NCBI GenBank assembly: GCA_025965975.1
Contig: JAOPVX010000028.1
Coordinates: 1 to 40,129, forward strand
Reading direction: 5' to 3'
DNA: 40,129 nt
DNA from: Mycobacterium sp.
GTDB lineage: Bacteria > Actinomycetota > Actinomycetes > Mycobacteriales > Mycobacteriaceae
The translations under genes and the position numbers were made by a program. Shown here in pieces: positions 1 through 40,129 of this stretch. Every line of letters starts with the position of its first letter. The first letter of the stretch is position 1. The notes beneath the pieces are model-generated. The model worked only from the letters and a program-made list of their open reading frames with translations. It did no database searches and was not told the DNA's origin.

Positions 1-123
1 CACGATGCGCTGCGCCTCTGCCATGTCGCGCTGGTCGAGGCGCGATAGTGCTGCGGTCATGCGTCCTTCCGAAGTTCCCGTCGGTGGGAGGGATACCCGC
101 CAGCGCGGACTTCACTCCCGAGC

Positions 124-354
124 ATGCCGCCGGGACGTGCCGTTCCGATCCGACCGCGGACCAGCAGGCCGTCTGGCACGCCTATGAAGTGGCGCCGGTG
201 GTGCGAAAGGGTCCTTGCGGGCGGCGCAGCCCTGCGCCACCTCTACAACCGCATGCTCGGCCAGCTCTACCACTGCCTGCAAACCGACCAAACCTACGAC
301 CCGATCAAGGCTTACGGATCACCCCCTACGCACCCGACAAGAGCCGCCGCTTGA
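124..354 (+). pseudogene. IS110-family transposase, C-terminal remnant
   Basis: Only the last 30 or so residues look like a real protein. From about 227 to 320 the frame reads ALRHLYNRMLGQLYHCLQ and then a TYDPIKAYG-like tail. This resembles the extreme C-terminus of IS110/IS116-type DEDD transposases, which usually end with an asparagine-rich (F/Y)NR-LG-LHHCL segment followed by YD-x-KAF. Upstream codons in the same frame show no DEDD or serine-motif homology, so the rest of the element is missing or lies in broken frames left of position 200. No terminal repeats were found. The identification rests on remembered family pattern over a short stretch, so it is moderate. If right, it marks a decayed insertion sequence at the left edge. 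Confidence 0.45.
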
Positions 355-364
355 CTGTTAACAA

Positions 365-396
365 GATCGGCACTGCGGTTGATCGGCACTGCGGTT
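365..396. repeat. 16-bp perfect tandem duplication
   Basis: The unit GATCGGCACTGCGGTT occurs twice head to tail (365-380 and 381-396) just downstream of the transposase remnant, in non-coding DNA. It looks like a replication-slippage duplication. No function is evident. Confidence 0.85.
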
Positions 397-687
397 GGCC
401 GGCGCCTTGATGATTGCTTTCGCGGCCGAGCATCGAAACTAAGGCGTAACCTCGGCCCGGCACCGAGGGTGGGGGGCGGCAAGTGCCTAACAGTGTTTCC
501 TTGTTGCTGTGGCGCTTACGCGTTGTTGGGTGGTGAGCAGTAGCCGGTCGAACGTCGACAGAGCGTGTGTGGTGACGATGCGGTGGCGGGTGCTTAACGG
601 CTTCTGAGACGGGCGGATGTCGTCAAGTGTCGCCGCGAGCTATGCGTAATCGTCGGGGTGCTTGTGGGAAAGCACCAGGCGGGCAGT
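397..687. other. intergenic stretch without a recognisable gene
   Basis: Between the IS remnant and the iron-redox gene I see no reading frame with family resemblance. It contains only short open frames of biased composition. Confidence 0.5.
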
Positions 688-713
688 GTTTGACCCGGTG
701 GGATGCGGGGAAT
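688..713 (+). promoter_or_regulatory. possible SigF/SigB-like promoter
   Basis: GTTT (688-691), a 15-nt spacer and GGGGAAT (707-713) resemble the mycobacterial SigF-type pattern GTTT-N15-17-GGGTAT, with one weak position in the -10 element. Transcription from it would begin around 720, at or next to the GTG at 723, which would give a leaderless or nearly leaderless message. This is pattern matching only. Confidence 0.22.
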
Positions 714-722
714 CAGTCGCGA

Positions 723-1739
723 GTGACGTTGCCATCGACAACCGTTGAACCTGCATTGCCCCAGGCCGTCGGTCCGCTGTCGGCGACAATTCTGGACCTG
801 CTACACCGCGGTCGTCCGGCGTTGCACCTCCGGCCGATCGATGTTCCGGTGTGCGAAGCAGATCCGTACGCGCTTGACCTGCAACTCGCCCTCTACGCCT
901 GCTATGAGCTGCACTATCGCGGATTCGCCGGGGTCAGCCCGCGATGGGAGTGGAATCCTGCTCTGCTGCAGGTGCGGGCCCGGCTCGAAGATGCGTTCCT
1001 GACCGCGGTGCGTCATGAGGTCGGGGGCATCGGGGACGCCACGGCCGCGACGGAGATGGACGCATTGTCGGTCGAGCCGATCGAGGGCGAGGGCCCGTCG
1101 TACTTCCTTCGGGACAGGGGCAGCTGGGAGCAGATGCGCGAGTACTTCGTGCATCGCTCGCTGTATCACCTCAAGGAGGGCGATCCACACGCGTGGGCGA
1201 TTCCCCGCCTGACGGGCCAGGCCAAGGCGGCCTTCGTCGCGGTCGAGTTCGACGAGTACGGCGGCGGCCGCGGCGATCGGATGCATCAGCACTTGTTCGC
1301 CGAGCTGATGGACGCCGCCAGACTCGATGCGACCTACCTGGGCTACCTCGACGACGTGCCCGCCCAGGCGCTGGCGTCGGTCAACCTCATGTCGTTGTTC
1401 GGGCTGCACCGGGATCTGCGGGGCGCGGCCGTCGGCCATTTCGCATCTACGGAGATCACGTCGTCACCCGGTTCGCGGCGGCTGATGGAGGCGCTCGAGC
1501 GGATGGGTGCACCTGAACCGTGCGTGGCGTTCTACCGCGAGCATGTGGTGGCTGATGCCGTTCACGAGCAGGTGGTGCGTGCCGATGTGGTCGACGAACT
1601 GGTCGCGCGGGAACCGGAGTTGGATCGCGACGTCGTGTTCGGCATGAGGGCTCGCGACGTCGTCGAAAACCGCCTTGCCGGCCACCTCATGGAGTGCTGG
1701 ATGGCGGGCCGCTCGTCGCTAAGCCGACCTTTGTCCTGA
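723..1739 (+). CDS. iron-containing redox enzyme (haem-oxygenase-like fold)
   Basis: This 338-residue all-helical protein resembles the actinobacterial iron-containing redox enzyme family (haem-oxygenase-like, Haem_oxygenas_2 type). Candidate metal-binding residues are in EFDEYGGG (about residues 175-182), the following His at about 188, and the C-terminal helix YREHVVADAVHEQ with His at about 274 and 281. This E-x2-H/E-x6-H pattern is typical of helical diiron oxidases of this fold. The frame stays open upstream to a GTG at 627, but residues encoded before 723 are low-complexity. The GTG at 723 has GCGGGGAA upstream, so I prefer it. The 3' end overlaps the convergent CDGSH gene by 21 bp. The substrate is unknown; in mycobacteria such enzymes are commonly annotated without an assigned reaction. 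Confidence 0.8.
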   Translation: MTLPSTTVEPALPQAVGPLSATILDLLHRGRPALHLRPIDVPVCEADPYALDLQLALYACYELHYRGFAGVSPRWEWNPALLQVRARLEDAFLTAVRHEVGGIGDATAATEMDALSVEPIEGEGPSYFLRDRGSWEQMREYFVHRSLYHLKEGDPHAWAIPRLTGQAKAAFVAVEFDEYGGGRGDRMHQHLFAELMDAARLDATYLGYLDDVPAQALASVNLMSLFGLHRDLRGAAVGHFASTEITSSPGSRRLMEALERMGAPEPCVAFYREHVVADAVHEQVVRADVVDELVAREPELDRDVVFGMRARDVVENRLAGHLMECWMAGRSSLSRPLS

Positions 1740-1937
1740 CTGATCGCTGCGCCGCCGGCACCGATGGCTGGTGTCGCACAACGGATATGCCTTGCTGCGA
1801 CGGCAGGTACAGATCGCCACCATGAATCGATCGGATTCCACGACACCGCCGTCGGGCATCTCGATGCGGACCGGCCCTTGCACCATCACCGGCCCGGAGG
1901 GGACGATCCGCACGATGCGCGCCTCGCCGTCGGTCAT
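1719..1937 (-). CDS. CDGSH-type iron-sulfur protein
   Basis: This is a 72-residue protein with a single CDGSH (mitoNEET-like) 2Fe-2S motif. Cys43, Cys45 and Cys54 and His58 fit C-x-C-x2-S-x3-P-x-C-D-x2-H, here reading CTCRRSKAYPLCDTSH. The usual Gly after CD is Thr. A hydrophobic beta-rich N-terminal half (GPVMVQGPVRIEM) is normal for the bacterial single-domain members. ATG at 1935-1937 overlaps the stop codon of the upstream methyltransferase by four bases (ATGA), so the two are almost certainly translationally coupled. The frame could extend upstream, but that would only run back into the methyltransferase gene. Its 3' end overlaps the convergent iron-redox gene. It probably transfers electrons or a cluster; the partner is not identified. 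Confidence 0.85.
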   Translation of the reverse strand: MTDGEARIVRIVPSGPVMVQGPVRIEMPDGGVVESDRFMVAICTCRRSKAYPLCDTSHRCRRRSDQSGQRSA

Positions 1938-2626
1938 GGTTTTTCTGCTCTGATCACTACCAGCTCCTCTTCGCGCCGGCCGGGCTCGAGGCGGCCAGTC
2001 TCCTCTAGCCATTCCGCTCGCGATGTCAGCACGGGTCCGAACGGAATCCATTGGTAAGCAACGACTTCAGCATCCAGCCCGGCGCTGGCCAGCGCAGCGA
2101 GCGTCGAACGCGGTTCTGCGAACTCGGATTGCACGAGCAGCAGCGTTCCGCCACCGGCGAGCAGCAGCGGCGCCGTCCCGCATAGCGGGTCAAGGACAAG
2201 ACGACCGTCGTTTCCGGCATCCCACGCCCGTGCGGGTCCGATTAAGGGCAGCAGTTGCGCGGCGTCGACGCTGGGGTCATGGGGCACGTACGGCGGATTG
2301 CAGACCACGAGGTCGTATGGGCCGAACTCGACTGCCCGCGCCCACGAGCCGAGATGCACAGAAACATCGAAGCCGGCAGCCGCGGCGTCGGTCCGTGCAC
2401 AGTGCACCGCACGCGGGCAGATGTCGAAGGCGGTGACCTGCGAGGCGCCCTGCTCGCATGCCGCGATAGCCACGATGCCGGTGCCGGTGCACAGGTCGGC
2501 CACCCGGCTGCCCTGGGCGAGCCCGGTCTTCTCCATGACATCGATCAGAAGTTGCGAGTCTTCCCGCGGGACGTATACGTCCGAGGGAACGACTGCGGTA
2601 TCGAGGTCGGTATAGGCGCTTGTCAT
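1934..2626 (-). CDS. HemK2/PrmC-like class I SAM methyltransferase
   Basis: This 230-residue protein has a Rossmann methyltransferase fold. Motif I VADLCTGTGI (about residues 42-51) binds S-adenosylmethionine. NPPYVP (110-115) is the signature that places it with N5-glutamine and N6-adenine methyltransferases (HemK/PrmC/MTQ2 group). It lacks the N-terminal helical domain of full-length PrmC, so it resembles the HemK2/MTQ2 type rather than the release-factor enzyme. It is first in a two-gene unit with the CDGSH gene, which overlaps its stop codon. The start ATG at 2624-2626 gives MTSAYTDLD. The target is unknown; recurrent association with iron-redox and CDGSH genes in mycobacteria would make a protein glutamine in that system plausible, but that is inference. 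Confidence 0.85.
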   Translation of the reverse strand: MTSAYTDLDTAVVPSDVYVPREDSQLLIDVMEKTGLAQGSRVADLCTGTGIVAIAACEQGASQVTAFDICPRAVHCARTDAAAAGFDVSVHLGSWARAVEFGPYDLVVCNPPYVPHDPSVDAAQLLPLIGPARAWDAGNDGRLVLDPLCGTAPLLLAGGGTLLLVQSEFAEPRSTLAALASAGLDAEVVAYQWIPFGPVLTSRAEWLEETGRLEPGRREEELVVIRAEKP

Positions 2627-2669
2627 ATCGGCCCTTCAACGGTGGTGGTCTGAAATCGTGTGCTGATTA

Positions 2670-3413
2670 ATGCCCTGTCTCAGGGCGTTAAAACCCCAAC
2701 GTTTGCTCAACGACTGCGCGGGGCACACCGGACTGGTGCGAGCTTCCGACATCGTGACCGCGCCCGTCCGCCTGGGCGCCGCCATCCGTAACCGTCGGCT
2801 GTTTCACCCTGTCGGTGTGGTCGCCGAAGGCGTCCTCGAGCGGGTGGCGCCATCCAACGAGGGACTGCCGATGGCGTCGTGTGACGTGATCGGCAGGGTG
2901 TCCAAGGGCATCGGCCTTCGAGGCGCATTTCCCGACATCGCGGGCTTGGCGTGGCGCATGCCACCTCAACAGGATTTGCGTAGTTGCACGCCCTGGGATG
3001 TACTGCTGGCGTCCACCGTCGGTAGCAGCGTCGGCCGCCTCATCCTGCGCCCGGCCTTTTCGTGGTCGGGCACCACATTCTCGAGCCTGATGCCGTTGCG
3101 CTACCAGGGTGGCGTGTGGTGGGTGCGGGCCCGGCTGTCCACCTTCATCGACACACCGGGACTATCGTTAGCAACCGTCGCAGACCAAATCGCCTCAGGC
3201 GGAATCGTTTTCGACATCGAACAAGCCGCAGGCACAGGCGACTTCCTGCCACTCGCCCAGCTGACACTACGACACGTCGACCCAACCTGTGACGACATCG
3301 CATTCGATCCGGCGCTGCACAGCGACCCCGAGGTCGAGCTGGTTCCGGGCTGGCTCGGCGATTTTCGACGCGCCGCCTATCGGCGGAGCCGCGACGGTCG
3401 CCACGCCCAATAA
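2670..3413 (+). CDS. conserved actinobacterial protein, possibly catalase-fold-related
   Basis: A frame of up to 247 residues encodes a protein of a kind often labelled phosphodiesterase in mycobacterial genomes, without biochemical support that I know of. The N-terminal part (FHPVGVVAEGVLERV, then IGRVSKGIGLRGAFPDIAGLAWRMP) weakly echoes the opening strands of the catalase barrel (HPKG-A-G, then R-S-G-RG-PD-G-A-K), but the catalase His/Asn pair and haem-ligating Tyr are absent. The ATG at 2670 has no visible ribosome-binding site; a GTG at 2736 (VRASDIVTAPVRLG) is an equally good start. It lies just upstream of a catalase pseudogene, which may be coincidence. The frame is intact. I do not assign a reaction. 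Confidence 0.6.
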   Translation: MPCLRALKPQRLLNDCAGHTGLVRASDIVTAPVRLGAAIRNRRLFHPVGVVAEGVLERVAPSNEGLPMASCDVIGRVSKGIGLRGAFPDIAGLAWRMPPQQDLRSCTPWDVLLASTVGSSVGRLILRPAFSWSGTTFSSLMPLRYQGGVWWVRARLSTFIDTPGLSLATVADQIASGGIVFDIEQAAGTGDFLPLAQLTLRHVDPTCDDIAFDPALHSDPEVELVPGWLGDFRRAAYRRSRDGRHAQ

Positions 3414-3631
3414 CGGTCAGAGATCGCGCCGTCTTGCGCATTTGAGCGACCCCGGTGGTGTGCGGTGGCACGCCCTGAAGTCGGCTGAGCCCATGACAGC
3501 ATTTCGTGAGCGCGATTCATCCGCTTGCATTTCCGGGATTGGGGTATTCGGTGAGCGAGGCAGTGAAGGACGACGGATGACCACCGTGCACGTACCGACC
3601 GCACGCGCGTCGACTCCCGAGGAGATTTCAC

Positions 3632-4935
3632 GTGCCCGCACCGCGCAAACCCGACCAGAATGCTCCCAGACCCGCCAGTCCGACTGGCGTCACGAACGGC
3701 CAGCGTCCCGACCCTGATCCACGTGCGCAGGCCGGTGAGTTTTTGACCACGGCCCAGGGTCTGCGCCTGCCCGACACCGATCACTCGCTGAAGGCGGGTA
3801 CTCGCGGACCGACGCTCCTGGAAGACTTTCACTCGCGGGGGAAGATCACCCACTTCGACCACGAGCGCATCCCGGCGCGGGTGGTGTACGCACGTGGTGC
3901 CGCCGCGCACGGGGTGTTCGAGTCCTACGGCAACGCGGCGTCGGTGTCCAAGGCGGATTCCTCGGCAAGAAGGGTACGAAAACCGAAGTCTTCACGCGAT
4001 TCCGACCGTGCTCGGCTCTCGAGGATCCACCGACACGGTCCGTGACACCCGCGGGTTCGCGGTGAAGTTCTACACCGACGAGGGCGCGTTCGATCTGGTC
4101 GGCAACAACATGCCGGTGTTCTTCATTCAGGACGGCATCAAGTTCCCCGACATCATCCACGCGGCCAAGTTGCACCCGACCGGGAAATCCCGCAGGCACA
4201 GTCTGCCCACGACACGTTCTGGGACTTCGTGTCGCTACACACCGAAGCGACGCATCACGTGTTCTAGAACATGAGCGACCGCGGTATCCCGCTCGTTCCG
4301 GACCATGGAGGGATTCGGCGTGCATACCTTCCTGGTCAAGTTCCACTGGAAGCCCGTCGCCGGTGTGCACTCACTGGTGTGGGAAGAAGCGCAGATCGTC
4401 GCCGGCTGCGACCCGGACTTCCACCGCCGCGACATGGCCGATGGGATCGAGGCAGGCGCTTTCCTTGAATATGAGTTCGGTATTCAGGTGATGCCCGACG
4501 ACGGCACCGACAGCTTCGAAGGGATCGACCTACTCGACCCGACCAAATTGGTCCCTGAAGAACTCGCTCCCGTTGCAACTGATCGGGAAGTTGACGCTGA
4601 ATCGCAACCCCACCAACTACTTTGCCGAACCGAGCAGGTCGCCTTTCACACCGGCAACCTCGTGCCCGGCATCGAACCCACCAACGACCCTCTCATGCAG
4701 GCCCGGCTGTTCTCATATCTCGACACGCAGATCACCCGCCTCGGAGGGCCTAATTTCGCTCAGCTGCCCATCAATCGGCCTCACTGTCAACGACATGCTC
4801 CGCGAGGGCATGCATCAAACCGCGATTCACACCGGCGTCGCTCCCTATCACCCCAACAGCATCGATGGAGACGAGCTGAAGCTTGCCGACCAGAAGCACG
4901 GCGGCTGCCTCGGCGTCGCCGGCCACGCGGACTCG
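3632..4935 (+). pseudogene. katE: katE-type large-subunit catalase, heavily frameshifted
   Basis: Translated across frames, this region reads as most of a clade-2 (KatE/HPII-like) catalase. Segments are [21 protein letters not shown] and [17 protein letters not shown] (distal His) from 3632, then [12 protein letters not shown] and [13 protein letters not shown] (Asn) in frame 3, then [18 protein letters not shown], and [15 protein letters not shown] (proximal Tyr region). Lesions are one-base losses near 3959, 4003, 4175, 4290 (two bases) and 4631, an insertion near 4573, a TAG at 4265-4267 where Trp is expected, an in-frame deletion near 4330 and a shift near 4790. The last recognisable part (HPNSIDG, about 4848-4866) is followed by loss of the C-terminal domain. 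GTG 3632 has GAGGAG upstream. Breakage in several frames cannot be a single sequencing error. Not a functional catalase. Confidence 0.88.
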
Positions 4936-4955
4936 CACCCGTCGCGATCAGGACC

Positions 4956-5588
4956 GTGTGGCAGACGGCCGACTCGCTGATCAAAAAGGGCGTCGGCGCC
5001 ACCGTGCGCAACTCGGTCGAGGACCTCACCGGCTGGGCCCGCGTCGAACGTCCCGATCTGGCCAGGCTGACTGCCGACGGCCATGTCGTCATCGTCTTCT
5101 CCGACATCGAAGGTTCGACCGAGCTCAACGACGCGCTGGGCGACCGCGAATGGGTGAAACTGCTTGAACAGCACAACAAACTCTTCTACAAGCACGTCGA
5201 CGAGCACGGTGGACACGTGGTCAAGACCCAGGGTGACGGGTTCATGATCGCCTTCGGAAATGCGGGGCAGGCCGTGCTCTGCAGCGTCGGAGTGCAGCAG
5301 GCGCTTCACGACGACCCGGAGCGCTGGGATGGAATCAGGGTGCGCATGCGCATGCACGTGGGAACGTCGGTCCGACGCGGCGACGATCTGTTCGGGCGCA
5401 ACGTCGCCATGGCGGCGAGGGTGGCAGGGCTTGCCGGCGGCGGCGAGATCCTCGTCAGCGAACCGGTTCACGATGCCCTCGACGGGCTGGCCGGGATCCG
5501 GTTCGGGCCACCGCGCGAGGTCGAACTCAAGGGCCTTCCGGGCACCCACACGGTATATGCGGTCGCACGGCATGGGCCAGATGACTGA
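4956..5588 (+). CDS. class III adenylate/guanylate cyclase domain protein (5' end disrupted)
   Basis: The catalytic domain looks complete and would make cyclic nucleotide from NTP in the cytosol. Counting from the in-frame GTG at 4956 (210 residues), VFSDIEGST (about 47-55) supplies the first metal-binding Asp, [11 protein letters not shown] (about 90-100) the second Asp and the substrate-sensing Lys, and [10 protein letters not shown] (about 146-155) the Asn/Arg transition-state pair. The N-terminal [19 protein letters not shown] segment is typical of mycobacterial single-domain cyclases. No proper start or ribosome-binding site is visible: AGGA lies only 2 nt before GTG 4956, and the frame is open backwards into the catalase pseudogene to 4305. 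The native 5' end was probably lost at the catalase junction. It may be expressed as a fusion, from a weak internal start, or not at all. Confidence 0.7.
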
Positions 5589-5873
5589 GGCAGCGGAACG
5601 ACGCCACCCGGGGACTAACGAGGGCGCCGAGCGAGTAGTGGTCGCAGCACTGTTACGTCGGGTAACACCGCGACGCATATCCGCTAGACGCCGGGGCACA
5701 CCGTAACACCGCTCTCGACCATTCAATGCAGCTCAACGCCCATCTCAGCGGAATCAGTATAGGTTCGATCCCCTTAACTCCACAATATTTGAGCAGGTCG
5801 GAGGCTATTTCGGAGGTTGCGTCGGAACGACATAACAGATCACGTGACTTCGGGGAACCGGGCGGCCGTGTGG
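5589..5873. other. gap between cyclase and GAF-ANTAR gene
   Basis: This 285-bp convergent intergenic region has no gene. It includes a tRNA-Ala 3'-end-like sequence (5762-5783) in a locally AT-rich patch. Confidence 0.5.
5762..5783 (+). other. degenerate tRNA-Ala 3'-end-like sequence, possible att remnant
   Basis: GGTTCGATCCCCTTA followed by ACTCCAC closely follows the T-loop and acceptor end of mycobacterial tRNA-Ala genes as I remember them (GGTTCGAATCCCCTTA, GCTCCAC), with one missing A and one G-to-A change. The rest of a tRNA cannot be folded here: the 5' side of the T-stem does not pair and no anticodon arm is seen. Tyrosine-recombinase elements often duplicate such 3' ends as att sites, so this may be a decayed attL or attR. 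No integrase is present in the window. Confidence 0.28.
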
Positions 5874-6554
5874 TCACACGACGGGGCTGTCTATGACCCG
5901 ATGGGCGACCTCGATGAGCTTGGTGTTGGTGTCCTGGGAGAGCTTGCGGAGCAATTCGAAAGCGCGGACATCGTCGATCTTGAAGCGCTCCATGATGATG
6001 CCCTTGGCCTGGCCGATGCGGTCGCGGGTCGACAGCGCCGACTGCAGCTGCTCGCTTTCGCGGCTGGCCAAGATTGCCGAAGCCGCATGTGCCGCAAGCA
6101 CCATGCCGATCGTCTCCGCTTCGCTGTTCCACACCCTGGGCTCGTACCCGAACAGGTTGAGCGCTCCTGCGGTGCGGTCGGCGGTGTACAACTTCAACGA
6201 CAGTGCGCTGAGCAGTCCGAGTTCGACGACCTTGGGGGCATAGTTGGGAAACCGGGGCTCGTTGCGGAAGTCGTCGGTGCGTATCACGATCTCGTCGAGC
6301 GCTGCCTGCAGGCACGGCCCCTCGCCGGTGGTCATCTGCAACTCGTCGAGCTTGAACATCACATCGGAGGTCGGCGCCAGCGTGTGGTGGGTGCCGCCCT
6401 TGCCGACGAGCAGTACACCAGCGATGTCGACGCCTGGAATCAGTTCCTTGGCGGCGGCGGTGACGTCGACGAGCACGTCATCGACTCTTCGCAAAGAGAT
6501 CACCTGGGCCAACTCGGCCATGCGCAGCGCGAGATCGTGGTTCTGCACGTTCAT
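5874..6554 (-). CDS. GAF and ANTAR domain protein (RNA-binding antiterminator type)
   Basis: This 226-residue protein has a GAF sensor domain at about residues 22-160 and an ANTAR domain at about 168-222. The ANTAR signature is LSTRDRIGQAKGIIMERF followed by a third helix with LSQDTNTKLIEVAHRVI. ANTAR proteins bind paired RNA hairpins and prevent transcription termination; GAF-ANTAR forms are common in mycobacteria, where ligands are usually unknown. The ATG at 6552-6554 (MNVQNHDLALRMAELA) is the only good start. It stands alone between the cyclase and a TetR remnant. No paired hairpin target could be convincingly identified by eye in this window, so the regulon is not deducible. Confidence 0.9.
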   Translation of the reverse strand: MNVQNHDLALRMAELAQVISLRRVDDVLVDVTAAAKELIPGVDIAGVLLVGKGGTHHTLAPTSDVMFKLDELQMTTGEGPCLQAALDEIVIRTDDFRNEPRFPNYAPKVVELGLLSALSLKLYTADRTAGALNLFGYEPRVWNSEAETIGMVLAAHAASAILASRESEQLQSALSTRDRIGQAKGIIMERFKIDDVRAFELLRKLSQDTNTKLIEVAHRVIDSPVV

Positions 6555-6678
6555 TCTGCCATCTTGCCTTCCATCTCATTCGGCAGGAGCGTTTGCGCAG
6601 ATCGCTTGGGGGAAGGCTCGCATTCAGGTGCGTCTGGTGGTCGGCCACTGCGGCGTACCAGGTCCTGCCGGTTCTGAA

Positions 6679-6890
6679 TCACGCCGGCAGGACCGCCGCG
6701 AAAGCGGTCGCGACGGCATCGAGAAGGGCTCCTTCGACCTGAAGTGGTGATAGGGAGCACCGAAACCGGCCGCCACCCCGGCTGCCGCAATAGAACGCAG
6801 CCTGCCGGCGCGTTGACCCTGCGGCGCGGCAGAGCGGAGCCCGATCTCACGGCGATGATTGTTCGTCGACGCGCTGGCCGACATGTCCAC
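6679..6890 (-). pseudogene. TetR-family regulator remnant
   Basis: From 6890 the minus strand reads STNNHRREIGLRSAA, then IAAAGVAAG and APYHHFRSKE, the helix-turn-helix and following helix of TetR-type repressors with the diagnostic YHHF-SKE. Right after SKE (about 6731) the sense frame shifts and continues as ALLDAVATAFAAVLPA to a stop at 6679-6681. The helix between RSAA and IAAAGV is corrupted, and the whole ligand-binding domain (about 130 residues) is missing. It cannot make a working repressor. Its original target is unknown; the neighbouring SRPBCC gene (same strand, upstream) is a candidate. Confidence 0.55.
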
Positions 6891-6964
6891 CTCGGCGGCG
6901 TCGACCAGCGTCGCCGCATCGACGAGATCGTCTGACCCGCATGAATCGCTACCGCGTCAAAGGG

Positions 6965-7435
6965 TCATTCCGGTTGCGTCCGGCGCTCGGCGTGCGCGGC
7001 CAGGCGCCACGTGCGTTCCCGATTCCTGGGCCAGACCGCAGCCAAGGCCAGGCGCTGCGGCACGAGGCTGAGCGGCCCGCCGGCCGGCACTTCGGACATC
7101 TCGATGCGGCAACCGGTGGGAGACGGCTTGAGGCGCACGGTTATTCGAGCTTTGCCGAACGGCCGCACCCTGGCCAGGAGCACGAGTTCCCGACGCGGTG
7201 TACACGCCTCGACTACCGTTTCGTCGTTGATGATCAGCGGCCACACGCCGATGGTGTGGTGGATTTTGCTGTCAGGTGCCGGCCAATCGGCATCGACGGC
7301 CCGCATCCGGCCATTGCCCACCACCCACTGCGAATAGGTCCATCCGTCGGCCAGCACCGCCCACACTTGTTCAGGTGTGGCGCTGGTATCGCGTGTCGCC
7401 GTAAGCGCACTATTGACTTCTTGCGGTTCGTGCAT
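6965..7435 (-). CDS. SRPBCC (START-like) family protein
   Basis: This 156-residue small-molecule-binding helix-grip protein has TSATPEQVWAVLADGWTY at the N-terminus, then a WPLIINDETVVEACTP strand region and a C-terminal amphipathic helix (VPQRLALAAVWPRN). This is the polyketide-cyclase/dehydrase-like pattern that mycobacteria carry in many copies. A TTG at 7441 could start it, but TAGGAG sits 7 nt before the ATG at 7433-7435, so MHEPQEVNSALTATRD is preferred. It is monocistronic here, with a TetR remnant downstream on the same strand. The bound ligand cannot be inferred. Confidence 0.82.
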   Translation of the reverse strand: MHEPQEVNSALTATRDTSATPEQVWAVLADGWTYSQWVVGNGRMRAVDADWPAPDSKIHHTIGVWPLIINDETVVEACTPRRELVLLARVRPFGKARITVRLKPSPTGCRIEMSEVPAGGPLSLVPQRLALAAVWPRNRERTWRLAAHAERRTQPE

Positions 7436-7633
7436 CAGCAACTCCTAGAGGGTGTTTCCTGCCCGTCGATGGCATCGGCGCTCCCGCCTGCACGGTCGGG
7501 GACGAGCCATGCCGCGATCACTGGCGGTGACCGCGACGGCGCCTGTCGGCCATCCATCAAGGCTTGGCAGCCGTCTGACCGCTTGTCTGTCTGATGTGCT
7601 GCCGCGGCGTCGAGAAGGCGAAGACGAGTCGGG

Positions 7634-8176
7634 TTACGGCCGCACCGTCGACCGCGGAGATCGCCGTTTGGTTTTCTCGTCGTCGGCCAGCTCCTCTAAC
7701 CGTTCCGCGTTCGCGCGTTTGCGTGCGGCGACACCACGGTTGTCTTGCGCCTCATCGAGTTTGGCCTGAGCCTTGGCTTCGGCGAGCTCCTCGTCGGCGC
7801 GAATGACGGCGTGCTGTTCTCGCTTGGCCGTCTCCGCCGCACCCGTACGGTGAGCGGCCGTTTCGTCGGCTTGTTTGTGGGCGTCCGCGGTGCGCTGGTC
7901 GGCAGCTTCGCGCGCCGCACGCTTGCGCTCCTCGGCCTTGTCTCGTGCTTGCGTGGCTGCTCGTGTTTTCTCGGCGTGGGCATCCTGCATGGCCTGCGTG
8001 GCCGCCCCGCGTGCATCTTTTAGTTCCGCATCGGCGTTAGCGATGGTCGCATCCGCCACGGCGTCGAGGTCGGCGGCGCGCATCAGCGTGTCGGTCCACT
8101 CGATGGTGGTAACCCCGCGCTGCGCCAGCGCGGGAACGTCCAGCACGTTGCCGGCGGCCGCGTAGTCACTGTGACG
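7634..8176 (-). pseudogene. alanine-rich coiled-coil protein (mycobacterial IF2-like annotation), 5'-truncated
   Basis: The C-terminal 150 or so residues form a long charged coiled coil rich in Ala, Glu, Lys and Arg (KDARGAATQAMQDAHAEKTR; AKREQHAVIRADEELAEAKA; ERLEELADDEKTKRR). This matches the tail of mycobacterial proteins annotated as IF2 family translation initiation factors, which are not real IF2. Homologous sequence can be followed back to AAGNVLDVPALAQRG at about 8150; beyond about 8176 it stops matching, although the frame stays open to 8392 through unrelated, palindrome-rich DNA. The usual first 60-80 residues are gone. A short product could start at ATG 8081-8083. The break lies next to the TGGACAT palindrome cluster, so an insertion or deletion probably cut it. 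Confidence 0.6.
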
Positions 8177-8250
8177 AAATGTCGAGGCGTGACCAAACGC
8201 GTGCCCCGGGGCGGCCCGGGGCCGAGATGGACGCGATGTGCTGTGTTTGA

Positions 8251-8435
8251 AAGTGGACACGAAAGTGAGAAGCGCAGGGGTGGACATTAGGTGAGACGGC
8301 CGATATCGACGCAGGTCAGGGAATCGCGGGTGGACATAAAACTTGCGAAGCCACAGCCGCCGCTGCTGTGGCTTCTTAAACTTTATGTCCAATTCTCATT
8401 CCAAATGTCCACTCGATGTCCAATTGGACATGAAA
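8251..8435. repeat. TGGACAT / ATGTCCA repeat cluster, possible mobile-element end
   Basis: AGTGGACACGAAAGTGAG (8252-8269), GTGGACATTAGGTGAG (8280-8295), GTGGACATAAA (8330-8340), TTTATGTCCAATTCTCATT (8382-8400), ATGTCCACT (8405-8413) and GGACATGAAAGTGAG (8426-8440) share a core in both orientations, several with a following GTGAG or its complement CTCAT. Multiple short terminal repeats are typical of transposase-binding sites at the ends of some insertion sequences, such as IS21-type, but no transposase gene is next to them. The element type is not identified. Confidence 0.5.
8331..8391. terminator. large imperfect palindrome, hairpin
   Basis: The outer arms TGGACATAAA (8331-8340) and TTTATGTCCA (8382-8391) are perfectly complementary. 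An inner stem GAAGCCACAGC (8347-8357) pairs with GCTGTGGCTTC (8365-8375) over a 7-nt loop. The RNA would form a stable 11-bp hairpin with partly paired flanks. It could act as a bidirectional terminator or be part of an element end. There is no T-tract long enough for a classical rho-independent terminator. Confidence 0.5.
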
Positions 8436-8672
8436 GTGAGATTTTCGAAATTTGGTGAGCTGTTCGAGGAAGAGGCGGCGTGTCGGTGAATGCTGCTGCG
8501 TTCGGTGGCCCTAGGGACGGTCGGTATGGCTCCACGCGAAGGTGTGGGTTCCCAGACCCGATGTCGCTTTACCGTTGATTGTCGCCAAAAGGTCGCGCGC
8601 GACACGACAGCGGTCAAAGTCTCGTTCCGTTAGGGAGGAGGAGGGTCGGAGATCGGATCAGCAGAGACCGCT

Positions 8673-9602
8673 ATGGCCGATGGCGTGCGGGCGACGACCC
8701 TAGACCAGCTTGCCCGGGCGAATGTCAGCGTGCATCAGTTGAGTGACTTCGTTTCGATGTGGGCCACGCAACGGGCGTCGTTCGCATGGTTTCTCGGCGC
8801 GGGGATTTCAGCGTCGGCGGGTGTGCCGACAGCGACAGCGGTTCGCGACAGACTATTGTGCGATCGCTATGCCGTTGAGCATCAACTTGTTCGGCAGGCA
8901 CTTGATGAGTCCGATCCGGCGGTGCTCGAAAGAGTACAGCAGTATTACGACGGGCAGAATGGCATGCCGCCTCTTGGCAGCGACAATGATTACTCCGCAG
9001 CCTTCGAGTTAGTCATCCCTGACAAAGCAACCCGAAAACGCTACTTGGAGCAGTTATTTGAGGGGACACAGCCGGGATTCGGGCACCGGATTCTTGGTGG
9101 ATTGCTGCTCGCCGGCCATTGTGATCTCGTCATCACGACAAACTTCGACCCGTTGATTGAGCAGGGGTTCGTAGATGCCCTGCGTCGGGGTACCGATGCG
9201 GGGCAACAAGTGCAGCGCGAACTCGACGTGGCGGGGTTGGAGTCGTCTGTTCGTGCCCAGGTCGCGTTCCAGTCGCGGCGCTGGCCGTTGGCGGTCAAAT
9301 TGCATGGAGACTTCCGTGAACGGTCGTTGATGAACACGGAGCCTGAACTCCGCGAGCAGGATTCGGAGCTGCGGCGGTTTGTGATCGATGTCAGCCGCAC
9401 GTTCGGCATCGTGGTGAGCGGCTACAGCGGACGTGACGCGTCGGTGATGGACATGTTCCGCGCAACTGCGGCTATCGCGGATGCGTGGCCGCACAGTTTT
9501 TGGTGGATTGTGCGAAGCGCCGATTCGGTGCCTGACTCGGTGAGAGATTTATTTTCTTGGACCGCTGCGCGACCGTGCCTTTCCACTTGGAAGCGGACGT
9601 GA
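8673..9602 (+). CDS. SIR2-like NAD-binding domain protein, 3'-truncated by frameshift
   Basis: The 309-residue product carries the hallmarks of a SIR2-fold NAD-dependent enzyme: GAGISASAG (42-50), TTNFDPLIE (155-163), KLHGDF (209-214, catalytic His) and SGYSGRDASVMD (249-260). Stand-alone SIR2 domains of this kind (not the zinc-containing deacetylase type; no Cys ribbon) occur in antiphage NADase systems. Near 9553 the family frame is lost. The +1 register continues as FLDRCATVPFHLEAD up to about 9600, which looks like the true continuation, then homology stops at the convergent DHFR-like gene. So the last residues here are frameshift products and a longer C-terminal region was probably deleted. 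ATG 8673 has only a weak GCAGAG upstream. Catalytic residues remain, so partial activity cannot be excluded. Confidence 0.75.
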   Translation: MADGVRATTLDQLARANVSVHQLSDFVSMWATQRASFAWFLGAGISASAGVPTATAVRDRLLCDRYAVEHQLVRQALDESDPAVLERVQQYYDGQNGMPPLGSDNDYSAAFELVIPDKATRKRYLEQLFEGTQPGFGHRILGGLLLAGHCDLVITTNFDPLIEQGFVDALRRGTDAGQQVQRELDVAGLESSVRAQVAFQSRRWPLAVKLHGDFRERSLMNTEPELREQDSELRRFVIDVSRTFGIVVSGYSGRDASVMDMFRATAAIADAWPHSFWWIVRSADSVPDSVRDLFSWTAARPCLSTWKRT

Positions 9603-9631
9603 GGGAGCGGACGTGTTCCTCGGCGCCAAGC

Positions 9632-10192
9632 TCAGCGCATGCGTTGGTAGCGAAGGTAGACGACGCGGGAGCTGAAGGTCCGGGATTCGGTCAGCCGCAA
9701 ATCGAGGGGTTCGGTGAGCGGCGTGAAGTACGGGGTGCCGCCGCCCAGGATGACCGGGTTGACGAATTGACGGTATTCGTCGATCAGGTCCTCGACGATG
9801 GCGGCCGCGGCCAGGCCCGCCCCGCCGATGGACACCTCGCCCTCACCCGGCTGGTCACGGAGCCGGCCGACCTCGGTGGCGATGTCGTCGGTGGCCAGGC
9901 GCGCGTTGCCCGCCACCGAATTCAGCGTCCGGGAGAACACCACCTTCGGGATCGGCCGCCAGATCCTGGCGAACTCCAGCTCCGCCACGCCGGACATGGT
10001 CTGCTCGGCGGTCTCCCACACCGGCATTTCCTGGTACAGGCCCCGGCCGCATAGGTGCGCGGCGACGTGGCGGGTCTGCTCGATGTGGAAGCGAAACTGC
10101 TCTCCCCCAGGCGCCGTCCAGCCGATGTCGCCAGTCGGTCCCGCGATGAAACCGTCCAGCGACACGCTCATCGAGTAGATCACGGGCAGCAT
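9632..10192 (-). CDS. dihydrofolate reductase family protein (RibD C-terminal type)
   Basis: This 186-residue protein opens with IYSMSVSLDGFIAG and has EVSIGGAGLAAAAIVEDLIDE near the middle and NPVILGGGTPYF towards the end. These are the nucleotide-binding signatures of the DHFR/RibD-C reductase superfamily seen in many actinobacterial proteins called dihydrofolate reductase family protein. It is unlikely to be the essential FolA, since classical folate-site residues are not evident, and the substrate is unknown. ATG 10190-10192 is followed by LPVIYSMSV. It is convergent with the SIR2 gene and divergent from the TetR gene, and so may be that regulator's target. Confidence 0.85.
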   Translation of the reverse strand: MLPVIYSMSVSLDGFIAGPTGDIGWTAPGGEQFRFHIEQTRHVAAHLCGRGLYQEMPVWETAEQTMSGVAELEFARIWRPIPKVVFSRTLNSVAGNARLATDDIATEVGRLRDQPGEGEVSIGGAGLAAAAIVEDLIDEYRQFVNPVILGGGTPYFTPLTEPLDLRLTESRTFSSRVVYLRYQRMR

Positions 10193-10574
10193 CAGGTCCT
10201 CCTCGGCGACTGAACGATCTCGTCGACCGGTGAACGCGACACCCCACCCGCAACACCGTCCTGGTTGGACTCCGCGGCGCCGTCGATTATCTTGAGCATG
10301 GGATGTACCTTCCCGCCCGGCGTTGGCGCGCCAGGACTGGTCAAACCCCTCGAATCTCAGATCATCCAGGAACGTACTCCTTCCCGGTCCGTCACCGCGT
10401 GGACCTCAGCATCACCTCGATCGCCGCCGCAGTCGGCTGACGGGTCCGGCGGCCGATGAACACTTTCGAGATCGTGAGGAGAGTCGGTGCCGCGGCCCGC
10501 ACCCGAAGCGAACCAGGGCAATTTCAAATTCGACGGCGGTGCGACTTTGATCGAGACGGTCTGCCAAGCTGGAG
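10193..10574. other. divergent intergenic region
   Basis: This 380-bp stretch lies between the DHFR-like gene and the TetR gene. I found no family-recognisable frame; it should hold the two divergent promoters, but no clear palindromic operator was visible. Confidence 0.5.
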
Positions 10575-11192
10575 TTGGTATCACCCGTCGCCGGATCAGA
10601 ACCACATGACAAACTCGAAATCCAAACTGCGCCAGCGCACGACGCACGCCTGGACCGGACCCGCGATCCCGCGATCCTCAACGCCGCCGTGGCCGCGTTG
10701 ACTGAGAACGGCTATACCGCCACCAACATGAACGACATCGCCGCGCGGGCCGGCGTCGGCAAAGCTGCGATCTACCGCCGGTGGTCCTCGAAGGCGGCGT
10801 TGATTACCGACGCACTTCTGTACTGGCGACCCGACCTGCTCAGGGACGAAGCACCCGACACCGGCAGCCTCACCGACGATTTCGGCCTCATCATCGAACG
10901 CTCGGCCCGCAACGACGACGGCTTGATCTCCACCGAGCTGTTGTTGCGCATCGCCCTTGAGGGGGCGCACGATCACGAACTCTCCTCGGCTCTCGACGAT
11001 TTGATCCTCCACAGGGGCAGGCGCGCGGTGATGGTGATCCTCCAGCAAGCGGTTGCCCGCGGCGAGCTAGCTGGTGATCGCGACTGGTCAGTGGTCGCCG
11101 AGGCCATCGCCGCCACGGTGCTGTTGCGGGTCGTCAGCGGTCAAACCGTCGATGCTAGCTTCGCGCGACAGATCATCGACACCTTGGCGTAG
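10575..11192 (+). CDS. TetR/AcrR-family transcriptional regulator
   Basis: This protein of about 205 residues has a clear N-terminal helix-turn-helix: ILNAAVAALTENGYTATNMNDIA, then RAGVGKAAIYRRWSSKAALI (about residues 34-77). The C-terminal domain (LLRIALEGAHDHELSSALDD and following helices to SFARQIIDTLA) is the common TetR_C type with no assigned ligand. The start is uncertain: the only in-frame initiator before the homologous core is the TTG at 10575, which directly abuts GGAG, and the first 28 or so residues are non-conserved. It is divergent from the DHFR-like gene. Autoregulation and control of that neighbour is the usual arrangement but not shown here. Confidence 0.85.
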   Translation: MVSPVAGSEPHDKLEIQTAPAHDARLDRTRDPAILNAAVAALTENGYTATNMNDIAARAGVGKAAIYRRWSSKAALITDALLYWRPDLLRDEAPDTGSLTDDFGLIIERSARNDDGLISTELLLRIALEGAHDHELSSALDDLILHRGRRAVMVILQQAVARGELAGDRDWSVVAEAIAATVLLRVVSGQTVDASFARQIIDTLA

Positions 11193-11666
11193 TCGCAGTC
11201 CTGTTTCCAACCGAATTCGGCGGCGACGAGTAGTTCGAACGCGAGCCAAGCGAACCGACGGCGAACACAGCGCCGGACCGCTACCCAAACTCGTCGCCGT
11301 GGGTCGGTCACCGCCACGGTCGGACGGGGCCGCAGTTACCGCTCAGGTATCGACGTGTTGCTTCGTTGTCCGAGGCCAGGGCGGAATTGGGCCCCTCTGG
11401 AGATCCGCCGCAACTAGTCATCGCCGACGCGAAGACCTTGGCCGTGCTGGCGCCGATCGCCCGCGCGCGCGGCCCCATCTCTGCAGGCCGTGTGCGGACT
11501 CGGAATACACTTGCCAGTAACGCTTCCCGTAACGCACGTAGCCTTCAATGTGCAGGACGCCAAGAATTTCGGCGGGCCGCGACGCACCGTGCAGAACGCT
11601 GTGGCCAGCCCTACGTGGGTGTCGTGAGGAACAGCATGCGCGTTCGGTTCATCAACCTCAGGAGGT
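11193..11666. other. no intact gene; possible eroded minus-strand frame
   Basis: On the minus strand, roughly 11580-11440, a stretch reads coherently (ILGVLHIEGYVRYGKRYWQVY and on) with normal codon usage but has no start and stops within a few dozen codons. I cannot name the family. A neighbouring minus frame around 11470-11415 reads ASTAKVFASA, reminiscent of acyl-CoA dehydrogenase C-termini. These look like fragments of lost genes. Confidence 0.35.
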
Positions 11667-11957
11667 GTGGTGGTGCAACGGATCGGCGCCGAATTGCCCT
11701 CATTCAGCGCGGTATTGGGCCTGAAGAGTGCCGGGCGGGCACTGCGCGGTTCCGGGAGCTTTGGCAATCGTTTGCGTGATCGACGAGGCCATCAGCGGCA
11801 CACGCGCGCAGTCCCCGGCTGCCGATCGGACACCTGGGCGCTCAAGCGGCCCGCGGATGCTGGCCGTGGCCGTCGCCCCGGCTACCCGGGCGGCGAAATT
11901 GGGGTTCTCGAGCTTTCCACCAATACGCGAATCGCGTCGCTGATGAAGGGGCGGTGA
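11667..11957 (+). CDS. possible 96-residue leader protein of the FAD-enzyme operon
   Basis: AGGAGGTG immediately precedes GTG 11667 and GTG 11670, and the stop TGA (11955-11957) overlaps the GTG start of the FAD dehydrogenase (GTGA). Both are marks of a translated, coupled gene. Against this, the protein after residue 30 is Arg/Gly/Pro-rich with no family resemblance, as in a non-coding or frameshifted frame. It may be the decayed 5' gene of the operon. No function assigned. Confidence 0.25.
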   Translation: MVVQRIGAELPSFSAVLGLKSAGRALRGSGSFGNRLRDRRGHQRHTRAVPGCRSDTWALKRPADAGRGRRPGYPGGEIGVLELSTNTRIASLMKGR

Positions 11958-13381
11958 CCGACATGGATTTCGACGTCATCGTGGTCGGCGGCGGGGGCGC
12001 CGGTCTCGCGGCCGCAATCACGGCGGCGGAGGCGGGCGCCAGTGTGCTGATTGTGGAGTGGGCCGACCACCTCGGTGGAACGACGGAACTATCGGGCGGC
12101 GTCTACATGGCGGCAGGGACGGCTGCGCAGATCGAGCGCGGCTTCGCCGGAGACACTGTCGACGCCTTCTTCGACTATTTCATGACCTTCAACCGTTGGC
12201 ACACCGACGCGGCAACGACGAAACGGTTCTGTGACAGAGCGTTGCCCACGATGCAGTGGCTGATCGCCCACGGAGTCAGCTTTCCCGCTGAAGGTCTGTT
12301 CCGCGCGGGGCTGGAACCGGTTCCTCGGAGCCATTGCCCGCTCGGTGGAGGCAAAGCAATCGTCGGCGCGCTGAGCGCCGCCGCCGGCCGTCTGGGTGTC
12401 GACGTGGCGCTCGGCAAGAGGGTATCGGGCTTGAAGGTCGCGGCGGGCCGGGTATGTGGTGTGCAGGCGAACGGCGAGGAAGTGACCGGAGCATCGGTGA
12501 TCGTCACCACTGGCGGATTCAGTCAGAACTTCGATCTCGTCCGTCAGCACTTTCCGGACGCCCGGATGGGCGGCGACAATCTGTGGGCGCCGGGTGCTGC
12601 GACGAATCAGGGAGACGGCCTGACCCTTGGGGAGCAGGTCGGCGCTGCCACTGCGGGCCGCAACCACGGTGATCTTCTCTTGAGCGCGGGCTTGATCGAC
12701 CAACTCGAGCCTCAGATTCCTGGTTGGCTGGTGTTGGTCAATCAGGAGGGCCGCAGGTTCGTCGATGAACTCGCGCCGTACAACGTGATCACGCCGCTGA
12801 CCATGGCGAACGGGGGATCATGTTGGGCAGTTTTCGATGACGACGCGTGTCGCACTGCTGGCGGTGTGCGGGCTGGATCATGGGGTGCCGGGACATGGAC
12901 AGCGGACATGCTGGCCGCCGGTGTGACCACCGGACAGGTGCTGCGCGCGCCGACGGTTGGCGAACTTGCCGGCCTGATGCAGGTGCCCCCAGCAGTATTG
13001 CAGTCGACATTCGACCGGTACAACGCCGATTGCCAGGCGAAGATCGACAGCAAGTTCTTCAAAGACGCAACCGCGATGCGTTCGATCGAGAAGGCACCGT
13101 TCTACGCCGTGAAGCTCCGGCCTTCAGTTGTCGCCGTGACCGGGTATGGCCTGAGGATCGATGCTGACGCTCGCGTAATGGGGGCGGCAGACGATCACCC
13201 GATTCCAGGGCTTTATGCCGCCGGGGAGGCGACCGGAAACGTGTTGGGGCCCCAATACCTTGGCGGGGGACACGCCATCGGCAGCGCCCTGATCTTCGGA
13301 CGAATCGCCGCGGAGACGGCGATCGCCGACACCCACGCCATGTCTAGCTCGTTGAACATGTCTAGCTCGTTGAACGACTGA
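11954..13381 (+). CDS. FAD-dependent oxidoreductase (3-ketosteroid dehydrogenase/fumarate-reductase flavoprotein type)
   Basis: This 475-residue flavoprotein starts with the dinucleotide-binding motif VIVVGGGGAGLAAA (about 8-21), a conserved GGTTELSGG flavin contact (about 41-49), and ends with GLYAAGEATGN (about 419-429) and YLGGGHAIGSAL, all standard for the flavocytochrome-c/succinate-dehydrogenase-like superfamily. In actinobacterial catabolic clusters such proteins introduce C=C bonds next to carbonyls (KstD-like). Whether this one acts on a steroid, a cyclohexanone or an enoate cannot be decided. GTG 11954 overlaps the preceding small frame; a downstream ATG at 11963 is also possible. 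The C-terminus carries an 18-bp duplication that repeats MSSSLN. It is followed by the mycofactocin SDR, probably in the same operon. Confidence 0.85.
   Translation: MTDMDFDVIVVGGGGAGLAAAITAAEAGASVLIVEWADHLGGTTELSGGVYMAAGTAAQIERGFAGDTVDAFFDYFMTFNRWHTDAATTKRFCDRALPTMQWLIAHGVSFPAEGLFRAGLEPVPRSHCPLGGGKAIVGALSAAAGRLGVDVALGKRVSGLKVAAGRVCGVQANGEEVTGASVIVTTGGFSQNFDLVRQHFPDARMGGDNLWAPGAATNQGDGLTLGEQVGAATAGRNHGDLLLSAGLIDQLEPQIPGWLVLVNQEGRRFVDELAPYNVITPLTMANGGSCWAVFDDDACRTAGGVRAGSWGAGTWTADMLAAGVTTGQVLRAPTVGELAGLMQVPPAVLQSTFDRYNADCQAKIDSKFFKDATAMRSIEKAPFYAVKLRPSVVAVTGYGLRIDADARVMGAADDHPIPGLYAAGEATGNVLGPQYLGGGHAIGSALIFGRIAAETAIADTHAMSSSLNMSSSLND
13340..13375. repeat. 18-bp in-frame tandem duplication at the end of the FAD enzyme gene
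   Basis: ATGTCTAGCTCGTTGAAC occurs twice in tandem (13340-13357, 13358-13375) and adds MSSSLN twice before the final Asp and stop. It leaves the frame intact and lies after the conserved flavin-binding core. Confidence 0.9.
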
Positions 13382-13503
13382 CACAGCGCCAGCCAGATCG
13401 CTGGACGGGTGGTCCCACGCAGAAGGGCATGCCAGGTCAAGGCCACATTGAAAAGACGACATTTGCAACGGTATTGAATAGTCAACTATCGAGGAGCACG
13501 AAC

Positions 13504-14334
13504 ATGGGAAAACTTGACGGCAAGGTAGCCTTCATCACCGGCGCTGGCCGTGGTCAGGGCCGATCACACGCCATTCGTCTGGCAGAGGAGGGCGCAGACA
13601 TCATCGCGGTCGACATCTGCAAAGACGAACCGGCGCTGGCGTATTCGCTAGCGACGGAAGAGGACTTGGAGGCGACTGCGAAGCTGGTCGCTGATACCGG
13701 CCGGCGAATAGTTACACGCCAGACCGATGTTCGTGACATTGTCGGGCTACGCACGGCCTTTGACGAGGGTGTCGCCGAACTGGGCAGCATCGACATCGTC
13801 ATCGCGAACGCAGGCGTAGTCTTCTTCGATCAGGCCGAGGTGGATGATGATGCCGACGATCTGGCCTGGGAGATCGCAACTCGCGTCATGCTCGACGGCG
13901 TCCGCAACACAATCAAGGTAAGCCGCAAAGCGCTGGTCGACGGAGGCCGAGGCGGATCGATCGTCATCATCAGCTCGACGGCGGGATTGAAGGGCATGTC
14001 AGATGGCAGCGGTGGCGGTGACGGCTATACCGCCGCCAAGCATGGCGTCGTCGGCCTCATGCGAACGTATGCCAACCTGCTTGGGCCGCATGGAATCAGG
14101 GTCAACACTGTTCACCCGGCGGGCGTGCTCACGCCGATGATCATGAATGATGGATTTACGGCATGGACCGAATCGCATCGCGCGCTGGCCGATCGATTGA
14201 CGAATCTGTTGCCGGTGCAGGCGATGGAGCCGGTCGACATCAGCAACGCGGTCCTCTGGCTGGTCTCCGACGAAGGCAGATATGTCACCGGTGTGGCGCT
14301 GCCCGTCGACGCCGGTTTCACGGCGCGCGTCTAA
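13504..14334 (+). CDS. mycofactocin-coupled SDR family oxidoreductase
   Basis: This 276-residue short-chain dehydrogenase has GAGRGQG (13-19) for NAD binding, Ser157/158 (IISSTAG) and Tyr175-x3-Lys179 as catalytic residues. The opening MGKLDGKVAFITGA, the GRGQGRSHA signature, AVDIC after the second strand and the long acidic insert before TDVRD are the marks of the mycofactocin-coupled SDR family, whose NAD cofactor is thought not to leave the enzyme and to be re-oxidised through mycofactocin. The frame is open from 13429, but GAGGAGC precedes ATG 13504, and homologs start there. It probably oxidises a secondary alcohol intermediate and is probably co-transcribed with the FAD enzyme. It implies that the host makes mycofactocin. 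Confidence 0.92.
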   Translation: MGKLDGKVAFITGAGRGQGRSHAIRLAEEGADIIAVDICKDEPALAYSLATEEDLEATAKLVADTGRRIVTRQTDVRDIVGLRTAFDEGVAELGSIDIVIANAGVVFFDQAEVDDDADDLAWEIATRVMLDGVRNTIKVSRKALVDGGRGGSIVIISSTAGLKGMSDGSGGGDGYTAAKHGVVGLMRTYANLLGPHGIRVNTVHPAGVLTPMIMNDGFTAWTESHRALADRLTNLLPVQAMEPVDISNAVLWLVSDEGRYVTGVALPVDAGFTARV

Positions 14335-14821
14335 GCGCGGCGCCCAACGAGATCGCCCTGATCAGCGCACCCGTCGAACGGACCTGGATTGCCAGCGCAC
14401 CGCGCTTCTTCGCGACGCTCCGTGCTGCCTCTCGATCGTATCGGCGCTGATCCGACGGGGTCACCGCGGTCGTGACTGGATAAGGAGCACTCGACTGGCG
14501 ACTAACTCAGGTGGCGCCCACGGATCAACACCTCAAAGGACATGACACGATCAACCGCCATGAGTAATGGTGATTTGCAACGGCGTTCAGATACGACGTG
14601 TCGCCCATAGCGTACAGCCGCGCGGCCTCCCGGTGCGCTAGTTGCACGCCAACCGGGCTCACTGGCGACGTTTCGTCGGCATTGATTGTCGGTTCGTCCG
14701 TCAGTCACCGGTTTGACATGGACGATTGCACAACGGTCGTTCTTGCCCGTTTGGGATGAAGCTCGTCGTTTCGGCGTCGCGCCATCTATTGGGTCTTCGA
14801 TGGCTCAGCGTTGCTCGGTCC
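14335..14821. other. convergent intergenic region, no gene seen
   Basis: About 490 bp lie between the SDR and the convergent aldehyde dehydrogenase. Short frames on both strands have no family resemblance. Nothing else notable was found. Confidence 0.5.
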
Positions 14822-16255
14822 TCAAAGTCCGAGCGAGACGTATTTGGCCTCAACGTATTCGGCGACTCCGTACTTGCCGCCTTCACGTCCGTATCCGGAC
14901 ATCTTCATGCCCCCAAAGGGGACCTGTGCGGTCGACGGCGCGCCGTCGTTGACACCCACGACGCCATACTCCAGCGCTTCGATGACGCGGTGTAGCCGAC
15001 CGATGTCCCTGCCAAACGCGTAGGCGGCTAAACCGAACGGTGAACTGTTGGCGCGCTCAACGGCTTCCTCGATGGTCTGGAAGCTTGACACCCCAGCGAC
15101 CGGACCGAAGGTCTCTTCGGCGAACATCAGCATCTCGTCGGTCACATCAGCCAGCAACGTTGGCTGGTAGAAACGATTGCAGAACCCATCGCCGAAGCTC
15201 TGTAGCCGGCCGCCACAGATCAGTCGTGCACCGCGCGTGATGGCGTCGTCAACGTGTCGCTGAACTTTGGTGATCGCGGCGTCGTCGATCAGCGGGCCTA
15301 CATCTACTGGCCCATTCGCAGGACCGAGCTCGAGGCCCCGTATCGCCTCTGCGTATGACGCAAGGAATTCCTCGTAAATGCCGGCGGCGACATAGATCCG
15401 GTTGGCTGCGATGCAGGACTGGCCGTTGTTGCGGAACTTCGCGCGCAGGACGCCGGCGACCGCGACCGGCATTTCGGCGTCATCGAGGATGATGACGGGG
15501 GCATGCCCGCCCAGTTCTAGCGACAATCGCGTGACGTTCTGCGCCGACAGCGCAATCAGCTCCTGGCCGACCGCGGTCGATCCCGTGAACGAGACCTTCC
15601 GCACGCGCGCGTCGGCGAACAGCTCGCGTGCCACCCGCGCACCGGGGGCGGTCACGACGTTGAGGACTCCGGGTGGAAGGCCGGCTTCCAGACCGAGGCG
15701 ACCCAGTTCGATCGCCGTCAGCGGGGTCTGGGTGTCCGGCTTGACGACCTGAGTACAGCCAGCGGCCAGTGCAGGACCAACCTTGCGGGTGATCATCGCC
15801 AGCGGGAAATTCCACGGAGTGATCGCCGCCGTCACACCGACCGGATGGTACTGGACCATGATCCGCTTGTCGTAGCGCCATGACGGGAGCAATTCACCAT
15901 TTATGCGGGTCGCTTCCTCAGCCGACCAGGACAGAAAGGATCGGCCGTAGTCCACCTCGTTGCGGGCCTCCGACAGCGGCTTTCCGCTCTCACGGGAAAT
16001 CAGCTCCGCCAGATTCGGGGCCTCTCGGTCGACGATTCGGGCGAACCCGTCCAGCAGCGCACCCCGCTCATCTGCCATCCGTGCTCGCCATGCCGGTAAC
16101 GCTTGGGCTGCGGCGTCTATCGCCGCCCGGATGTCGGCGGCGGTGCACAGCGGAACCTCGCCGAGCACCTCGTCAGTTGATGCGTCGCGAACGGGCACCA
16201 CCCTGCCGTCAGCCGCATCGCGCCAGTGGGCGCCGATCAGGTTTCTGGTTTCCAT
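14822..16255 (-). CDS. NAD(P)-dependent aldehyde dehydrogenase
   Basis: This 477-residue ALDH-superfamily enzyme oxidises an aldehyde to an acid. The general-base Glu247 lies in LELGGHAP and the nucleophile Cys281 in NNGQSCIAANR, 34 residues apart as usual. The NAD-binding segment has PWNFPLAM and FTGSTAVGQEL. It resembles the succinate-semialdehyde/benzaldehyde dehydrogenase branch, but substrate choice cannot be read. The frame is open to 16294; I prefer ATG 16253-16255 (METRNLIGAHWRD) because CCGGAG precedes it and homology begins there. It is transcribed alone, divergent from the crotonase/acyl-CoA dehydrogenase operon. A second ALDH is encoded at 29970-31439, so the pathway probably releases two aldehydes or one gene is redundant. 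Confidence 0.92.
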   Translation of the reverse strand: METRNLIGAHWRDAADGRVVPVRDASTDEVLGEVPLCTAADIRAAIDAAAQALPAWRARMADERGALLDGFARIVDREAPNLAELISRESGKPLSEARNEVDYGRSFLSWSAEEATRINGELLPSWRYDKRIMVQYHPVGVTAAITPWNFPLAMITRKVGPALAAGCTQVVKPDTQTPLTAIELGRLGLEAGLPPGVLNVVTAPGARVARELFADARVRKVSFTGSTAVGQELIALSAQNVTRLSLELGGHAPVIILDDAEMPVAVAGVLRAKFRNNGQSCIAANRIYVAAGIYEEFLASYAEAIRGLELGPANGPVDVGPLIDDAAITKVQRHVDDAITRGARLICGGRLQSFGDGFCNRFYQPTLLADVTDEMLMFAEETFGPVAGVSSFQTIEEAVERANSSPFGLAAYAFGRDIGRLHRVIEALEYGVVGVNDGAPSTAQVPFGGMKMSGYGREGGKYGVAEYVEAKYVSLGL

Positions 16256-16500
16256 GCGATCTCCGGTCCATTGCGAGCCAAGGGTTTTGCCCACTTTCGG
16301 CGAAAGTGATCCTGATCTGCGGGCGTTATCGCACGCGTGACGGCGGTCCTATAACGCGGCGCGTAACGCTGCGTGAGCAGCCTGCGATGTGGGCGACGTT
16401 TCCGGTCGAAGCTTCGGTGGTCGAGACTGATTGCCGATTCGGTGACCCGCTAAGTCAAGCACGAGTCGTCTGGAATCACCGTGAGCAGTAGAAGGGCGCG
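16256..16500. promoter_or_regulatory. divergent promoter region, ALDH / crotonase operon
   Basis: This 245-bp region must contain both promoters. TAACGC recurs near 16352 and 16363. I see no strong palindrome. Confidence 0.4.
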
Positions 16501-17295
16501 ATGGAGTTCGACTATCTGGCTGTGGAATTGGTGGATTCGGTAGCGGTCATCACACTCGACCGGCCGCCGGTAAACGCCGTCAGTCAACAAATGTATGAAG
16601 ACATCCGGATCCTCTTCGGCCGTTTCGATGAGCTGGTCCCGGCCGCCAAGGCGGTAGTGCTGCGGGGTGCGGGCAAGCACTTCTGCGCGGGGAACGATCT
16701 CGAGGAGTTCATGACGCTCGACGAGACCAACGCCGCAGGGCGAATGCGGGTTGTCCGCGATGCGTTCGCGTCGATCTACGATTGCCCGGTTCCAGTGATC
16801 GGCGCGGTACACGGTGCGGCGCTGGGCACCGGGCTGGCGATCAGCGCATGTTGTGATCTGGTCGTGGCGGCGGACAGTGCGCGTTTCGGCACGCCCGAGG
16901 TCGGCGTCGGCGTGATGGGCGGCGCGCGCCACCTGGCCCGCCTCGTTCCGGCCCCGATTGTCCGGCTGATGTACTTCACCGCAGATCCGATGCCGGCGTT
17001 CGCGCTCGTTGGCTTCGGATCGGTCGTGGAGGTCGTGCCCGAGGCAGAATTGTTCGATCGCGCGATCGCGATTGCGTCTCGCGTCGCGCGGCACAGCCGA
17101 GCCGCGGTGCGCGAGGCGAAGGCAACTCTCAACGCGATCGAATCGATGGACCTCAAGTCCGGGTACGAGGTCGAACAGCGAGCTACCGGCCGCCTGGTTG
17201 CACATCCCGATGCCAAGGAGGCGCTGCAGGCCGTGCGCGAAGGCCGTCGACCCTTCTATGCGGACGACGGCCCGGCGCGGGTGAACGGGCAGTGA
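16501..17295 (+). CDS. crotonase-superfamily protein (enoyl-CoA hydratase/isomerase-like)
   Basis: This 264-residue protein has the crotonase fold: oxyanion-hole segments KHFCAGNDLEEF (about 60-71) and HGAALGTGLAISACCD (about 104-119), and FGTPEVGVG (about 129-137). Compared with rat enoyl-CoA hydratase, the second catalytic Glu (Glu164, in FGTPE) is present, but the first (Glu144) is replaced by Ala in GTGLAIS. That argues against simple hydration and for an isomerase, hydrolase or retro-Claisen role. It begins an operon: its stop TGA overlaps the start of the acyl-CoA dehydrogenase gene. ATG 16501 has AGTAGAAGGG upstream. Confidence 0.88.
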   Translation: MEFDYLAVELVDSVAVITLDRPPVNAVSQQMYEDIRILFGRFDELVPAAKAVVLRGAGKHFCAGNDLEEFMTLDETNAAGRMRVVRDAFASIYDCPVPVIGAVHGAALGTGLAISACCDLVVAADSARFGTPEVGVGVMGGARHLARLVPAPIVRLMYFTADPMPAFALVGFGSVVEVVPEAELFDRAIAIASRVARHSRAAVREAKATLNAIESMDLKSGYEVEQRATGRLVAHPDAKEALQAVREGRRPFYADDGPARVNGQ

Positions 17296-18452
17296 TGGAG
17301 ACCCCTGAGCTCGCGGCGTTCCGCACCGCCGTGCGGGCCTGGCTGGCATCGGTGGCGATCCCGGTGATCGCCGATGATCTTGCCTCGCGGTTCGTCGACC
17401 TTCGGGAATGGCAGAGGACACTGTATGACGCCGGATTCATTGGACTGACCTGGCCGAAGAGTTGGGGCGGCCGGGACCTGACCTATCGACATCAACGGAT
17501 CCTGAACACCGAATTGGTCCGCGCGCGGGCACCTCAGCCGATCGGGTTGATCGGCCTCGATGTCGTCGGACCGTCGATAGGCACGTTCGGAACGCCGCAA
17601 CATAGACATGACTTGCTTCCGCCACTGTTGTCGGGAGCACACATCTGGTGTCAGGGATTCTCCGAGCCGGGGGCCGGATCGGACCTCGCCGCGATCAGGA
17701 CGAGGGCTCAGCTCGTGGGCGACGAGTTCATCGTCGATGGGCAGAAGGTGTGGACGAGCTGGGCCTCGTTCGCCGACTGGTGTGCTCTGTTGGTTCGCAC
17801 TGAGACCGGCTCCACGCGACACCGTGGACTGAGCTATTTGCTCGTCGACATGCGCACGCCGGGGATCACCGTGCGGCCGTTGCGGCAAATGACGGGTGAG
17901 TCTGAGTTCGGCGAGGTCTTTTTCGACGACGTGCACGTGCCGGTCGCCAACCTCGTGGGGGCCCCCGGGCAGGGATGGGAGATAGCGATGGACACCCTTT
18001 CGCACGAGCGGGGCACGTTCGGCATGCGTCGGCAGGCCGAGATCAGCGGGCAGTTGTGGAGCGCGATCGATTCGCTGCGCTTGTATCAGGACACCGGCAC
18101 GTGTGTGCCCCCCAGCGTGGTCTCGGCGATCGGGCGTGCGTTGGTCGCAAACAAGATGCTGGAAGCCCAAGTGGAGGCCACCGTCGAGCGGGCAACTAGT
18201 GGCGGCGGCGCCTCGGCACTGGACTCGGTGGACAAGCTGATCCTCGCCGAATGCGAGCAGGAGATCTTCGGCGCGTTACGCGAGGTGGTAGGCCCGTTGC
18301 TCAACGACCTCGAAGGCGATGCCTGGCACGTTCGGTCGGCGGTCGTGGCCCATGATTACCTCTACGGCCGCGCCGCCTCGATCTACGGCGGAACCAGCCA
18401 GATCCAGCGCAACATCGTGGCCGAGCGGATGTTGGGACTGCCCCGTGGCTGA
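17295..18452 (+). CDS. acyl-CoA dehydrogenase, long subunit (FadE-like)
   Basis: This 385-residue flavoprotein introduces an alpha-beta double bond in an acyl-CoA. It has FSEPGAGSDLAAIRT and KVWTSWASFADW flavin/substrate motifs, and SIYGGTSQIQRNIVAERMLGLPRG near the C-terminus. In medium-chain enzymes the catalytic Glu sits in Y-E-G; here it is Y-G-G, so the base must lie elsewhere, as in other branches. The next gene is a shorter dehydrogenase overlapping by 8 bp, the arrangement of heteromeric (alpha2beta2) FadE pairs in actinobacterial steroid and bulky-acid degradation. ATG 17295 overlaps the crotonase stop; GTG 17292 is the alternative start. Confidence 0.92.
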   Translation: METPELAAFRTAVRAWLASVAIPVIADDLASRFVDLREWQRTLYDAGFIGLTWPKSWGGRDLTYRHQRILNTELVRARAPQPIGLIGLDVVGPSIGTFGTPQHRHDLLPPLLSGAHIWCQGFSEPGAGSDLAAIRTRAQLVGDEFIVDGQKVWTSWASFADWCALLVRTETGSTRHRGLSYLLVDMRTPGITVRPLRQMTGESEFGEVFFDDVHVPVANLVGAPGQGWEIAMDTLSHERGTFGMRRQAEISGQLWSAIDSLRLYQDTGTCVPPSVVSAIGRALVANKMLEAQVEATVERATSGGGASALDSVDKLILAECEQEIFGALREVVGPLLNDLEGDAWHVRSAVVAHDYLYGRAASIYGGTSQIQRNIVAERMLGLPRG

Positions 18453-19524
18453 GGCGGCATTTGACGACCACGATCTTGCGGACCTGCTCGCGACGATCGA
18501 TGCCACACTGAGCGCCCACTGGAACCCGGCCACAGCCGAGAATCCGGACGCCGTTTGGGCTCGGTTGCTCGACCTTGGCGTCACCGAGTTGATTGCGCCG
18601 GGCGGGCACTCGGGCATGGGCTTGCCGACAGAGATTCTCGTTGACGTGTTCCGGACCGCGAGCCGACACCTCGCGCCGGGCCCATGGCTCGAAGAAGCTT
18701 TTCTGCGGCCCTGGCTCGCCGACCACGGTTGGGTATCCCCGCGAGGGCCCGGCCAACAGCTCGCTCTCGTCGATGCCGCGGCAACCTTTGACTGGCGATC
18801 TTCGCGCGGCGAGATCCATTTCGATCCGGCGGGGCACACGTTGACTGGCGCCATCCACGGTGTCGCGCAGGCCCCCGCTGCAACAGCGTTGATCGTGATC
18901 GCTAGCAACACCCGCGAACCCTCCGCCGAGACCATCTGCGTCGTGCCGACGGCGGCGTCCGGAGTGGCGGTGCGTGCCACGGCCGCATTGGATCCCGGCT
19001 GCCCGATCGGCAGGGTGACCCTAACCAATGCCGTGCCCGAATTGGTGCTGGCCGAATCCCGTCCAGAAGCGATCGCCGAGCTGCGGGCATGGCTGCAGGT
19101 CCTCGTCGCCGCCGAATTGCTGGGCCTCGCGGAGGCGACCGTCGAGCTCGCACGAAGCCACGCCCTGCAGCGAACCCAGTTCGATCGCCCCATCGGGGGA
19201 TTCCAGGCGGTCAAACACCTGCTCGCAGACATGGCCTCGCGCTCGACCGCGCTGGCCAATTTGGTCAAGCTGACTACCTCGGAAATGGGAGACATGCCCG
19301 CTTCCGGCCGGACGGTGGCCGCGGCGACGCTAAAGGCACTCGCTGCCGACACTAGCTTGCGGATCTGTGAGCAGGCCCTGCAGGTGCACGGCGGAATCGG
19401 TTTCGTCGAGGAGCACGTGCTGCATCGCTATTTCAAGGCGACATTGCGCCGACACGGTCTTTACGGCACGCCGGCGGAGCTGTATGCCCGCATCGGGGCG
19501 TCGACGCTGGCGATGCCGGCATGA
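18445..19524 (+). CDS. acyl-CoA dehydrogenase, short subunit (FadE-like)
   Basis: This 359-residue partner of the preceding dehydrogenase has a poorly conserved first two thirds and a typical C-terminal helical domain: LGLAEATVELARSHALQRTQFDRPIGGFQAVKHLLADMA, then QALQVHGGIGFVEEHVLHRYFK. GTG 18445 overlaps the long subunit's stop by 8 bp (CCCCGTGGCTGAG), so the two are translationally coupled. In known heterotetramers (for example ChsE/FadE28-29 types) one subunit lacks the complete FAD or catalytic site; which one here cannot be settled by eye. It ends the operon, 50 bp before the convergent regulator gene. Confidence 0.9.
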   Translation: MAEAAFDDHDLADLLATIDATLSAHWNPATAENPDAVWARLLDLGVTELIAPGGHSGMGLPTEILVDVFRTASRHLAPGPWLEEAFLRPWLADHGWVSPRGPGQQLALVDAAATFDWRSSRGEIHFDPAGHTLTGAIHGVAQAPAATALIVIASNTREPSAETICVVPTAASGVAVRATAALDPGCPIGRVTLTNAVPELVLAESRPEAIAELRAWLQVLVAAELLGLAEATVELARSHALQRTQFDRPIGGFQAVKHLLADMASRSTALANLVKLTTSEMGDMPASGRTVAAATLKALAADTSLRICEQALQVHGGIGFVEEHVLHRYFKATLRRHGLYGTPAELYARIGASTLAMPA

Positions 19525-19574
19525 CCGGTGACGGTTGGCCGCTCTGCGTGATCGACTGCTACGAACGGACTGCG

Positions 19575-22500
19575 TCAGCCGCGCAGCGGCGGTGACCCGG
19601 TAGTCACCGGGGACTGTTGCAGGAGGCGCCGCGCGTCGCCGGGGCGTAGCCCCAGTTCTCGCAGCGCGTCCACGGCCCGGCGGTATGCGGCCAACGCCGA
19701 GCTCTCACTCCCAACGCGCCGCTCGATCTCGACGAGCAGCCGGTATCCCGGGTCGGAGTAGCGGTTCTGGGCGAGCACCGCTTCACATTCGCCTCGAGCC
19801 GCGTCGGGTCGACCGAGTTCAAGGTAGAGGGCTGCCGTCTCGAGGCGGCCCTCCTCGTAGATCATCGCGAGATAGTTACGCCGCTCCTCGACCCACGACA
19901 ACGCGCTGCCCTCCAGGTACGTGCCGGTGGCAAGGCTCAGTGCGGCTCGCAGCTTCTCCAGTCGCTCTTCGCCGCTCGAGGAGTTCGCCGCGGCCAACAA
20001 TCGTTCGGACTCGATGTCATCGGCGATCAGGACCAGCGAGGACGGGAACGACACGAGGTCGCCGCGACGCTCGAGCATCACCCCCGTGCTGTGCCGGAAT
20101 TTGTGCGCGATCTGGCGGAAGTGATTGCCGCCGTTGCGCTGGTCAGCTTCGGGGAAGAGCCGCTGCTGCAGTTGCGTCCGATTGATGCCATGGGGCTGCA
20201 ATGTGAGCGCTGCGACCAACTCAAGGATCTTGATCCGTCCGATGTGGGCGGCGACGCCGTCGACGTAGAGGTCGCGGTCGCGCCCAAACGGTTGAATCCG
20301 CAATGCCAGATCAGCGTCGTTCGGTTTGCGGACCTCTGCGATCGGCCGCACCGACGGCGACACAACGAGGCGCCGCCAGCCCGAATCCTCAGGGTGTGCG
20401 GACATCTCGCGCCGGCGGACATCTGGGAACAGCCGCACTGCCTGAATGAGGAATGAGTAGTTGCCGGTCATTACCGCGGACTTCAGTGCGACCTCGGCAC
20501 TGTGGTGTGCGGCGTCGTGATCGGCAGCACGTGCCTCGGCCTCGGACAGTGCCGCGGCTGCCATCGGCAGGAGTAGGCGCCGATGTGAGCGCGTCATCGA
20601 CACGACGGCTTCGTGCAAGAACAGCCGTGCCTCCTCGTTGCGCCGCGCGCGCAGGCACGCGACGCCCAGGAAGCATTGCGCCCACTCGGCGTAGGCCGTT
20701 TGTCCGGTGCGTGACATCTCTTCCAGGACCGGCTGCAGTTGTTCGATGGCCACCTGGGGCCGATCGTCGACCACCGCGAGGTAGGCGAGGAAGATCTCAT
20801 AGACGGGTCCGAGCCAGAATCCCGAATGCTCGCTTTCCGCCTGTGCTTGTTGGAGTGCCTCAAGGGCGGGTGAATGGTTGCCGGCCAGCAGTTCACACAT
20901 CGCCTCGATGAAGCGGGACTGTGCGCGTCCGCGTACCTCCTGGGGCACTCGCGACCACAGATCCTTGGCGTCGTCGACGTTGCCCCGGAAGGCGGCAGCG
21001 AGGATGACGTTCGGGTTGAGCACCGGTCGGTCGTTGCTGGTCGGCGTCAGGCGGGCGAGGTCGCCCAACCGTCCTTGGAGGAACAGCCCCCAGCTCATCA
21101 AGCGCTCTACATCGGCGAAATCCTGCACCAACGGCGGCATCGCCGGTCGCGTCCCGATCGACGTCTGGATCATGTACCGGACGACGTCGGCGCGGTGGTC
21201 GCCGGTGTACTTGTCCAGCAAGGAGAGTGCTTCCTGGGGCCTGGATTGAAGTTCCCATGCCGCGGTCGCCAGGAGGCTGGGATCGGCCTCAATAACGGCA
21301 CGCAGCCTGCCTTCCCGATCCAGTCTGCGGATCAGTGCACCGGTCCGCTCGAAGTCCCGCAGGCCATGCCCCGCGCGGATCCGTGCGCCGAGCAGGGCGG
21401 GATTCGCCAGGACGTGGTCCTCGCCAAAGGCTTCCAGCCAGCGGTCGACGACGGACCAGTCAGCGCGATTGATAAGCGTTGGGAGCGCGAGGGTTGCCGA
21501 CTGTATCGCTGTGGGGAGGTCTCCGACCGAGAGGAAGATCTCGGTCGCTTCCTGATGTTGCTTGGTTGATGCCAGGTGCACGGCGTATATCTGCATCAAT
21601 TCGGTGTGCCGTTCGGGTCGCTGCTCGAGCAGCTTGGCGGTGAGAAAGGACCGAAACAATGCGTGACAGGTAACCGCCGAACCTGTTGTGCTCGTTGCTG
21701 GTAGGTGCCGCGCCGCAATGGCCGTCAGCAGCCGGTGCCCATCCGGTCCGCACAGCGCCACGGCCGTATCTTTGGCAATGACATCGGCGACCGACGTGTC
21801 GAGCAAGAAGTCCTGTTCGTCGGCCGGAAGCGCCTGAAAGACCTGCGTGTCGAAATAGGCAGACAGATTCTGAAAGGTCGGCCCGCTCTCAAGCCCGAAC
21901 CGAGTGGCCAGCGCGACGCCCGCCATCCAGCCACCGGTGGAGGAATAGATCTGATCGCTGAGCTCGACCCCACCGTTCGATTGGCCGATGTATTCGGCTG
22001 TCTCCTCGGATGTGAGGTTCAGCGCGGCATCGGTGATTTGTGCGATCTGGCCGTGAACATATCGTTTCTGGATGGGCCACGGGAGTTCCTCCTGCGACAG
22101 CAGGAGGACCCGCATGCGCTCCGGGACGTACTCGAGGAAGGTATCGAGGGTTGCGGCGGTCTCCGAGCGGGCGATGCGCTGACATTCGTCGATGACGAAC
22201 AAGCAGTCGTGATCAGCGGCTGCGCCGGCCAGGACGGCGGCGGCTTCGTCGGCTGTGCCCTCGCCCTGCAACGTGTGGCGCACGATGTCAACCGCGTCGC
22301 CGACCACGGGGGTAAGTGCGGTGGCGAGATCGAAAACGAGGCCAGCGGCCGAGCGGTCGTGGTGATCTATTGTGAGCCAGGCGATTTGACGGTGTGACGC
22401 CGAGGCGTACCGATGTGCTTGCACTGTCTTTCCAGCCCCGGTGGCTGCGATCATCTCGACGACGGAATAGGTGTCGAACAGTTCGGTCATCAGCCGGTCG

Positions 22501-22703
22501 AGACGAGGCCGCTCGAAGCACGGCCGCGGGGCTCCCGGCGGAAGGAATCGGTGCCGAAGCGTCTGCGCAGCCGACCCGGGTGGCTGTGCAATATCGTCCT
22601 CGGTGGCTGACTTGCGTTCGTGAAAAGAGCTCTCGGGGACGGCGGCTCGGGCTGGCTCAAGCGATGATGAGCTCGACGGGGTCCTAGGCCGTACTGACGT
22701 CAT
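19575..22703 (-). CDS. large STAND ATPase transcriptional regulator with C-terminal SARP/BTAD-like region
   Basis: This 1042-residue protein has an N-terminal STAND/MalT-like NTPase with Walker A AATGAGKT (86-93) and Walker B LFVIDE (168-173). A long alpha-helical repeat region (TPR/MalT-like) follows to about 780. Residues about 800-890 look like an OmpR-type winged helix (IQPFGRDRDLYVDGVAA, RIKILELVAALTLQPHG). The end (from about 900) is a bacterial transcriptional activator domain with TPR-like helices (YLEGSALSWVEERRNYLAMIYEEG and ALAAYRRAVDALRELGLRPG). In typical SARP-LAL proteins this DNA-binding/BTAD module is N-terminal, so the order is reversed. It is the only complete regulator in the catabolic region and lies divergent from the ornithine-cyclodeaminase operon, so it probably activates the cluster on binding an inducer. 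GGGAG precedes ATG 22701-22703. Confidence 0.88.
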   Translation of the reverse strand: MTSVRPRTPSSSSSLEPARAAVPESSFHERKSATEDDIAQPPGSAAQTLRHRFLPPGAPRPCFERPRLDRLMTELFDTYSVVEMIAATGAGKTVQAHRYASASHRQIAWLTIDHHDRSAAGLVFDLATALTPVVGDAVDIVRHTLQGEGTADEAAAVLAGAAADHDCLFVIDECQRIARSETAATLDTFLEYVPERMRVLLLSQEELPWPIQKRYVHGQIAQITDAALNLTSEETAEYIGQSNGGVELSDQIYSSTGGWMAGVALATRFGLESGPTFQNLSAYFDTQVFQALPADEQDFLLDTSVADVIAKDTAVALCGPDGHRLLTAIAARHLPATSTTGSAVTCHALFRSFLTAKLLEQRPERHTELMQIYAVHLASTKQHQEATEIFLSVGDLPTAIQSATLALPTLINRADWSVVDRWLEAFGEDHVLANPALLGARIRAGHGLRDFERTGALIRRLDREGRLRAVIEADPSLLATAAWELQSRPQEALSLLDKYTGDHRADVVRYMIQTSIGTRPAMPPLVQDFADVERLMSWGLFLQGRLGDLARLTPTSNDRPVLNPNVILAAAFRGNVDDAKDLWSRVPQEVRGRAQSRFIEAMCELLAGNHSPALEALQQAQAESEHSGFWLGPVYEIFLAYLAVVDDRPQVAIEQLQPVLEEMSRTGQTAYAEWAQCFLGVACLRARRNEEARLFLHEAVVSMTRSHRRLLLPMAAAALSEAEARAADHDAAHHSAEVALKSAVMTGNYSFLIQAVRLFPDVRRREMSAHPEDSGWRRLVVSPSVRPIAEVRKPNDADLALRIQPFGRDRDLYVDGVAAHIGRIKILELVAALTLQPHGINRTQLQQRLFPEADQRNGGNHFRQIAHKFRHSTGVMLERRGDLVSFPSSLVLIADDIESERLLAAANSSSGEERLEKLRAALSLATGTYLEGSALSWVEERRNYLAMIYEEGRLETAALYLELGRPDAARGECEAVLAQNRYSDPGYRLLVEIERRVGSESSALAAYRRAVDALRELGLRPGDARRLLQQSPVTTGSPPLRG

Positions 22704-22869
22704 TGGCTTGCTCCCAACGCTTCGTTGCGATAGCTACCAGTATGCACAATCGCCTGCGAGTCGATTGTTGCCCAAGCCGCATCGCAAGGCCTGCCTCGCG
22801 ATAACGACCCTGGTAACGCCGAGTGATCAGTATTCATCGCAATGAACGGGACCGCGGTGGAGGCTGACT
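22704..22869. promoter_or_regulatory. divergent promoter region with a 7-bp inverted repeat
   Basis: The 166 bp separate the regulator from the large plus-strand operon. ACAATCG (22746-22752) and CGATTGT (22762-22768) form a perfect inverted repeat with a 9-nt spacer, a plausible operator for a dimeric activator, near the regulator's own start. A GGAGG lies just before TTG 22870. Inverted repeats this short also occur by chance. Confidence 0.4.
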
Positions 22870-23859
22870 TTGACCCTCTTGATTAGCGACGACGAGGTAC
22901 GTGAGCTGTGCGTCGTCGGAGACATGGTGGACGCGCTCGATCGGGCGCTGTCGCAAGAGGCGAAAGGGCCGGGGGCAATCCTTCCGGAGCGGATCAACAT
23001 TGGTTACGGCGACGTCTTCTTCAGGGTGATGCCGGTGCTGCTGCCCGAGGCCGGGCTCATGGGCTTGAAGTTCTTCCACGGCTCACTGGCCAAGGGCGTG
23101 CGCTACGTGGTCGCCGTCTGCGCGCTCGATTCCGGCGAGGTGATCGGTCTGGTCGACGCCATGTACCTGACGGCGGCCAGGACTGGAGCCACTAGTGGGG
23201 TCGCAACCAGGTGGCTGAGCCGCTCCGACAGTCACTCGGTGGGCGTCATCGGGTCCGGGCTGGAAGCGGAGACCAATCTGCTCGGAGTGTGCGCTGTCCG
23301 CAGCATCACCGACGTGAAGGTCTTCAGCCGCTCACCGCGGCGCAGGGAGCAGTTCGCCGACCGCCTGCGTGACACGCTTGGTATCCACGTCCAGGCCTGC
23401 GCGAGCGCGGAGGAGGCGGTCGGCGGCACGGACATCGTCGTCGTAGCCACCAACACCGGGCCGCAAGGCGGTGTCGCCTACCAGGGCGCCTGGTTGGAGC
23501 CCGGCCAGCACGTCGTCTCCATCGGGTCGACAACTCCCGGGTTGCGGGAGATCGACCCGCAGACCTTCCTCGGAGCGGACGTCGTGGTGTTCGATGCGGC
23601 ACTCGCCCAGATCTCGCACGAATCCGGTGACGTCGCCGCAGTCCTCGACCGGTCGCCGGACTGGAACAAGTCGGTCAGCTTGGACGAGATTCTCAGCGGC
23701 AGCGCACCAGGCCGCAGTGAGCCCGGGGAGATCACCCTGTTCAAGTCCGTGGGCACCGCTGCCCAGGACCTGATCGGCGCTGATCACATTCTGCGTGAAG
23801 CGATTCTGCGCGGCACGGGCACGCAAGTCGTCGACGTCGCAACGCCGAAAGTCTTTTGA
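22870..23859 (+). CDS. ornithine cyclodeaminase/mu-crystallin family protein
   Basis: This 329-residue protein has the OCD/mu-crystallin fold: a dimerisation/substrate half (LMGLKFFHGSLAKGVRYVV, DAMYLTAARTGATSGVA) and a Rossmann half with VGVIGSGLEAETN (about 122-134), then VKVFSRSPRRREQFA and VVSIGSTTPGLREID. NAD(P)-binding is expected. The family includes ornithine cyclodeaminase, alanine dehydrogenase and ketimine reductases; presence in an acyl-CoA/aromatic cluster makes an unrelated reductase or deaminase role likely. TTG 22870 with GGAGG 7 nt upstream is the start. It leads a plus-strand operon that continues with the hydrolase 45 bp downstream. Confidence 0.88.
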   Translation: MTLLISDDEVRELCVVGDMVDALDRALSQEAKGPGAILPERINIGYGDVFFRVMPVLLPEAGLMGLKFFHGSLAKGVRYVVAVCALDSGEVIGLVDAMYLTAARTGATSGVATRWLSRSDSHSVGVIGSGLEAETNLLGVCAVRSITDVKVFSRSPRRREQFADRLRDTLGIHVQACASAEEAVGGTDIVVVATNTGPQGGVAYQGAWLEPGQHVVSIGSTTPGLREIDPQTFLGADVVVFDAALAQISHESGDVAAVLDRSPDWNKSVSLDEILSGSAPGRSEPGEITLFKSVGTAAQDLIGADHILREAILRGTGTQVVDVATPKVF

Positions 23860-23904
23860 CGTCCCGGCGAGGTCACGTCGTCACCGGGCAAAGGAGTGAG
23901 GACA

Positions 23905-24870
23905 ATGGTGAGTGAGGAGATCGAGTTTCGCAGCGGCGGTGAGACCGTCCGCGGCGACCTCTACCTACCCGCAGGCGACGGACCCTTCCCCGTCATCGTG
24001 ATGGCCGGCGGCTGGTGCTACGTCAAAGAACTGAGACAACCGCACTACGCGGGGGAATTCGTCGAGCGGGGCTTTGCGGCGTTGGTCTTCGACTACCGCA
24101 ACGTGGGCGCGAGTGACGGCCTGCCTCGTCAGCACTTGGACCCGTGGCAACAGATCGAAGATTACCGAAACGCGATCACGTACTTGTCGAGCCGCCCCGA
24201 CATCGACGCCGACCGCATCGGTGCATGGGGAATCTCCTATAGCGGTGGGCACGTCCTCATCCTCGGCGCGATCGATCCGCGTGTGAAGGTAATCGTCAGC
24301 AACGTGCCCGTCATCGACGGCTATCAGAACATGTGGCGGGTGCATGGCACCGACCGCTTTCGTCGCCTGCAGGAATTGTGCTTGCAGGACCGTGTTACCC
24401 GATTCGACACCGGCCAAGGCGGCACGATCGCGATGTCGGGCACTCCGGCCGGCCCCGATGCCGGGCTGGCCTGTTGGCCGCTGGACGAGGTGAAGTCGGT
24501 GTTCATGCAACTCAAAGAGGATCAGGCCCCGCGCCACGAGCACTGGAGCACGATCGAGTCCGTCGAGCTGCTGATGCAATATCACGTCGCCCCCTACGCC
24601 CGACGTCTCGTCCAGAAGCCAGTGATGATGATCGTCGCCAGCGGCGATGACATCACGCTGTGGGACATGGAAACCGAAGTGTTCGAGTCGATTCCGTCGC
24701 AAACCAAGGAGCTCGTCGTTCTCCCCGGCACCAGTCACATGACCCTCTACAGCGACGTCACGTCTCTTGATCTCGCCGCGACGGCGGCCGGCTCGTGGTT
24801 CAGCAGGCACCTATTCGAGCTTCCGACGATCGTGGGTCGTATCGCCGAATACGACGCCGATTCGGGATAG
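23905..24870 (+). CDS. alpha/beta hydrolase
   Basis: This 321-residue serine hydrolase has DLYLPAG near the start, YRNVGASDG (about 67-75) as the oxyanion/cap region and the nucleophile elbow WGISYSGG with Ser111. The late strand VMMIVASGDDITLW carries the likely acid Asp and GTSHMTLY the catalytic His. It resembles the dienelactone-hydrolase/acetyl-xylan-esterase-like group used for esters and C-C bond hydrolysis. In a meta-cleavage pathway a hydrolase of this class could cleave the ring-fission product, but the sequence is nearer to CocE/DUF-type esterases than to BphD, so an ester or lactone substrate is as likely. AAGGAGTGAGG precedes ATG 23905; the frame also opens at 23896. Confidence 0.88.
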   Translation: MVSEEIEFRSGGETVRGDLYLPAGDGPFPVIVMAGGWCYVKELRQPHYAGEFVERGFAALVFDYRNVGASDGLPRQHLDPWQQIEDYRNAITYLSSRPDIDADRIGAWGISYSGGHVLILGAIDPRVKVIVSNVPVIDGYQNMWRVHGTDRFRRLQELCLQDRVTRFDTGQGGTIAMSGTPAGPDAGLACWPLDEVKSVFMQLKEDQAPRHEHWSTIESVELLMQYHVAPYARRLVQKPVMMIVASGDDITLWDMETEVFESIPSQTKELVVLPGTSHMTLYSDVTSLDLAATAAGSWFSRHLFELPTIVGRIAEYDADSG

Positions 24871-24879
24871 GAAGCGCGC

Positions 24880-26523
24880 GTGGTGGTCCGGGCAACGATC
24901 GCCGGCGAACGCCGGTGGCACGAGCATGCCAACGGTCACTGGGTCGACCGGTTCATCGACGGATATGTGCGGGAGGCTGCAGCTCGTGTGCCGTCGCGGC
25001 TCGGATTGATCGACGGAGACGTTCGGCTGACCTATGGTCAGCTGGACGACGCCATAGCGCGGGTGGTCGGCCAGTTGTTCGAGCTCGGCGTCGGCAAGGG
25101 CGACGTCGTCTCGTGGATGTTGCCGAACTGGCACGAGTCATACCTGGTGCACCACGCCGTGCTGCGGCTGGGAGCTGTCAGCAATCCGATCGTGCCGAGC
25201 AGCCGACACCGCGAAGTCGAGTACATTCTGGCGCGCGCGCAGAGCAAGGTCGTCGTCGTCCCCGACGTGTTCCGGGGGTACCGCTACGTCGAGATGATCA
25301 ATGAGCTGCGGGCAAGGTTGCCTGCCCTTCGACACGTCGTGGTCGTGCGGCCGGTTGACGCGCTCCCAGAGCTGAGCTTCGAGGATCTGCTGAGACACCC
25401 CGGACGCGAGCCCACCGTCGATCGCAGCGCGGATGACGCCGTGCTGCTGATGTTCACCTCGGGTACCACGGCGCGCCCGAAGGGCGTGGTGCACACTCAC
25501 AACACCCTCGATTACGAGAATCGCAGCATCATCGAGACATTCGGACTCGGTGAGGACGACCGAGTATGGATGCCATCGCCGGTGACGCACGTGACTGGCA
25601 TGCTCTACGGCCTGCAGCTGCCAGCAATGTTGACGAATAGTGTTGTCCTACAGGATGTTTGGGATGCCAGCGCCGGTCTGCACTTGATCGCCGAGCATCG
25701 CTGCACATTCACGGTGGCCGCTACGCCTTTCCTACACGGCCTGACCCACCATCCTGAGGTCGACTCATTCGACCTCGACTGCCTGCGGATCTTCGCGTGC
25801 GGTGGCGCCGATGTCCCACCCGCACTCGTCCACGAGGCTCGACGACGGCTCCAGTGTCATGTGGCACGAGTTTATGGCTCCACGGAGTTTCCGACGCTGT
25901 CTACCACCGGGCCCGGGGATTCACTGCACAAGGCGGCCGAGACCGACGGACGCGCCATCGCGGCGGCGACCTGTCGGATCGTCGACCCGACCGATCTGGA
26001 TGTGTCGGCGGGCGTGGTCGGCGAGCTGCTGGTCAAAGGGCCTGAGGCGCTGGTGGGATACCTGGACCCGACCGACGAGCAGGGTGCATTCACCGCCGAC
26101 GGCTGGTTCCGGACCGGGGACCTGGCCGTGCTCGACGCCGATGGGTACCTCACCATTCGCGGCCGAATCAAGGACATCATCGTGCGGGGCGGGGAGAACA
26201 TCAGTGCGACGGAGATCGAGAATCTCCTCTTTGCACATCCAATGGTGAGTGAAATCGCCATCGTCGCGATGCCGGATCCGGTCCTGGTGGAACGTGCCTG
26301 CGCCTTCGTCGTTCCGTCGGCGGCGGGTGCGCCGACGCTGGACCAATTGGTCGGATTTCTCCACGACAGCGGTGTTTCGAAGCAGAAATACCCTGAACGT
26401 CTCGAAATCGTTTCCACGCTACCGAAAACCCAATCGGGCAAAGTGCGCAAGGTTGCGCTCCGCGAACGAATCCGGGCACGAATGCAGGGTGAGGAGGATG
26501 CGCGGTGCGCTGCGCGACCGTGA
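24880..26523 (+). CDS. acyl-CoA synthetase (AMP-binding, class I adenylate-forming)
   Basis: This 547-residue ligase activates a carboxylic acid to its CoA thioester via acyl-AMP. The P-loop is MFTSGTTARPKGVVHTH (about 190-206), then RVYGSTEFPT (adenine contact), WFRTGDLAVLDADGYLTI, GRIKDIIVRGGENIS (hinge) and the catalytic Lys in TQSGKVRK near the end. It is closest in style to cyclohexanecarboxylate-CoA ligase and FadD-type enzymes of actinobacterial catabolic clusters. This is the only CoA ligase in the window, so it probably performs the entry step. GTG 24880 lies 9 nt after the hydrolase stop with AGGAAG before it. The acid specificity is not readable. Confidence 0.93.
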   Translation: MVVRATIAGERRWHEHANGHWVDRFIDGYVREAAARVPSRLGLIDGDVRLTYGQLDDAIARVVGQLFELGVGKGDVVSWMLPNWHESYLVHHAVLRLGAVSNPIVPSSRHREVEYILARAQSKVVVVPDVFRGYRYVEMINELRARLPALRHVVVVRPVDALPELSFEDLLRHPGREPTVDRSADDAVLLMFTSGTTARPKGVVHTHNTLDYENRSIIETFGLGEDDRVWMPSPVTHVTGMLYGLQLPAMLTNSVVLQDVWDASAGLHLIAEHRCTFTVAATPFLHGLTHHPEVDSFDLDCLRIFACGGADVPPALVHEARRRLQCHVARVYGSTEFPTLSTTGPGDSLHKAAETDGRAIAAATCRIVDPTDLDVSAGVVGELLVKGPEALVGYLDPTDEQGAFTADGWFRTGDLAVLDADGYLTIRGRIKDIIVRGGENISATEIENLLFAHPMVSEIAIVAMPDPVLVERACAFVVPSAAGAPTLDQLVGFLHDSGVSKQKYPERLEIVSTLPKTQSGKVRKVALRERIRARMQGEEDARCAARP

Positions 26524-26612
26524 GGGAACCAGCGACGCGTGCGCTGGTGTGCACGCAAGCTCGCCCGTTCCGGCAATGAGAACGGCAATTCCGTCCGATC
26601 GAAGGAGAGAGC

Positions 26613-27623
26613 ATGGCACGGTACCGAAAGGCGGAAGCGCGGGAGTGGGCGCGCGCCGAGCTCAAGGGGGTTTGCAATGTCATCATTCCGTCCTACACCG
26701 CTGATCTGAAGGGGCTCAACGAATCCGGGATCCGCCACGACGTCCGCCGGGACATCGAACTCGGATTCCGAGGTGCGTTGATGGTCAGTGAGACCGCTGT
26801 CAGCAATGACGAGTACGCCCAGATGGTCGAGTGGGCGAATGATGAGGCCAACGGTGAGCTGGTGCTGTTCTTCCATGCCAGCTTCAACAGCCTCGAAGAG
26901 AACATCGAGATGGCGAAGCGATCGGAGGCCGCGGGCGCCGAGATGGTCCTGCTGTCCTATCCGCCGTCGTTCTATCCGTCGTCGTTGCGCGAGGTCTACG
27001 ATTACACGGCGGCCTTTTGTGATAACACCAATCTTGCGGTGATGCTGTTTCCGGTTCCCCTGTGGGGGTTCGAGCGGCTTCACCCCGCATCAATTCCCAT
27101 CGAGATGCTCGAGGAGATGGTCGGTGACATTCCCAACGTCGTGGCCGTCAAAGCCGAGGGGGGCATGCCGTCGCTCGCCGGTTTCGCCGAGTCCTGGAAC
27201 CGCCTCGGGGACAAGGTCATCGTGACGATGCCCTTCGAACAGCAGGCGATCCCACTGGCGACGATGCTCCCGCTCGAGCTGATTGCGACCTCGAACACCG
27301 AGTGCCTCGGCGCTAGCGTCCCGCAGATGCTGGCACTGTGCCGCGACGGCAAGTACTCCGAGGCGATGGAGATCTTCTGGCGCGTCGACCCCGCCCGACG
27401 AGCCAACGAGCGGATCGGAGTAGCCGGCGTCAACGCCGTCCATCGGATGGCTTGGAAATACCAGGCTTGGCTCACCGGCTTCAACGGCGGCCCGCTACGC
27501 ATGCCCACCCAGCGTCTCGTCGCTCACCAGATGGCGGGCTACCGAGCGGCGGCCCGCGAAGCCGGCGTGCTGTGCGCCAACGAGCCCGACGAGCAGTTCT
27601 TCGTAGGCCGACATCCCAGCTGA
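26613..27623 (+). CDS. dihydrodipicolinate synthase/N-acetylneuraminate lyase-family aldolase
   Basis: This 336-residue class I aldolase barrel has the Schiff-base Lys180 in VVAVKAEGG. ESGIRHDVRRDIELGFRGALMVSE and EMVLLSYPPSFYPSS correspond to the substrate- and product-end loops of the DapA fold. DapA itself is unlikely, because the length (336 against about 295) and the loop replacing the pyruvate-binding GTTGE differ. Hydratase-aldolases of PAH catabolism (NahE, PhdG, PhdJ) share this fold and length and release pyruvate and an aromatic aldehyde, which makes a role after meta-cleavage attractive here. AAGGAGAG precedes ATG 26613. It is third or fourth in the plus-strand operon. Confidence 0.88.
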   Translation: MARYRKAEAREWARAELKGVCNVIIPSYTADLKGLNESGIRHDVRRDIELGFRGALMVSETAVSNDEYAQMVEWANDEANGELVLFFHASFNSLEENIEMAKRSEAAGAEMVLLSYPPSFYPSSLREVYDYTAAFCDNTNLAVMLFPVPLWGFERLHPASIPIEMLEEMVGDIPNVVAVKAEGGMPSLAGFAESWNRLGDKVIVTMPFEQQAIPLATMLPLELIATSNTECLGASVPQMLALCRDGKYSEAMEIFWRVDPARRANERIGVAGVNAVHRMAWKYQAWLTGFNGGPLRMPTQRLVAHQMAGYRAAAREAGVLCANEPDEQFFVGRHPS

Positions 27624-27630
27624 CCTGATT

Positions 27631-28149
27631 GTGGGTGACTATCTTAAGGAGGCCGAAGTTGTTTCGTGCGAACAGGATGCACACGTGCATGAAGGCAGCA
27701 AGTTCAAGCGCGAGGTGATGGCGGTGATGCAGATGCCGGATCGTTTTGACCGCGGAATAGAGTTCATGCGGGCCGCGCTGGGCGACGAGATGGCAGACGG
27801 TGCAGTCGCGCGCCATCGTGACCCCGCTGCGGACGTGCCCTCGCAGATGCTCGATTGGTCGGTGGAAAACCTCTTCGGCTTCCTGATGCAGCGCCCGGGG
27901 CTTCGCCTGCGAGAAAAACTCATCGCCATGATCGGCGCCGATGTTTGCTCAGCGGCGAGCCCAGCGGCTCTGGTCGATCACACCCGCTGGGCGTTGAAGA
28001 GCGGAATCACGCCGGAGGAGCTCCAGGAGATCTGCTTTTTGCTGGTTTGGTATTGCGGCATGCCCAAAGTCCGTACTGCACTTGACATCATGTCGCCGGT
28101 CATAGATGCATTCGACGCATCCCAGGAGACCGAGCTGTCTGATGGCTGA
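27631..28149 (+). CDS. carboxymuconolactone decarboxylase (CMD) family protein
   Basis: The sequence resembles the CMD/AhpD helical fold (MPDRFDRGIEFMRAALGDE, LRLREKLIAMIGADVCSA, ELQEICFLLVWYCGMPKVRTAL). The AhpD Cys-x2-Cys redox pair is absent; a single Cys in VWYCGMPK occupies the usual region. It is probably a decarboxylase-like or lactonase-like protein acting on a ring-fission product. The start is doubtful: the frame opens with GTG 27631, but the strong ribosome-binding sequence TAAGGAGG (27645-27652) is inside it and is followed by TTG 27659 in another frame. GTG 27685 (VHEGSKFKREVM) is a good alternative. It is followed by the NTF2-like gene in the same operon. Confidence 0.8.
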   Translation: MGDYLKEAEVVSCEQDAHVHEGSKFKREVMAVMQMPDRFDRGIEFMRAALGDEMADGAVARHRDPAADVPSQMLDWSVENLFGFLMQRPGLRLREKLIAMIGADVCSAASPAALVDHTRWALKSGITPEELQEICFLLVWYCGMPKVRTALDIMSPVIDAFDASQETELSDG

Positions 28150-28190
28150 GCCGAGATATCTTTTCCCGCACTGCTGAAAGGAGGACGACG

Positions 28191-28589
28191 TTGTCAGCGA
28201 AAGCGATCGTCGGCGAACTCTATGCACGTTTCGCCGCGGGGGATCTTGCCGGCGTGGGGGAGCTGCTCAGTCCCGACGTCGAGTGGGACGAAGGCGATGG
28301 GCATCCGTACGGATGCCACCGCGGGTTCGCCGCCGTCAGCAGGAATGTCTTCGATCGACTCGGCGCCGAATGGGACGGAATGGCCACGCAGATCGAGCAG
28401 ATCCTCGAGGATCCGCTAGGGCGTGTTGTCGTGCTCGGCAGGGACACCGCAACCAACAGGGCAACCGGGAGGGTAATCGACTCGCGCGTCGCGCATGTCT
28501 ACTCGGTTCGGGATGGGCGAATCGATAGCTTTCTGCAGTTCTGCGACACCGCGGCGTGGCGTGCGGCGATGCCGACCCGACCGTACTGA
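28191..28589 (+). CDS. NTF2-like (SnoaL-type) small protein
   Basis: This 132-residue cone-shaped NTF2 fold has SAKAIVGELYARFAAGDLAGVGELLSPDVEWDEG and a C-terminal RDGRIDSFLQFCDTAAWRAAM, standard for SnoaL/ketosteroid-isomerase-like proteins. Members isomerise, cyclise or hydrolyse small molecules or simply bind them. TTG 28191 follows AAAGGAGG with correct spacing and is the start. It ends the plus-strand operon 225 bp before the convergent alcohol dehydrogenase. No catalytic Asp/Tyr pair can be assigned without a structure. Confidence 0.82.
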   Translation: MSAKAIVGELYARFAAGDLAGVGELLSPDVEWDEGDGHPYGCHRGFAAVSRNVFDRLGAEWDGMATQIEQILEDPLGRVVVLGRDTATNRATGRVIDSRVAHVYSVRDGRIDSFLQFCDTAAWRAAMPTRPY

Positions 28590-28814
28590 CGGCACAGTCC
28601 CGATGGCCTCGCCCGGGATGGGCCGGTCAGTGATCGCTCGGTGCGCCGAGAACGTCAGTGGCACAGCGAGTGATGGCGATGACGTCTGCGGATCGGCAGT
28701 GCCCGCCAATCGAGCGCAACGGCCCGCCAACTGTCCGCGTCGCAAGTCGGAGCAGGCGCTCCCGTCAATTCGGTGTCCACCGCCGGGGGGTGTCTTTGAA
28801 CCACCGGCGACCCG

Positions 28815-29936
28815 TTAGCACTGTCGTTGCGAGCGGTGTTGAGGGATTAGAACCACCTTGACGCATTCGCCGCGGCGCTGATCCGCAGCAGCTCTGTTGA
28901 TGTCGGATAGCGGGTAGGTGCGCACCAGCTGATCGAGCGGCAGTTCATTGCGGAGCAGCAACGCGCACAACTGCGGAAGGAAGGTGTCGGGGTCACTGTC
29001 GCCTTCGATGATGCCCTTCACGGTGTGTCCATGGGCGATGGCCTCACGCAGATCACCGGGGATCGGTGTGCCGGCGGGCGGGACTCCAACGATCCCGAGC
29101 ACTCCGTGGGGGGCGAGGCACCTCATCGCCGATTGTTGAATCTCGGGATTGCCCGTGGTGTCGAGGGCGAAGTCGACGCCGATCGGGCTGATGTCACGCA
29201 CGAGCTCGGGCAGACGACGCCCCGGTGCGGGCTCGAGCACGTGCGTCGCGCCAAGCTCGAGCGCAAGGGCACGCCGGGCGGGGTGCGGTTCCACGACGAT
29301 CAGCGGTGAGCAATTGCGCAGCACCGCGGCCATCACTGCGCTGAGGCCGACGGCGCCGCCACCCAGAACCAGTAGGGAGGATCCCGGCTCGCAGTCGAGG
29401 GATCGCAGGACGGCGCCGGCGCCGGTCTGCACCCCGCAGCCCAAGGGAGCCAGAAGCTCGAACGGTACGGCTGCCGGGGCCTTCACCACGTTGCGTTCGT
29501 AGGTAAGGCAATGAGTTGCGAATGATGATTGGGCGAAGAAGTTGCTGGCGATGCGGTTGCCGTCCTGGCTGAGACAAGTGGTGCCGTCCAGCCGGGCGCC
29601 GGTGTAGTTCAGCTCCTGGGCGGTGTGACAGTAGGCGGCCAGTCCCTTGTTGCAGTTGGGGCAGCGCCCGCAGGAACGGAAGGTGAGGACCACTCGGTCG
29701 CCCGCAACGACCTTGGTGACCCGGCCGCCCGCCGCTTCGACAACGCCGGCGCCTTCGTGGCCCAGCACCCCTGGCAGCGGGATCCAGCTGCCTGCCTGCG
29801 CCACTAGATCGGTGTGGCACAGGCCGACTGCCTCGATGCGGACCAGGATCTCGTCCTCGCGTGGGGCGTCGAGGTCGATGGTGGTCAGTTCGAAATGGGC
29901 CCCTGCCGCCGGGGTCACCGCCGCCTGGATTCTCAT
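28815..29936 (-). CDS. zinc-dependent alcohol dehydrogenase (MDR family)
   Basis: This 373-residue medium-chain dehydrogenase oxidises a primary alcohol to an aldehyde with NAD. Catalytic zinc ligands are Cys40 (GLCHTDL), His60-Glu61 (LGHEGAG) and a Cys in APLGCGVQTGAG. Structural-zinc cysteines are Cys89, Cys92, Cys95 and Cys103 (SCGRCPNCNKGLAAYC). VLGGGAVGLSAV is the NAD-binding turn. It is closest to aryl-alcohol/benzyl-alcohol dehydrogenases (XylB- or MDR-type, GSH-independent). It is the last gene of the minus-strand operon downstream of an aldehyde dehydrogenase, which fits an alcohol-to-acid step. Confidence 0.93.
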   Translation of the reverse strand: MRIQAAVTPAAGAHFELTTIDLDAPREDEILVRIEAVGLCHTDLVAQAGSWIPLPGVLGHEGAGVVEAAGGRVTKVVAGDRVVLTFRSCGRCPNCNKGLAAYCHTAQELNYTGARLDGTTCLSQDGNRIASNFFAQSSFATHCLTYERNVVKAPAAVPFELLAPLGCGVQTGAGAVLRSLDCEPGSSLLVLGGGAVGLSAVMAAVLRNCSPLIVVEPHPARRALALELGATHVLEPAPGRRLPELVRDISPIGVDFALDTTGNPEIQQSAMRCLAPHGVLGIVGVPPAGTPIPGDLREAIAHGHTVKGIIEGDSDPDTFLPQLCALLLRNELPLDQLVRTYPLSDINRAAADQRRGECVKVVLIPQHRSQRQC

Positions 29937-29969
29937 ACTCGCCTCGGGAAGGGAGACTGGTTCTTGGCG

Positions 29970-31439
29970 TCAGATCGCGATGCCGACGAGCTTGGTCTCG
30001 AGGTATTCCATCAGCCCCTCGCGGGCACCTTCGCGACCGACTCCGCTTTCCTTGACGCCGCCGAACGGGGCTGCCGCTGACGTCGGATTGATGTCGTTGA
30101 TGCCGACCATGCCGAATCGCAGCGCCTCGGCGACGCGGAACGCCCGAGCGAGACTCCGCGTGTAGACGTAGGACGCGAGGCCATAGTTCGTGTCATTGGC
30201 CATGGCGATGACCTCGTCCTCATCGTCGAAGACGACGACCGGAGCGATGGGCCCGAAGGTCTCCTCGCGGTAGATGTCCATGTCCGGCGTGACGCCGGTC
30301 AGAACAGTTGGCGCGTAGAAGTAGCCGTCGTCGACGCCGGTGCCGCTGAGCCGGCTCCCGCCGAGCTCGACAACCGCCCCCTTTTTTACCGCATCGGCGA
30401 CCTGACGTTCCATGCGGTTGAGCGCGTCCGCATCGATCAGCGGGCCGACGCTGATGCCGTCGAGCATTCCGTTGCCTGCTCGCATACCGTCCATGCGGTC
30501 GGTCAACACCTTGACGAACGGGTCTTTGATGCTGCGGTGCACATAGATTCGGTTCGGGCAGATGCAGGCTTGTCCGGTGTTGAGGACCTTCACCATGGCG
30601 GCGCCTTTGGCGGCGTGCGACGGGTCGGCGTCGTCGAAGACGATGAACGGGGCGTGCCCGCCCAGCTCCATCGAAACCCGGGTCATCCGGTGCGCGGCAC
30701 CGCGGGCAAGCATCTTGCCCACTGACGTCGAGCCGGTGAACGTTATCTTCGCGATCGCCGCGTTGGTGAGGAATTCGTCTCCCACCGGGCCGGGGTCAAT
30801 GGCGGTGACGAGGTTTGCCACGCCTGGCGGTAGCCCCGATTCGTGCAGGATGCGGAACACCTCGATCGCGGTGAGCGGGGTCTGCTCGGCGGGTTTCAGC
30901 ACGATCGTGCAGCCGGCCGCGAGCGCCGGCGCCACCTTGCGCGTGATCATCGAGATCGGGTAGTTCCACGGTGTCACGGCGCCAACGACGCCGACCGGTT
31001 GATGCATGACGAGGAATCGCTGATCGGCGCGCGCGGAGGGGATGGTTTGGCCGTAGACGCGTTTGCCTTCCTCGGCGAACCACAGCAGGAAGTCCGCGGC
31101 GTACTTGACCTCGATGCGCGACGCCCGGATCGGTTTGCCTTGTTCTGCTGTCATCAGGCTGGCGAGGTCCTCGGTGCGCTCGAGCATGAGTCGATGTGCG
31201 TTGTACAGGATTTCGCTCCGCTCGTATGCGGTTCGCGCCGTCCAGCCCGGCAGCGCCGTCTCGGCCGCGGTGATCGCGGCTCTGACATCTGCCGTGGAGC
31301 CCGCCGAGACAAAGGCAAGCTGTCGGCCGGTCGCCGGGTTGGTGACCGGGAATCGTTTGCCGGAGGTCGCCGCGCCCCACCCGCCGCCGATGTAGATCGA
31401 GTCGATCTGGCGCGCGGACTCCGGCGCGGTTTGGTTCAT
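29970..31439 (-). CDS. NAD(P)-dependent aldehyde dehydrogenase (succinate-semialdehyde type)
   Basis: This 489-residue ALDH has Glu258 (MELGGHAPF) and Cys292 (NTGQACICPNR), plus PWNYPISM and FTGSTSVGKML for cofactor binding. It is nearest the GabD/NAD-dependent succinate-semialdehyde group by its VGVVGAVTPWN opening and KPAEQTPLTA motif. The frame is open to 31607, but ATG 31437-31439 (MNQTAPESAR) with AAAGG upstream is preferred, since the earlier residues are Arg-rich and unconserved. It lies between the alcohol dehydrogenase and the second acyl-CoA dehydrogenase pair in one minus-strand series. A pathway semialdehyde is the likely substrate. Confidence 0.92.
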   Translation of the reverse strand: MNQTAPESARQIDSIYIGGGWGAATSGKRFPVTNPATGRQLAFVSAGSTADVRAAITAAETALPGWTARTAYERSEILYNAHRLMLERTEDLASLMTAEQGKPIRASRIEVKYAADFLLWFAEEGKRVYGQTIPSARADQRFLVMHQPVGVVGAVTPWNYPISMITRKVAPALAAGCTIVLKPAEQTPLTAIEVFRILHESGLPPGVANLVTAIDPGPVGDEFLTNAAIAKITFTGSTSVGKMLARGAAHRMTRVSMELGGHAPFIVFDDADPSHAAKGAAMVKVLNTGQACICPNRIYVHRSIKDPFVKVLTDRMDGMRAGNGMLDGISVGPLIDADALNRMERQVADAVKKGAVVELGGSRLSGTGVDDGYFYAPTVLTGVTPDMDIYREETFGPIAPVVVFDDEDEVIAMANDTNYGLASYVYTRSLARAFRVAEALRFGMVGINDINPTSAAAPFGGVKESGVGREGAREGLMEYLETKLVGIAI

Positions 31440-31489
31440 CGCTGGCCTTTCACCTCGGGTCTTGACCATTTCGGTCGTATCGCCGCACA

Positions 31490-32467
31490 TCACGAGAACT
31501 CGTGACGTGCGGGTGTCATGACGGCGTCGCACGTTCTGCGCGGTCCGCCGAGAAGGTGTTCCAGCAGGAACGCGCGTTTGAGGAACAGGTGTGCGCCGTG
31601 CTCCCACGTGAACCCGATACCGCCGTGGTTCTGGATGTTCGCAGCCGTGCTGGCCCTGGCCAACTGGGCGGTGAGCAGGTAGGCGGTCGCGGCGTGAAAT
31701 GCCGCGTCCGGGGTGCGGTCATCGACGAGCAGCGCGGCTTGGAACACTTCGCCGATCGCAGCGTAGGCCGCAATCGCCATGTCGGCGCACCGGTGCTTGA
31801 CTGCTTGGAAGGCGCCGATCGGCTGGCCGAACTGAATCCGGGTACGGGCGTATTCCGCGGATATGTCACGCACTGCCTCGATGATGCCGAGTTGTTCGGC
31901 AGCGGCGAGTACCCGCGCGCGGTCGAGCACGTGTGCGTCCTCGACCCGGGCTACCGATGCACCCTTGGCGACCCTGGCGAAGCGGCTGCCCGGGTCGATG
32001 CCTGCGACCTGTTGGATCGAGTGGAGCTCGAACAGCTCGCCCGAGTTCGCGTCGATGACGAGCAACAGGTCACCGGTGCGGACGTTGACGGCAAGGTCAT
32101 CGACGGCGATGCCGACACGGCGTTTGCCCGACGCGATGGCGCTGGCGAGCGCATCCGCGCCCGCCACCGCGGCGACGTGCGCCGCTAGCGTCGAGGGCAG
32201 GAACGGGCCGGGTGTCAGGTGACGGCCGAGCTCGCGGAACAACATGACCTCTTCGGGCAACCCAAGCCCGACACCGCCGGCACCCTCGGGCAAGCTCAGC
32301 CCCAACCAACCCAGTTCGGCGCATCTGCCCCAGGTTTGATCGTCGATCGCGGCCCCCGCCGCGTCGTCCGCGAGTTCGCGGACACGCGACATCGGCAGCT
32401 CGTTGATGAGAAAGTCATTGGCGGTGGCGGCGACCGCAAGTTGATCATCGGAGGGCTGGAGGTTCAT
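31490..32467 (-). CDS. acyl-CoA dehydrogenase, short subunit (second FadE pair)
   Basis: This 325-residue dehydrogenase has a compact N-terminus (MNLQPSDDQLAVAATANDFL), GWLGLSLPEGAGGVGLG, and the C-terminal TRIQFGQPIGAFQAVKHRCADMAIA and NHGGIGFTWEHGAHLFLKRAF. It is shorter than classical FadEs and resembles the small partner of heteromeric pairs. ATG 32465-32467 overlaps the stop of the upstream long subunit by four bases (ATGA), so the pair is translationally coupled. No catalytic Glu can be fixed by eye. Confidence 0.9.
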   Translation of the reverse strand: MNLQPSDDQLAVAATANDFLINELPMSRVRELADDAAGAAIDDQTWGRCAELGWLGLSLPEGAGGVGLGLPEEVMLFRELGRHLTPGPFLPSTLAAHVAAVAGADALASAIASGKRRVGIAVDDLAVNVRTGDLLLVIDANSGELFELHSIQQVAGIDPGSRFARVAKGASVARVEDAHVLDRARVLAAAEQLGIIEAVRDISAEYARTRIQFGQPIGAFQAVKHRCADMAIAAYAAIGEVFQAALLVDDRTPDAAFHAATAYLLTAQLARASTAANIQNHGGIGFTWEHGAHLFLKRAFLLEHLLGGPRRTCDAVMTPARHEFS

Positions 32468-33597
32468 CGCGGCAGTCCCAACACACGTTCTCCGATGATG
32501 TTCTTGTGGATGTCGGTGGTGCCCCCGCCGATCGGAGCGCTGAATCGACGCAGCCAATCCTCGCCCCAGGGCGTCCATTCCAAGGCCTTGGGTCCCAGGA
32601 TGTCGATTGCCAACCGGCCAACGATGACCTCGAGTTGCGCGCTGAACGTTCGCGTGGCCGTGGTTTCCGCGCTGGGCCTTTCACCCTTCTTTGCAGCCGA
32701 CGCCTGAAAGTAGGCGGTAGATCGCAGGGCGGACGCCATGGCCCTGGCCTGCGCGAGCCGCTCGTAAAGTGTGTCGTCGTTGATCGCGCCGGTGAGCCGA
32801 GCATGCTCGATCAACTCGTCGACGAATACAATTTCGCCCAACCGTCGGTGCAGGAAACCGGTTCCACGTTCGGCGGCGAGCGTGGACATCGCCACGCTCC
32901 AGCCCTTGTTCACCGCACCGACCACATTCGTCACCGGGATGCGAACCTCGTCGTAAAAGACCTCGCAGTTGTGGGGGAACCCGTCAATGCTGGTGACCGG
33001 GCGTACGTCGATCCCAGGCAACCGCATGTCCACGATCACCCAGGTGATGCCCTTGTGTTTGGGTGCGTCGGGATCGGTGCGGACCAGCAACTCGCCGTAA
33101 TCGCACCACTCGCCGTATGAGGTCCATATCTTGGATCCGGTGACGACCAAGTCGTCGCCGTCGAGAACCGCGCGGGTACGCAGTGATGCCAGATCCGAGC
33201 CCGCGCCTGGTTCGGAGAAGCCCTGACACCATGGTGTCTGGCCGCGCAACATCATCGGCAAATAGAACTGCTTCTGAGCCTCGCTGCCGCACATGATCAA
33301 GGTGGGTCCGGCATGGTTGAGGGCGGTGCCGAAGACGCCCTGCCCGGGCGCTTTCGCGCGCACGAACTCCTCGTACCAGATCACCTGTTGAAGCGGGGAT
33401 AGCCCACGTCCGCCGTATTCCGGCTCCCAGTCGATGCCAGCCCATCCGCCGGTGAACTGTCGGTTCTGCCAAGCCATGTCGTATTCGCGCATCTGCGTTC
33501 CGTACGGGGGGCGCTGTTCGGTCGGAACATTCTCGGCCAGCCAGGTTCGCGCCTCCTCGCGAAAGGCCTTGAAGTCTCGGCTCGTCTGAAGGTCCAT
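32464..33597 (-). CDS. acyl-CoA dehydrogenase, long subunit (second FadE pair)
   Basis: This 377-residue flavoprotein has GFSEPGAGSDLASLRTRAV, GSKIWTSYGEWCDY and the closing SAPIGGGTTDIHKNIIGERVLGLPR. Again the residue that is Glu in medium-chain enzymes (Y-E-G) is Gly (IGGGTTDIHK), as in the first pair. With the following short subunit it should form a heteromeric enzyme for a bulky or branched acyl-CoA. ATG 33595-33597 (MDLQTSRDFKAFREEAR) is the start. It sits downstream of the DUF35/thiolase-like genes, a grouping seen in steroid side-chain operons. Confidence 0.92.
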   Translation of the reverse strand: MDLQTSRDFKAFREEARTWLAENVPTEQRPPYGTQMREYDMAWQNRQFTGGWAGIDWEPEYGGRGLSPLQQVIWYEEFVRAKAPGQGVFGTALNHAGPTLIMCGSEAQKQFYLPMMLRGQTPWCQGFSEPGAGSDLASLRTRAVLDGDDLVVTGSKIWTSYGEWCDYGELLVRTDPDAPKHKGITWVIVDMRLPGIDVRPVTSIDGFPHNCEVFYDEVRIPVTNVVGAVNKGWSVAMSTLAAERGTGFLHRRLGEIVFVDELIEHARLTGAINDDTLYERLAQARAMASALRSTAYFQASAAKKGERPSAETTATRTFSAQLEVIVGRLAIDILGPKALEWTPWGEDWLRRFSAPIGGGTTDIHKNIIGERVLGLPR

Positions 33598-33639
33598 CTA
33601 TCCCTCGCTACTGTTCAGGTTTGAGTGCGGTGTGTCGAG

Positions 33640-34056
33640 TTAGGCGGGCTCGAATTGCAGTAGCGTCCACTCCGGCGTGACGTCCTGGTAGGCGACCTTG
33701 ACGCGTTGCCCGATCCGGACCGCCTCAGGACTGACATTCGTCATGCCTCCGATCATTCGGAAACCGTCATCCATCGCGACGTGGACGAGCGCGTACGGTG
33801 CGTCCTGCTGATAAGCAGAAGTCGGCGCCCGGCGAATGACGGTGTAGGTGTACACCTCGCCCGTCGGCCGGATGGGCGACCAACTGTAGTCGGGGGACAT
33901 GCACTTGCTGCAGATCTCCTTTGGCACATGGCGAAAGCTCTCGCAAGACGTGCAGCGCTGCACTGTGATCCGGTGATCTCGCAGCGAATCCCAGAACGGA
34001 CGGTGCCACGAAGGAATGCCCTCGGGAAGTAACTTTGCGTATTCGCCTTCAGTCAT
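33640..34056 (-). CDS. DUF35 (Zn-ribbon plus OB-fold) protein, thiolase partner
   Basis: This 138-residue protein has a zinc ribbon with Cys35, Cys38, Cys49 and Cys52 (CTSC, CSKC), followed by an OB fold (IRPTGEVYTYTVIRRA, PYALVHVAMDDGFRMIGG). Such proteins are obligate partners of thiolase-like enzymes, as ChsH2 C-terminal DUF35 with Ltp2 in cholesterol degradation and IpfE with IpfD in ibuprofen degradation. ATG 34054-34056 (MTEGEYAKLLPEGIP) lies 4 bp after the stop of the thiolase-like gene, so the two are co-translated. It probably binds acyl-CoA and channels it to the thiolase-like active site. Confidence 0.92.
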   Translation of the reverse strand: MTEGEYAKLLPEGIPSWHRPFWDSLRDHRITVQRCTSCESFRHVPKEICSKCMSPDYSWSPIRPTGEVYTYTVIRRAPTSAYQQDAPYALVHVAMDDGFRMIGGMTNVSPEAVRIGQRVKVAYQDVTPEWTLLQFEPA

Positions 34057-34060
34057 GGGA

Positions 34061-35251
34061 TCACACCTGTCCGAGAATGGCCGAGAAGTTGTTCTGCATC
34101 GCGCCGCCGACACCGCTGAGGTATCCGTATCTCGCGCCGTCGACCTGGCGCACCCCCGCGCTACCCCGCAGTTGCTCGACCAGCTCGATCAGCGTGAACA
34201 GACCACACATACCGGCATGGCTGAACGAGAGGAAGCCACCAGAGGTGTTGGTGGGCAGCCGCCCGCCGATCCGCAGTGCGCCGTTTTCCACGAACGCCCC
34301 GCCTTCACCTACCTTGCAGAATCCTGCGGACTCCACGCCGAACACCACGTTGATGGTGAAGTGATCGGCGATGCCGGCGACGTCGATCGCCTCGCGCGAG
34401 ACGCCCGAATGGGAGAAGGCGGTGTCGGCGGCCAGCTGGGCGGCGGGAAACTCTGCCAACGATGGACTCGAGTTCGCGTCGATGTGGCTGTGCCCTTCCC
34501 CGTATCCCAGCAGTCCGATCGGTACGTGGCGGCGGGCATCGCGCACAGCGGAGGCGGCCGTGACGACAATGGCTCCGGCGCCCTGATTGATCGCACAGCA
34601 GTCGAGCAGATGCAGCGGGTCGGCGATCATGCGGGAGGTGACGACTTCGTCGATCGTCAGTTCGCCGCGGTGGCCGTTGACCGACAGCGGGTGCAGCGTT
34701 GCGGCATAGCGCTGGGCGACCGCGATCTCGGCGAGCTGCTCAGCGGTAGTGCCGAATTCATACATATGGCGGGTGGCGAGCACGGAGTAGTCGGACACCC
34801 GAGTGGTGCCGTAGACATATTCATAGGGACCGCTGTTCATTGCCATGGCCGCGACGGCCTGGTCGCGATCGAGGCTGCCGGAACCCTCGGGTCGGCCTGC
34901 GATGGCCGTTGCGATGAGGACGGCTTCGGCCAAGCCCGTGGAGACGGCGTGCACGGCGAGATTGAGCCCAGCGGCGGCACCGGCCGCGCCAATCGAGCTT
35001 GCCGCATGGAATCGCAACGGCTTGCCCAGCAGATCGTAACCGAGGGCGGCGCCCGGAAGCTTCGACCGGATTCCCACACCCGGCGGCCCGTCATAAACCA
35101 GGCCGTCGATGTCGCTGAGATCAACGCCGGCGTCAGCGCAGGCGCCCTTCGCGCATTCAAACCACACGTCAGCCTGAATGCGGTCGGACAAATCGCCTTG
35201 CTTGGTCTGATGGACACCGGCAATGGCTGCCTCCCGGTGCGCTTGCGGCAT
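34061..35251 (-). CDS. thiolase-like protein without catalytic Cys (Ltp2/SCPx-type, probable retro-aldolase)
   Basis: This 396-residue thiolase fold protein starts at ATG 35249-35251 with GAGGAGGT before it. The region holding the nucleophilic Cys of thiolases reads HAASSIGAAGAAAGLNLA (82-99), with Ala/Ser and no Cys. The second catalytic Cys-Gly-Gly-Gly is GVGGAM (380-385). The C-terminal NTSGGFLSFSHAGMCG (335-350) keeps His345 of the G-H-P motif. Loss of both cysteines is the pattern of Ltp2-type aldolases, which cleave beta-hydroxy-acyl-CoA without CoA attack. The DUF35 partner gene is 4 bp downstream. It is probably not a true thiolase. It begins the minus-strand operon. Confidence 0.9.
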   Translation of the reverse strand: MPQAHREAAIAGVHQTKQGDLSDRIQADVWFECAKGACADAGVDLSDIDGLVYDGPPGVGIRSKLPGAALGYDLLGKPLRFHAASSIGAAGAAAGLNLAVHAVSTGLAEAVLIATAIAGRPEGSGSLDRDQAVAAMAMNSGPYEYVYGTTRVSDYSVLATRHMYEFGTTAEQLAEIAVAQRYAATLHPLSVNGHRGELTIDEVVTSRMIADPLHLLDCCAINQGAGAIVVTAASAVRDARRHVPIGLLGYGEGHSHIDANSSPSLAEFPAAQLAADTAFSHSGVSREAIDVAGIADHFTINVVFGVESAGFCKVGEGGAFVENGALRIGGRLPTNTSGGFLSFSHAGMCGLFTLIELVEQLRGSAGVRQVDGARYGYLSGVGGAMQNNFSAILGQV

Positions 35252-35440
35252 GCCTACCTCCTCGTAAGACCGGTCAGCAAGGTGATGTTGCCTCCGGTAG
35301 CCGTCCTGAATGAGTCGACACCGACGCCACCGCGCCGGCCTCGTCGAATGGCCGGCGAAGCACCGTTCGCGGATTCCCAACCGCACGGGTCCTGCGCAGA
35401 GCCAAGGGATGGGCCCACGGCCGGGTCGGACAGAAGCTCG

Positions 35441-35457
35441 TACACAACGTGTGTACC
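35441..35457. promoter_or_regulatory. perfect 7-bp inverted repeat, candidate operator
   Basis: GTACACA-ACG-TGTGTAC is a perfect palindrome with a 3-nt spacer beside the AT-rich block of the divergent region. Its size and symmetry suit a dimeric helix-turn-helix repressor or activator. The protein that binds it is not known and is not obviously encoded next to it. Confidence 0.55.
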
Positions 35458-35510
35458 ATCTATCGATAATGTATTGCAAGTCGTTGGTGATACATATATA
35501 GTCGGCATTT

Positions 35511-35525
35511 AACCAGATACTGGTT
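35511..35525. promoter_or_regulatory. 6-bp inverted repeat, second candidate operator
   Basis: AACCAG-ATA-CTGGTT is a perfect 15-nt palindrome 54 bp from the first one. A further pair ATGTAT (35469-35474) and ATACAT (35490-35495) lies between them. The spacing of symmetric sites is consistent with two operators flanking promoters. Confidence 0.45.
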
Positions 35526-35660
35526 CGGTGACTCAACGGCCTACGGCAGAGGCGTCGACCTCGACGTTGCGTCGAGCCAACACTCGTTGGTTCGACGAGA
35601 GCGTGGCCGACGAAAGCCGCGCTCGCAGTGACCATCTAGTTGCGCGAAGAAGGGCAGCCG

Positions 35661-36491
35661 ATGTCGGACATACTCATCGAGAAGCAGCGCCACACGACGA
35701 TTTTCACGCTCAACAAACCGGAGCGCATGAATTCGTTGAGTGCCTCCATGCTGGCGGCCCTCGCCGCGGGCATCCGGGAGTTCGAGAGCGATCCCGACCA
35801 GTACGTGGCGATAATTACCGGTGCAGGCGACAAGGCGTTCTGCGCGGGCGGCGATCTCAAGGAGATGGCGTCGAACGCCGCCGACGGGTCGCGCCTGCCG
35901 CTTTCCCGGAACCCCGACATCGCCGGCATCGCCGCGTGCGACAAGGTCACGATCGCTGCCGTCAATGGTCTGGCCGTAGCCGGCGGGCTCGAGGTCGCCA
36001 TCAGCTGCGATATCCGTATTGCCGCGGACAACGCGTGGTTCGGAGTGTTTGAAGTCAAGCACGGGATCATGGCTGGAGTCGCAGCCAATGTGCTTCCGCG
36101 GCTCATGCCAATCGGAGCGGTGATGGACCTGATGCTCAGCGGTGACCGACTGACCGCCGAGCTGGCACATCAATGGGGATTGGTGCAGCGGGTCGTCACA
36201 CGCGACAGACTGCTGGAGACCGCGATCGCCAAGGCGGACATGATCGCTCAAAACTCGCAAGCCGCCGTCTGGGGCACCAAGCAAGTGATCAAGTCGTGGC
36301 GCAACGCCTCGATGGCCGAGCAACAGCGCTACTACGAAGCGGTGCAGCACCGAGTCCTTCTCTCTGGCGACGTGTTCGAAGGCCCGCGCGCGTTCGCCGA
36401 AAAACGGCGCCCGGTTTACCGCAATGGATGGCCGACGCCCACCAACGTTCCAATGGAGGCGATGCGGGATGACAAGACCGTCACCGCGTGA
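35661..36491 (+). CDS. enoyl-CoA hydratase/isomerase family protein
   Basis: This 276-residue crotonase has both glutamates aligned with rat hydratase Glu144 and Glu164: AVAGGLEVAISCD and FGVFEVKHG. The oxyanion-hole segment is DKAFCAGGDLKEM. This fits hydration of an alpha,beta-unsaturated acyl-CoA, unlike the crotonase at 16501 that lacks the first Glu. The frame opens at TTG 35640, but AGAAGGG lies just before ATG 35661 (MSDILIEKQRHTT), which is preferred. It is the first gene of the plus-strand block, followed by a 417-bp gap before the ferredoxin. Confidence 0.92.
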   Translation: MSDILIEKQRHTTIFTLNKPERMNSLSASMLAALAAGIREFESDPDQYVAIITGAGDKAFCAGGDLKEMASNAADGSRLPLSRNPDIAGIAACDKVTIAAVNGLAVAGGLEVAISCDIRIAADNAWFGVFEVKHGIMAGVAANVLPRLMPIGAVMDLMLSGDRLTAELAHQWGLVQRVVTRDRLLETAIAKADMIAQNSQAAVWGTKQVIKSWRNASMAEQQRYYEAVQHRVLLSGDVFEGPRAFAEKRRPVYRNGWPTPTNVPMEAMRDDKTVTA

Positions 36492-36908
36492 CCCCTTGGG
36501 TGCGTGCACGATTGGCGACCCGGTCTACTCCGGGGTCATTGAGGCTGGTCGTGTTTCCGTGGGCGAGACGCCACGCACCGGAGGCCGGGAGTCGCTCGAT
36601 CGCGTACCCGCCCAGTGTGATCGCCCGGGCTCGCCGCCGGCGCGACGCCACACCTCCTCTGCTTCGAACTCGCCGATCCGTCGCCGCGCCGGCCATGCAG
36701 TTGGGCAATCCGCGGACGTGACCGTTCATGTCGAATGTCTTGGGCTCCGCCGGTTAACGGTCGCCGTAACGACGCCGTCGTTTACTCGTCACGATGGATG
36801 CCGCTTGGGCATCAGTCGGTGGCCGCTGGCAGGCGGACTCTCGCTCGGCGGTGGCCAGCGGGGCACCACGCGGTTGCTCTCCTACGCGAACTGAGGTGAT
36901 GAGGCTTC
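36492..36908. other. gap with possible NTF2-like remnant on the minus strand
   Basis: The region has no intact gene. A minus-strand frame from about 36729 to 36481 ends in GYAIERLPASGAWRLAHGNTT, which resembles the C-terminal strands of SnoaL/NTF2-like proteins (Y-x-x-x-R--G-WR-x-H). Its N-terminal half is Arg-rich and unlike the family, so this is probably the eroded tail of a lost gene rather than a working one. Confidence 0.3.
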
Positions 36909-37109
36909 ATGCCAATTGTCAGCGTTGACGCCAAATCGTGTGTCGGCCACGCCATCTGCACGATCCTGGACTCTGCGGTGTTCAATCTGGACGACGAAGG
37001 CGGTGTCGCGCACGTCAATGCCGATGCCGCGGCAGCCGCGTCCCCGTCCGCGATGAAGGACATCGCCGCAGCGTGCCCTGCCGGCGCGATCACGGTCGAA
37101 AACACTTGA
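36909..37109 (+). CDS. [3Fe-4S]-type ferredoxin
   Basis: This 66-residue ferredoxin has Cys11, Cys17 and Cys56-Pro57. The position of the missing fourth ligand is His14 (C-x2-H-x2-C), so a 3Fe-4S cluster, or a 4Fe-4S with His ligation, is expected. Mycobacterial ferredoxins of this kind serve P450s and Rieske oxygenases. Its place 16 bases before the extradiol frame and upstream of the Rieske alpha gene suggests it is the electron donor of that oxygenase. A reductase is not in the window. ATG 36909 has GAGGTGATGAGG upstream. Confidence 0.92.
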   Translation: MPIVSVDAKSCVGHAICTILDSAVFNLDDEGGVAHVNADAAAAASPSAMKDIAAACPAGAITVENT

Positions 37110-37163
37110 TCGCATTAGCTTTTGGCCGACGACATCAACGGCGTTACTGGATGGAAGGGATCG

Positions 37164-38126
37164 ATGGGTACTTCAGCAGTGAACGAGCTGGGGATTGCCG
37201 GCCTAGGCTACCTCGGCATCGACTCGACGGATCCCGACCAGTGGATTCCCTTCGGCCAGGACGTTCTCGGAATGCAAGCCACGGTCGCGGATGACACTGT
37301 GCGACTGAAGATGGACGTTCGTGTCTATCGGGTGGCGATTCATCGCGCAGATCGCGACGGTCTCGGTTACGTCGGCTGGGAGATGATCAGCCCGGCGGCA
37401 TTGGATTCGGCGGCCGAGCATCTTTCCCGATCTGGGGTCGCCGTGAAACGCGCTGACCGCCAGTGGGCTCTCGAGCGTGGGGTTGCCGACTTGGTGTCGT
37501 TCACCGATCCGTCCGGTGTGGCCACGGAACTGTTCGTGGGGGCACGGACGGAGGAGGCGCGCGAGTTCCGGTCACCGACCGGCGCCAGGTTCGTGACCGG
37601 CGACCAAGGCGCGGGGCACATCACCGTGGTGTGCTCCCAATACGACGAGAATTTCAAGTTCTATTCCGAGACGCTCAAGTTCGGAATCAGCGACTTCCTC
37701 GTGGGCGAACCGCTCCAGGTGGCGTTCATGGGTTGCAATCGACGCCACCACAGCATCGCGTTGATCGACGGAAAGGATGCGGCGCCCTCCGCGCTTGGCC
37801 ATTTCATGGTCGAGGTGGATGACCTAACCACGCTGGGTAAGGCCTATGACCGATGCGTAGACGGCGCGGCGCCCATTGAAATCACCATGGGCAAGCACTG
37901 GAACGATTGGATGACCTCTTTCTATGTGAAGTCACCGTCGGGCTTCACCATCGAGTATGGCTGGAACGGTCGTACGGTCGACCGTGCGACCTGGTCTGCG
38001 ATCCAGGGCAATGGAGAGATCAGCGTCTGGGGGCATCGGCCCACCTCGCCGGAAGCGGCGCGAACCCTCGGTCGCAAGACGTGGATCAAGGACTTCGCTG
38101 CGATGAAGGGGCAGGGCGCCCAATGA
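37164..38126 (+). CDS. type I extradiol ring-cleavage dioxygenase (VOC family)
   Basis: This 320-residue two-domain enzyme has Fe(II) ligands His152 (GAGHITVV), His213 (LGHFMVEVDD) and Glu264 (GFTIEYG), spaced as in BphC (146, 210, 260). The active-site His of BphC aligns with the RRHHSIAL segment and the Tyr with SFYVKSPSG. It cleaves a catechol next to its hydroxyls (meta cleavage), with BphC/HsaC-type substrates most likely. GGAAGGG lies before ATG 37164; the frame also opens at TTG 37122. It is in the same operon as the ferredoxin and Rieske genes. Confidence 0.95.
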   Translation: MGTSAVNELGIAGLGYLGIDSTDPDQWIPFGQDVLGMQATVADDTVRLKMDVRVYRVAIHRADRDGLGYVGWEMISPAALDSAAEHLSRSGVAVKRADRQWALERGVADLVSFTDPSGVATELFVGARTEEAREFRSPTGARFVTGDQGAGHITVVCSQYDENFKFYSETLKFGISDFLVGEPLQVAFMGCNRRHHSIALIDGKDAAPSALGHFMVEVDDLTTLGKAYDRCVDGAAPIEITMGKHWNDWMTSFYVKSPSGFTIEYGWNGRTVDRATWSAIQGNGEISVWGHRPTSPEAARTLGRKTWIKDFAAMKGQGAQ

Positions 38127-38185
38127 CCATCGTGGCGAATGGCCGACTCGAACATCGATCCGTCAGCGACCTCGGGGAGTAAGAC

Positions 38186-38539
38186 ATGTCAGGCGTGCGA
38201 TTGTTAGCCCAATTCAGGCTGAAGCCCGGCACGACGCGCGAATTCAGCAGTTCGTGGCAGGACAGGCTCAGAAGTGTGCGGACCGAGGACGGCTGTCTTC
38301 AGTACGAGCTCTTCACCAGCCTGGACGATCCGTGTCGGGTTGCCATGGTCGAAGCCTGGGGCAGTGTGGAGGCGTTCACGGCGCACACTCAGCGCGATGC
38401 TGCCCACAATACCAGGCCAACCGATGCGCTGCCCGGCGGCGAGCTCATCGCCGACGAACCGTTCACGGTCGAAATATATTGGGATAAAACATATTACGAT
38501 TACGACCCGGTCAACGACACGTTCGTCGTGGTCACCTAG
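38186..38539 (+). CDS. ABM-domain putative quinol monooxygenase
   Basis: This 117-residue ferredoxin-like dimer (antibiotic biosynthesis monooxygenase fold) has RLLAQFRLKPGTTREFSSSW, EDGCLQYELFTSLDDP and VEAWGSVEAFTAHTQ. Related cofactor-free proteins oxidise or degrade quinols (YgiN-type) or transform aromatic intermediates. In this operon it might remove toxic quinones from catechols. A 30-residue C-terminal extension with IYWDKTYYDYDPVNDT is unusual for the family. ATG 38186 follows GGGGAGTAAGAC. Confidence 0.82.
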   Translation: MSGVRLLAQFRLKPGTTREFSSSWQDRLRSVRTEDGCLQYELFTSLDDPCRVAMVEAWGSVEAFTAHTQRDAAHNTRPTDALPGGELIADEPFTVEIYWDKTYYDYDPVNDTFVVVT

Positions 38540-38585
38540 TCACGCACATTTCCCAGTCGGGTGGATCGGCGATCGTGGAGGTTAA

Positions 38586-39875
38586 ATGACAACGTCGGAG
38601 TTTGTGGCAGATCAAGAGATCTGCGACCTCGTCCAGCCTGAGCAGGGCAGGGTGCACAGCCGCGTCTACACCGATCCCGCTGTCTTCGATCGCGAATTGA
38701 AACACATCTTCTACTCGTCGTGGGTGTTCGTCGCCCACGAGAGTGAGGTGGCCACCGTCGGCGATTACAAGACGACCTACATAGGCCGGGTACCGGTAAT
38801 CGTCACCCGCGGCGACGATATGGCACTGCGGGTGCTTGTCAACCGCTGTGCTCATCGAGGCACGACGGTCTGCCAGCGGGAGCTCGGCAACGCAAATTTC
38901 TTCAAGTGTGAATATCACGGGTGGGTGTATGACAATGCGGGTGAACTGAAGGGGATAACGCTACGTAGCGGCTTTCAGGACGGTGAGATCCCTGCTGGTC
39001 TGGGGCTGGATCGCGCGCCACGCGTCGACGTCTATCAAGGATGCATCTTCGCTTCACTTACCGCCGAGGGCCCGGGGCTGCGCGAAACCTTGGGCGGGGC
39101 AGCCACATATCTCGATGAGTGGGCACAACGGTCACCGAACGGACGGCTCGTCGTCGCCGGGGTCACCCGTCAGCGATACGAGGGAAACTGGAAGCTGCAA
39201 GTCGAGGGCAGCAACGAGCGCTACCACGCCGAATTTCTCCATCGCGTTGACACCCAGATGAGCGCGCGCCTCGCTGCTCAACAGGGGACCATGGTCACCG
39301 CGAAGCGAACGCCGGTCGCCGCAGACGAACGAGGCATCGATTTCGGCAACGGTCACAGCTTGATGGAGATTCCGCCGGCGTATGGAACCGTTCAACTTGC
39401 GAAGTATCCGGCAGAACTCGTCGCGCAGGCAGTAAAGGACCTGGACACATCGGATCCGACGGACATTCTCGGACCGTATTGGCGCATGGTGGTGTTTCCC
39501 AACGTGGCCTTCGCGTCAACCCATTTCCGGGTGATCCGTCCGATCGACGTCAATCTCACCGAGGTCTCGCAGTACTACGTCGACGTGTCCGACTGGCCGG
39601 AATCGGCGAACCTGATCCGCAAGCGCGAGGAGGAAAGCTTCTACGGTGCAGCAGGCTTCGGTGCACCGGACGATTTCGAAATGTTCACCAGAATCCAGCG
39701 CGGCCTTGCTGCCAACGACTGGCCGGGCGCCAACCCGTGGGTGCTCTTCAAACGCGAGGTCACGACCGAGCGTATCGACGAGTCAGGAACTCGATACGCC
39801 CACGCCGCGAGCGAAATTGAGCAGCGCGCAATGTATTACGCATGGCGCGAGCTCATGGGATCGAAGAAGGACTGA
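38586..39875 (+). CDS. Rieske aromatic ring-hydroxylating dioxygenase, alpha subunit
   Basis: This 429-residue catalytic subunit cis-dihydroxylates an aromatic ring. The Rieske 2Fe-2S ligands are Cys88, His90, Cys108 and His111 (CAHRG, CEYHGW). The mononuclear iron ligands are His214 and His219 (ERYHAEFLH) and Asp362 or Asp363 (GAPDDFEMF). NWKLQVEGSNERYH has the spacing of the benzoate/toluate (BenA/XylX) group; the bridging Asp of that group is Glu211 here, a rare substitution. The beta-subunit gene follows 6 bp later, giving an alpha-beta type. GGAGGTTAA precedes ATG 38586. The ferredoxin at 36909 is the probable electron source. Confidence 0.95.
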   Translation: MTTSEFVADQEICDLVQPEQGRVHSRVYTDPAVFDRELKHIFYSSWVFVAHESEVATVGDYKTTYIGRVPVIVTRGDDMALRVLVNRCAHRGTTVCQRELGNANFFKCEYHGWVYDNAGELKGITLRSGFQDGEIPAGLGLDRAPRVDVYQGCIFASLTAEGPGLRETLGGAATYLDEWAQRSPNGRLVVAGVTRQRYEGNWKLQVEGSNERYHAEFLHRVDTQMSARLAAQQGTMVTAKRTPVAADERGIDFGNGHSLMEIPPAYGTVQLAKYPAELVAQAVKDLDTSDPTDILGPYWRMVVFPNVAFASTHFRVIRPIDVNLTEVSQYYVDVSDWPESANLIRKREEESFYGAAGFGAPDDFEMFTRIQRGLAANDWPGANPWVLFKREVTTERIDESGTRYAHAASEIEQRAMYYAWRELMGSKKD

Positions 39876-39881
39876 GGCGTG

Positions 39882-40129
39882 ATGACAGGACGCGAGCTAA
39901 CCGCCGACGTCTCCTTAGACATCGGCTTGGCAGGGGAACTTCTCACTCGTGAAGCCGAACTGTTGGATTCCGGGTGCCTCGACGAGTGGTTGGCCATAGG
40001 GACCGCCGACATGCGGTACCGGGTGCCGAAGCCGACCGCATTGCTCAACGACCGCATTGACATCATCAACGATCAGCGCGCCGACCTAGTTGAGCGGGTG
40101 TGGCGAATCCAGAACAGCGGATTGAACCA
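39882..40129 (+). CDS. Rieske dioxygenase beta subunit (partial, runs off the window)
   Basis: The first 82 complete codons are present. MTGRELTADVSLDIGLAGELL, then TREAELLDSGCLDEWLAIGTADMRY and VERVWRIQN match the N-terminal helices and first strand of the NTF2-like small subunits of ring-hydroxylating dioxygenases (E-A-x-L-L-D-x6-W-x-L; R-V-x-R). This subunit is structural. ATG 39882 lies 6 bp after the alpha-subunit stop; GTG 39879 is an alternative in the same frame. The gene is cut by the window edge, not broken. Confidence 0.88.
   Translation, partial: MTGRELTADVSLDIGLAGELLTREAELLDSGCLDEWLAIGTADMRYRVPKPTALLNDRIDIINDQRADLVERVWRIQNSGLN

Follow-up and report, generated by a model that had tools for sequence, protein, structure and literature searches.

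What does a mycobacterium degrade with a locus that places genes for side-chain acyl-CoA chemistry beside genes for ring dioxygenation and meta-cleavage? Such a locus fills positions 11954-40129 of the window, by which we mean the whole 40,129-nucleotide stretch analysed here (Mycobacterium sp., JAOPVX010000028.1). Families were assigned to the open reading frames of the window by Pfam and NCBIfam profiles and by direct reading of the translations, and start codons lying inside longer reading frames were chosen by eye. All the enzymes named in the original prediction were recovered in this way, the Rieske beta subunit being incomplete at the contig end, and the gene content supports its claim that the three kinds of chemistry occur in one region. 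It had also claimed that no known system has this exact set, and we found no characterised cluster that does, among the few known clusters comparable by sequence. It had left out eight genes: those for an ornithine-cyclodeaminase/mu-crystallin (OCD) family protein, a flavoprotein, an SDR dehydrogenase, an alpha/beta hydrolase, a carboxymuconolactone decarboxylase-family (CMD) protein, a SnoaL-like protein, an ABM-domain protein and a BTAD-type regulator.

Putative side-chain genes form a compact run on the minus strand, as read from their coordinates: a Cys-less thiolase that is a candidate retro-aldolase (34061..35251; NCBIfam and alignments), its DUF35/ChsH2-type zinc-ribbon and OB-fold partner (33640..34056; Pfam, start by eye), the first and second subunits of FadE pair 2 (32464..33597, from Pfam and solved-structure relatives, and 31490..32467, from Pfam with the start by eye), aldehyde dehydrogenase 2 of the SSADH subfamily (29970..31439) and a zinc alcohol dehydrogenase (28815..29936), the last two from Pfam and NCBIfam. 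This run is what one aldolytic round of side-chain removal needs in genes. Alignment with Cys-type thiolases confirms that the nucleophile position of the thiolase is not Cys, as had been predicted, and lipid-transfer-type chains (9myr and 6ok1) rank second and third among its solved relatives. For the first subunit of FadE pair 2, the only subunit covered by this search, the nearest solved relatives are Tcur3483 and 4x28 (9e-53 to 5e-51), which we take to be steroid-type dehydrogenases, and the next is isovaleryl-CoA dehydrogenase (1.5e-29).

The remaining genes, assigned by Pfam unless stated otherwise, lie on both strands, so that co-regulation of the blocks is only putative. On the plus strand the locus opens with a FAD_binding_2 flavoprotein of the flavocytochrome c/KstD/ChcC superfamily (11954..13381; also NCBIfam), which scores under the cut-offs of all 25 NCBIfam models listed for it, and the SDR dehydrogenase (13429..14334); aldehyde dehydrogenase 1 follows on the minus strand (14822..16294). 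Back on the plus strand are crotonase 1 (16501..17295; also NCBIfam) and the two subunits of FadE pair 1, the first with three ACAD domains (17292..18452) and the second with its start chosen by eye within ORF 18319-19524 (18445..19524). The 1042-aa BTAD-type regulator is on the minus strand (19575..22703). After it, on the plus strand, come the OCD-family protein (22870..23859; 187.8 bits), an S15/CocE-like alpha/beta hydrolase (23896..24870), for which the NCBIfam UilS lactonase model is below cut-off, an acyl-CoA ligase (24880..26523; also NCBIfam), the DapA-like aldolase of the DHDPS superfamily (26613..27623; also family alignments), the CMD-family protein (27631..28149) and the SnoaL-like protein (28191..28589). 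The top NCBIfam model for the ligase is cyclohexanecarboxylate-CoA ligase (TIGR03208), at 462 bits against a cut-off of 792. Because the flavoprotein, the ligase, the extradiol dioxygenase and the thiolase are all below the cut-off of every NCBIfam model listed, we assign none of them an exact function.

The last genes of the window, all on the plus strand, include those for ring attack: crotonase 2 (35661..36491) is followed by a 66-aa single-cluster ferredoxin (36909..37109; CVGHAIC ... ACP, a CxxHxxC...CP motif read by eye), a type I extradiol dioxygenase of the BphC/HsaC-like kind (37164..38126; Pfam and NCBIfam), the ABM-domain protein (38186..38539), the Rieske ring-hydroxylating dioxygenase alpha subunit (38586..39875) and the first 82 residues of the beta subunit, which is truncated where the contig stops (39882..40129; Ring_hydroxyl_B, 27.8 bits against a cut-off of 27). 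Two further plus-strand ORFs, 36424-36894 and 34016-35512, have no Pfam match and probably do not represent real genes. In alignment the Rieske alpha subunit carries Glu in place of the bridging Asp of NdoB, which makes its activity uncertain. The extradiol dioxygenase, aligned with NahC, preserves the metal-ligand pattern; this window gene scores 259 bits against the BphC equivalog model (cut-off 366) and a lower 234.8 bits against the HsaC model (cut-off 450).

The end of the window overlaps another contig from this genome (C323) over 429 bp, at 93.9% rather than 100% identity, and on this overlap the window contig (C153) and C323 are putatively adjacent. C323 holds a complete relative of the cut beta subunit (L147:182-700), two FMO-like oxygenases, an SDR, an ALDH, MaoC, a second thiolase, and FAH and VOC genes; a DUF35 gene found by BLAST makes this a second thiolase/DUF35 pair. 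It also encodes two CoA ligases, together with an operon for mce-type import. The FMO-like oxygenases, the mce-type operon and the relatives of FadE pair 2 together fit a hydrophobic, ring-bearing acid.

Among the overlooked genes, OCD changes how the DapA-like protein is seen. The protein had been compared with the PAH-type aldolases (PhdG/J), but a PAH-type reading is not supported: the profile built for this protein's family fails to pick up NahE at E≤10. Judged by sequence, it is not NahE-like and belongs to an OCD-linked family of its own. It has the TIM barrel and invariant Schiff-base Lys of DHDPS class I aldolases/lyases (Lys180, conserved across all 31 sequences). The OCD protein, the sole match to its family in this genome, belongs to the OCD/mu-crystallin superfamily by its profile match and by invariant Arg41, Arg52, Lys67, Arg104 and Asp242 in a 22-sequence alignment. 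The linkage itself is directly observed, as are gene content, conservation and residue patterns: of the 80 loci of DapA relatives, drawn from several phyla, 77 have an OCD gene less than 6 kb from DapA and on its strand, with a gap of less than 500 bp in 58 of these 77, and the co-occurrence spans Actinomycetota, Bacillota, Pseudomonadota, Binatota and Myxococcota. The distances of the two proteins are correlated (rho 0.31 over 41 thinned loci; 0/1000 shuffles as high). The nearest DapA relative, from a Pseudonocardia MAG (75% identity), has no OCD gene within its 21 kb.

The novelty of the locus is in this pair, part of whose loci lie beside ring-cleavage genes. By tblastn a Rieske alpha gene is close to DapA in 13 of the 80 loci, and five near-identical Binatia-type loci keep the constant order BphC-RieA-RieB-SDR-HpaB-DapA-OCD. 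No recognised member of seven clustered oxygenase/ring-cleavage families was seen in 47/80, though detection around DapA is a lower bound, and 25 of the 80 loci are shorter than 18 kb. The literature searched, mostly at listing level, yielded no description of the pair in a ring-cleavage role. Were OCD-family proteins to act in the degradation of aromatics, many operons labelled only 'dihydrodipicolinate synthase family / ornithine cyclodeaminase family' would gain an explanation.

A diverged, uncharacterised cluster with most of the same core is found in Mycobacterium pinniadriaticum CVI_P4 (contig 34), which argues that the grouping of these genes is more than chance. Identities to the window are 77% for the thiolase, 75% for ALDH2, 68% for crotonase 2, 55% for DapA, 52% for DUF35, 49% for OCD, 38% for BphC, 37% for the BTAD regulator and 35% for the Rieske alpha subunit. 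The regulator is of the same type in both, whereas P450-like genes and an IS110-like transposase (both by eye) are extra in M. pinniadriaticum. A Bacillus locus carries part of the set, namely SDR, Rieske alpha and beta, DapA, OCD, ALDH, thiolase and DUF35. A VOC-like gene was also noted there by eye.

We lean, with a little better than even confidence, toward reading the locus as a mycobacterial supercluster that breaks down a hydrophobic carboxylic acid containing a ring, of a terpenoid-, steroid- or aryl/cycloalkyl-alkanoate-like kind, by removing its side chain aldolytically, dioxygenating the ring and cleaving it in meta fashion. Each reaction, the reaction order and the substrate are what we infer from the sequence. 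The acid would enter through the mce-type system and be activated with CoA, the steroid-type FadE pair would introduce the alpha,beta double bond, a crotonase (or MaoC) would hydrate it, and the thiolase/DUF35 pair would release acetyl- or propionyl-CoA by a retro-aldol reaction. The resulting aldehyde could be oxidised by ALDH2/ADH; alternatively, the FMO-like enzymes, which may be Baeyer-Villiger oxygenases, could oxidise a ketone. The ring would then undergo Rieske dioxygenation, SDR dehydrogenation and extradiol cleavage, and processing of the ring-fission alpha-keto acid by the DapA-like class I aldolase together with the OCD-family enzyme would yield an aldehyde, oxidised in turn by an ALDH, besides a small keto acid. 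The combination of aldolytic side-chain removal and ring dioxygenation is known for ibuprofen and has been suggested for resin-acid pathways, and the whole cluster would thus extend a known logic to mycobacteria. The abietane resin-acid cluster dit (Pseudomonas abietaniphila, Paraburkholderia xenovorans), as described in passages of PMC13063091 and PMC10710418, unites dioxygenases for ring hydroxylation and for ring cleavage with a putative sterol-carrier-like protein. Compared by description only, it resembles the window in this combination and differs in that no P450 family was found among the window ORFs scanned with Pfam.

The genes could instead be an island of independent catabolic modules lying side by side, which is unlikely but the alternative we would turn to first: this would fit the spread of the blocks over both strands and the presence of two FadE pairs and two ALDHs, and the low Rieske and BphC identities to M. 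pinniadriaticum (35-38%), set against 68-77% for thiolase, ALDH2 and crotonase, look as if modules had been swapped. Against this, the same module set occurs together in M. pinniadriaticum, and part of it in the Bacillus. We give a small chance to an ibuprofen-type aryl-alkanoate pathway, in which the Rieske enzyme dihydroxylates the CoA ester next to the side chain, the thiolase/DUF35 pair removes the acyl group directly to leave a catechol, BphC cleaves it and the FadE pairs serve another purpose. The comparison was with three quarters of plasmid pIBU218 of Rhizorhabdus wittichii MPO218 (NZ_CP059320), with gene names assigned from enzyme class and the order of steps taken from part of PMC9195938. 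The predicted sharing of ipf parts holds for the five ipfABDEF classes (CoA ligase, thiolase, DUF35/OB-fold partner, Rieske alpha/beta) with bphC nearby, but only at family level (26-36% identity, the DUF35 match spanning just 76 residues and the beta match 57); the identities stay below ortholog level and the genes do not follow the uninterrupted ipfFEDBA order. Moreover, the window thiolase/DUF35 genes are closely linked to a FadE pair and not to the Rieske genes, the ipf gene table has no acyl-CoA dehydrogenase pair, and the searched three quarters of pIBU218 hold no OCD or DapA relative.

A slightly smaller chance goes to a steroid or bile-acid pathway acting on side chain and rings, with Ltp2/ChsH2, FadE pairs, an HsaC-like extradiol enzyme and mce import. 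The steroid-type parts that had been predicted are borne out for the first subunit of FadE pair 2 and for the lipid-transfer-type thiolase with DUF35, whose counterparts in steroid side-chain removal are presumably FadE26-27/ChsE4-E5 and Ltp2-ChsH2, and the mce-type operon on C323 and the KstD-superfamily flavoprotein point the same way. However, the extradiol enzyme misses the HsaC cut-off and fits BphC better, the flavoprotein reaches only 179.6 bits against the KstD equivalog (cut-off 789; window gene only), and the alpha/beta Rieske dioxygenase and the DapA/OCD pair are extra: to our knowledge steroid catabolism uses neither. A PAH-type (nah/phd) pathway, in which the DapA-like protein would serve as the hydratase-aldolase, is very improbable. 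Besides the failure of the family profile to find NahE, M. pinniadriaticum holds a NahE-type aldolase (41% to NahE) in addition to its OCD-linked one, and tblastn with NahE and with that protein found no such aldolase in the window or C323.

Returning to the supercluster we favour, the role of its DapA-OCD pair allows a broader conjecture, which we put forward tentatively and think improbable. DapA-OCD might be a general, so far unrecognised two-enzyme module that gives aromatic ring fission a lower pathway assisted by nitrogen: OCD would take the extradiol alpha-keto acid via an imine/amino-acid (dihydropyridine/tetrahydropicolinate-like) intermediate that the DapA-like enzyme then cuts or deaminates. 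The module would stand in for the customary hydratase/aldolase steps or recover the dead-end pyridines that ring-fission products form with ammonia. Precedents for nitrogen assistance are the reductive amination of an extradiol product by a Rhodococcus glutamate dehydrogenase (PMC13254512) and hydroxyproline breakdown, where, according to passages of PMC4113996, OCD and DHDPS enzymes act on ketimines: a DHDPS-family Pyr4H2C deaminase and an OCD-family Pyr2C reductase, together with an ALDH. The three superfamilies are genomically linked in both systems; the window-type pair differs in being partly linked to Rieske/extradiol genes. Hydroxyproline degradation as such fails a key test: the proline racemase superfamily has no match in this genome, nor in M. 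pinniadriaticum. Proline racemase is above cut-off in 9/24 genomes: 2 of 14 that fall in the broader DapA group of the window, and 7 of 8 others.

Every component that the original prediction had named for nt 11954–40129 is present in the window, as established by Pfam and NCBIfam models and by direct reading. A FAD flavoprotein and an SDR (11954–14334) are followed on the plus strand by a crotonase and a FadE pair (16501–19524), and then by a run of OCD (an ornithine-cyclodeaminase-family gene, 22870–23859), hydrolase, CoA ligase, DapA-like aldolase (26613–27623), CMD and SnoaL genes (22870–28589). Between these plus-strand runs lie two single minus-strand genes, ALDH1 (14822–16294) and a BTAD regulator (19575–22703). 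The thiolase, DUF35, second FadE pair, ALDH2 and ADH form a minus-strand run (35251–28815), and a plus-strand run (35661–40129) holds a crotonase, ferredoxin, extradiol dioxygenase, ABM protein, Rieske alpha and a Rieske beta that is cut by the contig end. The interpretation placed on this gene set, a catabolic cluster combining side-chain acyl-CoA chemistry with ring dioxygenation and meta-cleavage, was correct in outline, but its reading of the aldolase as a PhdG/J type fails on sequence.

For the side chain, the first subunit of the second FadE pair has Tcur3483 and 4x28, which we take to be steroid enzymes, as its nearest solved relatives (5e-51 or better), with isovaleryl-CoA dehydrogenase far behind at 1.5e-29. 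The thiolase lacks the nucleophilic Cys, and its second and third solved relatives are lipid-transfer-type proteins. By analogy with known steroid enzymes, the tight run of thiolase, DUF35, FadE pair, ALDH and ADH is the set expected for acyl-CoA dehydrogenation, hydration and retro-aldol cleavage, after which the freed aldehyde would be oxidized. The best NCBIfam model for the CoA ligase is cyclohexanecarboxylate-CoA ligase, with a score under the model's cut-off. Close copies of the core thiolase are rare: of 297 genomes of the same genus, the window's own included, only M. pinniadriaticum has one (77%), the next match standing at 41%, and a class-level sample of 394 gives a match at 1e-100 in the own genome alone. 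Separately, a Pseudonocardia MAG locus encodes a 784-aa protein with two acyl-CoA dehydrogenase units, resembling a fused FadE pair (L041:14771–17128, minus strand).

In the ring module, the Rieske alpha (38586–39875) keeps the Rieske motif and, when aligned with NdoB, the His, His and Asp positions that we presume to be the iron ligands. Before its YH motif it carries Glu at what is presumably the bridging position, a residue that is Asp in NdoB and in each of the seven further relatives in the alignment; carnitine monooxygenase is a natural case of Glu at this position. Among solved structures, 3-phenylpropionate dioxygenase matches the Rieske alpha best (3e-48). Aligned with NahC, the extradiol enzyme shows the same metal-ligand pattern, and it scores under the cut-offs of all four NCBIfam models that it matches.

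The notable point of the cluster, missed in the original prediction, is the pairing of the DapA-like aldolase with the OCD. The aldolase has a match better than 1e-100 in 2 of 61 genomes, its own and M. pinniadriaticum. Its neighbourhood was compared across 80 loci, the best 80 of 260 relatives and several of them near-identical; an OCD lies within 6 kb on the same strand in 77. None of seven other DHDPS-family genes used as a control is linked to an OCD, in loci limited to some 1.5 kb of flank on either side. Recognised oxygenase families occur in 33 of the 80 loci, and the linkage to ring cleavage is therefore partial. The family scan of neighbouring proteins covered 106 of 126 prepared proteins from 13 loci, leaving out those of loci L049 and L081 and three others, and lists the best 25 of 99 families. 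A canonical DapA or N-acetylneuraminate lyase was rejected: against solved structures the single sequence reaches only 40.8 bits and the family profile 47 bits, and the cut-offs of all seven matched NCBIfam models are missed.

None of the known systems compared reproduces the cluster. Homologues of all five ipf genes are found at 26–35%, and of bphC at 36%, but the gene order differs, and the three quarters of plasmid pIBU218 examined hold no OCD or DapA. The likeness to nah extends to the Rieske alpha (30%) and to the extradiol enzyme against NahC (34%); NahE went undetected in comparison with the DapA-like family, so a PAH-type (PhdG/J–NahE) aldolase appears to be ruled out at the sequence level, the fold being indecisive. 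A NahE-type aldolase, 41% identical to NahE, is encoded on M. pinniadriaticum contig 34 (L150:6594–7586, minus strand), where it coexists with an OCD-linked DapA-like aldolase. The proposed comparison with steroid clusters did not hold for HsaC and KstD, whose cut-offs the window genes miss.

Hydroxyproline catabolism, according to PMC4113996, uses the same three superfamilies (DHDPS, OCD and ALDH). It is ruled out for the window's genome by the missing proline racemase family, which has no match there or in M. pinniadriaticum. A protein of this family is found in seven of eight tested genomes with other OCD-linked loci, so by the racemase test those loci may still have a hydroxyproline role. 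On a Roseomonas and a Bradyrhizobium plasmid, OCD–DapA–ALDH genes lie near FAD-dependent oxidoreductase and VOC genes. A flavonoid (fde/ifc) role was set aside on the published passages compared, the ifc paper's among them, which name no OCD–DapA pair. Within the open-access literature, subscription journals falling mostly outside this scope, OCD and extradiol cleavage came up together only in PMC13254512; there ornithine cyclodeaminase serves just as an example, and a glutamate dehydrogenase aminates an extradiol product.

The end of the window (39701–40129) aligns without gaps over 429 bases, at 93.9% identity, with the start of a second contig of the same genome (C323:1–429). This looks like an assembly break caused by strain variation, and falls short of proving adjacency. 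The catabolic region seems to continue on C323 together with an mce-type operon. By Pfam, a Rieske beta subunit is encoded in full on C323, as are two FMO-like flavoproteins (at a guess, of Baeyer–Villiger type), one SDR, one ALDH, one MaoC hydratase, another thiolase, and SnoaL, FAH and VOC proteins; BLAST adds a DUF35 protein. It further encodes two CoA ligases, two MlaE permeases and an MMPL protein, and four of the MlaD/Mce proteins scanned match MlaD, one of them below cut-off. A single ORF in its mce-type part (L148:1908–3554) joins an mce-type permease (MlaE) to an ABC ATPase domain.

The genome comprises 7.44 Mb in 449 contigs, with 93.4% completeness and 4.6% contamination. The leftmost 10.7 kb has separate matching stretches in 56 of 61 related genomes, at about 66–83% identity among the matches listed outside its own genome; the top-scoring match is in the same genus, and other genera of the order also match. 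These matches make a mycobacterial origin of the contig most likely, or at least one within that order. In this flank, an ORF at 4305–5588 joins a catalase C-terminal part (profile 191–363 of 383) to a guanylate cyclase domain, and a SIR2_2-domain protein (8673–9602) is adjoined by a RibD_C-domain gene and a TetR regulator.
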